This document shows positions 1 through 64,000 of a stretch of DNA of 64,000 bases, piece by piece (the stretch's first letter is position 1; each line of letters begins with the position of its first letter). The notes beneath the pieces were generated by a model. That model was not told where the DNA came from. It saw only the letters and a list, made by a program, of their open reading frames with translations, and searched no databases. The position numbers were made by a program, and so were the translations under genes. Source of the DNA: Segatella oris (GTDB lineage: Bacteria > Bacteroidota > Bacteroidia > Bacteroidales > Bacteroidaceae); assembly GCF_900637655.1 (NCBI RefSeq), contig NZ_LR134384.1, positions 930,001-994,000 on the forward strand. Direction: 5' to 3'.

Positions 1-142
1 CGCTCATCTGTCGCTTCGGCTGATGCTTGTAGAGGTTTGATTTCTCAAGATAATAACAGTAGTTACACGCGAGATTACAGGCCGCGCCAACAGGCTTGAG
101 CATCACATACAGCGGACGTGCAAAGGGAGAAATGGTAGTCAT
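1..142 (-). CDS. Anaerobic sulfatase-maturating enzyme (radical SAM), N-terminal part
   Basis: The reading frame starts at the ATG complementary to 140-142 and runs off the window edge after 47 codons. Residues 22-29 read CNLACNYC, the CxxxCxxC cluster that binds the SAM-cleaving [4Fe-4S] cluster, followed by YYLEK, which is typical of anaerobic sulfatase-maturating enzymes. Such enzymes oxidise a Ser or Cys of a sulfatase to formylglycine in the cytoplasm without oxygen. The gene lies directly downstream of, and on the same strand as, a sulfatase with a Ser at the modified position, so the two very probably form a modifier-substrate pair. Only the start is visible, so the C-terminal SPASM cluster domain cannot be checked. 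Confidence 0.9.
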   Translation of the reverse strand, partial: MTTISPFARPLYVMLKPVGAACNLACNYCYYLEKSNLYKHQPKRQMS

Positions 143-204
143 AGATTTCGTTCTGAATGCTGACAGATATCTTTCTGTCGTACAATAATACTAAACAAAG
201 ACGG

Positions 205-231
205 CATGCGCAGGCATTTTGCCTGCGCATG
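205..231 (-). terminator. Hairpin between sulfatase and maturase
   Basis: An 11-bp perfect stem (CATGCGCAGGC / GCCTGCGCATG) with an ATTTT loop lies 6 bases past the sulfatase stop. The T run after it on the minus strand is poor, so it may attenuate transcription or stabilise the sulfatase mRNA end rather than fully terminate before the maturase gene. Confidence 0.55.
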
Positions 232-236
232 AGGCC

Positions 237-1802
237 TTATTTTACTTCGTCGGGCCACGGACATGGAGTGCCGCTTGCCTTTTCTGACGGGCGCTGTGCA
301 GCGACCTTACGAAGATAGTTGCCGAGTTTCTTCGACAGTTTCTTCACGATTGACGGACGTTCGGCAGCGAGATTATGCGCTTCGCCGATGTCATTAGGGA
401 TGTCATAAAGCTCCTTTTCGTGGGTCTTGTAGTTATAGATGAGCTTCCAATCGCCCTCACGAATGGCACAGTTCAGGCTGATGCCAGGCCCTACATTGCC
501 CCAGACATTGGGATAATTCCACACGAGCATGCGCCCGCGGGAGGGGTCTCCTGTGCCTTTCAGCAATGGGATGAAGCTCTTTCCGTCAACCTTTTGCGGC
601 ACCTTATAATGCTTGATGCCTGCCATTTCAAGTAAGGTGGGGAAGTAATCTTCTATCATCACATATTGCCTGCACACGGAACCCGGCTTCACCGTTCCAG
701 GCCAACTGACAATCATCGGCTCGCGAATTCCACCCTCATACATGGAGCCTTTGCCCGATTTAAGCGGCGAATTCTGCGTGAAAAGCGGCTGATCGCGCCA
801 TTGACTTCCCGTGGCATAGCCCCCATTGTCGCTCATGAAGATGACTATCGTGCGTCGGGTTTCATCGTTTTTATCAAGCCAATCAAGGATATCTCCAAGG
901 CTCTTGTCCATTCCTTCCACAAGAGAAGCATAGGCAGCCTCTTTCTCCGAGAGCCCTTTCTTCAGGTATTTGTCGTAGTAACGTGGGTCACGATCAATGG
1001 GAATATGCACCGCATAATGAGACATGTAAAGGTAGAACGGTTGGTTATAGCGCTTGGCCTTGTCGAGCGATTTCAGTGCTTCGCGCGTCAAAGCCTCCGT
1101 GAGAAAGGTGCCTGTATCCCAGTATTTTTCAAGCCCGGGAATAGCCATTTTGTGCTGTTTTGCAGGGTTGTCAGTGTTTCCATAGTGGCGTTCACTGAGA
1201 TAAGTAGCAGGCCCTCCGCCCGCATGTCCTGCGATATTGACTTCAAATCCCCAGTGATGTGGGTCTTCGCCAGGCGTATCCCGTGCCCCCCAATGTGCCT
1301 TTCCGCAATGTATGGTGTGATAACCTGATGCCTGAAGGAGGTTGACAAACGAGGTCGCCCGATAGGTGTTGCGACATCCTTCAACGCCACTGATGCCGTT
1401 ATAATTCCATTCGGGAAGCGTCAATCGGTCGTCTTTGAGGTCGGTAGACTTGTTCTTTTCCAATGTCCAGTTGGTCACTCTGTGGCGTGCAGCATTGCTT
1501 CCCGTCATCAGACTGCACCGACTTGGCGAGCTGATCGGACATGCATAAGCCTGACTGAACATCATGCCTCGCGCTGCCAATCGCTCCATATTGGGCGTTT
1601 CGTAGCGGTTATTATACATCGTGCGTTGGGTCCAGAAAGGCAGCGAAGTGTCTTGCCAGCCCATGTCGTCTACCATGAAAAGAATGATGTTCGGACGATT
1701 GTCAACGCGATCTTGTGCCCGGGCAGACGATGCCACTGCCAAGAACATGGCAGACAAGGCAACCGAGAAGTGGCCCATAGGTATAGGCTGAAATGTTTTC
1801 AT
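237..1802 (-). CDS. Secreted S1-type sulfatase, serine type
   Basis: This is a 521-residue sulfatase that hydrolyses sulfate esters, probably on a glycan, in the periplasm. A signal peptide is visible (hydrophobic stretch about 12-28, cleavage near ARA-QD, residue 30). The metal-binding Asp pair is at 45-46 (VDDMG). The formylglycine signature is Ser91-Ser-Pro-Ser-Arg followed by CSLMTG, so the modified residue is Ser91 rather than Cys; serine-type sulfatases depend on the radical-SAM maturase, and one begins just downstream. SDNGG near residue 325 is the second metal-binding block. It follows a SusC/SusD pair and a phosphatase on the same strand, which suggests attack on a sulfated substrate. 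The exact substrate cannot be read from the sequence. Confidence 0.93.
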   Translation of the reverse strand: MKTFQPIPMGHFSVALSAMFLAVASSARAQDRVDNRPNIILFMVDDMGWQDTSLPFWTQRTMYNNRYETPNMERLAARGMMFSQAYACPISSPSRCSLMTGSNAARHRVTNWTLEKNKSTDLKDDRLTLPEWNYNGISGVEGCRNTYRATSFVNLLQASGYHTIHCGKAHWGARDTPGEDPHHWGFEVNIAGHAGGGPATYLSERHYGNTDNPAKQHKMAIPGLEKYWDTGTFLTEALTREALKSLDKAKRYNQPFYLYMSHYAVHIPIDRDPRYYDKYLKKGLSEKEAAYASLVEGMDKSLGDILDWLDKNDETRRTIVIFMSDNGGYATGSQWRDQPLFTQNSPLKSGKGSMYEGGIREPMIVSWPGTVKPGSVCRQYVMIEDYFPTLLEMAGIKHYKVPQKVDGKSFIPLLKGTGDPSRGRMLVWNYPNVWGNVGPGISLNCAIREGDWKLIYNYKTHEKELYDIPNDIGEAHNLAAERPSIVKKLSKKLGNYLRKVAAQRPSEKASGTPCPWPDEVK

Positions 1803-1843
1803 TGTATGTCGGAATTTGGTTTTATTACATTGTTTTTGAGCCT

Positions 1844-1880
1844 CGTGTGAACGATATTGTCACACGACATCACAAAGATA
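1844..1880 (-). promoter_or_regulatory. Sulfatase promoter -7 box and 5'-UTR hairpin
   Basis: On the minus strand TATCTTTG (complement of 1873-1880) matches the Bacteroidetes -7 element TAnnTTTG. A perfect 7-bp stem (CGTGTGA / TCACACG, 1844-1866) starts near the expected transcription start, so the leader would begin with a hairpin. The -33 element is not clear. Confidence 0.5.
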
Positions 1881-1951
1881 ACATATTATTCAGACAGATA
1901 TAACCTGAAAACAAACTTTTGAATGATTTTGTAAGGATTATGAATGAAAAC

Positions 1952-2170
1952 GGAGATTGCAGCACTCTGTTTGTCAATCAAATTCAAACAAGATTTGCAT
2001 TCGCCTCTCCAATTCTTTCTCTTTGCCGTGAGAGAAAACATACAAGCACTCTCCCTTTTCCATGTCTTGTTACGAGAAGCAATGCAATATAACTGTAAAT
2101 ACGTTGCAATCTGCGTCATATCACGCGCTAATATGCGTCAAGTTACGCGGTGATTTGATGCAAACTACAA
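1952..2170 (+). repeat. Class III repeat element: promoter-like block plus 22-bp array A
   Basis: The left block (from 1952) is homologous to the block at 18640. It carries TTTG (1994-1997), a 20-base spacer and TCTCTTTG (2018-2025), a decayed Bacteroidetes promoter, then a GAGAG/CTCTC hairpin. The array follows as four consecutive 22-base units starting at 2083, 2105, 2127 and 2149. Units 2 and 3 contain TGCGTCA cores, unit 4 TGATGCA. In each unit the register is GYAAnnTGnnnCAnnTTRC with substitutions. The element fills most of the gap between sulfatase and phosphatase. Short frames crossing it on both strands are by-products of the repeat. Confidence 0.75.
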
Positions 2171-2323
2171 ATAAGGGTGATTAGATTTTGAAAACAGCCT
2201 CATATAAGCCAAGGGACAACAAAAGGGTATTTCCCACATATCAATGTGCTATACAACCTGACAGGAATAAGTCAACACAAATTTGACGGATTTACAAATA
2301 CTTATAAATCCGTCAGACTTGCA

Positions 2324-3589
2324 CTATAATAGTGATTGGAGATAGCTGCGAAGTTCTTTCCAACGATAATAAGGAAAAATATCTGTATGCAAAGCAACAT
2401 GTGCCTCTTTTTCATTATGGAGGATTTTCACTAAGACGTCATTCTTTTTATTCTTATAAAAAATCAACTGTATGTTGCCTGCCATGGGTACAGCTTTGAA
2501 ATCACTCCAAACTTTATAGACCTCATAAGGATTACTTACAGAGGCATTAAAATTCTCGAGTTTGATTAGGGCCAACAGTGGAATGATGTTGCCGTCATGA
2601 CCAAATCGCAAAGTAGCAGCAATGTTCTTATTGACAATTGCTTCATCGGCGCTTTCTATAATGTTCTTCACCAAAGGAACAGCTTTCCGTGGACAGGCAC
2701 CTTTACCATCTGCATGGTTGGCACCATCAACGTAGAACTTATAGTTGATGACCTGCCACAGGTCGAACAACTCACGATTGGTCAGCACTTGAGGCAACTG
2801 AATAGCGGTATCAATGTCCTGCATGTCAACAACTATCCAATAGAGTCCCCACATGAGTTCGCTTGGATTTACTTTCTTCAACACGTAGGTGCTATCGCTA
2901 AAAAGTGACTGACACATACGTTCGGGGCGCGTTTGGGCGAGTGAGAACTTACGATATTCTTCCACCCAGGGGCCATGCTTACCATCAGCAAATGCATTGG
3001 AAGCTTTCGACTGCCAGTTCAAATATCTCACATATTTTTCACTGGCTTCAAGGTGCATGTCAAGTCCTGGTGACAATCCTTTGAGTTCATCGCAGAAAGC
3101 TGCCATGCTCATTGCACACCGCAAGGACATGGTAGATCTTGCAGAGACTTTCTTTGTTTTTCTAAAGACTTCTGGGTAATGGGTATACATTCTATACGCA
3201 ATCCCACGATGCTGACGCTCACCAACAAATGTAAGGTCTCCGCCTCTGCCCTCTACAATGGGCCACAACTCTTGGAGTTTAACAAGCAAATCACGCCCTA
3301 AATCTGTCAGCGCATGCTGATTATCAGCATCCTTGAGTAAATCTATAATCCATTTGTAATCTTTATCTCTCAAAAGAAAACGAGAACCATGCCGACCATA
3401 ATGACTGATGTAGAATGGCTGATAGCCCTTGGGAGCTGGAGTTTGATGATATTCTTCTACAGGATAAGTTAAGTAAACTCCTCCTGCCTTGGCAGGGGTA
3501 GCATCAATCTCCTCGAAAGAAGTTTGAGCCCAGGTCCCACCAAATGACAGGAGAAGCATGATGAGCAGGTATAATCTAATAGCCTTCAT
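2324..3589 (-). CDS. Secreted histidine acid phosphatase (clan 2, phytase/MINPP-like)
   Basis: A 421-residue exported phosphatase with a signal peptide (hydrophobic 5-17, cleavage near TWA-Q). The catalytic motif is R66-H67-G68-S69-R70, where His67 would be phosphorylated. A second Arg lies in the SARST region (about 151), and the proton donor pair is His331-Asp332 (RFGHDGN). Family members remove phosphate from phytate, inositol phosphates, sugar phosphates or phosphorylated proteins. The start overlaps the end of susD by 14 bases, so the two are almost surely one operon. That places phosphate removal at the heart of this uptake locus and hints at a phosphorylated substrate. Inositol phosphate is one possibility, but the HD pair alone does not decide it. 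Confidence 0.85.
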   Translation of the reverse strand: MKAIRLYLLIMLLLSFGGTWAQTSFEEIDATPAKAGGVYLTYPVEEYHQTPAPKGYQPFYISHYGRHGSRFLLRDKDYKWIIDLLKDADNQHALTDLGRDLLVKLQELWPIVEGRGGDLTFVGERQHRGIAYRMYTHYPEVFRKTKKVSARSTMSLRCAMSMAAFCDELKGLSPGLDMHLEASEKYVRYLNWQSKASNAFADGKHGPWVEEYRKFSLAQTRPERMCQSLFSDSTYVLKKVNPSELMWGLYWIVVDMQDIDTAIQLPQVLTNRELFDLWQVINYKFYVDGANHADGKGACPRKAVPLVKNIIESADEAIVNKNIAATLRFGHDGNIIPLLALIKLENFNASVSNPYEVYKVWSDFKAVPMAGNIQLIFYKNKKNDVLVKILHNEKEAHVALHTDIFPYYRWKELRSYLQSLL

Positions 3590-5264
3590 TCTGTTTCAAT
3601 GTTGGATTATTTGTAAGTTCAGTTTCCGGTATTGGGAACAAAACGTATTTATCATCAACATCTGCACCTTGCTGCTGAGCAGCCTTCCAATCCCAATTAT
3701 TCCCTTTTGTAAACTTACCGAATCGAATAAGATCAGTACGGCGTTGAAGTTCTGAAGCCAATTCACGCTGGCGTTCTGCAAGGATGAAGTCAAGTGTAAG
3801 CTGTGAAGCTGTAATATCACCATTCACATCAGATCTAACACCTGCTTTGGCATACTTACCGCTCATATATGCACGTTCACGGATTTCGTTCACATAGTTG
3901 AGAGCATCTGTCATTGAACCGCCTTGTGCCCCACGCAAGATAGCCTCTGCAGCAATGAGGTAAGCCTCGCCAGTACGGAACATAGGAAAATTAATGGATG
4001 TATAAGCTTCACCTTGAACAGGAGACATATTGTTCTTGGTAACATTGCGCCATTTGATATAGCCATAACCACATGTGAACGTACTTGTCATTGCGCCCTT
4101 ATTATCATAGGTTTCTTTCTTTTGATTAGGAAGTGCTGTCATGAACTGTGCACGCTTGTCCTTTTTCTGATTACCCCATATGTCAGCTTTGTCAAACGAG
4201 ACATCATCGGCATCAAACGCATCTACAAGAGTTGCTTTGGCACGTACATTACCCCAACCACGTGAACCGATACCTGTTTTATAAAGTTTATTCATCGGAC
4301 CATTTACAAAGGCCTTCACATAGAAGTTGGTTCCTGCAGAACTCTGCGCCTTCTGCCCATCTTGACAAAGTGGCCAGATTATTTCAGAACACTGGTCATT
4401 ATCAGCAAGGAAGATGTGGCGATAGTCTAGAGCCAGTGGATAACCACCTTCATTAATGACTTTCTTGGCATAAGCAAGAGCATCAGTATAACGGTTTGCA
4501 CCTATCCATGTCTGTGCATTGAGATACATTCTCGATAGCAGGAACCATGCTGCTACCTTGTCTATTCTGCCATATTCATTCCTGTGTGGTGCTTTCAAAT
4601 CAGCATCAATGGCCTTCAGTTCACTTTCAGCAAATTCAAAAATTTGTTTTCTCTGCCACTGTACAGGGATTTCCTTTACACCCGTGTTCTCATCAATATA
4701 AGGAACATTACCAAAAAGGTCGCACAAGGTTGCATAGCAGTAAGCCCGAATGAAACGAGCCTCAGCGCGATAGCTTGCATATTCACCTGACATTTTATCC
4801 CAGAGTCCACGCTTTTTCAGCTTATCCTCCGTACATTCACGCAATACTTCATTGCAATAGGCAATACTCATGTATAGGCGCTGATAGGTCCAAGTGACTA
4901 CAGGAGCATTGGAGGCATCCCATGACAGATTGAGCATTTTGCGAAGACCATTGGAAGAAGAAGGCATGAGAAAATTGTCGGTGTTCAGTTCCTGAAGATA
5001 GAACAACAGACGCACATACCCTGAATAGCCTTCGTTTGCACCTTGCAAATCGCCATCTCCTCCATCGCCGCCTTTCTGACCAGTTAGAATCATTGAGCCG
5101 TAACACTTTGCAAGCATACCGGCATATCCGTCTGTTGTGCTGTAGACTTCTTCGCTAACAATCTGGTTATCATCAAGTGGCATGGTGTTAAGATCATTGA
5201 AACATGATGTAAATCCTAAACAAAATAGGATTGATATGACTGCGATGATTTTATTCTTATTCAT
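3576..5264 (-). CDS. SusD/RagB-family outer-membrane substrate-binding lipoprotein
   Basis: A 562-residue SusD-like protein. The N-terminus has a lipoprotein signal with Cys21 (FTSC-FND), placing it on the outer-membrane surface. The body shows the family pattern of helical TPR-like units (AEARFIRAYCYATLCDLFGNVPY near 165-190) and a C-terminal block (RTGEAYLIAAEAILR, AERQRELASELQRRTDLIRFGKF) typical of RagB/SusD. It would bind an oligomeric ligand and form the lid over the SusC channel encoded just upstream, with 20 bases between the genes. Downstream it overlaps the phosphatase gene. The ligand is unknown. Confidence 0.95.
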   Translation of the reverse strand: MNKNKIIAVISILFCLGFTSCFNDLNTMPLDDNQIVSEEVYSTTDGYAGMLAKCYGSMILTGQKGGDGGDGDLQGANEGYSGYVRLLFYLQELNTDNFLMPSSSNGLRKMLNLSWDASNAPVVTWTYQRLYMSIAYCNEVLRECTEDKLKKRGLWDKMSGEYASYRAEARFIRAYCYATLCDLFGNVPYIDENTGVKEIPVQWQRKQIFEFAESELKAIDADLKAPHRNEYGRIDKVAAWFLLSRMYLNAQTWIGANRYTDALAYAKKVINEGGYPLALDYRHIFLADNDQCSEIIWPLCQDGQKAQSSAGTNFYVKAFVNGPMNKLYKTGIGSRGWGNVRAKATLVDAFDADDVSFDKADIWGNQKKDKRAQFMTALPNQKKETYDNKGAMTSTFTCGYGYIKWRNVTKNNMSPVQGEAYTSINFPMFRTGEAYLIAAEAILRGAQGGSMTDALNYVNEIRERAYMSGKYAKAGVRSDVNGDITASQLTLDFILAERQRELASELQRRTDLIRFGKFTKGNNWDWKAAQQQGADVDDKYVLFPIPETELTNNPTLKQNEGY

Positions 5265-5284
5265 AGTTATATATTCTTGGGTAA

Positions 5285-6670
5285 TTAGAAATTCAGATTC
5301 ACTGATAAAGAGAATGTGCGTGGACGCGGGTAGACATCACGGTCGATACCATTTGCCAACTCGGGATCGATACCCTTATAGCCTGTAAGCGTACAGACAT
5401 TCTGTATGGTAAAAGCCAAACGGAGATCAGACTTGTCGTTCCATAATTTCTTAAAGGTATATCCCAATGTAATGTTGTCTAAACGGAAGAAATCACCTTT
5501 TTCAAGGAAGTAATCTGAATAGAGCTGCTGTACATCAAAGCCCAAATCCCGAGTAGAAGGAAGAATGTTAGAGAAGCTTCCTTGGTCACTATACACCTGC
5601 TGCAAATATTGGTCAGCACGAATATAGTTATAAACATAAGCTCCGAAAGCACCATGAGCATTCAAACCCAAATACCAGTTCTTATAGTTCACATGAGTAT
5701 TAAAGCCTAAATATGCCTTGGGCAGTGCACTCTTGTCAGTAGCATAGCGAGTTTCTGTAGAGGATACTGAACCATCGGGCTGCACATATTTCCCCTCTAA
5801 AGGCTTACCGTTATTATCGTATGCCTGTTTGGCAAGATAGAAGGTATATGGACGTTTGTTTACCATGAATACTTGAACATACTTTCCTGTTCCTGAGATT
5901 GCACCCGTTTGAACGAAGTTAAACTCGGAATCAATGGTATTCAACTTCGTAATCTTAGAAGTGTTCCATGTATAGTTGAGTCCTAAATCCCAAGTAAGAT
6001 CTTTCGTGCGGATAGGTTGTGTATTGATAGAAAACTCTATACCTTTATTGTTCATCTCACCAATATTCGTAGTGAGAATAGAAGAGAAATTAGTTCCTGA
6101 AATCACGTTGATAGTATTCAAAAGGTCTGTTGTATAACGCTTATACAAATCAACAGTTCCATAGATTCGGTTATCCAAGAAACCATAGTCAAAACCTACA
6201 TTCCAAGTTGCTGTTGTTTCCCACTTGATATCTGTATCGTAAGTATTCGGACGATAAGTGCGATACCATTTGTCTCCAAAACGATAGCTTGCCTCAGGAT
6301 AAGAAATTGTAAAGGTGGTCATATAAGGATAGTCATTGAGGATATCCTGCTGACCAGTTTCACCATAACTCAGACGCAATTTCAAATTACTCAAGACACG
6401 GTTGTCCTTGAGAAAATCCTCACTGCCCACACGCCATGCCAATGCAACAGATGGGAAATAGCCCCAACGATTACCTTTTGCGAAACGTGATGATGCATCA
6501 GAACGTAAGGTGGCTGTTAACATATACTTTTCATCATAGGTGTAATTGACACGACCATATAAAGAAAGCAAGTAATATTCTGACTCATAATGCGATGGGG
6601 GAGAAAAGTTCTTTGCCTGAAGGTGAAAGTGTGGTATCATTGTATTTCTTCCAGAAATGCTGCCAACCAT
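5285..6670 (-). CDS. SusC-family TonB-dependent receptor, C-terminal fragment
   Basis: This frame encodes the C-terminal half of the SusC beta-barrel. Homology to SusC proteins begins at HYESEYYLLSLYGR (coding from about 6600 downward) and runs to a terminal beta-strand ending in Phe (VNLNF), as expected for an outer-membrane barrel recognised by BAM. Residues before HYES are an out-of-frame reading of the overlapping N-terminal fragment, so the ATG at 6670 is not a natural start. Joined with the upstream frame, the protein would be about 1,020 residues, a normal SusC length. As the sequence stands, this part has no credible start signal of its own. Confidence 0.85.
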   Translation of the reverse strand: MVGSISGRNTMIPHFHLQAKNFSPPSHYESEYYLLSLYGRVNYTYDEKYMLTATLRSDASSRFAKGNRWGYFPSVALAWRVGSEDFLKDNRVLSNLKLRLSYGETGQQDILNDYPYMTTFTISYPEASYRFGDKWYRTYRPNTYDTDIKWETTATWNVGFDYGFLDNRIYGTVDLYKRYTTDLLNTINVISGTNFSSILTTNIGEMNNKGIEFSINTQPIRTKDLTWDLGLNYTWNTSKITKLNTIDSEFNFVQTGAISGTGKYVQVFMVNKRPYTFYLAKQAYDNNGKPLEGKYVQPDGSVSSTETRYATDKSALPKAYLGFNTHVNYKNWYLGLNAHGAFGAYVYNYIRADQYLQQVYSDQGSFSNILPSTRDLGFDVQQLYSDYFLEKGDFFRLDNITLGYTFKKLWNDKSDLRLAFTIQNVCTLTGYKGIDPELANGIDRDVYPRPRTFSLSVNLNF

Positions 6671-8345
6671 AACCTACCATTGCACTGAAATCATGCTTCT
6701 TATCAAACACATGCCGATAATTGGCATAGAGGTCTAAAAGCGTGTTGCGCTTATTCTGCGTGCCATCATAATCTAAGCCTGTACCATCTTTCATGTTTGA
6801 GGTGTACATCATTCCTGCTTTATCTGGGACATCCTTGGTATAAATGCTTTTGAGAATATCAAAACCAAGGTTTGCGTTCAACTGTAAGTCTTCAAAACCA
6901 TGCACTTTATAATTTACCGTTGCATTACCAATCGCACGGGATAGCTTATTGTTGAACTTCTGCAGTTCAAGTTGGGCCACAGGATTATCAGTCTGAATAG
7001 CCATTGGAGAACTGCCATTCATCCAAATAAAATTTCCCAATCCAGGAGTGTTGCTACCTCTTGCTCCAGTCATAACCGGACGCGTTGGGTCATACCGCAA
7101 TGCATTATTTACAACATCGCCACTTACCATTGCATTATCTTCATACGAAGCCTTCAGCTTCAAACCAACGGTGAGATGATTATCAAAGAATGTAGGATTA
7201 ATACCACCATCAAACGTATAACGGCTATAGTGATTGGTTCTAATGATACCACTCTGGTTTGTATAACCTACAGAAACACGATACGGAGCTTTTTTCATCG
7301 CATTGCCTGAAAGCGAAACATTGTGCTCTGTACCAATAGCCGTACGGAAGATTTCATCTTGCCAATCAGTATTTGCAGTGCCAAATGAAACACCAGCAGG
7401 TACACCAGTTACTGTTGGCACAAAGCTACGAAACTCGTCAGCAGTCAGCGGAGTAAGACGCTTGGCAATAACACCCACAGAGACATTTCCGTTATAATTC
7501 ACCTTTATACCGCTTTCACTTCCCTTCTTGGTAGTAATCACAATTACACCATTCGAAGCTCGTGAACCATAAATAGCCGTAGCTGAAGCATCTTTCAATA
7601 CCGTGAATGTCTCTATATCATTAGGGTTGATACCACCCAAAACATTGCCTCCACCCTCAATTGTTGAATTATCAACAGGAACGCCATCAATAACAATCAA
7701 TGGGTCGTTGCTTGCAGAAAGCGAAGCACCACTACGTATTCTGATAGTAGAACCTGCTCCGGGGGCACCCGAATTTGTGATAACATTCACGCCAGCAATC
7801 TTACCCACAAGGGCCTCTTGAGCTGTATTCTGCACACCTTTATTAAGATCATCGCGATTGATTGCCGTTACAGAACCCGTAAGGTCTTTCTTTTTCACCT
7901 GACCATAACCAATCACTACAAGTTCGTTCAGCGTATTACTATCTTCGTCCAGTTTGAAGTTATAGCTACGCTGATTGCCTACCTTGAACTCCTGTTGATT
8001 ATAACCTACATAAGAGATTACGAGTATTGCACCATTAGGAACATCTAATTGGAAATTACCATCCATATCTGTAACAGTAGCAATAGTACTTCCTTTAACC
8101 ATTACCGTGGCACCAATGAGAGGCTCACCGTTGGCATCTGAGACTTTCCCATTGATTTTCTTGCCATCTTGGGCAGCAGCACACACAGAGGATAGGTTAC
8201 CATGTACATACCCCAAGGCAACTGCACTTGTAGGAGTAATGAGCAATCCTGCCATACATAGCAAATGGAACAAATATCCACTTTGCCAAATACAATTTGA
8301 TTTTCTCTTCATCATAGATTTAATATTAGTAGTATTCTCTTTCAT
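6585..8345 (-). CDS. SusC-family TonB-dependent receptor, N-terminal fragment
   Basis: The fragment has a long signal region, then a carboxypeptidase-regulatory-like domain (about 63-135, INGKVSDANGEPLIGATV), a TonB-box-like stretch (NELVVIGYGQ, about 138-148), the plug domain (LTGSVTAI through VIVITTKKG, about 155-270) and the first barrel strands. It stops at 6585 after reading KELFSPIAL, while the frame expected from the family continues as SP-SHYESEY. SusC imports glycans or other large ligands with TonB energy and pairs with SusD. Met1 lies about 31 bases from a good promoter; Met11/12 is another possible start. If the frameshift is real, no functional transporter is made. Confidence 0.88.
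   Translation of the reverse strand: MKENTTNIKSMMKRKSNCIWQSGYLFHLLCMAGLLITPTSAVALGYVHGNLSSVCAAAQDGKKINGKVSDANGEPLIGATVMVKGSTIATVTDMDGNFQLDVPNGAILVISYVGYNQQEFKVGNQRSYNFKLDEDSNTLNELVVIGYGQVKKKDLTGSVTAINRDDLNKGVQNTAQEALVGKIAGVNVITNSGAPGAGSTIRIRSGASLSASNDPLIVIDGVPVDNSTIEGGGNVLGGINPNDIETFTVLKDASATAIYGSRASNGVIVITTKKGSESGIKVNYNGNVSVGVIAKRLTPLTADEFRSFVPTVTGVPAGVSFGTANTDWQDEIFRTAIGTEHNVSLSGNAMKKAPYRVSVGYTNQSGIIRTNHYSRYTFDGGINPTFFDNHLTVGLKLKASYEDNAMVSGDVVNNALRYDPTRPVMTGARGSNTPGLGNFIWMNGSSPMAIQTDNPVAQLELQKFNNKLSRAIGNATVNYKVHGFEDLQLNANLGFDILKSIYTKDVPDKAGMMYTSNMKDGTGLDYDGTQNKRNTLLDLYANYRHVFDKKHDFSAMVGYGWQHFWKKYNDTTLSPSGKELFSPIAL
6597..6601 (-). other. Frameshift site in susC: run of five C (five G on plus strand)
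   Basis: On the coding strand the sequence reads TTCTCCCCCATCGCATTATGA. With five C the frame gives F-S-P-I-A-L-stop; with four C it gives F-S-P-S-H-Y-E and joins the two halves exactly. A single extra C therefore explains the split. A sequencing or assembly error in the homopolymer, a recent mutation, or slippage in the run are all possible. Confidence 0.85.
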
Positions 8346-8382
8346 TATTAGGTTACAGAGATTAGATTGTCTATCGTTGAGG

Positions 8383-8414
8383 CAAAATTACATTAAAATC
8401 TATTCACAGTCAAG
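8383..8414 (-). promoter_or_regulatory. Promoter of the susC-susD-phosphatase operon
   Basis: On the minus strand CTTG (8411-8414), a 20-base spacer and TAATTTTG (8383-8390) match the Bacteroidetes -33/-7 pattern. Transcription would start near 8376, about 30 bases before the susC ATG. Confidence 0.75.
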
Positions 8415-8520
8415 CAATATTCAAATAAAGTAAGTGTATTAGAGTTATATTATTATTGATAATCAATAACTTACAAGTTTTAAAGACAAAAGAAAAGTAA
8501 GTTTTAGGTAAGTATTATTA

Positions 8521-10152
8521 CTATAAAAGTTTTACTTTTTCAATCAATTCGTCACGAGAAATACCTATATGAGAACGCACCTTTTGGCGATAGTTGTATA
8601 CCGTTTGTTTGGAATAGCCAAGAAATGAAGATATACGGACACTATCAGTTATTCCTAAACGAACCAGCGCGTAAATCCTCAACTCAGGCGAAAGGATTTC
8701 ACCTTCCTTTGGTAAAAAGACTGTCCCATCAGTGATAAGACTGTTAAAGTCGGAAATAAAATTAGGAAATAGCTTTAAGAATATGGTATCGAAAAGACGA
8801 TAAAGATCTCTTTTATATTTTGATGCTACAGGTGATTCCAAGGTTATAAGTAACTCCTTTGTCTTATGCGTTTTCATTTTTGTGAGTAAACTAAGACGAT
8901 AGTTTTCCAAATCATTAATATATATCGAACAAATATTAAACAGTTGAGCAATATACTCTTCCTTGATATTGTTTTCTTCCTGAAGCTGATCATTTAACAA
9001 AGCAAGTTCCTTATTCTTAGCCTCTATAGAGACATCCTTTTCCTGTAGTTTCGTGTTTTTCGACTCCAGTTCATGACGCAAAACAGATAGTCTTCGATTC
9101 CGTCTTAGGATAAGCAATACCATAATCACTAACACCAAAAGAAAAGAAACAAGCGTTATTATATAAATGATAAATGTAGTGCGCTTCTCCTCAACCACTT
9201 TATCATGAGCAGCTGTAATAATTGGAAGAAAACTGGCAACATTGGTCAGTCTGCTCTTTGCTTTACTTTGCATGATATCATTCATGCAAACCATCATATA
9301 GCGATAGGCATGATCTATGTCTCCTCTTTCATAGAGCATTCTGGAAAGGTCCTGAAGGGCAGTATAACTCTTGTTTCCCGACAATTTATCAAGGATTGAA
9401 GCTTTTACAAGATACAGCATACCCTTATCTTTATATCCTGCTGCAGCATATACTTCAGAAGCCACAGCACACGCCGAAGCGTCATTCCAAATACTGTCAG
9501 GATGTTCCTTTTCATAATGACGAAACAGCTTTATCGCTTGATCATACTGTCCATCTAAACGTAAAATCATACTTTGATTACAGACATACATCATTGAATT
9601 TGGCTTCTCATATACAGCCATAGAATCTCTATACCGACGCTGCATAAGGCGATAAAACCTTTGTTCTTCGCTGCTCCTTCCCTCTTTCAGCAAAGAGAAA
9701 TAAATTCCATGAAGCATATTGTAATATTGTTTGCCATGCGTACGGATATAGTTTTTGTCCATGTTTTGTAAAATATTCAAGGCCTCATCGTACCTGGCGA
9801 GCTTTTTATAAGCATCAGCAACATTCAACATTGAACTTTGAATCTTCTCATCATCATCCATCTTCTTTGCCAACAACCAACCTTCTTTAGCATAAATATA
9901 CATTGAATCAAGATTACACTTTTTATACTGAAAGAAAAGGTCTAAACAAGACTTATACCTAATTTTGTCGTCCACGGCTTCATCAAACATCTTAAGCAAA
10001 TTCTCTATAGCTTTTCTATGCTGTTGTTCAATGACATCAGATTGCTCTATGGCATCATCAAGTTTATGTAGCAAAGCTTGTAAATCATGCTCTTCACAGA
10101 GCATTGGCAACGAAAACAGGCTACATATCACAGCAAGCAAAATCTTTTTCAT
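8521..10152 (-). CDS. DUF6377 family membrane-bound regulator with TPR-like sensor region
   Basis: The start chosen is the ATG at 10152 (MKKILLAVICSLF), because it gives a clean signal sequence; an in-frame ATG lies 10 codons upstream at 10182. In the longer numbering: helical TPR-like repeats fill about 50-330 outside the cytoplasm, a transmembrane helix spans about 334-358 (followed by RRNRR), a coiled coil spans about 365-405, and the C-terminus (RISSFLGYSKQTVYNYRQKVRSHIG) looks like a helix-turn-helix. This layout fits DUF6377 proteins, which sit next to SusC/SusD pairs in Bacteroidetes and are thought to act as their regulators. It lies directly upstream of susC on the same strand, and a class II repeat with promoter-like boxes precedes it. 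Confidence 0.8.
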   Translation of the reverse strand: MKKILLAVICSLFSLPMLCEEHDLQALLHKLDDAIEQSDVIEQQHRKAIENLLKMFDEAVDDKIRYKSCLDLFFQYKKCNLDSMYIYAKEGWLLAKKMDDDEKIQSSMLNVADAYKKLARYDEALNILQNMDKNYIRTHGKQYYNMLHGIYFSLLKEGRSSEEQRFYRLMQRRYRDSMAVYEKPNSMMYVCNQSMILRLDGQYDQAIKLFRHYEKEHPDSIWNDASACAVASEVYAAAGYKDKGMLYLVKASILDKLSGNKSYTALQDLSRMLYERGDIDHAYRYMMVCMNDIMQSKAKSRLTNVASFLPIITAAHDKVVEEKRTTFIIYIITLVSFLLVLVIMVLLILRRNRRLSVLRHELESKNTKLQEKDVSIEAKNKELALLNDQLQEENNIKEEYIAQLFNICSIYINDLENYRLSLLTKMKTHKTKELLITLESPVASKYKRDLYRLFDTIFLKLFPNFISDFNSLITDGTVFLPKEGEILSPELRIYALVRLGITDSVRISSFLGYSKQTVYNYRQKVRSHIGISRDELIEKVKLL

Positions 10153-10231
10153 TATCGTATTAGTGCTATTGAATTTTAACATAAGGTCGATAATTTACAA
10201 ATCCTTGCGGACTTAATATTAACGCAGATTG

Positions 10232-10239
10232 CAAAGATA
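10232..10239 (-). promoter_or_regulatory. -7 box upstream of the DUF6377 gene
   Basis: TATCTTTG on the minus strand is a perfect -7 element about 80 bases before the ATG at 10152. The -33 partner is weak. A second candidate, TAATTTTG (10284-10291), lies at the edge of the class II repeat. Confidence 0.45.
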
Positions 10240-10282
10240 TTTCTACATTATTAACACTGACGGTAATCACAATCTCACGAAA

Positions 10283-10620
10283 ACAAAATTACAGAAATAT
10301 TCTGTATAAAAGACATCTTCAGCCATCTTTTTATTCCACAGCAAAATAAACATGTGCTCATCGGCAACGAAATACGTCATAACTAATATTACAAAACGCC
10401 ATGAAAAGGGGGAAAAGGAACCTTTCTGACAGGCTGCATCCACAGTGACAACAAACGGGAAAGAAAGCAGGAAGACTGGGGTTATCGTTCAATGGCAAAC
10501 ATCTCGATTTGCAACTCCATTCATATTATGCTGTAACTTGACGCAAAACACGTCGTAACTTGATGCAAATGACACCATAACTTGACGCAGATTGCAGTGT
10601 ATTCTGACGCAAATTACAAG
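10283..10620 (-). repeat. Class II repeat element: 22-bp array B plus promoter-bearing block
   Basis: Five 22-base units occupy 10511-10620, starting at 10511, 10533, 10555, 10577 and 10599. On the plus strand they read as variants of rTAACTTGACGCAAATnAC, the reverse complement of the register used elsewhere. On the minus strand the array is followed by a block of about 220 bases nearly colinear with 48829-49056. Shared words include CTGCTTTCTTTCCCGTTTG, TTTTCATGGCGTTTT and CTGTGGAATAAAAAGATG. The block ends in ACAGAA-TAT-TTCTGT, a perfect inverted repeat, followed at once by TAATTTTG. This end faces the DUF6377 gene, so the repeat may supply its promoter and an operator. Confidence 0.8.
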
Positions 10621-10708
10621 GCAAGTCTTAACTAATTGATTCCTATCTACTTACAAGTCGCATCCCATTTCCTAAACAACAACACTCTCAACAACATTGC
10701 ATGAAAGT

Positions 10709-11449
10709 TCAAGCTCGGCTCTCTTCCCCCTTGAAAGAGGCCTGAGGGAGGCTCTCTATCAATGCTTTCATTCCCTCACTCGCCCCCATCTGCAACTGCT
10801 TTACATGCCGATATCCGCCTGCATTCACAGGATTTGGGTCGATGAGATAGATGGGAATGTCGGGCTTGCAATACTGTAGAAGCCCTGCTGCAGGATAGAC
10901 ATTAAGACTCGTCCCGATGATGACAAAGATGTCGGCTGAAGCCACTTCGCGGGCTGCCGGCGCTATCATCGGGACGCTTTCTCCAAAGAAAACGATGAAA
11001 GGACGCAGCAGACTGCCGTCCTTGGCCAATGTTCCCGGGGCGACATCACTGTTTTCAGGTGTCAGTTCTTCAATGAATTGAGGATTATAGGGATCGTGAC
11101 TTGAGCAGACTTTTGATAGCTCCCCATGCAGATGAATGACGTGCGAAGAGCCGGCACGCTCATGTAGATTATCCACATTCTGCGTGATAACAGTCACTTG
11201 GTAATCCCGTTCGAGCGACCGAATGAGCCGATGTCCCGCATTAGGCAAGGCATTCCAAAGCTTACGTCGCAGCATGTTGTAGAAGTCAGTCACCAATGTC
11301 GGGTCGTTTTCCCAGCCATGATGCGTGGCAATCTGCTCCACAGGATAGTTCTCCCAAAGGCCGTCACTGCCGCGAAACGTCTTAAATCCACTCTCAACCG
11401 ACATGCCCGCGCCGGTGAGGAAGACAATTTTTGAAGCTTCGGTTCTCAT
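10709..11449 (-). CDS. Sirtuin-family NAD-dependent protein deacylase without zinc cysteines
   Basis: A 246-residue SIR2-family enzyme that removes acyl groups from lysines using NAD. Visible motifs are GAG (13-15) and GFKTFRG for NAD, TQNVDNLHERAG (89-100), catalytic His108 (HLHG), FFGE, and GTSLNVYPAA near 180. The zinc-binding module after HLHG normally has two Cys pairs; here only one Cys (115) occurs in that stretch, so zinc is probably absent. Sirtuins lacking the cysteines are known in bacteria. DFYNMLRR resembles the Tyr/Arg acyl-pocket region of CobB/SIRT5-like desuccinylases, but the Arg is one residue further on. It appears monocistronic. Confidence 0.9.
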   Translation of the reverse strand: MRTEASKIVFLTGAGMSVESGFKTFRGSDGLWENYPVEQIATHHGWENDPTLVTDFYNMLRRKLWNALPNAGHRLIRSLERDYQVTVITQNVDNLHERAGSSHVIHLHGELSKVCSSHDPYNPQFIEELTPENSDVAPGTLAKDGSLLRPFIVFFGESVPMIAPAAREVASADIFVIIGTSLNVYPAAGLLQYCKPDIPIYLIDPNPVNAGGYRHVKQLQMGASEGMKALIESLPQASFKGEESRA

Positions 11450-11595
11450 AAATCCATGTTATTATTGATACTGCATCAGGGCATCAGTCCTGTTTTGTTG
11501 CATTCATGTTACAAATATATATAAAAATTATGTGAAGCTGATTGCATTTTAATAAAATTAAAGCATCGTTTCTTCTCTATTCAGTTTTATTCTGC

Positions 11596-11603
11596 TATCT
11601 TTG
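11596..11603 (+). promoter_or_regulatory. -7 box of the FKBP gene run
   Basis: TATCTTTG matches the Bacteroidetes -7 consensus and lies about 50 bases before the first FKBP start. No clear -33 box is seen 19-21 bases upstream. Confidence 0.5.
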
Positions 11604-11653
11604 CACGTGATTTCGAAATATTTCATGAATTATAACAACTAACTTAGCATTTT

Positions 11654-12256
11654 ATGGATAAAGTAAGCTATGCACTCGGCATCGGTATCGGCAGACAGTT
11701 GTCGCAGATGGGTGCCGCAGAACTTAATATTGACGATTTTGCACAGGCCATTAAAGACGTTATCGCCGGCAACTTGAAGTTAGATGAGGCTGAAGCACAG
11801 CAACTTGTGCAGGAATTCTTTGCAAAACAAGAGGCCAAACAGCAGGCTGCAGCGTCTGAAAAGGGCAAGGTTGCCAAGGCTGAAGGCGAGAAATTCCTCG
11901 CAGAGAACGGCAAGAAAGAGGGTATCATCACGACAGCTTCGGGGCTGCAATACCAGATATTGCGCGAAGGAAACGGTAAAAGTCCGAAGGCTACTGATAC
12001 GGTTGAATGCCATTACGAAGGCACATTGATAGACGGAACGAAGTTTGATTCGTCGTATGACCGCGGTCAAACCGCCACATTCCCACTCAACCAAGTGATT
12101 GCCGGCTGGACAGAAGGACTGCAACTGATGAAAGAAGGCGGCAAATATCGCTTCTTCATCCCCTACAACCTCGGCTATGGCGAGCGCGGTGCAGGCGCAT
12201 CCATTCCTCCGTTTGCAGCCTTGGTGTTCGATGTAGAGCTTGTAACAGTGAAATAA
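11654..12256 (+). CDS. FKBP-type peptidyl-prolyl isomerase, cytoplasmic (FklB/Mip-like)
   Basis: A 200-residue protein with an N-terminal dimerisation domain (DKVSYALGIGIGRQLSQ, about 2-75), a charged helical linker rich in Lys, Ala and Glu, and a C-terminal FKBP domain (about 95-200). The active-site pattern is YEGTLIDGTKFDSSYDRG, VIAGWTEGLQLMKEGG, PYNLGYGERGAG. It catalyses cis-trans isomerisation of Xaa-Pro bonds. No signal peptide is present, so this copy should be cytoplasmic, unlike the next two. Confidence 0.93.
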   Translation: MDKVSYALGIGIGRQLSQMGAAELNIDDFAQAIKDVIAGNLKLDEAEAQQLVQEFFAKQEAKQQAAASEKGKVAKAEGEKFLAENGKKEGIITTASGLQYQILREGNGKSPKATDTVECHYEGTLIDGTKFDSSYDRGQTATFPLNQVIAGWTEGLQLMKEGGKYRFFIPYNLGYGERGAGASIPPFAALVFDVELVTVK

Positions 12257-12279
12257 TACATAAAATAATATCTTAGAAA

Positions 12280-13161
12280 ATGAAACAATTAGCATTTGTA
12301 GCCACTATGGTTATTGCTGCCGCAACATTCTCCGCTTGTGGCAATTCAACTCCAAAAGCCGACTTGAAGAACGACGTAGACACAATGAGCTACGCCATGG
12401 GTATGGCTCAGTCTCAAGGACTGAAAGAGTTTCTCGTAGGTCGTATGCAGATTGATACTACCTATATGGACGAGTTTATCAAAGGTCTTAACGACGGTGC
12501 CAACGCTGGTGACGACAAGAAAACAGCTGCTTACTACGCCGGAATACAGATAGGTCAGCAGATTTCTAACCAGATGATCAAGGGCATTAACAGCGAAGTG
12601 TATGGTCAGGACTCTACAAAGAGCATCTCACTGAAGAACTTCATGGCCGGTTTCATTGCCGGAACAACGGGCAAGAACAATGATGTGAAGATGACATCCG
12701 AGCAGGCACAGCAGCTTGCACAGACCAAAATGATGGCTATCAAGAGCAAGAACATGGAGAAAGAGTACGGCCCAAACAAAGTAGCCGGTGAGAAATGGTT
12801 GGCTGCCAACAAGAATAAAGCAGGCGTAAAGACCTTACCTTCGGGCGTACAATATAAGGTTATCAAGGAAGGAAAGGGTGCAATGCCACAGGATACTTCT
12901 ACAGTTGTTGTCAACTATGAAGGCAAAACAATCGACGGAAAGGTTTTCGACAGCAGCTATAAGCGCGGAGAACCCATCACTTTGAAAGCCAACCAAGTCA
13001 TCAAAGGCTGGACAGATGCACTCGTTCACATGCCTGCCGGCTCTGTATGGGAAGTTTATATTCCCCAAAACTTGGCTTATGGCGACCGCGAACAAGGCCA
13101 GATCAAGCCTTTCTCTGCCCTCATCTTCAAGATTGAATTGGTTAAGGTAGGCAGCAAATAA
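12280..13161 (+). CDS. FKBP-type peptidyl-prolyl isomerase, lipoprotein
   Basis: A 293-residue FKBP with a lipoprotein signal (FSAC-GN, Cys20), so membrane-anchored in the envelope. A Mip-like N-terminal domain (DTMSYAMGMAQSQGL, about 35-160) and a long helix precede the FKBP domain (about 185-293: YEGKTIDGKVFDSSYKRG, VIKGWTDAL, PQNLAYG). It follows the cytoplasmic FKBP by 23 bases and precedes a third by 11, so the three are probably one operon. Likely role: folding of exported or outer-membrane proteins. Confidence 0.93.
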   Translation: MKQLAFVATMVIAAATFSACGNSTPKADLKNDVDTMSYAMGMAQSQGLKEFLVGRMQIDTTYMDEFIKGLNDGANAGDDKKTAAYYAGIQIGQQISNQMIKGINSEVYGQDSTKSISLKNFMAGFIAGTTGKNNDVKMTSEQAQQLAQTKMMAIKSKNMEKEYGPNKVAGEKWLAANKNKAGVKTLPSGVQYKVIKEGKGAMPQDTSTVVVNYEGKTIDGKVFDSSYKRGEPITLKANQVIKGWTDALVHMPAGSVWEVYIPQNLAYGDREQGQIKPFSALIFKIELVKVGSK

Positions 13162-13172
13162 AACATTCGACA

Positions 13173-14060
13173 ATGAAAAAACTCATAGTTATTGCGCTCG
13201 TCTTCATGGCGGGCGCAACGCTTACTACACAGGCAAAGGACAAGAAGAAGAAACCAATGAGCACTTTACAACAAGCAGCAGTGAAGCTTGTTTCTGCTTC
13301 TGACTCGCTCAGCTACCTTGCTGGTATGACGGCAACTGACGGTCTTGTGCCCTATCTTCAGCAGAGTTTCCAAGTCGACACCACGAATATGGCCGACTTT
13401 CTGAAAGGATTTCGCGAAGCACAGTCACGCGTTGGAGATCCTGCTTTCAAGGCCTATGTAGCCGGAATGCAGATTGCTGAGATGGTGAACAGCCGCATTC
13501 TGCCCAACATGAAGCAGGCTTTCGAAGATTCAAACGACTCCATACAGCGTGCAATGTTCCTCAATGGCTTCACCGCTGCATTGCAGAATGATACCACATT
13601 CTTCGCACAAAGCGAAGCTTCCAGACTCTATCGCAAGCGTATGGACAATGTCGTTGAGACGCGGAATGCCGCCTATAAGAAGGAAAACGAAGACTGGTTG
13701 AAGACCAATGCACAGAAAGAAGGCATGCAGACCACGCCTTCCGGACTGCAATATAAAGTGCTCATCACCGGTAACGGCCCTAAACCGAAAGAGACAGACA
13801 AGGTGAAAGTGAAGTACGAAGGCCGCTTGATAGACGGTACAGTCTTTGACAGCAGCTACAAACGCGACCCCCAAACCAATGTCTTTCGATGCAATGAAGT
13901 CATCAAAGGCTGGACAGAAGCACTCACAATGATGCCTGTTGGCAGTAAATGGGAAGTTTGCATACCACAGAATTTGGGTTATGGCGGTCGACAAGCAGGC
14001 CAGATTAAGCCTTTCTCTACCCTCGTCTTCACAGTTGAGTTAGTAGATATCGAGAAATAA
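13173..14060 (+). CDS. FKBP-type peptidyl-prolyl isomerase, periplasmic
   Basis: A 295-residue FKBP with a cleavable signal peptide (cleavage near TQA-K, residue 21-22) and no lipobox Cys, so soluble in the periplasm. The layout is the same as the preceding gene: N-terminal domain (DSLSYLAGMTATDGL, about 43-165), linker helix, FKBP domain (about 185-295: YEGRLIDGTVFDSSYKR, VIKGWTEALTMMPVG, PQNLGYGG). The second and third genes are clearly duplicates. A strong terminator follows. Confidence 0.93.
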   Translation: MKKLIVIALVFMAGATLTTQAKDKKKKPMSTLQQAAVKLVSASDSLSYLAGMTATDGLVPYLQQSFQVDTTNMADFLKGFREAQSRVGDPAFKAYVAGMQIAEMVNSRILPNMKQAFEDSNDSIQRAMFLNGFTAALQNDTTFFAQSEASRLYRKRMDNVVETRNAAYKKENEDWLKTNAQKEGMQTTPSGLQYKVLITGNGPKPKETDKVKVKYEGRLIDGTVFDSSYKRDPQTNVFRCNEVIKGWTEALTMMPVGSKWEVCIPQNLGYGGRQAGQIKPFSTLVFTVELVDIEK

Positions 14061-14081
14061 AATCATCCACATGATTTACAG

Positions 14082-14117
14082 AATGCGCAGGAATTGAAAG
14101 ATTTCTGCGCATTTTAT
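14082..14117 (+). terminator. Terminator of the FKBP operon
   Basis: The stem AATGCGCAGgAAT / ATTtCTGCGCATT with a short loop is followed by TTTATT, 21 bases past the last FKBP stop. Confidence 0.8.
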
Positions 14118-14147
14118 TGTCTGTTCAAATAATATTATCTATATTTG
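14116..14147 (+). promoter_or_regulatory. Promoter of the Lrp-type regulator
   Basis: ATTG (14116-14119), a 20-base spacer and TATATTTG (14140-14147) fit the Bacteroidetes pattern; start of transcription near 14154. Confidence 0.65.
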
Positions 14148-14197
14148 CTATCAGAATGTAATTGTATTGAACAGAATAACAAACAACGATGTGAAAT

Positions 14198-14665
14198 ATG
14201 GATAAGATCGATACACTTGATAAGAAAATACTGAGCATTCTTTCTAAAAATGCACGCATTCCATTTAAAGATGTGGCCGAAGCTTGTGGCGTTTCGCGTG
14301 CTGCCATCCACCAAAGGGTGCAGCATCTCATGGAGAATGGCGCCATCACGGGTAGTGGTTTTGATGTCAATCCGAAGAGCCTCAACTACTCCACTTGTAC
14401 CTATGTAGGACTCAATCTTGAGCGTGGAAGCATGTATAAAGACGTGGTGAAACGGCTCATCGGCATTCCCGAAATCGTGGAATGTCACTTTACAACCGGC
14501 CCCTACACGATGCTCTTAAAGCTCTATGCCAAAGACAACGAGCAGCTGATGGACTTGCTCAACAACCAATTACAAAGCATTCCGGGCGTCGTTTCGACCG
14601 AAACTCTGATCTCACTTGAGCAGAGCATCAAGCGCGAAATACCCGTTCCTATCGATGAAAACTAA
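14198..14665 (+). CDS. Lrp/AsnC-family transcriptional regulator
   Basis: A 155-residue protein with the full Lrp layout: N-terminal helix-turn-helix (about 5-50, DKKILSILSKNARIPFKDVAEACGVS) and a C-terminal RAM ligand-binding domain (about 70-145, including IVECHFTTGPYTMLLKLYAKD). Family members sense amino acids or similar small ligands and act as octamers. It precedes the C26-M19 peptidase fusion by 30 bases on the same strand, so it may control peptide or amino-acid release by that enzyme; this is inference. Confidence 0.93.
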   Translation: MDKIDTLDKKILSILSKNARIPFKDVAEACGVSRAAIHQRVQHLMENGAITGSGFDVNPKSLNYSTCTYVGLNLERGSMYKDVVKRLIGIPEIVECHFTTGPYTMLLKLYAKDNEQLMDLLNNQLQSIPGVVSTETLISLEQSIKREIPVPIDEN

Positions 14666-14695
14666 TGATTTGAATGTTACATTTGTACAGAGAAA

Positions 14696-16438
14696 ATGAC
14701 GAACAGATTTCAACTCGGGACCTATCTTGATGAGATATATTCCACATTTCCAGAGGCCGAACATCGTCCGATGATTGGCATTACGGCGAATTATGCCGAC
14801 GGTGACGCCACAATTCGCAGTGTCTACTATCGCCAAATCGTAAAAGCAGGAGGCACACCTGTTATCATTCCCCCCATATCCGACCGCCATGTACTCATCA
14901 ATACGCTTGACCGTATTGACGGACTTGTGCTTACCGGCGGAGCCGACTACAACCCGTTGTGGAGCGGGGAGGAGCCTCTTCAAGCACTTCATCATATCAA
15001 CCGCGAGCGCGATCTGCCCGAACTGCTGCTCACAAGATTAGCTTATAACCGACAAATTCCTATGCTTGGAACTTGCCGAGGCATGCAAACGCTGGCACTT
15101 GCTTTAGGCGGAAGGCTTACACAAGACATCAAAACACCGCTGAAACACGGACAAGACGCTGAGCGCGAAGAGCCTACACACAGCATCACCATACAGGAAA
15201 ACAGCATATTGGCAGCCCTCTATGGCACGCGCACTTTCGTCAACTCGTTCCATCATCAGGCTGTAGCTGAATGCGGAGAAAAGTTCCATATCACCGCAAC
15301 TGCACCCGATGGCATCATTGAGGCTATGGAAAGCAGCGAACAAAAGGCAATTATCGGTGTGCAATGGCATCCCGAATGGCTCGAAGAAGAGGGGCTGAAA
15401 CTCTTCCAATGGCTTACGGAACGCAGTGCAGAATTCAGCAAAGCAAAACGCCTGCACAGTCATATGCTGACCTTTGACAGCCATTGTGACACACCGATGT
15501 TCTTTTCCCAAGGCATTCATTTCGAACAAAGAGACCCGCGAATCCTTTATGATCTGCACAAAATGAACGACGGGAGACACGATGCAGTGACGATGGTTGC
15601 CTATCTGCCTCAACACCCGAAGCCCGGCGAAATCCCTGAAGGCATGTCTCCAAAGCAGTATGCTGACAGCATATTCGACCAGATAGAAGCTATCGTTAAG
15701 CGTGAGAAAGCCTACATTTCTATCGCTCGGACACCTGACGACCTCTATCTGAATAAAGCGCAGGGACGCAAGAGTATCATGCTTGGAATAGAGAACGGAT
15801 TGGCCATTGAGAATGACATTGCAAACGTAGAACACTTTGCAAAGCGCGGTATTACTTATATCACACTGTGCCACAACGGTGACAATGCCATCTGCGACAG
15901 TGCCCGAGGCACGGGTACTCACGGCGGAGTGAGCGCTTTCGGCGAGCAGGTAATCCACGAAATGAACCGACTTGGTATCATGGTTGACCTCAGTCATGGC
16001 GGTGAAAAGAGTTTTTATGATGCCTTAGACATCAGCACCACGCCGATTGTTTGCAGCCACAGCAACTGCAAAGCGCTGTGTGATGTACCGCGTAACCTCA
16101 CCGATGACCAGCTACGTGCACTTGCAGCAAAGGGCGGTGTGGCTCAAACCACGATGTATCATGGCTTTCTCAAGAAAGAAGGTGAGGCCTCAATCCTCGA
16201 TGCCGTGGCTCATCTTGAACATGCTATCGACATCATGGGAATAGACCATGTGGGCGTAGGAACCGACTTTGATGGCGATGGTGGCATCAAGGGAATGGCC
16301 GATGCGTCCGAGATGATCAATTTCACCATCCAGCTTCTCCGCCGAAAATACAGTGAGACTGATATTGAGAAGATATGGGGCGGCAACTGGCTGAGGGTGA
16401 TGCGAGGCGTAAAAGAGAAGGCCTCCGTTAGGTTTTAA
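14696..16438 (+). CDS. Fusion of a C26 gamma-glutamyl hydrolase and an M19 membrane-dipeptidase-like domain
   Basis: This 580-residue chain joins two hydrolases. Residues about 20-240 are a class I glutamine amidotransferase-like domain of peptidase family C26 (PuuD-like): Cys127 in GTCRG is the nucleophile, and His225/Glu227 in QWHPEW complete the triad. Residues about 255-575 are an M19 (renal-type) dipeptidase: His263-x-Asp265 (DSHCDTP), the GIENG region, SHSN and VGVGTDFDGDGG provide the binuclear metal site. No signal peptide is seen, so it should be cytoplasmic. One attractive role is stepwise breakdown of gamma-glutamyl peptides: the first domain releases glutamate, the second cleaves the remaining dipeptide. 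It follows an Lrp-type gene. Confidence 0.9.
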   Translation: MTNRFQLGTYLDEIYSTFPEAEHRPMIGITANYADGDATIRSVYYRQIVKAGGTPVIIPPISDRHVLINTLDRIDGLVLTGGADYNPLWSGEEPLQALHHINRERDLPELLLTRLAYNRQIPMLGTCRGMQTLALALGGRLTQDIKTPLKHGQDAEREEPTHSITIQENSILAALYGTRTFVNSFHHQAVAECGEKFHITATAPDGIIEAMESSEQKAIIGVQWHPEWLEEEGLKLFQWLTERSAEFSKAKRLHSHMLTFDSHCDTPMFFSQGIHFEQRDPRILYDLHKMNDGRHDAVTMVAYLPQHPKPGEIPEGMSPKQYADSIFDQIEAIVKREKAYISIARTPDDLYLNKAQGRKSIMLGIENGLAIENDIANVEHFAKRGITYITLCHNGDNAICDSARGTGTHGGVSAFGEQVIHEMNRLGIMVDLSHGGEKSFYDALDISTTPIVCSHSNCKALCDVPRNLTDDQLRALAAKGGVAQTTMYHGFLKKEGEASILDAVAHLEHAIDIMGIDHVGVGTDFDGDGGIKGMADASEMINFTIQLLRRKYSETDIEKIWGGNWLRVMRGVKEKASVRF

Positions 16439-16505
16439 GAAGCCAAAAAGCAATTACCTATAGGTTATGATGCCATTTCAAATCACTTAAAACGATTGAA
16501 TGCAT

Positions 16506-16538
16506 AAACAGGGATACATGTTCAATGTATCCCTGTTT
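16506..16538. terminator. Bidirectional terminator between convergent genes
   Basis: A perfect 14-bp stem (AAACAGGGATACAT / ATGTATCCCTGTTT) with a 5-base loop lies between the C26-M19 gene and the glutaminyl cyclase gene. Confidence 0.9.
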
Positions 16539-16564
16539 GCGCATCTGAAGCAGTAACCTGCCAC

Positions 16565-17602
16565 CTATTTCTCCTTGTATATCACCTGGACAAGTGTCTG
16601 CCCGACAGCTTTCAGCGTGTTTTTATCAATATTTTCCATGTTGTCGGCAAGCGTATGCCATGTTGGTCCGAAGCTACTTTGCTGACAATCAGGATAGTAT
16701 GGGATAATATCTATCGTTGGAATCTTGGCAAACTGATTAACAGGCACGTGGTCATCGGTAATCATTCCGCCGTCTTCCTTAGGGAAGTAACTGCCAAATC
16801 CTACTTCACGTGCAGCGCGCCAAACCTTCTTTACAATCTCCGGAGCATATTGCATTGACATGCCTTCACGGTAGAATTTGGCACCAACGCCACCCACCAT
16901 GTCTAACAAGATGCCGTAACGTGCCTCATAACCCTGCGGCAGGTTCTTGCTCCAATACTGTGCACCAAGCGCCCAGCTATCGGCATTATCGGCCACATTT
17001 GCCCATTGAGGAGTGCCCCAATCTTCGGCATCAAAGCAAACGAAGTCAATGCCCAACTGCTTGTTAAACGCCTTTTCATGCTTGCTTTTCTGGATAATCC
17101 GTGCCAGTTCGAGCATCACGGCAACCCCACTTGCAGCATCATTGGCAGCAAGAATAGGCTTCCGCCAGTTCGCACTGTCAGGGTCGTTGTCTGCCCACGG
17201 ACGGGTATCCCAATGCGCACAAAGCAGTATTCGCGTCGTCGCCTCAGGGTTAATGCTCGCCATGATGTTACGACTGCGCAGCTTTGTGCCGTCATATCCC
17301 GCGAGCGTTGCAGTCTGCGTGGTCACCTTACAGCTATATTCCTTGAACTTACTGACAATCCATTCGCCACAAAGATCATGCCCCCGACTGTTCATGTCGC
17401 GTGGTCCGAAGTCGCATTGTGCCTTTGTAAAGGCGTAAGCACTATCGGCATTGAACAACGGCCCCACTGGATTTACCTTCGCAACCTCCTCGGTTTCCTC
17501 GATATTCTGCACCTTGCTATCCGCATTTTTGTAGTAATGGAGCCCGCCTATAGCCAATACAGCCACAGCAACTCCAAGCGTTATTTTCATTGATTTCTTC
17601 AT
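16565..17602 (-). CDS. M28-family glutaminyl cyclase-like enzyme
   Basis: A 345-residue zinc enzyme of the M28 fold, matching the animal-type glutaminyl cyclases described from oral Bacteroidales. An N-terminal hydrophobic segment (about 5-23) acts as signal or membrane anchor, so the enzyme works in the periplasm. Metal and active-site blocks are AHWDTRPWAD (about 128-137), AANDAASG, FDAEDWG, DDHVPV and PTWHTLADNMENID. Glutaminyl cyclases convert N-terminal Gln to pyroglutamate, which many Bacteroidales exported proteins expose after signal-peptidase cleavage. Plain aminopeptidase activity is the alternative. The upstream DUF4294 gene ends 8 bases before its start. Confidence 0.85.
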   Translation of the reverse strand: MKKSMKITLGVAVAVLAIGGLHYYKNADSKVQNIEETEEVAKVNPVGPLFNADSAYAFTKAQCDFGPRDMNSRGHDLCGEWIVSKFKEYSCKVTTQTATLAGYDGTKLRSRNIMASINPEATTRILLCAHWDTRPWADNDPDSANWRKPILAANDAASGVAVMLELARIIQKSKHEKAFNKQLGIDFVCFDAEDWGTPQWANVADNADSWALGAQYWSKNLPQGYEARYGILLDMVGGVGAKFYREGMSMQYAPEIVKKVWRAAREVGFGSYFPKEDGGMITDDHVPVNQFAKIPTIDIIPYYPDCQQSSFGPTWHTLADNMENIDKNTLKAVGQTLVQVIYKEK

Positions 17603-17610
17603 TTTTCCTG

Positions 17611-18267
17611 TTATAACTGACCTGCTTCAACCATCAACACCACGCGTTCGGTGAGTCGGTCAACGCCGTTCGGATCGTATTTCTTAGCCAAAGAAGCACC
17701 GAAAGTCCAAGCGAAAGCCTGCCAGAAACCCGCACGGACAGGGCCCAACACCGCCTGCAATGTGCCGTAAGCCGAACTTCCACACTCGCGATAAACCAAT
17801 TTGATAAGCAGCTTTCCCTGCTGATAGGTCAGCTTTTTCATGCGTGGTGTGTACTCTTCCTTAATGCTTTTCTCCACATATTTCAAGTGAGCGTCCTTGG
17901 CTCTCTTATTGGGAAGCGTCTGAATATAGTCGTAGGTTTCGATGATGATGCGGTTAACTTCCTTGGCTATCGGCAGTACTTTCTTCACATTATACACCAA
18001 CCGATTGTAGGCCATGCGCTGCTGTGCATTCTCAAACACGGGCTGTGGGTAGACATATATATTGTTGAGCTCGACATACTGGATAGAGTCGCGCCCCTGA
18101 AGCACCTTTCCAACGCGCACCATAGGCACGAAAGTAGGATCATCCATATCGACATCCCGATCCTCAGGGAGCACGCTTCCGGGGCGTTTCCCGACGGTAT
18201 TTGTCTGGGCATTCAACTGCAGCGACATGCCGACAAGCATCATGATCATGAACAACCTATATTTCAT
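17611..18267 (-). CDS. DUF4294 family exported protein
   Basis: I chose the ATG at 18267 (MKYRLFMIMMLVGMSLQLNAQ) because it gives a proper signal peptide; an in-frame ATG at 18291 adds eight charged residues. The mature part, about 195 residues, is the DUF4294 family: a beta-rich N-terminal stretch, then a long helical region (MAYNRLVYNVKKVLPIAKEV...KRAKDAHLKYVEKSIKEEY). The function is unknown. It is the first gene of a two-gene run with the glutaminyl cyclase. TACTTTTG on the minus strand (18364-18371) is a probable -7 box. Confidence 0.8.
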   Translation of the reverse strand: MKYRLFMIMMLVGMSLQLNAQTNTVGKRPGSVLPEDRDVDMDDPTFVPMVRVGKVLQGRDSIQYVELNNIYVYPQPVFENAQQRMAYNRLVYNVKKVLPIAKEVNRIIIETYDYIQTLPNKRAKDAHLKYVEKSIKEEYTPRMKKLTYQQGKLLIKLVYRECGSSAYGTLQAVLGPVRAGFWQAFAWTFGASLAKKYDPNGVDRLTERVVLMVEAGQL

Positions 18268-18639
18268 TCGTTCCTTTTCAGCGCTTTCCAATCTTCTTTT
18301 TCAAATCCTGTCCCATAGGCAGGCAAGCCTGACACAGCTCACATGGCACAATGAAGACATGGGCAAAAGTACGTATATTTTTGGATAAAAAGAAAGAAAC
18401 GAGGAAGAAAAAGGAGGAAAACCGTCTTCTTCTCCCCCTTGTCTGATGAAGTTCTGTTTATTACCTAACGATGATTTCCAATGCAACAAGCAGAAAGCAA
18501 CATGTCATGCAACATCTTCCTACTTATTGAACAGCCGATGACAAAGTCTCTAATCAACAAGCAACATGCAACATTCCAAAAGTCAACCGCCATGGACTTC
18601 GATGCTGACAAAACAGCATGGAGAAGCTCAAGGCAATGC

Positions 18640-18868
18640 GGAGATTTGTTGTTTATTTTCACATTGGATTTGCATTCGCCTCTAAAATTCATTATCTTTG
18701 CCTTAGGGAAAGTGCACAAGTGCTTTCCCTTTTTTCATGTTTTGCAGCAAAGGCCTGTACAATAGGACGCATGTCTGCACGTAATCTGCATCATATTACA
18801 TGCTGATATGCCACAAAACACTGCGTCATATGACGCAAAACGCAAGACCATTTGATGGAGATGGCAAC
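18640..18868 (+). repeat. Class III repeat element: consensus promoter, hairpin and 22-bp array C
   Basis: The left block is homologous to that at 1952 (shared GATTTGCATTCGCCTCT, CTTTGCC, CAAG, TCCCTTTT, CATGT). It contains TTTG (18669-18672), a 20-base spacer and TATCTTTG (18693-18700), a perfect Bacteroidetes promoter. The expected start lies at the foot of an 8-bp stem (AGGGAAAG / CTTTCCCT, 18705-18730) followed by TTTTT, which looks like a terminator. The array follows in five 22-base units starting at 18759, 18781, 18803, 18825 and 18847; the last is degenerate. The element points at the 3' end of the convergent TlpA-like gene. Short frames running through it are shadows of the repeat. 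Confidence 0.8.
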
Positions 18869-18994
18869 ACTTCAAGGCTGAAATGAGCAGACAAAGTCAG
18901 GCTCATTGAAAGTCCGTTGCCTATCAACTGTCAGGTTTTTTGAGTTTTTTCTTAAAGTTTGTTAACCTATATGACAAGATATGCAGACACAAAA

Positions 18995-19023
18995 GCCCCC
19001 TCAAGAAAAAGTCTCAAGGGGGC
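18995..19023 (-). terminator. Terminator of the TlpA-like gene
   Basis: GCCCCCTTGAGA / TCTTGAGGGGGC (two internal mismatches) forms a GC-rich stem followed on the minus strand by TTTTGTG, 27 bases past the stop. Confidence 0.8.
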
Positions 19024-19049
19024 AAAGAAATAGGGAGACGGGCACGAAG

Positions 19050-20411
19050 TTATTGCAACAAGCCCTCTAACTTCTTTTGAAAATCCTTGTCAGAAGGCCT
19101 GAAAGCTTCAGCATCAAGCACAGTACCATCGGCTGCAATCAGAATGAAACGAGGAATTGACATCACGCTGAAAGCCGCGGAGATAACGGTGTTTTCCTCA
19201 TCGTTGGCATTGAACTGGAGCCACTGCGGACGGTCTTTCTGCAGGCGGGTCAACCATGCAGCGCGGCTCTTGTCAAGGCTGATGCTGATGAACTGCACGC
19301 GATTGTCGTTCTTATAATGCTCAACCTGTGCTGCAAGGGCAGGGATTTCAGCAAGGCAAGGCTTACACCAAGTGGCCCAAAGGTCGATATAAAGCACCTT
19401 GCCGAAATAGTCGCTAAGGTGGTGTTTCTTGCCTTCGGCATCCGAAAATGTGATATCCGGGCACTTCACACCAGGTTTTGTGGCGCGCTGTGCATCAACA
19501 ACATGCTGATACTTCTGCACGATTTCAGGGGCAGCCTTGGCTTTCACGACGGCCCAGAATGACTCTACCTCATTGGCAGGCATCTGTCCCAATATCGCAC
19601 CAACAAGGCCTTCCATGAGGAAAGAACGCACGTGAGGATTGTGCACATGAGCATCAACAGCGTTCAGATATGCCTCACCATAGCTGCCAACTGTAGCCTC
19701 CTGCATCACTGAAAACGGTATTTTGCTGCGCACAAACATGTCGGTCAGTCCGCGTTGTATATAGGCCGTATCATCAGGATTGATGTCGTTAATCAACGCC
19801 ATGTAACGTTTATCTTCATTGGGATCACGCTGATGTTGATAGTCTTCATCAGATAAAAGGAGGAGACGATTAGACAGATAAGCTAATTCAACATCGCGCA
19901 GATGACGTGCCCGTTCGTCGGGAGTTCCGAGTTCACCAGCTATTTTCACGAGGCGATGATAACGCTCGTCAAGACGCCGATGAGCCTCGGCGAAGCTGAT
20001 AGTGTCCACACTTCGATTGGCCATTTCATAGGCCGCATTCTTTTCGGGCACGAAAGCTGCGAGTTCATTCAACAGCTGTGACAGGACAATGTTGGCGCCC
20101 TTATACTGTGCCTGCAGCTTTCCGCCCTTGCCACGCGTAAGCTTCAGCCGCTGCGTCTTGCCCGGTTCAACCACTATACAGTAAGTTTTTCCATCGGCAA
20201 GCAACAGTTGTATCTGCGCTTTCTCTTTCAAAGACGGATTGTTGTAGGTGGCTATTCCCTTGCGATTGAACGCGAGTTTCTCCAACGGTTGGGCTTCGTT
20301 CGTGAACATACTACCGCTCAACAGTGTTGTATCGGGTGCCTCGACAACCGCCAACTGCGCATGAACCAGAAAAGGAATAAGCCCTGAAAGGCTTGCAAAA
20401 AAACGTTTCAT
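19050..20411 (-). CDS. TlpA-like thiol-disulfide oxidoreductase with large N-terminal extension
   Basis: A 453-residue exported protein with a signal peptide (cleavage near VHA-Q, about 18-19). The C-terminal third (about 310-453) is a thioredoxin-like TlpA domain with the redox pair Cys349-Lys-Pro-Cys352 in WATWCKPC and a cis-proline (SIPRFIL). The N-terminal two thirds are mostly helical with an initial beta-rich part, as in other Bacteroidetes periplasmic TlpA proteins. It would reduce or shuffle disulfides in envelope proteins. It stands alone between a terminator and the rseP gene. Confidence 0.88.
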   Translation of the reverse strand: MKRFFASLSGLIPFLVHAQLAVVEAPDTTLLSGSMFTNEAQPLEKLAFNRKGIATYNNPSLKEKAQIQLLLADGKTYCIVVEPGKTQRLKLTRGKGGKLQAQYKGANIVLSQLLNELAAFVPEKNAAYEMANRSVDTISFAEAHRRLDERYHRLVKIAGELGTPDERARHLRDVELAYLSNRLLLLSDEDYQHQRDPNEDKRYMALINDINPDDTAYIQRGLTDMFVRSKIPFSVMQEATVGSYGEAYLNAVDAHVHNPHVRSFLMEGLVGAILGQMPANEVESFWAVVKAKAAPEIVQKYQHVVDAQRATKPGVKCPDITFSDAEGKKHHLSDYFGKVLYIDLWATWCKPCLAEIPALAAQVEHYKNDNRVQFISISLDKSRAAWLTRLQKDRPQWLQFNANDEENTVISAAFSVMSIPRFILIAADGTVLDAEAFRPSDKDFQKKLEGLLQ

Positions 20412-20638
20412 AGATCAAGATTCTTCTTTAAATTCATAATTAAGTATTATCAGTAGCTATATTGCAGTGGCTTAAAAAACCACCGAACTCTTGCTTATAA
20501 GACCGCAAGGAAATGCTCCCCTTGAGATAATTCATAGTGCACAATGCATAATGCATAATCATGAAAGACCACAAAGAAATGCCCCCCTCCTTGGGAACCG
20601 TAGGTCGCTGTTCGTTGAGTAAGCGAAACGAGGAAAGC

Positions 20639-20730
20639 AAAGGGTTGGGGGAGGTCTCGCTATCTCACATTCCCCTCCCCTCGGGAGGGGCCAGGGGTGG
20701 GTGTCAAGGGCTGGGGGAGGTCTCGCTTAC
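20639..20730. repeat. GC-rich intergenic repeat with CCCTCCC/GGGAGGG stem
   Basis: The core is CCCCTCCC-CTC-GGGAGGGG (20672-20690) followed by ccaGGGGTGGGT. The same layout recurs at 27440-27468 (other strand) and 27981-28008. Here it is flanked by a direct repeat of about 22 bases (GGGTTGGGGGAGGTCTCGCT and GGGCTGGGGGAGGTCTCGCT). The whole 20412-20726 gap between the TlpA-like and rseP genes holds no gene. Confidence 0.65.
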
Positions 20731-22109
20731 ATATACCCCAACCACCTCAATATATCATTAAGATTGGCCACAATCATCAGCAGAATGAGGATGGTTACGC
20801 CTGTATATTCGGCACGTATCATGAACTTTTCACTCGGTTTACGACCCGTAATGATCTCGTAGATGAGGAAAAGAACATGCCCACCATCAAGTGCAGGGAT
20901 CGGCAGTATATTCATAAAGGCGAGGATAATGCTTAAGAAGGCTGTCATTTTCCAGAAGAGATACCAGTCCCATGATGAGGGGAAGAGGCTTCCAATGGAA
21001 CCGAAACCGCCAAGACTCTTGGCACCATCGGCCGTAAAGATATACTTCATGTCGCTCACATAGCCCTTCAAGACGTCCCAACCATAAGCAACTCCTGCCG
21101 GGAAACTGGCTAAGAAGCCATAGCTCTTGTGGGTAGCGACATAGAGATTCTGCACACTTGGGAATGCAATTGCAAGTTTCAAATCAGGTGTAAGCACGAT
21201 TTTTGCCGTGTCAATCTTGTCGGCCTGATAAACCAACTGTACCGTCCGCACCTTCATACTGTCGGCATGTGTCTTGCAAGCTGCCAGTTCATCGTTCAAT
21301 CTGCTTAGCTCATCAAGGAACAGATTGGCTGAAGTAATCTTCACACCATTAAGGGCAAGGATCTTGTTTCCTTTCTTCAAGCCAAGCTTCTCGCCCGGCC
21401 CGCCAGGGATAACAGAGTCGACTGTTGCTGGAAGATAAGGCCTACAGAAAGCCGGAGTGCTTTTAATCATGTCCAGAAGATTAATATCTCCGGAGAGAGA
21501 AAGGCTCTTTGGCTTGCCATTTCGAATGATATCAACACGTGTCGCCTTTGAAAGTGCGCGGAACATATCGGCACTGAAGTCCTTGAACTGCCCCTTTTCA
21601 GTGCCCACAAGAATGTCGTGGTCTTTGAAACCATAGCTTTTTGCCTCCTCATTAAACACCATTCCCTGCTTCATGTCTTTCATCTGGACATAGGTTTCGC
21701 CCCAAACGAACATGATCATTGAATAGATAAAGAGTGCAAGGAAGAAGTTAACGGTGACTCCGCCAATCATCACCAGCAGGCGTTGCCATGCAGGTTTCGT
21801 GCGAAACTCCCACGGTTCAGCTGGCTTGGCCATTTGTTCGGTGTCGAAACTCTCGTCTATCATACCGGCAATCTTGCAGTAGCCACCCAGCGGAAGCCAC
21901 CCCATGCCATAGTCGGTATCACTGCTTTTAGGTTTGAAATGGAACAGACTGCCTCCCCACTTGCCTATGCTGACATCAAAGAAAACATAGAATTTCTCTA
22001 CTCTTATACCGAAAAGCTTGGCAAAAAACATGTGTCCGCCTTCGTGGAGCAGCACTAACAGGGAGATTGCAAGAACGAACTGCAATGCCTTTACAAATAT
22101 GATTTCCAT
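20727..22109 (-). CDS. rseP: Site-2 membrane protease RseP
   Basis: A 460-residue intramembrane zinc metalloprotease. The active-site helix near the N-terminus has His22-Glu23-x-x-His26 (LLHEGGH), and the C-terminal membrane part has the LDGG motif (IPALDGGH) that completes the zinc site. Two PDZ-like segments lie between (about 195-330). It cleaves transmembrane anchors such as anti-sigma factors and leftover signal peptides. It ends the run tsaB-DUF4290-murA-rimM-dxr-rseP; dxr lies 37 bases upstream. The dxr-rseP pairing is common in bacteria. Confidence 0.95.
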   Translation of the reverse strand: MEIIFVKALQFVLAISLLVLLHEGGHMFFAKLFGIRVEKFYVFFDVSIGKWGGSLFHFKPKSSDTDYGMGWLPLGGYCKIAGMIDESFDTEQMAKPAEPWEFRTKPAWQRLLVMIGGVTVNFFLALFIYSMIMFVWGETYVQMKDMKQGMVFNEEAKSYGFKDHDILVGTEKGQFKDFSADMFRALSKATRVDIIRNGKPKSLSLSGDINLLDMIKSTPAFCRPYLPATVDSVIPGGPGEKLGLKKGNKILALNGVKITSANLFLDELSRLNDELAACKTHADSMKVRTVQLVYQADKIDTAKIVLTPDLKLAIAFPSVQNLYVATHKSYGFLASFPAGVAYGWDVLKGYVSDMKYIFTADGAKSLGGFGSIGSLFPSSWDWYLFWKMTAFLSIILAFMNILPIPALDGGHVLFLIYEIITGRKPSEKFMIRAEYTGVTILILLMIVANLNDILRWLGYM

Positions 22110-22146
22110 TATTTATTTACTGTTTTAAAATTCAAGATTAATGACT

Positions 22147-23325
22147 TCAGACTGCCACTGCATTCGAAATGAGGCTTCGGGCTATAGCTCGTGCCTCGGC
22201 ATCAGTCTTCAGATAAATGTCAAGATTGGGGTCGTTGTCAAATGTTGCCTGCTGCATGGTCTTCTCTATCACGTCAGCCATGCCGAGGAATGAGCACTCA
22301 TCACGTTGGAAAGCAGCATTCGCCACCTCGTTGGCAGCATTCAGTATGCACGGCATATTGCCCCCTTTGTTGATAGCTTCATAGGCCAAAGCAAGACATT
22401 TGAACTTCTCTATGTCGGGTTCGAAGAACTCCAAGCATTGCTGTTTGAAGAGGTCGAGGCGCTCACCGCTAAGGGGTAATCGCTCCGGGAAAGAGAAAGC
22501 ATACTGGATAGGCAGGCGCATATCGGGCACACCTAACTGTGCTTTCACCGCTCCATCAATGAATTCAACGGCACTGTGAACGATACTTTGCGGATGAATC
22601 AACACTTGTATGCGGTCAGCGGGCACGCCAAAGAGCCATTTGGCCTCCATAACTTCAAAGCCTTTATTCATCAGTGAGGCTGAATCTATCGTTATCTTGG
22701 CCCCCATATCCCATGTAGGATGCTTCAAAGCATCGGCAGCTGTGACCGTCTTGAGCTGCTCATGGCTGAACTTTCTGAATGGCCCGCCCGAGCAAGTGAG
22801 CAGGATTTTCGTGATTTCATTATCTGCATCACCGACTATACTCTGGAAGATTGCACTGTGTTCGCTGTCGACCGGCAGGATAGGTACATGGTTTTCTTTG
22901 GCCAAACTGCAAATCAATTCGCCTGCAACAACAAGCGTTTCCTTGTTTGCCAAGCATATCTTCTTATGGGCTTTAATGGCATTGATGGTTGGAACAAGCC
23001 CCGAAAAGCCAACCATGGAAGCCAGAACCATGTCGATAGGTTCGGCAGAAACAATCTGTTCCAAGGCCTCCTTGCCGGCATAGACCTTGATATCCGGTTC
23101 GTCACGGAGCAGCTCTTGCAGCGTCTCATAATGGGCCTCATTGCCTATAACGACTGCTGCCGGCTTGAATTCCCGTGCCTGCTGAGCCAGTTTCTCTACA
23201 CTGTTGTTGGCTGTAAGACAATAGACCTCGTAGCGATCACTGTGCTGTCGAATGACATCGAGGGCCTGTGTGCCGATACTTCCGGTAGAACCGAGGATAC
23301 ATATCTGTTGTTTTTTCTTTTCCAT
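22147..23325 (-). CDS. dxr: 1-deoxy-D-xylulose 5-phosphate reductoisomerase
   Basis: Second enzyme of the non-mevalonate isoprenoid pathway: it converts DXP to MEP with NADPH. The N-terminal Rossmann motif is GSTGSIGTQALDVI; LANKETLVVAGE and PVDSEHSAIFQ are the family signatures, with the metal-binding Asp/Glu in VDSEH. I chose the ATG at 23325 (MEKKKQQICILG), which gives 392 residues and avoids overlap with rimM; ATGs at 23334 and 23361 are in frame, the latter overlapping rimM by 20 bases. Confidence 0.95.
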   Translation of the reverse strand: MEKKKQQICILGSTGSIGTQALDVIRQHSDRYEVYCLTANNSVEKLAQQAREFKPAAVVIGNEAHYETLQELLRDEPDIKVYAGKEALEQIVSAEPIDMVLASMVGFSGLVPTINAIKAHKKICLANKETLVVAGELICSLAKENHVPILPVDSEHSAIFQSIVGDADNEITKILLTCSGGPFRKFSHEQLKTVTAADALKHPTWDMGAKITIDSASLMNKGFEVMEAKWLFGVPADRIQVLIHPQSIVHSAVEFIDGAVKAQLGVPDMRLPIQYAFSFPERLPLSGERLDLFKQQCLEFFEPDIEKFKCLALAYEAINKGGNMPCILNAANEVANAAFQRDECSFLGMADVIEKTMQQATFDNDPNLDIYLKTDAEARAIARSLISNAVAV

Positions 23326-23341
23326 TTCTATCATCTTGGAG

Positions 23342-23863
23342 TTATAAGTCGAGCAAACCATCGGGAATTGACATTCTGATTTCCCGCCGTTGCATGTCGG
23401 CTTCGTGGATTAACTCCTCGTGGGCAGGAAGCAAGATGTCGTTGCCTGCAGTGGTTTCTATTTCAAAAAGCGTATTGATTGTGGTGTCATCAATAGCCTT
23501 GATGTGTCCGACAACCTGTCCATTCTGCTTATCAATGACTGCGAAACCAATGATTTCAGCCCACGAAACATGTTCATCATCGCTGTCGGAAAGGTTACGT
23601 GGGAAGAAAACCTCACAACCGGTGAGCTGTCGGGCACGCTCTTCTGAGCCGATATCTACAAACTTCACGAGTGCTTTTTCGTTGCTCTTGAAGCGGTATT
23701 CCTCCATGAAAAACGGCACAAGAATACCATCGATATCAAGCACAAGATAGTCAGCGTCGACGCGATCAAACACATCATCGCTGAAAAGGAACGACAACTC
23801 GCCTTTCACTCCATGGGGTTTCCCAAGCTTTCCTATCTTATAAACGTCTTCCTGTTTAATCAT
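23342..23863 (-). CDS. rimM: 16S rRNA processing factor RimM
   Basis: A 173-residue two-domain protein: an N-terminal RimM beta-barrel (YKIGKLGKPHGVKGELSF, about 8-90) and a C-terminal PRC-barrel-like domain (about 95-173, ending in PDGLLDL). RimM helps assemble the 30S head and 16S rRNA 3' domain. It overlaps the end of murA by 8 bases. Confidence 0.95.
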   Translation of the reverse strand: MIKQEDVYKIGKLGKPHGVKGELSFLFSDDVFDRVDADYLVLDIDGILVPFFMEEYRFKSNEKALVKFVDIGSEERARQLTGCEVFFPRNLSDSDDEHVSWAEIIGFAVIDKQNGQVVGHIKAIDDTTINTLFEIETTAGNDILLPAHEELIHEADMQRREIRMSIPDGLLDL

Positions 23864-25166
23864 CTACTCGCCTGATACATGCCCCAATCTGGTTCAATCT
23901 CTCTTCAATATTCTCATAACCACGGTCAATCTGCGCAATATTTGCTATATGACTTGTACCCTCAGCTGACATGGCTGCAATCAGCAAAGCAATACCTGCA
24001 CGGATGTCAGGACTGGTCATTCGCCCCGCACGGAGCTTCATCTTGTGGTCGTGTCCAATGACAACTGCCCGATGAGGATCACATAGAATGATCTGCGCTC
24101 CCATATCAATAAGTTTGTCAACAAAGAACAAACGGCTCTCAAACATCTTCTGATGAATGAGCACAGAGCCACGCACCTGTGTGGCAACTACCAAGAGAAC
24201 GGAAATCAAGTCGGGGGTAAGTCCGGGCCAAGGAGCATCGGCCAAAGTCATAATTGTGCCGTCGATAAACGAGTCAACAACGCAATGTGGCTGACGAGGA
24301 ACAAACAAGTCATCACCTTCAGCCTGTATCTTTACGCCCAAACGCCTAAAGGCATCAGGGATAATTCCTAAGTTTCGGAGTGACACATTCTTAATACGAA
24401 CGCCGTCACCCACCATAGCTGCCATGCCAATAAACGAGCCGACTTCAATCATATCGGGCAGAACGGAGTGCTCTGCAGCATGCAACTTGTCGACACCTAC
24501 TATCGTCAAGAGGTTGCTGGCAATACCACTGATGTTGGCCCCCATACCATTCAGCAAATGACATAGCTGCTGAATATAAGGCTCGCAGGCTGCATTATAA
24601 ATCGTTGTTGTGCCTTTTGCCATCACCGCTGCCATGATTATATTGGCTGTTCCCGTAACCGAAGCCTCGTCAAGCAGCATATAACTACCCTTCAGTCGGT
24701 GTGCCTGGATTTGGAATACATCGCGTTCGGGGTCACGAACAAACTTTGCTCCAAGACTTTTGAAACCCAAGAAATGAGTATCCAAGCGTCTACGTCCAAT
24801 CTTATCTCCGCCGGGTTTGGCCACGGTTGCCTTGCCGAAGCGCCCCAACAGTGGGCCAATCATGAGCACACTTCCACGAAGTGAGGCACATTTCCGCACA
24901 AATTCCATGCTGTCAAGAAAGGAAAGATTGAGCGCATCGGCCTGAAAAGTGAAATCACCTTGGGCATGTCGCGTCACCTTCACCCCGATTTCCTGCAACA
25001 ACTTGATGAGATTGTTGACATCAAGTATCTCCGGAACATTCTTAATTCGCACGGGGTCTGTCGTCAGCAGCGTAGCGCAAATGACTTCAAGTGCCTCGTT
25101 TTTGGCGCCTTGTGGTGTGATAGTGCCTTTCAACCGATGGCCACCTTCGATGATGAATGACTCCAT
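23856..25166 (-). CDS. murA: UDP-N-acetylglucosamine 1-carboxyvinyltransferase with Asp in place of catalytic Cys
   Basis: A 436-residue MurA, catalysing the first committed step of peptidoglycan synthesis. The N-terminal signature GAKNEAL (20-26) carries the conserved Lys22 and Asn23. The active-site loop reads KPGGDKIGRRRLDTH, with Asp121 where the E. coli enzyme has Cys115. Asp at this site is known to abolish covalent inhibition by fosfomycin, so this enzyme is predicted to be intrinsically resistant. It lies 3 bases after DUF4290 and overlaps rimM. Confidence 0.96.
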   Translation of the reverse strand: MESFIIEGGHRLKGTITPQGAKNEALEVICATLLTTDPVRIKNVPEILDVNNLIKLLQEIGVKVTRHAQGDFTFQADALNLSFLDSMEFVRKCASLRGSVLMIGPLLGRFGKATVAKPGGDKIGRRRLDTHFLGFKSLGAKFVRDPERDVFQIQAHRLKGSYMLLDEASVTGTANIIMAAVMAKGTTTIYNAACEPYIQQLCHLLNGMGANISGIASNLLTIVGVDKLHAAEHSVLPDMIEVGSFIGMAAMVGDGVRIKNVSLRNLGIIPDAFRRLGVKIQAEGDDLFVPRQPHCVVDSFIDGTIMTLADAPWPGLTPDLISVLLVVATQVRGSVLIHQKMFESRLFFVDKLIDMGAQIILCDPHRAVVIGHDHKMKLRAGRMTSPDIRAGIALLIAAMSAEGTSHIANIAQIDRGYENIEERLNQIGACIRRVDD

Positions 25167-25169
25167 AGG

Positions 25170-25778
25170 CTATTTTTTCTTACGCTTATTAGGGGTATTA
25201 ACAACGGGTTTTTCCGTGATTTTATTAAACACAAAATCATTCAGATTGAGTTGAACCTTACCGTCAGTGAAGCGTGCAAGGTCGTCAGCTACCTTCTCGT
25301 CAGCAGCTGAACCATGGCTCCATGTCATCAAATCCATCTTCATCTGATTTGCAGTGAGACGTATAAGTTCATCACGTTCTTCGCCGTTCGGCATCTCTTT
25401 GAGCCGTTCGAAAACTTCAAAAAGGACGTGTCCGTAGTGGCGTACCGGTATCCGTTTCATCGGATACTCCATCGGTTCAGGCTTTGAGGTAATCTTATTG
25501 GCCTCACTGATATCATAAGGCCAGTCAATATCAAGCTTGAAATCGCTCATTATTGCCAAGTGATCCCAGAGCTTCTGTTGATAGTCATTGCCCTCCTTGC
25601 TCTGTGGAAACATGCGTTCCATGATAGCAACAATCGTCTCAGCACAGGCCTGACGCTCGTCCTTTGTCTTTAAGGTGACGCAGAGATTCACCATATCCTG
25701 CACCTCACGTCCATACTCGGGCATGGCGAGTTTCTCACGTTGTGTGTTGTAATCCAATCCTTCAATCTTCATAATCAC
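25170..25778 (-). CDS. DUF4290 family protein
   Basis: A 202-residue protein of the Bacteroidetes family DUF4290, no known function. It has no signal peptide and is mostly helical; DYNTQREKLAMPEYGREVQ near the start and PVRHYGHVLFEVFERLKEM near the middle are the recognisable blocks, and it ends in a basic tail (NKRKKK). The start overlaps the stop of tsaB by 4 bases; Met3 is an alternative start. Its place between tsaB and murA suggests a conserved housekeeping role. Confidence 0.85.
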   Translation of the reverse strand: MIMKIEGLDYNTQREKLAMPEYGREVQDMVNLCVTLKTKDERQACAETIVAIMERMFPQSKEGNDYQQKLWDHLAIMSDFKLDIDWPYDISEANKITSKPEPMEYPMKRIPVRHYGHVLFEVFERLKEMPNGEERDELIRLTANQMKMDLMTWSHGSAADEKVADDLARFTDGKVQLNLNDFVFNKITEKPVVNTPNKRKKK

Positions 25779-26467
25779 AGCTGTTTCTTTGGCATTTTAG
25801 CAACGAAATCTTTCAAATATAACGGCACAAAGTAGGCCACATCCTCAAACTTTCCCTCGGCAAAGCGCTTATCTGCCAATGGAAACATATTCTTGGCAAG
25901 AGGTTGAATGCCTTCCACAAGGCGGGCATTAGGATGATTAATCTCGTTCATACACTTGCCTGCACCGTTTCCAAAGAAGTAAACCACACCCTTATCAAGG
26001 TATTCTTTATAAGTTTCGGCAGTCACAATATCGGCCTGAATAGGACGAACCTCATGCAATGCACGGTCAAACACCTGTGCATAAACTTCCATTCGGCGGG
26101 CATCAATCATCGGAACGAGCAGTGCATCTTCCTCTTGTGGGTGTTCATTGAGCAACACGGGAACAGCCAAAAGCTCAAGAGTCGGTATGGCTATCAACTT
26201 TACATCGCGACCGTAACAAATGCCCTTAGCCATCGAAGTCCCTATACGAAGTCCTGTATATGACCCTGGTCCACAGCTCACTGCTACTGCATCAAGCTTC
26301 AAACCATGGCTGTCAATGAAAGAAAGTGACTCATCGACAAAGGCACCAAGGGTCTCATTGTGATGCGGGCCACTGTAGTCTTCCTTGTTGAAAATACATT
26401 CTGCGTCATTACTGACGGCAACCGAGCACACATCGGTACTCGTTTCAATGTGCAATATACACGACAT
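25775..26467 (-). CDS. tsaB: tRNA threonylcarbamoyladenosine synthesis protein TsaB
   Basis: A 230-residue ASKHA-fold protein. ILHIETSTDVCSVAVS is the N-terminal phosphate-binding strand; VSCGPGSYTGLRIGTSMAKGIC is the family hallmark. TsaB pairs with TsaD and TsaE to make t6A37 in ANN-decoding tRNAs. It is the first gene of the minus-strand housekeeping run and is divergent from yicC. Confidence 0.95.
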   Translation of the reverse strand: MSCILHIETSTDVCSVAVSNDAECIFNKEDYSGPHHNETLGAFVDESLSFIDSHGLKLDAVAVSCGPGSYTGLRIGTSMAKGICYGRDVKLIAIPTLELLAVPVLLNEHPQEEDALLVPMIDARRMEVYAQVFDRALHEVRPIQADIVTAETYKEYLDKGVVYFFGNGAGKCMNEINHPNARLVEGIQPLAKNMFPLADKRFAEGKFEDVAYFVPLYLKDFVAKMPKKQL

Positions 26468-26556
26468 AGATGAAAAATATATTCTAAATAAAATGCAAAT
26501 TTACGCTTTTTTCCCGCAAAATTCGTACTTTTGCAGAAATTTAACGCGTTCTAATT

Positions 26557-27435
26557 ATGATACAGTCAATGACGGGTTACGGCAAAGCTGTCGTGACCTT
26601 TAAGGAAAAGAAGATTAATGTTGAGATTAAATCTCTAAACAGTAAGGCATTGGATCTCTCTACCCGTATTGCACCACTCTACCGTGAAAAGGAAATGGAA
26701 ATACGCCAGACAGTGGCCAAAAGCCTTGAACGTGGCAAGGTAGACTTTGCGATTTGGATTGAAAAAGATGCCGTTGTTGACGCTGCTCCCATTAATACTG
26801 CACTCGTTGAGAACTATTATAAGCAGATAAAAGCTATCTCCGCACAGACAGGAATCCCTGAGCCTACCGATTGGTATGCCACACTTTTAAACCTCCCTGA
26901 CGTCACCACAAAGACCGATACAGAAGAACTTACCGACGAAGAGTGGACAGTTGCCTCGCAAGTTATAGGCCAAGCCATAGATGCTTTGGTCGCTTTCCGC
27001 AAGCAAGAAGGTGCTGCCCTGCAGCAGAAATTCAATGAAAAGGTGGACAACATTGAGCATCTGCTCTCCCAAATCGAGCCTTATGAGAAGAGTCGTATAG
27101 AGAAAATACGCCAGAATATCATTAAAGGACTCGAACAAATCCCAAGTGCTGACTACGACAAGAACCGCTTGGAGCAGGAGCTTATCTATTATATTGAGAA
27201 ATTAGACATCAGCGAAGAGAAGCAAAGACTCACCAATCACCTGAAGTATTTCCGTGAAACGATGAACGAAGAAGGCCATGGTGTAGGCAAGAAACTTGGC
27301 TTCATAGCCCAGGAAATGGGTCGGGAAATCAACACGACCGGCAGTAAAAGCAACCAGGCTGAAATGCAGAACATCGTCGTGAAGATGAAGGATGAGTTGG
27401 AACAGATAAAGGAACAGGTGCTGAATGCGCTGTAA
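26557..27435 (+). CDS. yicC: YicC-family endoribonuclease
   Basis: A 292-residue YicC-like protein. MIQSMTGYGKA at the start and the C-terminal DUF1732 stretch (about 205-292, HLKYFRETMNEEGHGVGKKLGFIAQEMGREINTTGSK) are diagnostic. YicC proteins are metal-dependent endoribonucleases involved in RNA turnover. TACTTTTG about 30 bases upstream is a likely -7 box. It lies upstream of the DUF559-gmk gene, and yicC-gmk adjacency is common in bacteria. Confidence 0.93.
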   Translation: MIQSMTGYGKAVVTFKEKKINVEIKSLNSKALDLSTRIAPLYREKEMEIRQTVAKSLERGKVDFAIWIEKDAVVDAAPINTALVENYYKQIKAISAQTGIPEPTDWYATLLNLPDVTTKTDTEELTDEEWTVASQVIGQAIDALVAFRKQEGAALQQKFNEKVDNIEHLLSQIEPYEKSRIEKIRQNIIKGLEQIPSADYDKNRLEQELIYYIEKLDISEEKQRLTNHLKYFRETMNEEGHGVGKKLGFIAQEMGREINTTGSKSNQAEMQNIVVKMKDELEQIKEQVLNAL

Positions 27436-27439
27436 GTAA

Positions 27440-27468
27440 CCCACCCCGGCCCTCCCGAAGGGAGGGAG
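27440..27468. repeat. GC-rich intergenic repeat (inverted copy)
   Basis: CCACCCC-gg-CCCTCCC-gaa-GGGAGGG begins just after the yicC stop. It is the reverse-strand version of the element at 20672 and 27981. The 7-bp stem could serve as a terminator or mRNA 3' stabiliser. Confidence 0.65.
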
Positions 27469-27551
27469 AACATACTTGGAAAAGGTTATTCGTGAGTTTT
27501 CTTTTGACATAACTGCATTGTCTTTAATGCATCATCTCAATTACTTCATAC

Positions 27552-28583
27552 ATGAAATACCGCTACGAGACAAACGATGATGCCACCTATCATCTGCTAC
27601 TTCAACAGGCGAAGCGAATGAGAAGTCAGCCAACGGAAGCAGAACGGACGCTGTGGAAATACCTAAAAGGCAATCAGTTGGGAGCACATTTCAGACAACA
27701 ACACCCTATGTTCGACTATATACCCGACTTCGTCTGCCTCTCCCGCAGGCTCATTATAGAGTTAGATGGCGACTATCATCTCACAGAAGAACAACAGAGA
27801 AAAGACGAAGAGCGAAGCCGATGGCTTGCCACCAAAGGCTTTACCGTATTGCGTTTCAGCAATGATGACGTCTTTTTAAGACTTCATTTCGTGTTAGATA
27901 AAATCAGAAACAAAATGAAAGAAAACGATAATATGCCCTCCGTTGACAACAAATCAGCAAGTCTTTCGCAAGCAGACACACCCTCCCTTTGGGAGGGAAG
28001 GGGTGGGTCTACGGGCAGACTCCTTATCTTCAGCGCTCCTTCGGGCTCTGGAAAGAGCACCATTGTGCAATGGCTGATGAAGGAACATCCCGAACTTAAC
28101 CTCCATTTCTCTATCTCCTGCACGAGCCGAGCACCGCGGGGAACGGAGCAGAATGGTGTGGAATACTTCTTCCTTACGCCTGAAGAATTCAAACAGAAGA
28201 TAGCAAACGGAGAGTTCTTGGAATATGAAGAAGTCTACAAAGACCGCTTCTATGGCACGCTGAAATCACAGGTTGAAGACCAGATTGAACGTGGAGAAAA
28301 CGTGGTTTTCGACGTTGATGTGAAAGGCGGATGCAACATCAAGCAGTTCTATGGCGACCGAGCGATGAGCATTTTCGTGCAACCTCCGTCGATAGAAGAG
28401 CTGCGCCGACGCCTCAACGGGCGTGGAACCGACCTCCCGGAAGTTATCGAACAACGCTTAGCCAAAGCTAATTACGAACTCTCTTTCGCACCGAAATTCG
28501 ACCGTATCGTTGTCAACGACGACCTCGAAACGGCCAAACAAGAGACGCACAAACTGCTCATTTCATTCCTGAACAACAGATAA
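27552..28583 (+). CDS. gmk: DUF559 nuclease-like domain fused to guanylate kinase
   Basis: A 343-residue fusion. Residues about 8-118 are a DUF559 domain with a restriction-endonuclease-like fold (PTEAERTLWKYLKG, IPDFVCLSRRLIIELDGDYH, KGFTVLRFSNDDV); Asp59, Glu70 and Asp72 fit a PD-(D/E)xK-type site. Residues about 156-343 are a complete guanylate kinase of normal length: P-loop SAPSGSGKST (161-170), then SCTSRAPRGTEQNGVEYFF and VVFDVDVKGG. GMK turns GMP into GDP and is normally essential and free-standing. The linker residues TPSLWEGRGG are encoded by a GC-rich repeat. In-frame ATGs at 27915 and 27933 could start a separate GMK, so a single fused product is not certain. Confidence 0.88.
   Translation: MKYRYETNDDATYHLLLQQAKRMRSQPTEAERTLWKYLKGNQLGAHFRQQHPMFDYIPDFVCLSRRLIIELDGDYHLTEEQQRKDEERSRWLATKGFTVLRFSNDDVFLRLHFVLDKIRNKMKENDNMPSVDNKSASLSQADTPSLWEGRGGSTGRLLIFSAPSGSGKSTIVQWLMKEHPELNLHFSISCTSRAPRGTEQNGVEYFFLTPEEFKQKIANGEFLEYEEVYKDRFYGTLKSQVEDQIERGENVVFDVDVKGGCNIKQFYGDRAMSIFVQPPSIEELRRRLNGRGTDLPEVIEQRLAKANYELSFAPKFDRIVVNDDLETAKQETHKLLISFLNNR
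27981..28008. repeat. GC-rich repeat inside the DUF559-gmk reading frame
   Basis: CCCTCCC-TTT-GGGAGGG followed by aaGGGGTGGGT matches the intergenic copies at 20672 and 27440. It is translated in frame as PSLWEGRGG and forms the domain linker. Confidence 0.7.
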
Positions 28584-28585
28584 AA

Positions 28586-29200
28586 GTGGCCGAAAAACAG
28601 CATCCTAAATCCCAAGTAGGTATCTACGGCGGTTCGTTCAACCCCATACATATGGGCCATATTTCGTTGGCAAAGACGCTGCTTCAGCACACCCGGCTTG
28701 ACGAAATATGGTTCATGGTCTCGCCACTCAATCCCTTTAAGCGCATGGCCGATGACCTCTTGGCCGACAATCAGCGTTTAGAACTCACACGACTTGCCCT
28801 TGCAGACGAGCCTAACCTCATTGCCTGCGACTTTGAATTCCGCCTGCCCAAACCCTCATACACCTACGATACACTCTGCAAACTCCATGAAACCTATCCC
28901 GAAAAGGCGTTCACTCTCATCATGGGTTCTGACAACTGGGCAGCTTTCGACCGCTGGAAAAACCATCAGGAAATTCTCCTTCACTACCCCATCATCATCT
29001 ATCCGCGCAAGCATTCGCCGCTATGTGCCGAGCAACTCCCGCCGAGTGTCACGCTCGTTGATACGCCCCTCTATGATTTCAACAGCACGGATATTCGCCG
29101 AAGAATAAGCCATGACATGCCTATCCACGGGATGGTGAAACCTCAAATAGAAGAGAAAACACGATTATATTACCAGCAGCTATCCCATGAAAACCTTTAA
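28586..29200 (+). CDS. nadD: Nicotinate-nucleotide adenylyltransferase
   Basis: A 204-residue enzyme transferring AMP to nicotinate mononucleotide in NAD synthesis. The nucleotidyltransferase motif is GGSFNPIHMGH near residues 15-25 (HxGH); the second signature is STDIRRRIS near 170. The start is a GTG two bases after the gmk stop, so the genes are probably cotranscribed. Confidence 0.95.
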   Translation: MAEKQHPKSQVGIYGGSFNPIHMGHISLAKTLLQHTRLDEIWFMVSPLNPFKRMADDLLADNQRLELTRLALADEPNLIACDFEFRLPKPSYTYDTLCKLHETYPEKAFTLIMGSDNWAAFDRWKNHQEILLHYPIIIYPRKHSPLCAEQLPPSVTLVDTPLYDFNSTDIRRRISHDMPIHGMVKPQIEEKTRLYYQQLSHENL

Positions 29201-29237
29201 GTTTCGTTCTCCCCTGAAACCTTTTCATGCATGAAAA

Positions 29238-29611
29238 CTGTCAACTTCCTTCCTTGTTTTTAACACTTTTCTCCACGACCAAACAGAAATGAAAATTCGC
29301 ATTCTGTGCTTATGCGAAGCCATTTTATGGTTTCGATACCCTCATTCCGGCCACCTTGAAATGCAGATAAGCCCTCCAAGCGTCGCAACTTGACGCATAT
29401 TGCACGGCTATCTGCATCATCTTAGGCCGTAATCTCATGCAGATTGCGTGGTAAAATGACTGAGATTGCATCGTTTCATCACGTGAATTTATGTCTTCAT
29501 TTGATTATAATCGCGTAATTATCTGACAGTCAATATATTGCAAAATGCGAAAAATCAGGGCGTATTCAGGCTGGAGTCGTCTCTCATTTCAAATACGCGA
29601 GTCTTGTAAAG
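29238..29611 (+). repeat. Class I repeat element with 22-bp array D
   Basis: The left block starts at CTGTCAACTTCCTTCCTTG, includes a hairpin (GAAGCCA / TGGTTTC, loop TTTTA) and ends at the array. Array units begin at 29384, 29406, 29428, 29450 and (degenerate) 29472, each 22 bases. The right block runs through TCTGACAGTCAATATATTGC to TTGTAAAG. By eye it is about nine-tenths identical, in inverse orientation, to 36411-36796 and more distantly similar to 55150-55513. It lies 37 bases past nadD, just after a perfect 16-base palindrome TTTTCATGCATGAAAA (29222-29237). The gap up to comM holds no gene. Confidence 0.85.
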
Positions 29612-29738
29612 GAATTTGTCATGATTTATGACATCTGTTAACATATATTCCGTTATGACGCATTTCGGTTTTTAAGCAGACTCCACGAGCAGTGTTCTTT
29701 CCTTTCAAGAGGGTTGTAGCGAATACTATTTTACACGC

Positions 29739-31280
29739 TCACCGCTCACCCCAATCGCCTCTATCCAACTGCCGATAGCTGATAGCTTCAGCCAAATGGT
29801 CGACTTCAACGCGAGGAGAACCGGCAAGATCGGCTATCGTTCGAGCCACTTTCAGAATGCGGCTATAGGCTCGGGCAGACAGACTGAGACGCTCCATCGC
29901 CATTCGGAGCATGGCAATTCCCTGGTCGTCGGGTTCGGCATAGGCGTGAATCATGCGCTCAGACATCTGTGCATTGCAGTGCACACCCTTGACATCGCGA
30001 AACCGTTCGGTCTGAATTTCACGCGCACGAATAACGCGTTGGCGGATTTCTGCACTCGCTTCGCCCTCTTTTCCACGGCTGATGTCCTTGAAAGGCACGG
30101 GAGTTATCGCGCATTGAATATCGATACGGTCGAGCAACGGGCCTGAAATCTTGTTCATATAATGCTGTATCTGTCCCGGCGTACACACGCAATGATGCGT
30201 TGGATCGCCATAGTAACCGCAGGGACATGGGTTCATACTGGCCACAAACATCAACGAACAGGGAAACTCTATGTTGTATTTGGCACGGCTGATAGTTATC
30301 TTTCTGTCTTCCAACGGCTGCCGAAGTACCTCCAAAGTATGCTTGTTAAACTCGGGAAGTTCATCGCAGAAGAGCACGCCATTGTGTGCCAATGAGATTT
30401 CACCCGGCATGGGGTTGGTTCCTCCTCCGACAAGAGCCACCTCGGAAATCGTGTGATGTGGCGAGCGGAACGGACGCTGACTGATGAGCGAAGTGCCACA
30501 TCCCAACTTGCCTGCAATGCTGTGTAGTTGAGTGGTTTCAAGGCTTTCGGAGAGCGAAAGCGGAGGAAGTATCGAGGGAAGTCGCTTGGCCATCATTGAT
30601 TTTCCACTGCCGGGAGGCCCTACCATGATGAGATTATGCCCGCCGGCAGCGGCAACTTCGAGTGCACGTTTTACGTTTTCCTGCCCTCTTACGTCGCAGA
30701 AATCAAGATCAAACCTTGTCTGTTGCTCGTAAAACTCCTTTCGTGTGTCGATAACTACAGGCTCGAAGCGTTCCTTTCCCGTAAGAAACTGAATGACATC
30801 AAGCATATTTTCCATGCCATAGACTTCGAGATTGTTGACCACGGCAGCCTCTCTGACATTGCTCTTAGGCACTATCAACCCCTTGAAATGCTCTGAACGG
30901 GCCTTGATAGCAATGGGAAGAGCGCCTTTTATGGGTTGAAGCTGGCCGTCAAGACTTAGTTCTCCGACCATCATATACTGGCCAAGACAGTCTGTGTGAA
31001 TGCTTCCGTTGGCAGCAAGCAAGGCTATCGCCAACGGCAAATCAAAGCTGCTGCCCTCTTTCTTGAGGTCGGCGGGAGCCATATTGACGGTGATATCGGC
31101 TTTAGGAAACTTGAAACCGCAGTATAAAAGGGCTGCAGCGATGCGGTCGCGGCCCTCTTGAACGGCCTTATCACCAAGCCCCGTGAGGTGATAGACCACA
31201 CCGGGATTCATGCTCACTTCAATCGTGACAGTGGTTACTTCGAGGCCGTTGACAGCTGCACAATAGGTTTTTACAAGCAT
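29739..31280 (-). CDS. comM: ComM/YifB-family AAA+ ATPase (Mg-chelatase-like)
   Basis: A 513-residue protein with an N-terminal Lon-like domain (about 20-130, SFDLPLAIALLAANGSI), a central Mg-chelatase AAA+ domain (Walker A GPPGSGKSM near 221-229, Walker B GVLFCDELPEF) and a C-terminal helical domain. A Cys-rich insertion (CPCGYYGDPTHHCVC) is typical of the family. ComM is a hexameric branch-migration helicase used when transformed DNA is integrated. It is monocistronic or distal to the next gene. Confidence 0.94.
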   Translation of the reverse strand: MLVKTYCAAVNGLEVTTVTIEVSMNPGVVYHLTGLGDKAVQEGRDRIAAALLYCGFKFPKADITVNMAPADLKKEGSSFDLPLAIALLAANGSIHTDCLGQYMMVGELSLDGQLQPIKGALPIAIKARSEHFKGLIVPKSNVREAAVVNNLEVYGMENMLDVIQFLTGKERFEPVVIDTRKEFYEQQTRFDLDFCDVRGQENVKRALEVAAAGGHNLIMVGPPGSGKSMMAKRLPSILPPLSLSESLETTQLHSIAGKLGCGTSLISQRPFRSPHHTISEVALVGGGTNPMPGEISLAHNGVLFCDELPEFNKHTLEVLRQPLEDRKITISRAKYNIEFPCSLMFVASMNPCPCGYYGDPTHHCVCTPGQIQHYMNKISGPLLDRIDIQCAITPVPFKDISRGKEGEASAEIRQRVIRAREIQTERFRDVKGVHCNAQMSERMIHAYAEPDDQGIAMLRMAMERLSLSARAYSRILKVARTIADLAGSPRVEVDHLAEAISYRQLDRGDWGER

Positions 31281-31328
31281 GGCAAGAATGGTTTAAGGTT
31301 GTTTATGGCGTTGGAAAAGCGTTTGAAA

Positions 31329-32324
31329 TCAAATCAACTTCTCCACTCGGTTTATCAAATCATCGGCAGAAAGGCCACGTGCTACGACGCGACCACGCTG
31401 CAGAAGAATATTGTCGGGAACGGCAGTAAGTCCCAATTTGCGAACCAACATTCCCTCAAACAGCTTTTCATCGCAGACAACAGGCCAACCGAGATGCTGA
31501 CTGCTGACTTCCTCCTTGCAGGTTGTAAGACTCGGTTCGAGACTGATACCAAGCAATTGGAGTTTTCCTTCGGCCCGATTGTGCAGGTCAAGCAGGCGTT
31601 GTTGCAGGTTCGTACTCTCGTAACTCCACGTTGCCCACGTATAGACAACAGCGACAGGAGCCGAAGAAAGCGAAACCGAAGAAACGGACTTGCCATTGAT
31701 ATCAGTGGCCTTGAAAGCCGGAAGTCGGTCTCCCGAAGCATCGGCCAAAGGCTTACACAGTGCCAAAAGACGGTTGAGATAGCCGTTGCGTGGCTGTTCT
31801 TTCTGCATGAATGCCAACAGGCGATAGGCCCGTTTGTAGTCGGGCTGCTGCTTACGAAGCAGGAATTTGTCTACAAGATACGGCCCGACAACAGACTCCA
31901 AATGGTCGGAAATGAAGAGTCCCACGTGTTTTTCAATCTCTGGAGGCGTCATGTTAGCAATCTGATGACGGAATTTTGTCATCAGTTCATTGGCATCTGT
32001 GCCCGTAATCTCAAGCTCTTTCAAGTGTGATGCATCACCCTTGATGTCGACAGATTTGCCGGGTTGGGCGAAGATTGGCTGTTCAGAGAAGTTTGGAAAG
32101 ACTACAATGAGCACGCCTTCTTTCTCGCATGGTATCTCATAAGAGAAGCGGCCACCCTGCACTTTGATGGTATCTGTGCCTTCAATGACATTGTCGGGAC
32201 TATAAACATAAAACTCACCCTGGTTCAAGTTCGTTAGCTTTCCTTCGACTTCGAAATGATGTCCATCGGTGCCACAGGCAACTAAAACCAGCGTGAGTAG
32301 TATCAGTAGACTGAATTTCTTCAT
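31329..32324 (-). CDS. DUF4369/thioredoxin-like lipoprotein lacking the redox cysteines
   Basis: A 331-residue envelope lipoprotein (Cys17 in LVAC-GT). Residues about 25-115 are a DUF4369-type beta domain (FEVEGKLTNLNQGEFYVY), then a helical stretch, then a TlpA-like thioredoxin fold from about 195. The position of the usual WCxxC reads WATWSYESTN, so both redox Cys are replaced by Ser, while the fold and the cis-Pro (TAVPDNI) are kept. It probably binds rather than oxidises a partner. Its start overlaps the upstream TPR gene by 4 bases. Confidence 0.85.
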   Translation of the reverse strand: MKKFSLLILLTLVLVACGTDGHHFEVEGKLTNLNQGEFYVYSPDNVIEGTDTIKVQGGRFSYEIPCEKEGVLIVVFPNFSEQPIFAQPGKSVDIKGDASHLKELEITGTDANELMTKFRHQIANMTPPEIEKHVGLFISDHLESVVGPYLVDKFLLRKQQPDYKRAYRLLAFMQKEQPRNGYLNRLLALCKPLADASGDRLPAFKATDINGKSVSSVSLSSAPVAVVYTWATWSYESTNLQQRLLDLHNRAEGKLQLLGISLEPSLTTCKEEVSSQHLGWPVVCDEKLFEGMLVRKLGLTAVPDNILLQRGRVVARGLSADDLINRVEKLI

Positions 32325-33994
32325 TTATTTACTTTGGCAAGTTCAAGGTCGTTCTTGGCATATTCGGCCAGAGAAGGATCTTTTTGCAATGCCTCTTTCA
32401 GATATTTTGCAGCTGTATCGTTCTTTCCCTGACGTGCATTGAGCACGGCAAAGAGGTAATAAGTCAGACCATTGGGCTGCTTGATAGCTTTCAATGTCTG
32501 CTCGGCTGCTACATAGTTCTTATTGAGCAACTGTGCCAGTGCAGCGCTGTTGTTGTCATTGAAGAGTTCATCGGTGGCATTGGCATAGTTGCCACGTGCG
32601 ATATGCAGGTTGCCGATAATCTCATTGAAGCCGTTAGCTTCGGTGGCATCTGCCAGATTATGCTCGGCTTCAGCTATTTCGCCATGAGTCAAGTTGATAT
32701 AAGCTTTGTTGGCATATGCCTCCGGAGCTTTGCGATTAGCCTGCAAAGCCTGACTCAGATAGCTGTTGGCTGTGTGCTCATCACCTTCGTTCAGTGCTAA
32801 AGCTGCAAGGTTATTATAGGCACGATAGTCGCGATCATAGAGTTCGGTAGTCTTCTTATAGATAGCTTTCTTTGCGTTTACATCGTTTGTAAGCGATGCA
32901 GCGTAGAGCAATTCTTCAAGACTTAACTTCGTCGGATCAGCCGCATACTGCTGCTTAATCTGCTGATCGCTGCGGCCAATAGTCTGATAATTGATGATAA
33001 GACGGCTGCGACGAAGCTCTGGAAGAATGCCATCGGCAAGCTCACGGAAGCCTTCACTCATGTTACGTATTTGTTGTTCACGCTCTTGGGGGTCCTTATA
33101 CATCGACAAAACGCGTAGAATGACGTCCTTATCTTGTATCTTACTGGCCTGAACAAGCTTCATAAAGCCTTCCCAGTCCTGTGCAGTATAGTGGGCATCA
33201 ATGTCTGTTTGAAGATTTGTCCCCTTGAGTTGCTGCTTCACATAGCCTTCACTGACGTTCTGACGCTTGTTGGCTAACTTGTCGTTAAAGGTGAAACCAC
33301 CCTCCGGAGAGGCATAAGCCTGCACTTCAACGTTCTTGATTGCCAGCTTCTCTCGGTCGGCATTAATGCGCTTAAGCATGCTTACAAACTCGCGAACACT
33401 GTTGTTCTTGAGTTCATTGCTGCGCAGGTTAGCCTGATTAATGAGGAATTTCACGTTAGCTTCCTGCTTGTGATCAATCACTCTTTGGAACGAATCAAGT
33501 GCCAAACAAGCACCACCCTGCTGCATTGCCTTGCGATAAAGCTCGGCTGTTGCAATGACACCGGTAGCCACTTTGATAGCCGGCACGTTGACTTTTGAGT
33601 TACCTATCCGGGCATCGAAAGCCAAATACATGTCGCTTTTCTGCATGGCAGGCACATAATCAAAGACAGTCTTCATCGTATAGCGACCGCCAAGACGATA
33701 AGAAATGACTTTATGGTTGGCCATAACCTTCTCTCCTTGGAATGTCACTGCCTGCCCTTTAGCCACTTGTCCGTTGCCATATCTGAGTTCAGGAACCACA
33801 GTAACCGTGGCTTTCCTGTTCATAAACTTCTCCGGGAACTGTCCTTCAACCGTTGCAGGAACCTTTCCTCCAACCGTTTCGAGAGGGTTTGGAGTGACTG
33901 AAAAGTTATCGGCTGAGAGTTTACCCAACTTAGAGCATGACGTCATTAGAACCAATGAGCATGCCGATAAAGTAAGAATGAGGTTTTTGCGCAT
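32321..33994 (-). CDS. TPR-containing lipoprotein with OmpA-like segment
   Basis: A 557-residue lipoprotein (Cys20 in MTSC-SK). The N-terminal part is beta-rich (about 30-150). Residues about 190-260 resemble an OmpA-type peptidoglycan-binding domain (VEVQAYASPEGGFTFNDKLANKRQNVSEGYVKQQL). From about 360 on, TPR repeats are clear (YRAYNNLAALALNEGDEHTANSYLSQALQA and similar). This layout recurs in Bacteroidales envelope proteins, but a specific function is not known to me. It is cotranscribed with the redox-less thioredoxin-like lipoprotein, so the two may work together in the periplasm. Confidence 0.85.
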   Translation of the reverse strand: MRKNLILTLSACSLVLMTSCSKLGKLSADNFSVTPNPLETVGGKVPATVEGQFPEKFMNRKATVTVVPELRYGNGQVAKGQAVTFQGEKVMANHKVISYRLGGRYTMKTVFDYVPAMQKSDMYLAFDARIGNSKVNVPAIKVATGVIATAELYRKAMQQGGACLALDSFQRVIDHKQEANVKFLINQANLRSNELKNNSVREFVSMLKRINADREKLAIKNVEVQAYASPEGGFTFNDKLANKRQNVSEGYVKQQLKGTNLQTDIDAHYTAQDWEGFMKLVQASKIQDKDVILRVLSMYKDPQEREQQIRNMSEGFRELADGILPELRRSRLIINYQTIGRSDQQIKQQYAADPTKLSLEELLYAASLTNDVNAKKAIYKKTTELYDRDYRAYNNLAALALNEGDEHTANSYLSQALQANRKAPEAYANKAYINLTHGEIAEAEHNLADATEANGFNEIIGNLHIARGNYANATDELFNDNNSAALAQLLNKNYVAAEQTLKAIKQPNGLTYYLFAVLNARQGKNDTAAKYLKEALQKDPSLAEYAKNDLELAKVNK

Positions 33995-34017
33995 ACGTGT
34001 GAATTAAATTAAGGAGG

Positions 34018-34103
34018 TGCCGCGAGCGGGACTCGAACCCGCACAGCCATTACTGGCCAAGGGATTTTAAGTCCCTCGTGTCTACCAATTCCACCATTGC
34101 GGC
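34018..34103 (-). tRNA. tRNA-Leu (anticodon TAA)
   Basis: An 86-base cloverleaf on the minus strand. It has D-arm TGGTGGAATTGGTAGACAC, anticodon loop CTTAAAA giving TAA, a long variable arm (class II tRNA, as for Leu) and T-arm GCGGGTTCGAGTCCCGC. The acceptor stem GCCGCAA / TCGCGGC has one A-C mismatch at pair 6. CCA is not encoded. Confidence 0.93.
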
Positions 34104-34134
34104 TTGGGAGATTACAAACTTGTAAAGTCAAGTG

Positions 34135-34207
<73 letters not shown>

Positions 34208-34380
34208 AGTTTGGGTTTTGCAAAGGTATAAGTAATTGTTGGAACTGCCAAATAATTCTTGATTTTTGTTCATGAAAAATTACTAAAAACGCCCTCATTT
34301 CATGAAATCTATAACGCGAAAAGAGTCGGGATTCAGGCCGAAACCACACTGAATGCACCGCAAAACAGAACTGAAAGCCC

Positions 34381-34953
34381 TTAATTCACCGTTAAAACAC
34401 CATACGGCCCAGTAGTCTGCGCACGATAACGCGTAAGTTTACGCCCCCGCTCTCCTTGGACTATGACCCCGCTGTTGTTGAGGTTATAACGGCGATTACA
34501 CACTCTGCAGACGGCAATTCCATCCGCCAAAAGCTGCAAAGGCTTACTCTTCAAAGGCAAAGCCTGCGGATCAAAGCAGTTAGGACACTCTAAATCGTAG
34601 GCATAGAACACAGGCGGATTGTTCAGATTACCATAGCCCACAATGAGTCCGTTGTTGCATCCAAGAACATGACGACGCTGGATTTCGAGGTCAGTGAGAA
34701 TGCTTTTACTCGTCCGACCATCGCTGTTTGTGAACACATAATACTGCGCACCGCTGATAAACTGCCACCGAACTGTACAGAACATACCGCTATTCGGCGT
34801 CATCGCTTCAGCCAAACGCGCGTTCTGATGAACGTTGTTTTCATACACGAAATAAGGACGAAAATTGCCATATTCGTTTTGAATGTCACCGCAGGAAGCG
34901 ACAAACAACAGCATCAAAAGCAGGGAAAATGTCTGCAAGGCACTACGCATCAT
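34381..34953 (-). CDS. Small lipoprotein with two Cys pairs (Rieske- or zinc-ribbon-like)
   Basis: A 190-residue lipoprotein (Cys21 in VASC-GD). The C-terminal part shows YDLECPNCFDP (CxxC near 123-126) and GIAVCRVCNRRYNLNNSG (CxxC near 149-152), followed by GERGRKLTRYRA. The position and surrounding sequence recall the Rieske fold, but the canonical CxH..CxxH ligands are replaced by two CxxC pairs, which would suit zinc or a rubredoxin-like iron site. It is the last gene of the pyrE-SRPBCC run. I do not know its function. Confidence 0.7.
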   Translation of the reverse strand: MMRSALQTFSLLLMLLFVASCGDIQNEYGNFRPYFVYENNVHQNARLAEAMTPNSGMFCTVRWQFISGAQYYVFTNSDGRTSKSILTDLEIQRRHVLGCNNGLIVGYGNLNNPPVFYAYDLECPNCFDPQALPLKSKPLQLLADGIAVCRVCNRRYNLNNSGVIVQGERGRKLTRYRAQTTGPYGVLTVN

Positions 34954-35024
34954 TCACAATTCAAAGGGAGACTGCCCGCTGCCCACCTGCAAAACAAGCG
35001 GCAACAAGGGGCAGAGCGCAAGGC

Positions 35025-35435
35025 TTATTCATACTTTATCGACTGCAAGGCATCAGCTATCTTCTCAATACCTTCCTGTAACGGCTTCGAAACCATACCT
35101 TTAATAAAAGGGTTAAGATCGGCCTTGATGGTGAGTTTCATCTTACTCGACTGTGCCGTCACAGGCAAAATCTGTATCCAGAAGTTAAAAGGCAGCGGAC
35201 TTTCTGTCGTTTCAAACTTAATACATTTCGGCTCATCGCGCTCTACAATGTTCAGTTTCACGGCACCCATCGGCGTGTTGATACCAATCGAGTCAGTGTC
35301 AAAAGTGAGGTCTTTCACCTTATCTTCCGGTATACGGTCTTTCACCTTATCTATATTACTCAAATCGCTCAGCAGCTGATATACGCTCTGTTGCGGATAA
35401 TTTATCTGTCGGACAGTACTTTCAAATGTTGCCAT
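35025..35435 (-). CDS. SRPBCC (START-like) family protein
   Basis: A 136-residue protein with no signal peptide. The pattern of a first beta-strand, two helices (QSVYQLLSDLSNIDKVKDRIP), a curved beta-sheet and a long C-terminal helix (LQEGIEKIADALQSI) fits the SRPBCC/polyketide-cyclase fold with a hydrophobic ligand cavity. The ligand is unknown. It follows pyrE by 115 bases. Confidence 0.8.
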   Translation of the reverse strand: MATFESTVRQINYPQQSVYQLLSDLSNIDKVKDRIPEDKVKDLTFDTDSIGINTPMGAVKLNIVERDEPKCIKFETTESPLPFNFWIQILPVTAQSSKMKLTIKADLNPFIKGMVSKPLQEGIEKIADALQSIKYE

Positions 35436-35550
35436 TCATTTTAATTCATAATGCATCATGCATAATTCATCATTATGTCATTCGCGTTAATATATAATGA
35501 TAAACTGCGCTTCCTGTCAGCACTCATGCTTCAAGAAACGCTATATCATT

Positions 35551-36183
35551 CTATTTCTGCCATTTGTCGGGAGCCTCACGCCACTCATGCAGCACCTCAA
35601 CATCACTTTCAGAGATGTAGCCGGTAGACAGTGCTTCGGCCACAACATGCTCGTAGTCGGTGAGCGTAATAAGCTTAACACCGGCATCCTTAAAGGCTTT
35701 TTCGGCCACAGGAAAGCCATAAGTGTAGCTCGCAACCATGCCAATGACGTCACAGGCATTGCTTCTGATAGCCTCAACTGCTTTCAGACTGCTGCCGCCC
35801 GTAGAGATAAGATCTTCCACAACGACCACTTTCATCCCTGGTTTCAAGTCACCTTCGATGAGATTTTCCAAGCCGTGATCCTTCGGTTTAGAGCGAACAT
35901 AGACGAAAGGTAAATGAAGTTCGTCGGCCACTAAAGCTCCCTGGGCGATAGCTCCTGTTGCAACACCGGCTATGGCCTCCACTTCGGGGAAGCATTCAAG
36001 TATCTTATGCACTAATTCAAGCTTCACATAGTTGCGCAAGTCTGGGTATGACAGTGTCTTTCGATTGTCGCAATAGAACGGTGAATGCCAGCCCGAAGCC
36101 CATGTGAAAGGATTGTTGGGCTGGAGAATAATAGCTTTTACCTTCAGCAACTTTGACGCAAAGTCTTTCTTTAGATTGTCCAT
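35551..36183 (-). CDS. pyrE: Orotate phosphoribosyltransferase
   Basis: A 210-residue PRTase that makes OMP from orotate and PRPP in pyrimidine synthesis. The PRPP loop VVVVEDLISTGGSS (about 117-130) is diagnostic; FTWASGWHSPFYCDNRK near the start is the orotate-site signature. A strong promoter lies 30 bases upstream. Confidence 0.95.
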   Translation of the reverse strand: MDNLKKDFASKLLKVKAIILQPNNPFTWASGWHSPFYCDNRKTLSYPDLRNYVKLELVHKILECFPEVEAIAGVATGAIAQGALVADELHLPFVYVRSKPKDHGLENLIEGDLKPGMKVVVVEDLISTGGSSLKAVEAIRSNACDVIGMVASYTYGFPVAEKAFKDAGVKLITLTDYEHVVAEALSTGYISESDVEVLHEWREAPDKWQK

Positions 36184-36212
36184 TTTATTGCAATTTTAAT
36201 GATATATTGTTG

Positions 36213-36243
36213 CAAAGATAGGCTTTTTCTTTTATAAAACAAA
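36213..36243 (-). promoter_or_regulatory. Promoter of pyrE
   Basis: On the minus strand TTTG (36240-36243), a 19-base spacer and TATCTTTG (36213-36220) are a perfect Bacteroidetes promoter. Confidence 0.85.
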
Positions 36244-36410
36244 GTCTTCTGTGGTTTTCTTTCTGTCGGTTTAGGTTTTATTATAGGCTTGTTCGGAAAA
36301 TATAAAGTCACGAAAAGTCAGCCAGTCCACGCCATTCTTCGGCATGTTTCCTCTGACATTCCACCACGAAATCACAGGTAGCAGAAAATAGGTTAAATCT
36401 TTTGAACTAA

Positions 36411-36796
36411 CTTTACAATTGCCTTTGCACAACTTGAGAATTCAAAACAAAGCACCATTTCATTCCAAATACGCGCTGATTTTTTGCATTTTGCAATGCA
36501 CTGATTGTCAGATTGTTGCATGATTACAATCAAACGAAGACATAAAATCACGTGATGAAACGATGCAATCACAGTCATTTTACCATGCAATCTGCATGAG
36601 ATTACGGCCTAAGATGATGCAGATAGCCGTGCAATATGCGTCAAGTTGCGATGCTTGGAGAGCTTTTTTTCATTTTAAAGTGGCCGGAATGAGGGTATCT
36701 AAACCATAAAATGGCTTCGCATAAGCACAGAATGCAAATTTTCATTTCTGTTTGGTCGCGGAGAAAAGTGTTAAAAACAAGGAAGAAAGTTGACAG
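36411..36796 (-). repeat. Class I repeat element with 22-bp array E (inverted copy)
   Basis: Read on the minus strand from 36796, the left block (CTGTCAACTTTCTTCCTTG, then the GAAGCCA/TGGTTTA hairpin), the array and the right block follow the same order as at 29238. Array units on the plus strand start at 36563, 36585, 36607 and 36629, with a degenerate one at 36541. The end is CAATTGTAAAG complementary to 36411. Single-base differences from the copy at 29238 are scattered evenly, so both copies have aged together. The remaining parts of the 36184-36926 gap hold only the two promoters. Confidence 0.85.
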
Positions 36797-36842
36797 GAAA
36801 AGGGACAATCGTTATACGAAATTGCATTTTTCTTTCGCATAA

Positions 36843-36873
36843 CTTGCATTTTATTATAAATTGTCTAAATTTG
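36843..36873 (+). promoter_or_regulatory. Promoter of the secreted XAC2610-like gene
   Basis: CTTG (36843-36846), a 19-base spacer and TAAATTTG (36866-36873) fit the Bacteroidetes promoter; the ATG lies 53 bases further on. Confidence 0.75.
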
Positions 36874-36926
36874 CATTGTCAGTCCTCATATCGGGTTCTG
36901 AATAATAAAAAGAAAGGACTATCATT

Positions 36927-38159
36927 ATGAAAAAGCAGATGATTATAGCGCTCTTGCTGGCTTGGGCAGCCCAGATGAGCTTCACTAAAGCGGCGAACGA
37001 CAATCTCAAAGCACAACTTCTGCGCTATGACTACAGCCAGGTGCTGATGGAGAACGACTTCTTAGGCTACATCGGTAACGGCCAACGGCTCTATATGCAC
37101 TTTGACACAATCTATAAAGACCCTGTGAAACCACAGTATTATCACGTAGAAGGCAAGAGCAAAGTAAAGCAGAACCTCTGTAGTTTCACAGGGGGCATAA
37201 CCATTCATTCCTTTGTACCGAACGAGGAATCTGACAGTCTTGTAAAACGATATCATCTTAAAGCGCAGTATCAGTTGAATGAGGATGCCAACCAACGCGG
37301 TTCGGGTTTCTTTGCCGGTCGACTCACTTCCGACTTCTTCATCTATAGGGATTCCATTTGTTTCGACGAAATGGAAGGTGGCGAAGACGGCTATAATAAC
37401 AACCAATTTGAGGGCCGTTGGACCTCTTATCGCACGAAAATATCGAAGAAAGCGAATTTCGGCATAGGACGAATTCCCGACTCCGGCAATCTCGATGTAG
37501 GGGCAGCAGAGTTCCATGTGGACCCCAAAAAGCAGCATCTGGGCTGGGAAAGCTATACGGAAGCCTTTGAAACAGAGACTCCCGAAGGTCAGAAAGCGCA
37601 GGCAGAAGAGGACCGTGAGTGGTGGAAAGGCGATAAAGAGGTCTTTATTTCATGGCAATCGAAAACAGAAAATGAGGCAGTTAAGCTTGACATTTACCGC
37701 AATAAACATTATCTCCAAACACTTAATTTGGGTGAAAATGTTCTGGAGTACTGGGTAGATCAGCGTGATTACAACTTCGACGGACATCGAGACTTCGCGG
37801 TTTGGCTTGATTATGCAGAAAGCAAAAGGGTCTTCTTGTGGTCTGAGAAGCAAGGGAAATATGTGCATGAACCCTTTTTCGACAACTTAGAGTCACCCAT
37901 TATCTTCAAAGATGCCCGTTGCATAGTGAACAATCGCCACATCAATGAGGAGCGTACTGAATATGATATGTACCAATATGACGGCCAAAATTATCGTCTC
38001 ATTTCAACCTTAGTGCAACGTGGTTACACTTCTGAAAACCTTCTACTCATCCTCTATGATGCCAGCGGAAAACGTGTGCGTGAAATCCAAAAGCCCACAT
38101 TCCAGCAGCTGACTCCTCTTTGGCAGAAGTACACTTTAATTGACTATTTAGGCTATTAA
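36927..38159 (+). CDS. Secreted protein with XAC2610-like C-terminal region
   Basis: A 410-residue exported protein of unknown function, signal peptide about 1-22 (cleavage near TKA-A). The N-terminal half is a beta-rich domain with no family I can name. The C-terminal half contains LEYWVDQRDYNFDGHRDFAVWLDY (about 275-298), then SEKQGKYVHEPFFDNLESP, a pattern seen in XAC2610-type proteins and resembling calcium-binding D-x-N-x-D loops (DYNFDGHRD). It stands alone, with a promoter just upstream and an intergenic gap after it. Confidence 0.7.
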   Translation: MKKQMIIALLLAWAAQMSFTKAANDNLKAQLLRYDYSQVLMENDFLGYIGNGQRLYMHFDTIYKDPVKPQYYHVEGKSKVKQNLCSFTGGITIHSFVPNEESDSLVKRYHLKAQYQLNEDANQRGSGFFAGRLTSDFFIYRDSICFDEMEGGEDGYNNNQFEGRWTSYRTKISKKANFGIGRIPDSGNLDVGAAEFHVDPKKQHLGWESYTEAFETETPEGQKAQAEEDREWWKGDKEVFISWQSKTENEAVKLDIYRNKHYLQTLNLGENVLEYWVDQRDYNFDGHRDFAVWLDYAESKRVFLWSEKQGKYVHEPFFDNLESPIIFKDARCIVNNRHINEERTEYDMYQYDGQNYRLISTLVQRGYTSENLLLILYDASGKRVREIQKPTFQQLTPLWQKYTLIDYLGY

Positions 38160-38299
38160 GAGGCAGTGGAAAGGACATGACGACCAGTAGTGACCGCTCA
38201 CGCCCATGATTTTAGCGTGCAAAATGTAATTAATTTGCATATAAAGGCGTTGTCTCTCAACTTTTTACTACCTTTGCCTGCGAATAGAGAAAAGTCAAG

Positions 38300-39118
38300 A
38301 TGAGTAAGAAACAAATTCTTTTGATCAACGACATGGCAGGTTATGGCAAGGTGGCTACGGCTGCCATGCTGCCTATTCTGTCGTATTTCGGTCACCCGAC
38401 TTACAATCTTCCGACGGCTTTAGTGTCGAATACGCTCGACTATGGTAAGTTCAACATCATGGACACTACCGACTACATACGCGGTGTTTTCCCTGTATGG
38501 AAAGAACTTTGCTTCACGTTTGACGCCATTGCCACAGGCTTCATCGTCAGCGAGAAACAAGCCGAAATCGTGTCGCGCTACTGTCTTGAGCAGGCCACTA
38601 CAGGCACAACAATCTTCGTCGACCCTATCATGGGCGATGAAGGCAAGCTCTATAACGGTGTCACACCATCCACAATCAAGAGTATGCGCGAGATGTTGAG
38701 CGTGGCACATCTATGCTATCCCAACTTCACCGAGGCCTGCTACCTGACTGACAGCACGTATGATTGTAAAGGCGTCAGCCTGAAAGAAGCTTATCATATG
38801 CTTGACCTTCTGCGCAAGATTGGCACAAAGTCGGTGCTCATTACAAGCATTCCTGTCGACGGGAAGCCCTCTGTCGTGGGCTACAACCACATCAGCAATG
38901 AGTATTTCCAACTCTGCTATGATGAAATCCCGGTGCATTTCCCCGGCACAGGCGACATCTTTTCGGCCATTCTCATCGGTCATCTGCTCAACGATGAGCC
39001 TCTGACTGACGCCACACGCAAGGCAATGGACGGCGTCTATCAACTCATATTCCTCAACAAGGACAATGAAGACAAGAACCGAGGGATACCTCTTGAACAA
39101 TATTTGAATATTCTCTAA
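38300..39118 (+). CDS. pdxY: Pyridoxal/pyridoxamine kinase
   Basis: A 272-residue ribokinase-superfamily enzyme. INDMAGYGKVATAAMLPILSYFG at the start is the PdxY-type substrate site (usually D-x-x-x-G-G-A); PIMGD and the anion-hole motif GTGDIFSAIL with the catalytic Asp (about 222) are clear. It salvages vitamin B6 by phosphorylation. TACCTTTG upstream (about 38267) is a likely -7 box. The AspT-type transporter gene starts 7 bases later, so the two share a transcript. Confidence 0.9.
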   Translation: MSKKQILLINDMAGYGKVATAAMLPILSYFGHPTYNLPTALVSNTLDYGKFNIMDTTDYIRGVFPVWKELCFTFDAIATGFIVSEKQAEIVSRYCLEQATTGTTIFVDPIMGDEGKLYNGVTPSTIKSMREMLSVAHLCYPNFTEACYLTDSTYDCKGVSLKEAYHMLDLLRKIGTKSVLITSIPVDGKPSVVGYNHISNEYFQLCYDEIPVHFPGTGDIFSAILIGHLLNDEPLTDATRKAMDGVYQLIFLNKDNEDKNRGIPLEQYLNIL

Positions 39119-39125
39119 CACAAAC

Positions 39126-40790
39126 ATGGACTGGATAAATAATCTCTTTACCATTCATTCTTCCATTCAGACCGTCGTCATTCTGTCAATCATTATTGCG
39201 TGCGGTTTAGGCATCGGTAAGCTCAAGGTGATGGGCATTTCCCTTGGCATTGCATTCGTTTTCTTTGTGGGTATCTTTGCCGGGCACCTTGGTTTCAGCG
39301 TTGATTCCACTGTACTTGACTATGCTGAAACCTTCGGTTTGGCCATGTTTGTCTATTGTCTCGGTCTGCATGTAGGGCCCAATTTCTTCGGTTCTCTGCG
39401 TCATGAAGGCATGGCACTCAACATATGGAGTCTTGTTGTTGTCATTGTAGGAACACTCTTTGCTCTGTTGTTGATACCGCTCACAGGCATCAACCTGCCC
39501 GACATGGTAGGTCTGCTTTGCGGTGCAACTACCAATACACCGGCCCTCGGTGCAGCCACTCAAGCACTGAGTCACTTGGGAATGAGCAGCGGAAGTGTAG
39601 CCCTTGCCACTGCCGTTACCTATCCGTTGGGGGTGCTTGGCGTGATCGTTGCAATGATCATTCTGCGCAAATTCTTCGTCAAACCAACCGACCTTGAGAT
39701 ACAATCTGTCGACAGTAATGACCACACTTACATTGCCGAATTCGAGGTTATCAATCCTGCAACGTCGGGAAAGGACATTGCTACAGTGTCGAGTATGACG
39801 CATCTGAAATTCATTATCTCACGTATCTGGCGTGGAAATGAAGTCATTGTGCCCACGGCGGAGACCGTACTGAAGGCCAATGATGACCTGCTTGTCATCA
39901 CCACGAAAGAAGATGAGGGTGCCATGGAAATCCTTTTCGGCAAGAAAATCAATAAGGATTGGAACAAGGAAGCTATCGACTGGAACGCTATTGACTCCTT
40001 GGTTGAGAGCCGTATCTTAGTGCTGACGCGCACTGAACTCAATGGGAAGCGACTCGGAGAGCTGCATCTTCGCAAGTCGTATGGCGTCAATGTGAGCCGT
40101 GTACTGCGTGGCGATACGAAGCTGTTGGCCACAGGTGACCTGCGATTGCAATATGGAGACCGCATCACAGTCGTGGGACAACACGAAGCCGTTAACCATG
40201 TTGAAGGCTACTTCGGCAATTCTGTCAAGACACTCAATGAACCGAATATCGGCAGCATTCTCCTGGGAATGTTCCTTGGGCTGGCGCTCGGCACTATTCC
40301 TATCAGTATTCCCGGCATGGAAAGTTCTGTCCGATTGGGCATTGCCGGCGGCCCTATTATCATGGGAATCATTGTCGGTGCACTCGGCCCGAAGATGCAC
40401 TTCATCTCTTACACCACGCAATCAGCCTCGCTGATGCTGCGGAAACTCGGGTTAAGTCTTTACTTGGCATGTCTTGGTCTCGATGCAGGGAAAGACTTCT
40501 TCGGTACAGTGATGCGTCCACAGGGACTGCTTTGGGTGGGCGTCGGTGCGTTGATTACGATTGTTCCCGTGCTCATCGTGGGACTGATTGCATTGAAAAC
40601 AAAGAAGTTTGACTTTGGAACCATCTGTGGAATTCTTTGCGGAAGCATGGCCAACCCTATGGCCTTAGGCTATGCCAACGATACTTTGAAGGGCGATACT
40701 GCCAGCATCAGCTATGCTTCGGTTTATCCGTTGGGCATGTTTGTGCGTGTGATTATCGCCCAGATTATCGTGATGTTCTTTGCAACATGA
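39126..40790 (+). CDS. AspT/YidE-YbjL family transporter with two RCK_C domains
   Basis: A 554-residue membrane protein. Two groups of about five membrane helices flank a cytoplasmic region (about 195-370) made of two TrkA-C (RCK_C) domains (IRVL-like strands: FEVINPATSGKDIATVSSM..., RILVLTRTELNGKRLGELHL). The repeated GLxLGxxPI and GLSLYLACLGLDAGKDFF stretches match the AspT exchanger family. Known members exchange aspartate for alanine; many are uncharacterised. It shares a transcript with the pyridoxal kinase. The substrate cannot be inferred. Confidence 0.9.
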   Translation: MDWINNLFTIHSSIQTVVILSIIIACGLGIGKLKVMGISLGIAFVFFVGIFAGHLGFSVDSTVLDYAETFGLAMFVYCLGLHVGPNFFGSLRHEGMALNIWSLVVVIVGTLFALLLIPLTGINLPDMVGLLCGATTNTPALGAATQALSHLGMSSGSVALATAVTYPLGVLGVIVAMIILRKFFVKPTDLEIQSVDSNDHTYIAEFEVINPATSGKDIATVSSMTHLKFIISRIWRGNEVIVPTAETVLKANDDLLVITTKEDEGAMEILFGKKINKDWNKEAIDWNAIDSLVESRILVLTRTELNGKRLGELHLRKSYGVNVSRVLRGDTKLLATGDLRLQYGDRITVVGQHEAVNHVEGYFGNSVKTLNEPNIGSILLGMFLGLALGTIPISIPGMESSVRLGIAGGPIIMGIIVGALGPKMHFISYTTQSASLMLRKLGLSLYLACLGLDAGKDFFGTVMRPQGLLWVGVGALITIVPVLIVGLIALKTKKFDFGTICGILCGSMANPMALGYANDTLKGDTASISYASVYPLGMFVRVIIAQIIVMFFAT

Positions 40791-40961
40791 CCTTTGTGGC
40801 GGATGAATTCATTCCCTCGGAAACTCTTTCTCAAATATCTTTGCATAACAAGTAGATTTGAGAAAGGGAATCTTTTGAGGCTTGCTTTGTCTTTACTGAC
40901 TTTGCAGAAGTCAGGCTGCACTCACAAACGCAAAGAAGAAAGAACATTCTTTACTTTTCCC

Positions 40962-40992
40962 TTTGATGTTTGCTTCGTTTGCACTAACTTTG
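40962..40992 (+). promoter_or_regulatory. Promoter of the six-gene membrane operon
   Basis: TTTG (40962-40965), a 19-base spacer and TAACTTTG (40985-40992) precede the ATG at 41010. The promoter excludes in-frame starts further upstream. Confidence 0.75.
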
Positions 40993-41009
40993 CAGAAAAT
41001 AAGGATTTG

Positions 41010-42845
41010 ATGAAGATAGTGAAGCCATTAAACTGCTTATTCGCAAAGATTTTCAGTCCCGTGAAAGGCAATGCATTGTTTTTTGTAATGATGTATGTGC
41101 TGAGTTGCTTGTGTGCCTGGATTACCCTACCGCCTTTCAAAGGTGCAACAGTCTATGAAAACCTATATACAGAGCAGTTTGTCGACCTCTATGTGATTTG
41201 TCTTCTGCTGATGCTTGTGCCCCTGAAAGCACGCAGATGGGTACGCCTCTTCCTCTACATTATATTATATAGTGTGGCATTAGCCGACACCTATTGCTTC
41301 GTAAAGTTCGGCTCTACGCTTAATCCTTCCATGCTGATGCTCGTTGGCGAGACCAACAGTCGCGAGGCATTGGATTTCATTTCGAGTCTTCTTTCGGCCG
41401 ATTTCCTGTTCAGCAATGTCGGTTGGATTATCCTTCTGGCTGTGTTCAACATCTTTCTTGCCTATCTTCCACGCATCAAACGATTGCATCTTCCACAGTT
41501 TTCAATTGAGAAATACTATCCCCTTGCAGGACTGTTTACGCTGTTCATGGTCGTATGGGGCGCTGTTGCATCGGCCCACAACAAGGCGGCCACGTGGAAA
41601 CTGATGAGCGGACGCTCGATAGGAGAAGTGGAACACACGCTCACCGAGAAAGACCATGCCGTGCTCTATACGCCTTTCAGCCGCCTCGTCTTCAGCATCT
41701 ATGCCAACAAATTAGCTGCCAAACAGGTGGATAAACTCGTGGCTGCATCCGACAAAGTGAAGGTTGACAGCTGCTCATTCCGTTCACCCAACATCGTCTT
41801 GATTATCGGAGAAAGCTATGGAAAACATCATTCCCAGCAGTATGGCTACTTCATGCCGACCACGCCTCGACAGATTAAACGCGAGCATCGCGGCTTCCTT
41901 GTGCCCTATTCCGACGTGGTGGCACCATGGAACCTGACGAGTTATGTCTTTAAAAATGTATTCTCCATGCACGTCGTCGGACAGCAGGGAGACTGGTGCG
42001 ACTACCCACTTTTCCCCGAATTATTCCGTAAAGCAGGCTATAAAGTGCAGTTCCTTACCAATCAGTTCCTGATAGAAGCCAACGCTGCCGTATATGATTT
42101 CAGCGGGGGATTCTTCTTGAATAACCCCACATTGAACAAGGCACAGTTTGACCTCCGCAATGAAAAACTGCACGTGTTCGATGAGGACTTATTAGCCGAC
42201 TACGACCGTTTCGTGAAAGAAGGAAAGATAGATACCAAGGGCCCTAACCTCACCATATTCCACCTGATAGGTCAACATGTGAACTATCGCACGCGTTGTC
42301 CGAAGAAACAATATAAGTTCTCTGCTGACGACTACACCGAGAAACGCCCCGAACTGTCCGAGAAACAGCGCACCATATTAAGCTACTACGACAACGCCGT
42401 GCGTTATAATGACTCGATTGTCGACCAGATCTGCAAGCGATTTGAGAACAAAGATGCTATCGTTATCTATATGCCCGACCACGGAGAAGAGTGCTATGAG
42501 GAGTCGCGGGGCTTCATTTGCCGCAATCATTCGGCTGCCATCGACTGGCCATTAGCCCACTATGAGTTTGAAATTCCATTCTGGATATACTGCTCTCCGA
42601 AGTATGCGCACCGGCATCCGGAGATATTTCGCGAGGTCGTTCAGGCTCGCCGACGTCGCTTCATGACTGATGCGCTGCCCCACATGCTGCTTTATTTGGC
42701 TGGCATTCAGGCGAAAGACTATCATCCCGAATATAACATTCTGAGCGATCATTACGATGAAATGCGTCCCAGAATCCTAAAGGCGACCACCGATTACGAC
42801 AAGTTGCGCGAAGCTTATTACAAGGAGAAAAAGAACAAGAAATGA
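41010..42845 (+). CDS. Phosphoethanolamine transferase-like membrane enzyme (sulfatase fold)
   Basis: I start it at ATG 41010 because the promoter lies just upstream; the frame extends 72 codons further back without signals. The 611-residue product has about five N-terminal membrane helices (to about residue 170) and a periplasmic alkaline-phosphatase/sulfatase-fold domain: IVLIIGESYGKHHSQQYGY (metal Glu), APWNLTSY (catalytic Thr), MPDHGEECYEE and ICRNHSAAIDWP (metal ligands). It resembles EptA/CptA-type enzymes that move phosphoethanolamine from lipid to lipid A or other glycans. It opens an operon of envelope-modifying genes. Confidence 0.88.
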   Translation: MKIVKPLNCLFAKIFSPVKGNALFFVMMYVLSCLCAWITLPPFKGATVYENLYTEQFVDLYVICLLLMLVPLKARRWVRLFLYIILYSVALADTYCFVKFGSTLNPSMLMLVGETNSREALDFISSLLSADFLFSNVGWIILLAVFNIFLAYLPRIKRLHLPQFSIEKYYPLAGLFTLFMVVWGAVASAHNKAATWKLMSGRSIGEVEHTLTEKDHAVLYTPFSRLVFSIYANKLAAKQVDKLVAASDKVKVDSCSFRSPNIVLIIGESYGKHHSQQYGYFMPTTPRQIKREHRGFLVPYSDVVAPWNLTSYVFKNVFSMHVVGQQGDWCDYPLFPELFRKAGYKVQFLTNQFLIEANAAVYDFSGGFFLNNPTLNKAQFDLRNEKLHVFDEDLLADYDRFVKEGKIDTKGPNLTIFHLIGQHVNYRTRCPKKQYKFSADDYTEKRPELSEKQRTILSYYDNAVRYNDSIVDQICKRFENKDAIVIYMPDHGEECYEESRGFICRNHSAAIDWPLAHYEFEIPFWIYCSPKYAHRHPEIFREVVQARRRRFMTDALPHMLLYLAGIQAKDYHPEYNILSDHYDEMRPRILKATTDYDKLREAYYKEKKNKK

Positions 42846-43918
42846 ACTATCAACTGCTCACCCGTGCCGAATGTAAAGCCATGCGAGGGCTGGCTATCAT
42901 CGGTATCTTCATGCATAACTATTGCCATTGGCTCAACCCGGTGGTCAAGGAGAATGAATATCAGTATTTTCAAAGCAATACTGACTGGTTCAGACAGGTG
43001 CTTTCAGCTCCCGATGAGCTGCTCCCCATGCATCTGTTATCGTTCTTTGGTCACTATGGTGTACCTGTTTTTCTGTTTCTAAGTGCCTATGGATTGGTGA
43101 TGAAATACGAGACTTCAGCCGATGAACAGAGTCTGCAAAGAGGCAGAAGTGGGCTTGAAAGCGTCTTCAGCTTCATGAAACATCATTATAAAAAGCTGTT
43201 CAAGATGATGATATTGGGCTTCGTAGCCTTCACAATGATTGATCTCATGACCCCTCATTCGCATCATTACGAAGCATCAGACATCGTGGCTATGCTCGGC
43301 ATGTTCAATAATCTTCTGCCTCATCCCGATGATATCATCTGGCCAGGTCCCTATTGGTTCTTCGGCTTAATGCTTCAACTCTATTTGGTTTTCCGCCTTT
43401 TCATCGCCCGCAGACATTGGAGTTGGACAGTCGGTTTAATGGTGGTTTGCGTGGCATTACAGTTCTGTTTCGGGCCAGAGAGCGAGGAACTGAACCGCTA
43501 TCGCTATAATTTCATGGGCGGCATGCTGCCTTTCGGACTCGGCATTCTCTATGCCCGCTATGGTCGCCCCATGGATTTGAAGACACATGCAGCCCTGTTT
43601 GTCGGTTCTGTCTTCATGATTTTCTGGTTCAGCATGAGTTTCACAGGCTGGACTTTCGTACCTGTTTTCATCTGCACGGCAACCGTTTCATTGGTCAAAC
43701 TGTTTTCCATGCGTCCCTTTCAACACGTCAACAAGGCCCTTGTTTGGACAGGAGGCATCAGTGCAGCCCTATTCGTTTGCCACCCCATCACACGTAAGAT
43801 TTTTATTCCTCTCAGCCGACAGGGAGACTATTACGCAGGCTTCCTGCTCTACATTGTGACGAGCGTTTGCTTGGCATGGGCCTTCCGTGAAATCATCAAA
43901 CGCATTCCCATCAAATGA
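42842..43918 (+). CDS. Membrane acyltransferase (acyltransferase family 3)
   Basis: A 358-residue protein with about ten hydrophobic segments. RAECKAMRGLAIIGIFMHNYCHWL near the start carries the family's RG..I..V..H pattern with His26 as candidate catalytic residue. Family members add acetyl or succinyl groups to sugars of surface polysaccharides. It overlaps both neighbours by 4 bases (ATGA), indicating translational coupling. Confidence 0.85.
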   Translation: MNYQLLTRAECKAMRGLAIIGIFMHNYCHWLNPVVKENEYQYFQSNTDWFRQVLSAPDELLPMHLLSFFGHYGVPVFLFLSAYGLVMKYETSADEQSLQRGRSGLESVFSFMKHHYKKLFKMMILGFVAFTMIDLMTPHSHHYEASDIVAMLGMFNNLLPHPDDIIWPGPYWFFGLMLQLYLVFRLFIARRHWSWTVGLMVVCVALQFCFGPESEELNRYRYNFMGGMLPFGLGILYARYGRPMDLKTHAALFVGSVFMIFWFSMSFTGWTFVPVFICTATVSLVKLFSMRPFQHVNKALVWTGGISAALFVCHPITRKIFIPLSRQGDYYAGFLLYIVTSVCLAWAFREIIKRIPIK

Positions 43919-44913
43919 AAATCAAGGACATTGAACTCGTAAACATATCGCGTTATCGCGGTGAACTGATGGGAGCTGCCATGCTTTTCATCATGCTTTT
44001 CCATGTCAGTCTGCCGAGAAACGACCTCTTTTTCGGACTCAGACGAATGGGCAATATCGGTGTAGACATGTTCCTTTTCCTCAGTGGAATAGGTCTTTGG
44101 TTCTCATGGATGAAGAAGTCTTCTGCCCGACATTTCTTCACCAAACGCTATCTGCGCATCTATCCCGCATGGCTGATTATGGCCTGCCTCTACTACATTC
44201 CGCGCTTTCATGGCGGCGACTTCATGGCATGGCTCGACCTGATTGGCGACATCACTATCAACTGGGACTTCTGGCTCCACGATGAACTTACGTTCTGGTA
44301 TATCCCTGCAATCATGATGTTGTATTGCTTTGCACCGGCTTACATGGAGCTTATCCGCCGACATCCCATTTACCGTTGGCTCCCCGTTGTCATGATTATG
44401 TGGTGCATTCTCGTGGAATATGTCACACCAATTCATCAAGCTGTGGGGCACATTGAAATCTTTTGGAGTCGCGTTCCCATTTTCTTCATCGGCATCAACA
44501 TGGGAGAAATGGTGCGAACAAAGCAACGTATTGACGGCGCGGGCATCTGGATGGTGATTATTCTGTTTGTAATGACGCTCTTTGCAAGCATCTTTCTCGA
44601 ACAGCAACGCCACGGATTGTTTCCCCTCTACGTGGAACGCATGCTCTATATTCCACTGACATTGACCTCAATCCTACTCTTGAACCGCGTTTTCCGACGC
44701 ACACCGAAGTGGTTTAACAAGACATTCAAGTTCGTCGGTGCATTGAGTTTGGAGTGTTATCTCATTCATATCCACTTCGTCCTGGCCTATATTCCTAAGT
44801 CATGGAGCTATTGGCCAACCTTCATGGTGTGTCTTCTGATCACGCTTCCATTAGCATTTGTGCTCAGCAAACTCGTTGAATACCTATCCAAACAAATCGA
44901 GAAAACCCTATGA
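43915..44913 (+). CDS. Second membrane acyltransferase (acyltransferase family 3)
   Basis: A 332-residue multi-spanning protein related to, but not closely similar to, the preceding gene: SRYRGELMGAAMLFIMLFHVSLPRNDLF near the start holds the R..x..H motif, and RRMGNIGVDMFLFLSGIGLWFS and FTKRYLRIYPAWL are family blocks. Probably O-acylates a second position or a second glycan. It overlaps both neighbours by 4 bases. Confidence 0.85.
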   Translation: MKIKDIELVNISRYRGELMGAAMLFIMLFHVSLPRNDLFFGLRRMGNIGVDMFLFLSGIGLWFSWMKKSSARHFFTKRYLRIYPAWLIMACLYYIPRFHGGDFMAWLDLIGDITINWDFWLHDELTFWYIPAIMMLYCFAPAYMELIRRHPIYRWLPVVMIMWCILVEYVTPIHQAVGHIEIFWSRVPIFFIGINMGEMVRTKQRIDGAGIWMVIILFVMTLFASIFLEQQRHGLFPLYVERMLYIPLTLTSILLLNRVFRRTPKWFNKTFKFVGALSLECYLIHIHFVLAYIPKSWSYWPTFMVCLLITLPLAFVLSKLVEYLSKQIEKTL

Positions 44914-45800
44914 ACATCAAGAATTACATGAAAATACTACGGCCGAAGCAGTGGATGAAGAACTTCTTCGTGATGCTTCCGCTGTTCTTCGGTGGCGAAT
45001 TATTCAATGGGAAAGCGCTTCTGGCAGGTGCAATCACCTTCCTTGCCTATAGCTTTGCCGCCTCATCTATCTATTGTTTCAACGACATTCACGATGTCGA
45101 TGACGACCGACGTCACCCTGTAAAGTGCCTCCGTCCTATTGCTTCGGGGGCTGTTTCCGCGTCAGTGGCCTACGTACTGATGTTCATTTGCTTTGCACTT
45201 TCCATGCTCAGCATGCTCTTCCTGCCCGACTATGCGCTCCAGACCGGCGGCATTCTCCTCCTCTACTGGCTGCTCAACTTAGCCTATTGCGCCCGTTTGA
45301 AGCAGTATGCCATTATTGATGTGTGCATCGTGGCCTTCGGTTTTGTACTCCGTTTGCTTGCCGGCGGCTTTGCAACTCACATTCCATTGAGCAAATGGAT
45401 AGTGCTCATGACCTTCCTCATCACGCTTTTCATGAGCTTTGCCAAGCGTCGTGACGATGTCATTCGCATGGAACGAACCGGCGAAGCACCGAGAAGGAAC
45501 ACTATCCGCTATAATCTTACGTTCATTAATCAAGCCATCACCATCACTGCGAGCGTCACCTTGGTGTGCTATATCATGTACACGGTGAGCCCGGAAGTCA
45601 TTCAAAACTTCCAAACCGACTATCTCTATCTGACCACTATCTTTGTTCTTGTGGGGCTGTTACGCTATATTCAGCTCACCGTTGTCGACCAAAAGAGCGG
45701 CGATCCGACCAAAGTGCTGCTCAAAGACCGCTTCACTCAGCTTGTCGTCGTGGCCTGGCTGCTGACATTCCTCTTGATTATCTACGTGCTGAAAGGATGA
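44910..45800 (+). CDS. UbiA-family prenyltransferase (polyprenyl-phosphate phosphoribosyltransferase-like)
   Basis: A 296-residue protein with about eight membrane helices. LRPKQWMKNFFVMLPLFFGG near the start and NDIHDVDDDRRHPVKCLRPIASG (about 57-79) are typical of the UbiA branch that includes decaprenyl-phosphate phosphoribosyltransferase; the second Asp-rich motif is KRRDDVIRME (about 175-184). Such enzymes attach phosphoribose to a lipid carrier to make a pentose donor for cell-surface glycans. The next gene is a HAD phosphatase that could remove the leftover phosphate, and a GtrA protein follows. The three form a coherent module. Confidence 0.88.
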   Translation: MNIKNYMKILRPKQWMKNFFVMLPLFFGGELFNGKALLAGAITFLAYSFAASSIYCFNDIHDVDDDRRHPVKCLRPIASGAVSASVAYVLMFICFALSMLSMLFLPDYALQTGGILLLYWLLNLAYCARLKQYAIIDVCIVAFGFVLRLLAGGFATHIPLSKWIVLMTFLITLFMSFAKRRDDVIRMERTGEAPRRNTIRYNLTFINQAITITASVTLVCYIMYTVSPEVIQNFQTDYLYLTTIFVLVGLLRYIQLTVVDQKSGDPTKVLLKDRFTQLVVVAWLLTFLLIIYVLKG

Positions 45801-46384
45801 AACAAACGGTTTATCTCTTTGACTTTGACGGAACCATCACCACAAAAGACACGCTCATTGAGGTCATCCGTTATGCCGTGGGCACGCCGAGATTGCTCTT
45901 GGGTTTCCTGCTTTTCAGTCCTGTCTTAGTGCTGATGAAACTGCATCTCTATCCGAACTGGAAAGCCAAGCAACGCATCTTCGCCTATTTTTTCAAGGGA
46001 AAAACCATTGAAGAATTCAATGAGTTGTGCCATGACTTTGCTTCTGAAAGCCGACAGCTTCTGCGCCCTAAGGCCTTGAAAACCATTGCCAAGGCCAAGG
46101 AGAAAGGCCAAATCTACGTGGTCAGTGCCAGCATCGACAACTGGGTTCAACCGTTCTTGCCCGACGTGAAAGTAGCAGGCACGCAGGTTGAGGTGCTGGA
46201 CGGCCGTCTGACAGGCCGCTTCACAACCCCCAACTGCTATGGGCAAGAGAAGGTGAACCGCATTCAAAAGCTGCTCACCTGCCCGCGAACAGAACTCCAT
46301 ATCATTGCCTTTGGCGACAGCCGAGGCGACCGTGAAATGCTCAACTATGCCGATGAAGCCTATTATAAGCCGTTTAGATCCTAA
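45797..46384 (+). CDS. HAD-IB phosphatase
   Basis: A 195-residue HAD hydrolase starting at the ATG that overlaps the UbiA stop. Motif I is FDFDGTIT (8-15), motif II VSASIDNW (about 114-121), motif IV AFGDSRGDREML (about 174-185). The short helical cap puts it near SerB-like HAD-IB enzymes. From its position between UbiA and GtrA it is a candidate for dephosphorylating a polyprenyl-phospho-ribose-phosphate; free-standing phosphoserine phosphatase activity is the alternative. Confidence 0.88.
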   Translation: MKQTVYLFDFDGTITTKDTLIEVIRYAVGTPRLLLGFLLFSPVLVLMKLHLYPNWKAKQRIFAYFFKGKTIEEFNELCHDFASESRQLLRPKALKTIAKAKEKGQIYVVSASIDNWVQPFLPDVKVAGTQVEVLDGRLTGRFTTPNCYGQEKVNRIQKLLTCPRTELHIIAFGDSRGDREMLNYADEAYYKPFRS

Positions 46385-46751
46385 CCGCCGACAGCAACTT
46401 GGCGAGGTTCTTCGCTTTGCCCTCGTGGGCGGTATAGCCACATTGATACAATATGGCGTTTATCTGCTGATGCTTTATGCCGTATCTCCCACCCTCGCCA
46501 ACACCATAGGCTATGCCGTGAGCTTTCTTTTCAACTTCCTTGCCAGCACCCGTTACACCTTCAAAGTAAAGACCAATGTGCGCCATGGAGCCGGTTTTGC
46601 CTTGAGTCATCTTATCAATTACGGCCTGCAAATCCTCATGTTGCATCTCTTTATCGCTGTGGGCTTCAGCGAAAAGCTGGCACCCATCCCCATGTTCTGC
46701 GTCTGCGTGCCGGTGAATTTCCTGCTTGTAAGGTTCTTTCTGAAGCGATAA
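46347..46751 (+). CDS. GtrA-family membrane protein
   Basis: About 134 residues from ATG 46347 (ATG 46353 equally possible), overlapping the HAD gene by about 38 bases in another frame. Four membrane helices are visible; FALVGGIATLIQYGVYLLML and FLFNFLASTRYTF are the GtrA signatures. GtrA proteins are thought to flip or hand over lipid-linked sugars across the inner membrane. It ends the six-gene operon. Confidence 0.87.
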   Translation: MPMKPIISRLDPNRRQQLGEVLRFALVGGIATLIQYGVYLLMLYAVSPTLANTIGYAVSFLFNFLASTRYTFKVKTNVRHGAGFALSHLINYGLQILMLHLFIAVGFSEKLAPIPMFCVCVPVNFLLVRFFLKR

Positions 46752-46795
46752 GTGCGATTGGAAAAGATGCTGTCACGACAAAAACAGCATGAAGT

Positions 46796-46827
46796 ATTGC
46801 TGAAATCAGAAACAATTTGTATATTTG
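46796..46827 (+). promoter_or_regulatory. Promoter of the AraC-family gene
   Basis: ATTG (46796-46799), a 20-base spacer and TATATTTG (46820-46827) lie 34 bases before ATG 46862, which therefore is the likely start. Confidence 0.7.
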
Positions 46828-46861
46828 CAATACGATATTCTACCTCTTAGAATCTACGTCG

Positions 46862-47767
46862 ATGAAAAGCGAACTGTTGCATAATCTGCCCGAATTTATC
46901 GAGCGAAACGATATAACCACAGCCTTTGGAGCAGTTGTGGCCGTAGCGCATGCCAACGAAGACAACGTCGCTTCATTCTTCAATCAGCTTAACTTAGTTC
47001 ACTTCTACGCGGTTTTCCTGCTCATAGACGGGTATGCAGAAGTGACCATCAACGACAAGACCATCCGGTTAGAGCAGCATAGCATCCTGCGAACTGCCCC
47101 TATGCAGCACGTTGGTTTCGTCAGAAGCAGCAGCGAACTCGGTGCCTATTTCCTCTTCATTGAGTCTGATTTCTACAACGACATCATCAAGAACGACGAC
47201 AATCTGAACGATGTCATTCCGCTTAACCTGCTGAACACCTATATTTATAAGGCGCTTAGCGAGAGTCAAACCTCAGAGTTTATGGGCATCATCACACAGA
47301 TAGAGTGCACCATAAGCCAGCCGCACATTTATAAAAAAGAGATGCTTGGCTTCCTTGTCCACCTCACACAGATGCATGTCCGCGAGTTAGTGAGCCACCC
47401 CATCACAGGACTTCACGACATGAAACACAAGGAAAACATCTTCAAAATCTTTATTCATCTGGCATCGAACAACTTCAGACAGCAACGCCAAATCAATTTC
47501 TATGCCGACCAGATGAACATCACTCCCACCTATCTTTCACGCATTGTGAAAGAGGTTTCGGGCAATACGGTCAACGGATATCTGCAGAGTTTCCTCTACG
47601 GTGAAGCCTGCAAGCTGCTCCGCATGACCGACATGACCATCGGAGAAATATCATTCGAACTCAATTTCAAAGACCATTCAGCTTTCACTAACTTCTTTAA
47701 GATGAAGTCGGGAGTAAGCCCCAAGGAGTACAGGAATAAGGAAAAGAGCGGTTTCTCCCATCAATAA
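46862..47767 (+). CDS. AraC-family transcriptional regulator
   Basis: A 301-residue regulator: N-terminal cupin-like domain (about 30-110, AVFLLIDGYAEVTINDKTIRLEQHSIL) and a C-terminal double helix-turn-helix (about 195-295: QINFYADQMNITPTYLSRIVKEVSG, then IGEISFELNFKDHSAFTNFFKMKSGVSPKEYR). The inducer is unknown. It follows the membrane operon but has its own promoter. In-frame codons upstream to 46817 overlap the promoter and are probably not translated. Confidence 0.92.
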   Translation: MKSELLHNLPEFIERNDITTAFGAVVAVAHANEDNVASFFNQLNLVHFYAVFLLIDGYAEVTINDKTIRLEQHSILRTAPMQHVGFVRSSSELGAYFLFIESDFYNDIIKNDDNLNDVIPLNLLNTYIYKALSESQTSEFMGIITQIECTISQPHIYKKEMLGFLVHLTQMHVRELVSHPITGLHDMKHKENIFKIFIHLASNNFRQQRQINFYADQMNITPTYLSRIVKEVSGNTVNGYLQSFLYGEACKLLRMTDMTIGEISFELNFKDHSAFTNFFKMKSGVSPKEYRNKEKSGFSHQ

Positions 47768-47968
47768 CCGAGGCATGCTGCCCCTTACGGCTGCTATACC
47801 CAACTGAACCTGAAGTGTTTTCATGCCTCATTCGCAATCATGATTGACCGCAGAACCAACCCCTTTTTCTTCCAAATGCAGAACCGCCTCAACCTCTTTT
47901 TAACGCAATGATTATCAGATTGTTACGAAAGAAAAAGCAACATGCGGGCCAACTTGCATTTCCAAGCT

Positions 47969-48100
47969 TTGCAATCTGCGTCAAGTTACCGCGTGATTCG
48001 CGTCAAGTTATCCTGCAAAGTGACTCAAGTTACAGTGTAATCTGCGTCAAGTTGCCTTATAGTTTACATCAAGTTGCCCCACGATTAAATAGAGATTGTC
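47969..48100 (+). repeat. 22-bp array G (six units)
   Basis: Six consecutive 22-base units start at 47969, 47991, 48013, 48035, 48057 and 48079. The first five end in TCAAGTTRyC-type sequence; the sixth is decayed. Core triplet variants are TGCGTCA, CGCGTCA, TGACTCA and TACATCA. Upstream, AATGATTATCAGATTGTTACG resembles the inner block of the class I copy at 36490-36520, so this may be a remnant of a class I element. Confidence 0.85.
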
Positions 48101-48257
48101 ATATGATTGGGTATATATTGTTCTACGGATTATCTATTATTATACGATGATAACGAATACTGTGTTGTGCGATGAGTGCCATGCTAGGCTATCCCGACTT
48201 TCGTTCCTATGGATGACAATAGAGGTTATGTCGTACGATGAGGCATCTTTCATATAG

Positions 48258-48632
48258 TAACTGCATAGCAGTTATACTTTTGAAAGTGTGGTACGATGAC
48301 AGGCGAGATATGAGCCTGCAACGTAACTGCGTAGCAGTTATGCTTTTGAAAGCCCGTGGTTGGCGAGGAACGAGCCTACCTCGGGTGAATAATAACATGT
48401 GGTTTTCAAACCCGGTACGGGTTTTGCTTCTTCCAATGACGTGGTAGATAAGAAAAAGCTGAACCCGTTCCGGGTTCACTTCATGCGCCTATTCAATCCC
48501 CACGTAGGCTCACTTCGTTTGCCAACGTGGGGCTTTCAAGAGCACAACTCGTACCGAGTTGCAAATATGGAAAACGACAACATATATTACAAAAACAAGA
48601 CTTTCAAGAGGACAACTCATACCGAATTGTCC
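48258..48632. repeat. Cluster of seven short REP-like hairpins
   Basis: Seven palindromes of different sequence but similar design lie at 48258-48274, 48324-48340, 48408-48424, 48461-48477, 48498-48532, 48545-48561 and 48610-48632. Examples are TAACTGC-ATA-GCAGTTA, AAACCCG-GTA-CGGGTTT and CAACTCG-TAC-CGAGTTG. Most have a 6-7-bp stem and 3-base loop; the fifth has an 8-bp stem and longer loop. Several are preceded or followed by CTTTTGAAAG, GGTTTTCAAA or CTTTCAAGAG. They sit between two 22-bp arrays and look like an accumulation site for REP-type repeats. No transposase is nearby. Confidence 0.7.
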
Positions 48633-48718
48633 TTTCATATCGCTACTGTTACCTTACCACATGGTCATTATGATGAAACGATAGGAGAGGGATTATCACA
48701 CGATATAGTATAAATCGC

Positions 48719-49056
48719 GCGGTTATTTGAGTCATTTTGCGGTGTAAAGTGACTCAAGTTGCAGTGTAAAGTGACTCAAGTTACAGTGCAATTAGCGTCA
48801 AGTTGCAGCGTAATATGAATGGAGTTACAAATCAAGGTGTTGGACATTGAAAAACAAGCGCGGTCATCCTGCTTTCTTTCCCGTTTGTTGTCTGTGTGGA
48901 TACAGCCTGTCAGGAAGATTTCTTTTCTCCCTTTTCATGGCGTTTTATAATAGTGGTTATGCCGCTTTCCGTTGCCGATAAGCCCATGTTTCTCCTGCTG
49001 TGGAATAAAAAGATGACTGGAAATGTCTTTCATACAGAATATTTCCGTAACTTTGT
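48719..49056 (+). repeat. Class II repeat element: 22-bp array H plus promoter-bearing block
   Basis: Five 22-base units start at 48719, 48741, 48763, 48785 and 48807. Units 2 and 3 are nearly identical (GTGTAAAGTGACTCAAGTT). The block after the array (48829-49056) matches the minus-strand block at 10510-10283, ending in ACAGAATATTTCCGT and TAACTTTG (49048-49055), a -7 box pointing at the small gene at 49096. The last array unit (AATATGAATGGAGTT) is the best-conserved unit between the two class II copies. Confidence 0.8.
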
Positions 49057-49095
49057 AAATCATAAAATGAAAAGCTTACAGACTTATTTTCAGAC

Positions 49096-49296
49096 ATGGG
49101 AGAAAAGACATTAATTGACGACTACCGCGAACAAGTGAGGCAAATCATGCTGAAAGCAACCAAGGAAAACGGCGAACCGAAACTCACGGAGAAAGAAGTG
49201 AAAGACATCCTGACGTCGTTTTCTGATGAAGACTTAGCCTTTGGCATGCCTTTCAACACGCCCGAAGAGACGGCTGCCATGCTGCTTTCCGAATAA
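49096..49296 (+). CDS. Small acidic protein, unknown
   Basis: A 66-residue product rich in Glu and Lys, predicted mostly helical (TLIDDYREQVRQIMLKATKE, then LTEKEVKDILTSFSDEDLAFG). No signal or membrane segment and no family I recognise. In its favour are a -7 box (TAACTTTG, 49048-49055) about 40 bases upstream and a terminator-like hairpin after it. The promoter is part of a class II repeat. Confidence 0.6.
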   Translation: MGEKTLIDDYREQVRQIMLKATKENGEPKLTEKEVKDILTSFSDEDLAFGMPFNTPEETAAMLLSE

Positions 49297-49351
49297 AGTA
49301 AAGGCAGAAAGCCGGCCAACGGCAAGCAACACACCCTGCAAGAACAAAAAA

Positions 49352-49376
49352 ATCGGAGTAGATTTCTCACTCCGAT
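49352..49376 (+). terminator. Hairpin after the small gene
   Basis: ATCGGAGT / ACTCCGAT with a 9-base loop lies 55 bases after the stop; there is no long T run. The rest of the 49297-49784 stretch is AT-rich and holds no gene I can support. Confidence 0.55.
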
Positions 49377-49784
49377 ACTCATCGGTGGGACGCCTTTCAG
49401 CTTCCCACATACGCTTATTGACTAACTAACTTCAACCTGAAAATAATAACTAAAAACCTAAAACGTAATACGTTATCCTTTCAAACAATCTCTGTTTTTA
49501 CCTCAGACTAATCCTATGTTATTTCTTTATATCCTGAAAAATAATCTTTCGCTTACCTTAACTATACCTATGAGATGCTCTCTAATCAATCTTCTAAACC
49601 TAAAACCTATTGTCGTTTTGTGTCTGCGAAAATAGAAATAATTTCAAAAGAAAACCTCATCTGTTGCCAACTTCCATGAATTATACCGCGAATTTTTGAT
49701 GTAAATCAAGTGTCGTTCCCGTCTGACGGCATGATTTTCCCAAACATAATCTTTCTAAACTCCAAGCTATTCCTCTCGCCATTC

Positions 49785-49816
49785 CTTGCAGGAAATGTTT
49801 TTTTTGCGTATCTTTG
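49785..49816 (+). promoter_or_regulatory. Promoter of the GH2 gene
   Basis: CTTG (49785-49788), a 20-base spacer and TATCTTTG (49809-49816) lie 42 bases before the ATG. Confidence 0.8.
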
Positions 49817-49855
49817 TCCACATATCCATATACCCCAAAAACTTCAAACCATTAA

Positions 49856-53044
<3,189 letters not shown>

Positions 53045-53070
53045 CGCGTTTTATCCACCTTTTAACTCAT

Positions 53071-53108
53071 AAAATCCACCTCCACGGAGGTGGATTTTCT
53101 TATTTTTG
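53071..53108 (+). terminator. Terminator of GH2 gene overlapping promoter region of GH51 gene
   Basis: AAAATCCACCTCC / GGAGGTGGATTTT (53071-53098) is a near-perfect 28-base palindrome. TATTTTTG (53101-53108), a -7 box for the GH51 gene, begins two bases later, so the palindrome could also be an operator. Confidence 0.7.
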
Positions 53109-53146
53109 CACTCACAACACCACTGAAAGTATAACAAAAACCTAAT

Positions 53147-55105
53147 ATGAATACAAAGAAAATCCTATCGACTTTGCTGTTGACTGCACTGACTTCTGTC
53201 AGCATCAACGCACAACATCAGTTCACAATCAGCACAAAACCCGGTACAACCATACAGCCGACGATGTATGGTATCTTCTTCGAAGACATCAATTTCGGTG
53301 CCGATGGTGGCCTTTATGCCGAGATGGTAGAGAACCGTTCGTTTGAGTTTCCCGACCGATTAATGGGTTGGAACACCTTCGGTGATGTCACCGTGAGCGA
53401 TGTCAAGCCTGCTTTTGACCGCAATCCCCACTACGTAACATTGGCCAATGCGGGGCATCGTGAGAAACGGACGGGCCTTGAAAACCGCGGTTTCTTCGGC
53501 ATGGGACTGAAGAAAGGCATGCATTATGACTTTACGGTCTATGCCCGTTTGCACACCTTGCAAGGCAAAGAAGCCAAGTTCCGCATAGAACTTGTCGACG
53601 AAGAAGACCGTCCTATCAGCAAGGCTACGGTCACTGTGACGAGCAACAAATGGCAGAAACACACGGCAACGCTCACTTCTGACAAGACCATTGAAAAGGG
53701 ATTGCTCCGCATTTTCCTTGAAGGCAGCGAGAGTGTTGACATCGACCATGTGAGTCTTTTCCCTGCAGACAGCTGGCAAGGTATGCGTGCTGACCTCGTA
53801 AAAGACCTTGCCGACCTGCATCCGGGCATATTCCGTTTCCCCGGCGGTTGTATCGTTGAAGGCACCGATCTGGCTACACGTTATCAGTGGAAGAACACAG
53901 TTGGCCCTGCAGAAAACCGTCCGTTGAACGAGAACAGATGGAATTATACGTTCCCACATCGCATGTACCCGAATTATTATCAGACATTGGGTTTAGGCTT
54001 CTATGAGTTCTTCCTGCTCTCCGAAAAGATTGGAGCCGAACCGCTTCCTGTGCTGAGTTGCGGATTAGCCTGCCAATATCAGAACGACGACAACGACAAG
54101 AATGCGCACGTCTGCACCGCCGACCTGCAGCCTTATATCGATGATGCACTCGACCTCATTGAGTTTGCCAACGGTCCCGTTACGAGCAAATGGGGACGCC
54201 TGCGCGCCGATATGGGCCACCCGGCACCGTTCAATCTCAAGCAGATTGGTATTGGAAACGAACAGTGGGGCCCGCTTTATCCCGAACGATTAGCATTGTT
54301 TGTGAAGCAAATCCGCGCCAAATATCCTCATATCAAGATATGCGGCTCGTCTGGTCCTTCAGCAAGTGGCAAGGAGTTTGATTATGGTTGGGAGCAGATG
54401 CGCAGGCTCGGTGTAGACCTTGTTGACGAACATTATTACATGACTCCCGACTGGTTCCTGAAGAATGCAGGTCGTTATGACAACTATAACCGCACGGGAC
54501 CGAAGGTGTTTGCAGGCGAATATGCGGCTCATGTGCATGGACTTGACAAGCAACCGACTGTAGCTATGAACAATTTTGAAGCTGCTTTGTCTGAAGCGGC
54601 ATTCATGACAGGACTTGAACGCAATGCCGACGTGGTTTATCAAGCCACCTATGCGCCCCTCTTCGCACATGTTGAAGGCTGGCAATGGCGTCCCGATCTC
54701 ATCTGGTTCAACAATCTTGAGAGCGTGCGTTCAGTCAACTGGTATGTCCAAATGCTTTATGCCACGAACCGAGGCACCCATGTTTTGAGTCTCACCGAAG
54801 GCGGAAAGCCTGTCGAAGGCCATGAAAATCTCTACGCAAGTGCCGTGTACGACAAGACCGCCAAGGCCTACATCGTGAAGATTGTCAATGCCGGAGACAA
54901 GGAACAGCATATCAATCTCACCTTCACGGGCCTCAAAAATCTTGGCAAGGGCAAGCTTATCACACTGCACAGCAACGACCCTCGCGCAACGAACTCGTTG
55001 GAAAACAAGACCCATGTGGTGCCCCAGACTTCTGATGTCGAAGCTCATGGCAACATGCTTTCAGTAAAAGTGCCCGCCAAGACCTTTGCAGTATATCGGT
55101 TCTGA
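53147..55105 (+). CDS. GH51 alpha-L-arabinofuranosidase, exported
   Basis: A 652-residue GH51 enzyme with a signal peptide (cleavage near INA-Q, about 22). After a short N-terminal segment (MYGIFFEDINFGADGG) there is a carbohydrate-binding-like insert (about 75-205), then the TIM barrel: acid/base Glu372 in IGIGNEQWGP, nucleophile Glu458 in VFAGEYAAH. A C-terminal beta domain ends in KTFAVYRF. It releases terminal arabinofuranose. The gene follows the GH2 gene by 102 bases with its own -7 box. Confidence 0.94.
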   Translation: MNTKKILSTLLLTALTSVSINAQHQFTISTKPGTTIQPTMYGIFFEDINFGADGGLYAEMVENRSFEFPDRLMGWNTFGDVTVSDVKPAFDRNPHYVTLANAGHREKRTGLENRGFFGMGLKKGMHYDFTVYARLHTLQGKEAKFRIELVDEEDRPISKATVTVTSNKWQKHTATLTSDKTIEKGLLRIFLEGSESVDIDHVSLFPADSWQGMRADLVKDLADLHPGIFRFPGGCIVEGTDLATRYQWKNTVGPAENRPLNENRWNYTFPHRMYPNYYQTLGLGFYEFFLLSEKIGAEPLPVLSCGLACQYQNDDNDKNAHVCTADLQPYIDDALDLIEFANGPVTSKWGRLRADMGHPAPFNLKQIGIGNEQWGPLYPERLALFVKQIRAKYPHIKICGSSGPSASGKEFDYGWEQMRRLGVDLVDEHYYMTPDWFLKNAGRYDNYNRTGPKVFAGEYAAHVHGLDKQPTVAMNNFEAALSEAAFMTGLERNADVVYQATYAPLFAHVEGWQWRPDLIWFNNLESVRSVNWYVQMLYATNRGTHVLSLTEGGKPVEGHENLYASAVYDKTAKAYIVKIVNAGDKEQHINLTFTGLKNLGKGKLITLHSNDPRATNSLENKTHVVPQTSDVEAHGNMLSVKVPAKTFAVYRF

Positions 55106-55114
55106 AAACTTATC

Positions 55115-55141
55115 CCCTCCTCTTCTCAAGGAAGAGGAGGG
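55115..55141 (+). terminator. Terminator of the GH51 gene
   Basis: CCCTCCTCTTC / GAAGAGGAGGG, 11-bp perfect stem with loop TCAAG, 9 bases after the stop. No long T run. Confidence 0.7.
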
Positions 55142-55149
55142 CGTTTCGG

Positions 55150-55513
55150 CTGTCAATTTTCTTCCTTGTTTTTAACACTTTTCTCCACGGGCAAATAGAA
55201 ACGAAAACCTGTTTTTCATGCAAATGTGAAGTCATTCCATGGCTTCGATGTACTCGTTTCTGTCTCCAAGCTTTGCAATCTCAGTCACTTTACCATGCAA
55301 GATGACTGAGATTGTCTCGCTTTTCAAGTCAAAACACGTTGTAATCTGATGCAGATTACAACGCTTTCCAGCATGATTTCAGTCCGTTTTTCAACTTGAT
55401 TTCTGTAATCATCTGATTGTCAACACATTGCAAACTGTCCGAAAACGGCGCGTATTTGGAAAGAAAAAGACATTCGTTCTGAATTTGCAAAGCATTCAAA
55501 AGCAATTGTAAAG
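55150..55513 (+). repeat. Class I repeat element with 22-bp array F
   Basis: The third, most divergent class I copy: CTGTCAATTTTCTTCCTTG at the left and GCAATTGTAAAG at the right edge, as at 36411-36796. The hairpin here is GAAGTCA-TTCCA-TGGCTTC; compared with GAAGCCA-TTTTA-TGGTTTC at 29238 the arms change but still pair. Array units start at 55273, 55295, 55317, 55339 and 55361. The fourth contains a perfect palindrome, GTAATCTG-ATG-CAGATTAC. In the rest of the gap to enolase (55514-55936) I see only the hairpin at 55728. Confidence 0.82.
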
Positions 55514-55727
55514 AATAATGACGAATATTAACCTATTATTCGCTTCCCATGATTATTCTTCACAGGAGCAGCCGACAAGCAAAACAAACAGAGCGTAACG
55601 GAAAAGTATTTACATGGGGATTACACCACCTATCGCAAGGCATAAGAAAATAAAAGCCATTTGGCGACTCGCCACTTTCTGTTTCGAACACGCACGAAAC
55701 CACAGACCTTACTGACAGCAATATATG

Positions 55728-55763
55728 AAAAGGGGTGGCCAATCAACATTGGTCACCCCTTTT
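55728..55763. terminator. Strong 16-bp hairpin with A/T tails
   Basis: AAAAGGGGTGGCCAAT / ATTGGTCACCCCTTTT with a CAAC loop is a textbook bidirectional terminator. It lies 174 bases past the enolase stop and more than 600 bases past the GH51 stop, which already has its own hairpin. It may terminate enolase transcripts or an unseen short RNA from 55514-55727. Confidence 0.75.
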
Positions 55764-55936
55764 TCATATCATATTCTATCTTCAAAACTCATCATTAGGA
55801 TTGACAGTTTCCCCCTTCCAAAAATAAAGAAAAGCTTTTCTTGCGGCGCAGTTCTTTTGACTTTGCACCCTTAAAGCGTGCCGATGCGCCCACATTGTCA
55901 ATCCCGACTTTGAGCCATGAGGGTTTGAAGCGTGAA

Positions 55937-57331
<1,395 letters not shown>

Positions 57332-57410
57332 TTACAGGTTTTTTCTGTCCTGTTTAAGCCAAAATAACACATCAGAAAGTTCAAATTCCAATGCACAATG
57401 TTCAATATCA

Positions 57411-58439
57411 TCATGCCATTTCCCTCATGGAACGTATCAGTCTGTCGTACATCTCATGCAGATTATAATGCGGTTTCCAACCCAAAGCCTCTAATTTGGC
57501 AGAAGAAAGCAACAGCTTTGTTGTCGGCGAATAGCCCACACCTTCCTGCAATTTGACCTCCGTATGAATGGAAGAGCCAAAGTCTCGGCACACCATTTCG
57601 GCCATGTCGCGGATTGAAATATAGGTTTCACGGTTGGAAACATTATAGACTTCGCCGTCCTTTCCTTTCAACAGGATATAGAGAATGCCCGTAATGGCAT
57701 CAAGGGTATAGCAATAACAGCGGCAAAGGTCGCCCTTGGTATGGAGCGTAATGTCGTTATTCTGAATGACACAGCGGGCAAACTGTGCAAACACTCGCGT
57801 ATCGTCAAAGGCTACTCCTGCGCCAAACACCTGTGCAAGTCGAGCTATTCTGACAGGACACTGATACTCCATAGCATAGCTGTGGCATAGGGTTTCGGCG
57901 AGTCTTTTAGCCATGGGATAACTGCTGCGCACCGACATGGGGTCGATATATCCCTGCACTTCTTCCGTAATGGGTACGGCATCATCGGTTATTGTGCCAT
58001 AGATTTCAAGTGAAGAAGCAAAGACAAGCGACTTCAACGGCTGCTTCATGGCATACGACAACACGGCTTTCGTGCCTTGATATATCGTGTCGATAGTCTC
58101 TACCGGCCTGTCAACGAAATACTTGGATGCCGTGGGGCTGGCAAAATGAATGACATAGTCGATGGTCCCAGGGGGCATGAACTCTCTGCTGTCGGCATTC
58201 GAAAAATCGTAGAGATAATAACGAAGTCGGTCGTTTTCCGGCCCTAACACACGCTCGGCCTTAGCCTCATCACGAATGACTGCCACGACTTTTGCACCGA
58301 TACCCAACAGACATTTCACAGCAATACTGCCCAAAAGCCCAGTCGACCCCGTTACACAAACCGTCGTTCCCGCTAAAGATGACTTGAGACTGAACTGCTC
58401 TTTGAACGCTCTGATGTCGTTATCTAAAACTGTATTCAT
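57411..58439 (-). CDS. NAD-dependent epimerase/dehydratase (extended SDR)
   Basis: About 342 residues from ATG 58439; an in-frame ATG at 58478 would overlap the cytidylyltransferase gene. The Rossmann motif is GSTGLLGSIAVKCLL; catalytic Ser-Ser in FASSLEIYG and Tyr-x-x-x-Lys in SYPMAKR are present. This is a sugar-nucleotide-type SDR. It is the last gene of the LicD operon and lies 10 bases after the cytidylyltransferase. It may act on a CDP- or UDP-activated substrate, or reduce a pentulose phosphate to the polyol used by its neighbour; neither can be decided here. Confidence 0.88.
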   Translation of the reverse strand: MNTVLDNDIRAFKEQFSLKSSLAGTTVCVTGSTGLLGSIAVKCLLGIGAKVVAVIRDEAKAERVLGPENDRLRYYLYDFSNADSREFMPPGTIDYVIHFASPTASKYFVDRPVETIDTIYQGTKAVLSYAMKQPLKSLVFASSLEIYGTITDDAVPITEEVQGYIDPMSVRSSYPMAKRLAETLCHSYAMEYQCPVRIARLAQVFGAGVAFDDTRVFAQFARCVIQNNDITLHTKGDLCRCYCYTLDAITGILYILLKGKDGEVYNVSNRETYISIRDMAEMVCRDFGSSIHTEVKLQEGVGYSPTTKLLLSSAKLEALGWKPHYNLHEMYDRLIRSMREMA

Positions 58440-58449
58440 GCCTTGTGAT

Positions 58450-59169
58450 CTATAAACCGAATATCTGTTGGTCTTCATGTACTTTCACCATGGCCCGCAA
58501 AACGAAGAAATCGGTAGGCGTAGTAATCTTGATATTCTCCACCGGTCCAATGATTGTGCCCATAATCATGCCTTGACTGTTCATCATCGTGCACGAGTCT
58601 ATATAGTCGTGACGCCCCTCTTTGATAGCCTTCCTGTGGGCCGCGAGGATATCATTCAACTTGAATGACTGCGGTGCGCGCGCTATCAGCGAAGCCGAAC
58701 GCGTTGGAATTTCAAGACTTCCGTCGGCTTGTTTGACGATGAAAGTCTCTGTGGCAGGCACGCAAGTGATGCAAGAGCCACACTCGGCCACCTTATTTAT
58801 ATTGTCGGTTATCGTTTCTTCGGTAATCAACGGACGCACACCATCGTGGATTAACACCGTGGCATTATCCCCCTTTGCATAGGCTTCGGCTGCACAAAGT
58901 CCGTTGTAAATGGAGTCTTGTCCTGTTGCTCCTCCTGGTACAATGCTTACAACCTTGTTGATTTCAAACTTCTTCAGCTGTTTCTTCAGATAGGGAATCC
59001 AGCTTTCAATGCAGGCCACGACAATGCCATCTATCATCGGATGATTGTCGAACAGCTCCAAAGTATAGATGATAATGGGCTTCCCGTTGAGGTCAAGAAA
59101 CTGCTTCGGCTTCGACTTTGTGTGCATACGCAGTCCTGAACCACCGGCAAAAATAACGGCAATATTCAT
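58450..59169 (-). CDS. IspD/TarI-like cytidylyltransferase
   Basis: A 239-residue enzyme of the IspD family that joins CTP to a polyol phosphate. FAGGSGLRMHTKSKPKQFLDL is the nucleotide-binding signature, IHDGVRPLI and ARAPQSFKLNDI are substrate-site blocks. IspD proper makes CDP-methylerythritol in isoprenoid synthesis. TarI-type relatives make CDP-ribitol for surface polymers. Its place between a LicD gene and an SDR gene favours the TarI-like role, although the window also carries dxr of the isoprenoid pathway. The start overlaps the LicD stop by 4 bases. Confidence 0.85.
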   Translation of the reverse strand: MNIAVIFAGGSGLRMHTKSKPKQFLDLNGKPIIIYTLELFDNHPMIDGIVVACIESWIPYLKKQLKKFEINKVVSIVPGGATGQDSIYNGLCAAEAYAKGDNATVLIHDGVRPLITEETITDNINKVAECGSCITCVPATETFIVKQADGSLEIPTRSASLIARAPQSFKLNDILAAHRKAIKEGRHDYIDSCTMMNSQGMIMGTIIGPVENIKITTPTDFFVLRAMVKVHEDQQIFGL

Positions 59170-60056
59170 GATTTCGTCTTTTTCAATAGGCTTTTTACAT
59201 CGCTCAAAGCAATGCGTTTATCGAGATTAAAGAACACTTTCTGATGATGAGATGCCCGCTTTTCTACAGGAGGGAGCATCATATAATCGCCGAAGAAATG
59301 GCGAAGATAGGCGTCATAATCATGGGGAAGGTTCACCATGAGACCCTCAAAGGGAAATGATTGCGGTGTTTCAAGCCATGCTTTCGGATAGATTTCCTGC
59401 TTATGATACACCCCACTGTAAGTGACAACGCTTGAAGATTGCGCGTAATCATTGGCATAAGCAATGGTATCCATCTGCTTCAAGAGCCACTTCCGAAGCC
59501 ATGGACGGCAGAAAAAAGCCACGGTCTTCACCGCAAAACGGCCCCATTCACTTCGTTTTTTCAGCAGCGAGACATACTCACCGAAGCTGTTATGCGTGGA
59601 AATAGCTTCCAATTTGTTCATCAAACGCTTGAAACGACACTTCTTCTGATAGCAGATTTCAATGTCGTCACAAGCCCCGTCCAATGGGAAAATATCTATA
59701 TAAAGTCCGAAAATGCAGGGGATATGCTCGTTTTCGAGCAGCGTTGTGCGTGCATTGCACATCTTGGAGAAATACATCGGATAGTCCTTGGTGTTATAAG
59801 GGGTCATCACCTCGTAGCCTTCGGGCATCGAATGGGCTGCCAAAGCAAGGAAGCGGTCGTAGTCGGGACGTGGCATGAAGACGTCAATATCATCGTCCCA
59901 AGGTATCATTCCCTGATGACGCACGGCACCGATTGCCGTTCCTCCTGCACAGAAATAGCGCAGTCCATACTGCTCGCAAATACGGATGAAAGCCGCAAAC
60001 ACATCAATAATCACGGCATTCCATTTCGGTTGTAGTTCTTTTGTCACCTCTTGCAT
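59166..60056 (-). CDS. LicD-family phosphotransferase
   Basis: A 296-residue LicD-type nucleotidyltransferase-fold protein. The metal motif WDDDIDVFMPR (about 53-63) follows GGTAIGAVRHQG; KMCNARTTL and IDIFPLDG are family blocks. LicD proteins transfer phosphocholine, or in other lineages ribitol phosphate, from a CDP donor to a surface glycan. It is cytoplasmic, first in a three-gene operon with the cytidylyltransferase and the SDR. TAAGTTTG (complement of 60062-60069) is close to the start codon and may be its -7 box. Confidence 0.9.
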   Translation of the reverse strand: MQEVTKELQPKWNAVIIDVFAAFIRICEQYGLRYFCAGGTAIGAVRHQGMIPWDDDIDVFMPRPDYDRFLALAAHSMPEGYEVMTPYNTKDYPMYFSKMCNARTTLLENEHIPCIFGLYIDIFPLDGACDDIEICYQKKCRFKRLMNKLEAISTHNSFGEYVSLLKKRSEWGRFAVKTVAFFCRPWLRKWLLKQMDTIAYANDYAQSSSVVTYSGVYHKQEIYPKAWLETPQSFPFEGLMVNLPHDYDAYLRHFFGDYMMLPPVEKRASHHQKVFFNLDKRIALSDVKSLLKKTKS

Positions 60057-60231
60057 GGTTGCAAACTTACATATTTTTTTTGATTTTAGACTGCTTCAAT
60101 GCCTAAAATAATAAGGTAAGACCTAAAAAGAAAACTGCACATGTCTGGCAGGACATATGAGAATGCTGTGATTTTCGGCATTCGTGGATGAACAAAACGA
60201 ATGGAATGATAAGGTAAGAAAATGAAAGCGA

Positions 60232-60263
60232 GAATGCCGAAGCCAAAGAATGGCTTCGCATTC
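60232..60263 (-). terminator. Terminator of cysS
   Basis: GAATGcCGAAGCCA / TGGCTTCGCATTC with loop AAGAA, 34 bases past the cysS stop. The inner stem GAAGCCA/TGGCTTC also appears in class I repeat hairpins. Confidence 0.7.
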
Positions 60264-60297
60264 ACGCTGAAAAAGGGTTTTTATTTCTTTCAAATAA

Positions 60298-61788
60298 CTA
60301 TTTATTCAATTTCCAAGTGACGCCGTCTTTGGTGTCTTTCACCTCGAAACCTGCAGCTGCAAGGGCATCACGTATCTTGTCACTGGTAGTCCAGTCCTTG
60401 TCAGCTTTGGCTTTGGCACGCAGGTCAAGCACCATGTCGACTACTTTTCCATAGGCTTCTTCGCGTGCAACATTGTTGTCGCCCTTTTCGTTTTTCAGTC
60501 CGAGGAGGTCGAAAGCAAAGAGTTTCATGGCATCACCAAGCTCTTTCAGGCAATCAGCACAGATCTCCGCTTTATGGTCGAGAAGTGTATTGATGAGATG
60601 ACAAGCCTCGAAAAGATAGCTGATAACAAGCGGAGTCTGCAGGTCGTCGTTCATTGCTTCATAGCAACGTTGGCGGAAAGTCTTTACGAATTTGTCGGTT
60701 TCAGCATCACAGTGGCTGCTCACCGGAACGCGTTCAAGGTCGTCAAAAGCATTCATCAGTCGTTCATACCCTTTCTGGGCAGCTTCCAAAGCCTCATTGG
60801 AGAAGTCGACAGTACCGCGATAATGCGCCGAAAGGATGAAGAAACGAATTGTCATCGGCGTATAGGCATGCGTGAGACTCTCATGATTTCCCGTGAAGAA
60901 CTGCTCCAAAGTAATGAAGTTTCCAAGGCTCTTTCCCATCTTCTGACCATTGATCGTAATCATGTTGTTATGCATCCAATAGTGCACCATCTGGTCACCT
61001 TGACTGGCAACAGCCTGGGCAATCTCACATTCATGGTGTGGAAATATAAGATCCATGCCACCACCATGAATATCGAAATGACTGCCGAGATATTTCCTTC
61101 CCATAGCCGTACACTCGCAATGCCAACCTGGGAAGCCTACACTCCATGGACTGGGCCAACGCATGATGTGTTCGGGCTGCGCCTTTTTCCATAGGGCAAA
61201 ATCCACTTGGTTCTTCTTTTCGCCCACACCTTGAAGCTCACGGCTGTTATTAATCATATCCGTGAGGTTGCGACCCGACAGAATTCCATACTTATGTTCC
61301 TTGTCGTATTTCTCTACATCAAAGTAGATGCTGCCATTACTCTCATAGGCATAACCGTTCTTAAGGATTTCCTTGACAAGTTCTTCCTGCTCGATGATGT
61401 GACCAGTCGCATGCGGTTCAATCGAAGGAGGCAGCACATTGAGGGCATCCATGGCTGCATGATAGCGGTTGGTGTAGTACTGTGCTATCTCCATAGGCTC
61501 CAACTGTTCGAGTCGTGCTTTCTTTTCTATCTTGTCATCGCCCTCATCTGCATCGTGCTCCAAATGGCCCACATCAGTGATATTGCGCACATAGCGCACC
61601 TTATAGCCAAGATGTTTCAGGTAGCGGAAAAGGATGTCGAAGGTGATTGCAGGGCGTGCGTGCCCCAAATGTGGGTCGCCATAAACGGTCGGGCCACATA
61701 CATACATGCCCACGTTAGGGGCATGCAGCGGTTTGAACAACTCTTTCTGACGTGTAAGTGTATTGTAAATGATGAGATTCTGCTCCAT
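60298..61788 (-). CDS. cysS: Cysteinyl-tRNA synthetase
   Basis: A 496-residue class I aminoacyl-tRNA synthetase. The HIGH-type motif is PHLGHARPA (about 39-47), the zinc site includes Cys30 in VCGPTVYG and GWHCECTAM, and KMGKSLGNF is the KMSKS motif. The C-terminal anticodon-binding part contains [30 protein letters not shown]. Single gene, divergent from argS. Confidence 0.97.
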
Positions 61789-62014
61789 ATTCTGAACGGT
61801 TTATAAATATGAATGCAAAGTTAATGGAAAAAAGATGAATGGCAAAAGAAACGCTTTGTTTTCTTCGGAGAAGCTTCCTTGTGCTGGAACTCCGTTCTTC
61901 TTTGTCTATGGGCTTATAGGCTTTACGATGAATTTTGCTTTGGGAGGATGCGAATTTTAGATGTAAAGTGTTGCAGTTTTACAGGCTATAAAATCCTTTT
62001 CTTATCTCAATTAT

Positions 62015-62045
62015 TTTGTATTCCACCCTTTTTATTGTAATTTTG
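62015..62045 (+). promoter_or_regulatory. Promoter of argS
   Basis: TTTG (62015-62018), a 19-base spacer and TAATTTTG (62038-62045) are a full Bacteroidetes promoter 33 bases before ATG 62079. Confidence 0.85.
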
Positions 62046-62078
62046 CAACAGAATTCGAATTATAATATTATTACCGGT

Positions 62079-63896
62079 ATGAATATTGAAAACGCAATAT
62101 GCAGTTCCGTTATCAGCGTGGTGAAGGGACTCTATGGTCAGGATGTGCCTGAAAAGATGGTGCAACTGCAAAAGACACGTAGCAACTTTGAAGGCAACCT
62201 GACGTTGGTGGTCTTCCCATTCTTGAAGATTTCGAAGAAAAATCCAGAGCAGACCGCACAAGAAATCGGTGAGGCTTTGGTGAAAGAATGCAGTGCAGTG
62301 GCAGCTTTCAACGTAGTGAAAGGGTTCTTGAACCTCACTGTTGCCAAGGAAGCATGGATTGGATTGCTCAACGATATCAATGCCGACGAGAAGTTTGGTG
62401 AGAAGAAAGTAACCGACAACTCACCGTTAGTGATGATTGAATACAGTTCTCCAAACACCAACAAACCACTGCATCTTGGTCATGTGCGCAATAATCTTCT
62501 GGGCTGGTCATTGGCTCAAATCATGGAGGCTAATGGCAACAAAGTGGTTAAAACCAATATTGTGAACGACAGAGGTATTCATATCTGCAAGTCGATGTTG
62601 GCCTGGTTGAAATGGGGAAACGGTGTGACTCCCGAACAAGCGGGGAAGAAAGGCGATCATCTGATTGGTGATTTCTATGTGGCTTTTGACAAACATTACA
62701 GGGCCGAATGTGAGACTTTGAAGGCTCAGTACATACAGGAAGGCATGGATGAAGAGGCTGCCGGCGAAAAGGCTAAAGCCGAAGCACCCCTCATGAAAGA
62801 GGCACACGAGATGTTGGTAAAATGGGAACAGGGCGACAAGGAAGTGCGTTCGCTTTGGGAAAAGATGAACAATTGGGTCTATGCAGGCTTTGATGAAACC
62901 TATAAAGCATTAGGCGTAGGCTTCGACAAGATTTATTATGAATCGAATACATACCTCGAGGGCAAGAAGAAGGTAGAGGAAGGGCTCGCCAAAGGGCTTT
63001 TCTTTCGCAAGGATGACAACAGTGTATGGGCAGATCTTACTAACGAAGGACTGGATCAGAAGCTGTTGCTCCGAAGCGACGGCACTTCGGTTTACATGAC
63101 ACAGGATATCGGAACTGCCGATATGCGCTTTAAGGATTATCCTATAGACAAGATGATTTATGTCGTTGGAAACGAGCAGAACTATCACTTCCAAGTGCTT
63201 TCAATCTTGCTTGACCGCCTTGGTTTCAAGTGGGGTAAAGAGCTTGTGCACTTCTCTTATGGTATGGTTGAACTGCCCAATGGCAAGATGAAGAGTCGCG
63301 AGGGTACCGTTGTAGACGCTGACGACCTTATTGCTGCAATGATTGATGATGCCCGCAAGACAAGCGATGAACTCGGCAAGTTCAAGGACATGACCGAGGA
63401 AGAGAAACAGAATGTGGCTCGCATTGTTGGTTTGGGTGCACTGAAATATTTCATTCTGAAAGTAGATGCCCGCAAGAACATACTTTTCAACCCGGAAGAG
63501 AGTATCGACTTCAATGGCAACACGGGGCCGTTTATTCAATACACCTATGCACGTATCCGCTCTATTCTGCGCAAGGCAGAGGCTGAAAACATTGCTGTTC
63601 CAACTACATTGAGCACCGATGCTCCGCTCAACGAGAAGGAAATTCAATTGATTCAGAAGCTCAACGAGTTTGGCGCTGCCGTTGAACAGGCCGGCAAGGA
63701 CTATAGTCCGAGCGGTATTGCCAACTATTGTTACGAGTTGACCAAAGACTTCAACCAGTTCTATCACGATTATAGCATTCTCAATGCCGACACTGAAACC
63801 GAGAAGATTACGCGCTTGATGCTGGCCAAGAACGTTGCAAAGGTCATCAAGAACGGCATGGAACTGCTGGGGATTGAAGTACCGGAGCGAATGTAA
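62079..63896 (+). CDS. argS: Arginyl-tRNA synthetase
   Basis: A 605-residue class I synthetase. I use ATG 62079 because the promoter lies just upstream. The HIGH-type motif is SSPNTNKPLHLGHVRN (about 127-142); MKSREGTVV stands at the KMSKS position. The C-terminal helical anticodon-binding domain ends in the conserved LLGIEVPERM. It charges tRNA-Arg. Confidence 0.97.
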   Translation: MNIENAICSSVISVVKGLYGQDVPEKMVQLQKTRSNFEGNLTLVVFPFLKISKKNPEQTAQEIGEALVKECSAVAAFNVVKGFLNLTVAKEAWIGLLNDINADEKFGEKKVTDNSPLVMIEYSSPNTNKPLHLGHVRNNLLGWSLAQIMEANGNKVVKTNIVNDRGIHICKSMLAWLKWGNGVTPEQAGKKGDHLIGDFYVAFDKHYRAECETLKAQYIQEGMDEEAAGEKAKAEAPLMKEAHEMLVKWEQGDKEVRSLWEKMNNWVYAGFDETYKALGVGFDKIYYESNTYLEGKKKVEEGLAKGLFFRKDDNSVWADLTNEGLDQKLLLRSDGTSVYMTQDIGTADMRFKDYPIDKMIYVVGNEQNYHFQVLSILLDRLGFKWGKELVHFSYGMVELPNGKMKSREGTVVDADDLIAAMIDDARKTSDELGKFKDMTEEEKQNVARIVGLGALKYFILKVDARKNILFNPEESIDFNGNTGPFIQYTYARIRSILRKAEAENIAVPTTLSTDAPLNEKEIQLIQKLNEFGAAVEQAGKDYSPSGIANYCYELTKDFNQFYHDYSILNADTETEKITRLMLAKNVAKVIKNGMELLGIEVPERM

Positions 63897-63911
63897 AAGG
63901 CTTTTCCTTTT

Positions 63912-64000
63912 ATGACTAAACACTATATCTATCAAACTACCGACACAGCAATGTATGACAAGCTGAAGCAATATGCCAAGGAAAACAAAATGTTCCTGAC
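63912..64000 (+). CDS. DUF559 family protein, N-terminal part
   Basis: An open frame from ATG 63912 to the window end (29 full codons) begins MTKHYIYQTTDTAMYDKL and continues KQYAKENKMFLT. It aligns without gaps over 26 residues to the start of the DUF559 half of the gmk fusion (YRYETNDDATYHLLLQQAKR), sharing Y, T, D, Y, L, A and K positions. It follows argS by 15 bases. The family assignment rests only on this short alignment. Confidence 0.55.
   Translation, partial: MTKHYIYQTTDTAMYDKLKQYAKENKMFL

Follow-up and report, generated by a model that had tools for sequence, protein, structure and literature searches.

Tandem 22-bp arrays in the window

A 64,000-nt stretch of Segatella oris DNA (hereafter the window) appears, from its letters, to carry rows of strict 22-bp units at eight intergenic places, and we asked whether these arrays are real, how widely they occur and what they may be for. 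Units of exactly 22 bp were present at 8 of the 8 places. A consensus-free detector, set to period 22 with the dyad on a base, recovered the same eight with scores of 73-99 bits; the next-best place in the window reached 54 bits, the best of three shuffled windows 57, and periods other than 22 gave at most 60 bits in the real window. Comparison with shuffled or simulated controls, a check of the kind proposed with the original prediction, revealed an excess at 22-bp spacing both in the window and in an 864-kb S. oris sample. The features are as follows.

2084..2168, no strand assigned: 22-bp array of 4 units; the left flank of its element (1970-2027) is similar to 18645-18702
10283..10510, minus strand: conserved flank, common (inverted) to 48829-49056; inverted repeat I2, 80% across 335 nt, array included
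10511..10617, minus strand: 22-bp array of 5 units
18759..18865, no strand assigned: 22-bp array of 4 strong units and 1 weak unit
29236..29679, plus strand: class A cassette (leader with hairpin, array of 5 x 22 bp, tail with hairpin)
29385..29493, plus strand: 22-bp array in class A cassette, 4 strong units and 1 weak unit
36346..36808, minus strand: class A cassette, inverted copy of 29238-29655 (84%)
36541..36649, minus strand: 22-bp array in class A cassette, 4 strong units and 1 weak unit
47971..48077, plus strand: 22-bp array of 5 units; a weaker sixth unit follows, to about 48100
48700..48828, plus strand: 22-bp array of 6 units; the right flank 48829-49056 is conserved
55140..55581, plus strand: class A cassette
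55275..55381, plus strand: 22-bp array in class A cassette, 4 strong units and 1 weak unit

The arrays at 29384-29493 and 36541-36650 occupy two mutually inverted copies of a single ~420-bp cassette, so the eight are not all independent. They are not CRISPR arrays, which need near-identical repeats and unique spacers; here the units are unlike one another and are separated by 3 bp.

Number and spacing of the arrays along the chromosome

The 864-kb sample combines the window with 40 stretches of 20 kb each, spread evenly. Within it, consensus words at a distance of 22 bp occurred 196 times, versus 1-2 in three simulations, and 78 arrays with 373 units were found, versus 0 arrays in one simulation. 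Most arrays have 4-5 units with a strict 22-bp period. Extrapolation from this sample (27% of the genome) gives about 270-285 arrays per S. oris genome. The original observation is borne out, on a far larger scale than first described.

Array sites are evenly spaced. In 464 kb of S. oris, 45 sites had a mean interval of 9.3 kb and a CV of 0.46; the nulls gave 0.76-0.77±0.10, and a value as low was seen in 0 of 20,000 simulations under each of three nulls (P<5e-5). For the congener G004 (51 sites, mean 8.9 kb, CV 0.46), it was likewise seen in 0 of 20,000 under each of two nulls. In these tests, arrays less than 1.5 kb apart were merged into one site, and the nulls were treated likewise. Counts in the 40-stretch sample, 5 of whose 40 stretches overlap the 464 kb, were under-dispersed (index 0.51, P=0.004). 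Arrays were sparser in G001 (about 18 kb spacing, 8 gaps), where one array, at 79988, spans an artificial join of two contigs, its units coming from the beginning of contig C11, and in G023 (gaps of 25-63 kb plus one of 172 kb). The array-free gap of 28.8 kb in S. oris, in which nine proteins were scanned, encodes domains including ketoacyl synthase, AMP-binding, MMPL and O-methyltransferase, a set that resembles an aryl-polyene-type cluster; it is not obviously of foreign origin. The one protein scanned in a 28-kb gap of G004 was a BatD protein.

The arrays might be local regulatory elements, that is, operators, terminators or insulators between transcription units. In the sample, 77 of 78 arrays overlap no called gene, and promoter-like and terminator-like modules adjoin some of them, as this explanation would have it. 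Against it, tandem, convergent and divergent contexts track intergenic length (74 arrays with two neighbours), the 5th percentile of the distance from array to start codon is 126 bp, and operators of neighbouring genes are not expected at an even 9-kb spacing. We regard local regulation as improbable.

Architecture of the 22-bp unit

A palindromic 19-bp register with a 3-base spacer had been proposed for the units. Its half-site words were upheld; its palindromic centre was not, as the centre is polar (mostly TGAYGCA) and symmetry within units is below chance. The spacer is also a second dyad, and half-sites therefore alternate every 11 bp. According to covariation counts, the half-sites vary independently of each other, and compensatory within-unit changes were absent (z -1.2 and -5.2 in S. 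oris; -2.4 in G004). Given this alternation and independence, hairpin RNA within units, the alternative offered originally, is not supported.

Yet adjacent units showed an excess of complementarity in the 43 G004 arrays, with z 5.8 for units 1 x 2 (near-perfect in 7 of 43) and z 2.6 for units 3 x 4. The former is not predicted by a plain operator reading. This excess, and the hairpin-like sequences in the leader and tail of the cassette, are what a structured non-coding RNA made of hairpin rows has in its favour. It is opposed by the missing covariation, by S. oris, where none of the unit pairs in 41 four-unit and 48 five-unit arrays went above z 2.3, and by Rfam, which at gathering threshold matched two tRNAs only in the window and no array. 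Such an RNA is very unlikely.

Arrays and their dialects in relatives

With the consensus-free detector at 72 bits, 22-bp arrays were found in 38 of 80 named Prevotellaceae loci, a count that still includes a few near-identical tandem repeats, and few arrays were found at other periods. At this level or above, there were 52 places at period 22 versus 1 at period 23; these counts exclude places with >72% A+T as well as masked N-runs, which an uncleaned count had included for L129, L144 and L150. Outside the family, no array of at least 60 bits was detected in 166 kb of readable sequence from 12 genomes. Among congeners, the pieces of G010 (39 kb) and G018 (20 kb) had no array, and G003 and G009 (40 kb sampled each) had one doubtful place each.

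The half-site sequence of G004 differs from that of S. oris, and the 22-bp period is unchanged. Half-site dialects are lineage-specific, separating same-locus from different-locus pairs with an AUC of 0.88 (55 places at ≥68 bits; 48 after removal of near-identical tandem repeats). The 22-bp register is kept in six orthologous arrays from four species pairs, whose flanks have up to 26 gap openings; in 2 of the 6, conservation is higher in a flank than in the array itself. Only one species pair, L157 and L164, has several arrays, and there all three positions are common to both. One array of L176 had no counterpart at threshold in L173, and a gap that holds an array in several relatives lacks it in S. 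oris. The HU-HIG family was considered as a candidate array-binding protein and rejected, as no relation to the arrays was seen in its 2 to 30 copies among congeners.

These data bear on two further explanations. A neutral minisatellite would account for neighbouring units being slightly more similar than chance (z 4.5-6.6); it would not be expected to have a narrow copy number (exactly 4 units in 43 of 52 G004 arrays), a register kept in orthologues, or even spacing. As originally argued, neutral tandem duplication is not the chief explanation, and this already disfavoured reading seems hardly credible. Alternatively, dense species-specific arrays could mark own versus foreign DNA in the manner of DNA uptake sequences or Chi. 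Such self-recognition would agree with the species dialects and the even spacing; known uptake and Chi marks, however, are single short words and not phased multi-unit arrays, and no polarity of arrays was found between the two sequence halves. We consider this, too, a rather poor prospect.

The class A cassette

Part of the S. oris array set lies inside the amplified class A cassette, of about 420-430 bp. The cassette had at least 56 BLAST matches at E≤1 in S. oris (40 of 156 candidates scored), and of 82 places in the 864-kb sample, 23 qualified by score as full cassettes. For alignment, 28 of 30 loci were used (L029 and L030 omitted), and L016 and L017 were dropped as chimeric, leaving 26. 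The motif TTGTAAA-N14-TTTAAC, which was derived from the same cassette sequences on which it was scored, was present (≥10 of 13 letters) at both ends of 18 of the 26 aligned copies. No terminal inverted repeats were found in the 26 cassettes (best inverted identity 0.46, versus 0.43±0.05 shuffled), and a MITE with such ends is not supported. The phage and plasmid collections gave no match, and a phage or plasmid origin was likewise set aside.

The arrays may have spread as mobile or amplified cassettes, with exclusion of nearby copies (target immunity, recombination loss of close repeats) evening out their spacing. Besides the cassette amplification and the common end motif, this explanation can draw on the longer repeated element in which the G023 arrays sit and on some rearrangements between copies of the P. 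intermedia repeat PINSR, as given in the available text of PMC4755523. It has to contend with the lack of conserved flanks around 46 G004 arrays, the lack of any match to the cassette in 29 relatives (including the array bearers G001 and G004), the positions common to L157 and L164, the cassette's lack of terminal inverted repeats and of phage or plasmid matches, and a whole-genome change of dialect, which transposition alone does not explain. A mobile repeat appears unlikely as an account of the arrays.

Relation to PINSR and other known systems

The original prediction knew of no described family with these properties; this needs qualifying in view of PINSR, a 188-bp intergenic non-coding repeat of P. 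intermedia reported without known function (PMC4755523). In the available text of that paper, PINSR has 177 and 184 copies in two strains, about three quarters of its positions are common to both, terminal inverted repeats are lacking, one copy is downstream of tnaA, and P. aurantiaca was PCR-tested and is absent from the listed carriers. The array element of P. aurantiaca was found at at least 40 places in G099, mostly over about 190 bp (40 of 263 candidates scored), and at at least 40 places in G352. G099 (2.7 Mb, 2 contigs) is probably P. intermedia or P. nigrescens, judging by a YifB 97% identical to that of P. aurantiaca. Its locus L262 has a 22-bp array of 96 bits at 1131-1216, and the minus-strand tnaA has its end at 1492; the array-bearing element is thus about 0.28 kb downstream of tnaA (intergenic position checked there only). 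By way of the P. aurantiaca element, PINSR-like elements of the P. intermedia clade appear to carry 22-bp arrays, and PINSR is very probably one local form of them. In S. oris, the P. aurantiaca element gave no match at E 0.01 in a search run without a positive control; compared through that element, the likeness of the S. oris arrays to PINSR seems to be one of build. PINSR and the arrays are alike in being intergenic, of high copy number and without terminal inverted repeats. They differ in that PINSR is described as the repeat of one clade, with no mention in the available text of a 22-bp period, even spacing, dialects or function.

BrickBuilt, a minisatellite-MITE of Porphyromonas gingivalis, resembles the arrays as an intergenic short tandem repeat with leader and tail in several copies per genome (PMC4596501, available text). 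However, it has a 23-nt period, 19 copies and IS5-like terminal inverted repeats, whereas the arrays have 22 bp and hundreds of copies; GAGACC or GGTCTC occurred in 0 of 26 class A cassettes. As both period and ends differ, the arrays are not BrickBuilt.

Iterons of plasmid origins consist of several protein-bound units of ~22 bp in helical phase. The arrays share the phased units and differ in having species dialects and in lying on the chromosome at hundreds of sites. DNA uptake sequences, Chi, matS, parS and REP/BIME are protein-recognised or intergenic motifs with numerous chromosomal copies; they take the form of single short words, of few sites or of hairpin repeats, in contrast to evenly spaced, multi-unit arrays of changing sequence. 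No description of evenly placed, co-evolving 22-bp platforms was found in the literature searched, most subscription journals being outside it.

A possible chromosome-wide lattice of protein sites

Binding of a putatively dimeric protein, much as first suggested, is still the best reading. Both the period and the half-sites are conserved, one half-site varies independently of the other, the period survives a change of sequence between species and orthologous arrays stay in register; on these grounds the arrays are likely to be protein sites on double-stranded DNA. Each array would offer clustered half-sites, mostly 8-10 of them, to a dimeric or oligomeric DNA-binding protein. Because half-site orientation switches every 11 bp, or about once per turn of the helix, such a protein could line one face of the DNA when bound. 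Some 270-285 arrays, evenly placed between genes at roughly 9-kb intervals, regardless of gene orientation, could then form a chromosome-wide scaffold, whose most likely job would be loop or domain anchoring or topological insulation. The specificity of the protein would drift by lineage and the arrays of the genome would follow, giving dialects with a constant 22-bp geometry.

The period, the copy number in the sample, the intergenic placement, the even spacing in two genomes, the dialects and the kept register are direct observations. Taken as a whole, the statement that dimeric- or oligomeric-protein sites form a chromosome-wide scaffold of drifting specificity falls just short of an even call. 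A function in chromosome organisation, for which even spacing was the property tested, is a tentative proposal. More tentative still is that a ~9-kb lattice of helically phased multi-dimer arrays serves as domain anchors or insulators in Prevotellaceae, with a species-changing code and hundreds of sites co-evolving with one protein. Points against the scaffold statement as a whole are the variation of spacing by species, the congener pieces with no array or a doubtful one, positions that are not always shared, HU-HIG copy numbers that do not track the arrays, the two better-conserved flanks, the unit complementarity of G004, and the placement of part of the S. oris set in an amplified cassette; spacing of copies could also come from selection against close repeats.

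Bacterial chromosome domains are about 10 kb in size. The spacing of ~9,000 bases and the same geometry with other dialects in relatives suggest a chromosome-wide binding system that has so far gone unrecognised. Very probably, PINSR is already in print as one local form; the 22-bp geometry, together with even spacing and dialects that differ by lineage, would link PINSR to a family-wide system, whose function would then be testable. If the lattice is real, it would be a functional bacterial counterpart of eukaryotic insulator sites, and these bacteria would have a chromosome with hundreds of evenly placed, co-evolving binding platforms. This would bear on the division of bacterial chromosomes into domains, and on the ways in which a DNA-binding protein can alter its code although hundreds of sites have to keep pace.

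Arrays with a 22-bp period in S. oris

The original prediction placed eight intergenic arrays of consecutive 22-bp units in the window, and all eight were found at their positions in exact register. On a consensus-free detector, which tests the agreement of alternating half-sites across four successive 22-bp units, they scored 73-99 bits; the next-best place in the window scored 54 bits, three shuffled windows peaked at 57 bits, and no period other than 22 exceeded 60 bits in the real window. The proposed comparison of 22-bp spacing with controls, made on 864 kb of the S. oris genome (the window and 40 spread stretches), gave 196 pairs of consensus words 22 bp apart and 1-2 in three simulations. 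A trained symmetric matrix identified 78 arrays with 373 units in the 864 kb, four units long in 33 arrays and five in 32, and no array in one second-order simulation. The 40 spread stretches lead to a genome-wide estimate of about 273 sites, and scaling from all 78 arrays to about 285.

In each unit, two 8-bp half-sites in inverted orientation flank a 3-bp centre, and a 3-bp spacer follows; therefore, half-site orientation alternates every 11 bp. The centre is polar, with TGACGCA or TGATGCA as the commonest form (151/373 units). Half-sites varied independently of their partner, both inside the unit (z -1.2 for identity, z -0.4 for pairing) and when compared over the spacer (z 0.0 and 1.7), and adjacent units of an array were slightly more similar than chance (z 4.5-6.6). 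Complementarity inside the unit was below chance in S. oris (z -5.2) and in the congener G004 (z -2.4). Between units, no pair exceeded z 2.3 in S. oris. In G004, complementarity was above chance for units 1 and 2 (z 5.8; near-perfect in 7 of 43, versus 0.7 expected) and reached z 2.6 for units 3 and 4; that of units 1 and 2 counts against a plain DNA reading of the arrays.

Genomic position and conservation of the register

By the simple gene calls made in this analysis, 77 of the 78 arrays did not overlap a called gene. The 74 arrays with two neighbour genes lay in tandem (43), convergent (21) and divergent (10) gaps, a split roughly proportional to intergenic bases.

Some S. oris arrays are housed in a class A cassette of about 430 bp whose leader and tail are both hairpin-like and which scored at least 140 bits at 23 of 82 places in the 864 kb. 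Terminal inverted repeats were sought in 26 copies and found in none; a direct motif was common to both ends in 18 of them. Searches for the cassette in 29 relatives and in plasmids and phages returned no matches. G004 arrays stand alone, without conserved flanks (0.07-0.17 bit/column, versus 0.75-0.80 in the array; 22-column bins, 46 arrays). The common unit is the array, not the class A cassette.

The following features of the window were also seen:
60198-60288, a class A leader piece without an array
1970-2075 and 18645-18755, promoter-like sequence with a short terminator-like hairpin directly behind it, just in front of arrays
48101-48699, about 600 bp separating two arrays of one site
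27552-28583, a single open frame that joins an N-terminal DUF559 domain to guanylate kinase

Among the matches listed, similar promoter/terminator-like modules adjoin arrays in five loci (L033, L036, L045, L053 and L069). The left boundary sequence of 48101-48699 recurs at locus L016, adjoining another array, suggestive of a small non-coding element that inserts into arrays.

The 22-bp register was kept in six orthologous arrays from four species pairs, beside flanks with up to 26 gap openings. In the pair L157/L164, the array was 82% identical with 0 gaps, and the left flank 61% with 24 gaps. The array was gap-free in four of the six alignments; the remaining two were given 2 gaps by the aligner, yet both members still had four units at 22-bp steps. 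Flank conservation exceeded array conservation in two of the six.

Even spacing along the chromosome

In 464 contiguous kb of the S. oris genome, we found 47-50 arrays, a count nearly independent of threshold. With arrays less than 1.5 kb apart merged, here and in the nulls, they formed 45 sites whose gaps averaged 9.3 kb (CV 0.46; smallest gap 3.2 kb). When the same number was placed randomly in called intergenic regions, the CV was 0.76-0.77 ± 0.10, and 0 of 20,000 simulations in each of three nulls was as even; gaps below 3 kb numbered 0 versus about 5 expected (P 0.002-0.003). This null should be conservative, since its intergenic regions owe their length partly to the arrays. The 40 spread stretches, 5 of which overlap the contiguous 464 kb, were under-dispersed in arrays (index 0.51, P = 0.004). 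An aryl-polyene-like same-strand gene run (1281368-1314147, loci L085-L086) occupies the largest array-free gap of the 464 kb.

Even spacing was also found in G004 (consensus GCAAAAnGCnGCnTTTTGC): 470 kb contained 52 arrays (exactly four units in 43), which formed 51 sites, 46 of them inside called intergenic regions, with a mean gap of 8.9 kb and a CV of 0.46 (simulations as even, 0/20,000 in two nulls). The spacing is not universal across species. In the congener G001 the mean of 8 gaps was about 18 kb, and the main array type of the congener G023, which sits within a longer element, had eight sites in 480 kb with gaps of 25-63 kb and one of 172 kb.

Lineage dialects and known repeats

Among the 113 candidates scored per genome in 40 relatives, the S. 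oris array model matched the congeners G001 (53), G020 (20), G004 (16), G014 (3) and G021 (1); absence elsewhere means little, because only these candidates were scored and the model represents one dialect. In the surroundings of yifB, compared across 80 named Prevotellaceae loci with the consensus-free detector, period 22 gave 52 places in 38 loci at the threshold of 72 bits or more. Periods 19, 20, 23, 24 and 25 gave 0-1 places, and period 21, at which codons interfere, gave 7. The array sequences differ by lineage and are alike within one locus (median 16.7 bits for 34 ordered same-locus pairs from 11 loci versus -2.0 for 2,222 different-locus pairs; AUC 0.88).

Outside the family, 12 genomes with 166 kb of readable sequence between them yielded no array at 60 bits or more, where the S. 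oris density predicts about 18. Within the genus, pieces of G010 (39 kb) and G018 (20 kb) showed none; those of G003 and G009 (40 kb each) had one place apiece, of doubtful kind. G023 (L103-L106, L229-L248) carries more 22-bp array families with other sequences, including, by joined-stretch position, a GGTAAT-type (209528), a similar GTAAT-type (388102) and a CGATATAAAG-type (366155). HU-HIG (PF18291) copy number ranged from 2 to 30 across the congeners searched.

BrickBuilt of P. gingivalis was rejected as the identity of the arrays on its 23-nt units and IS5-like ends (PMC4596501). A P. aurantiaca array element had at least 40 matching places in G099, mostly of about 190 bp among the matches listed; judged by YifB (97% to P. 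aurantiaca), G099 probably belongs to P. intermedia or P. nigrescens. In G099, one such element that carries a 22-bp array follows tnaA on its downstream side at about 0.28 kb; PMC4755523 reports a copy of PINSR, a 188-bp repeat, downstream of tnaA in P. intermedia. Given the match length and this shared position, PINSR is very probably a local form of the 22-bp array system. The P. aurantiaca element had no match in the S. oris genome, as expected from its other dialect. Among the matches listed, contig C148 of P. aurantiaca G352 carries six successive copies at intervals of 2.9-4.0 kb (41198 to 59021), a hint that spacing there is even but denser.

Putative function

The half-sites form conserved pairs at helical phase although their letters change between species, and from this we infer that the arrays are bound by a putative dimeric protein. 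With less certainty, a role in chromosome organisation is suggested by the even spacing of the sites, their independence of gene orientation, their distance from start codons and their lack of polarity.
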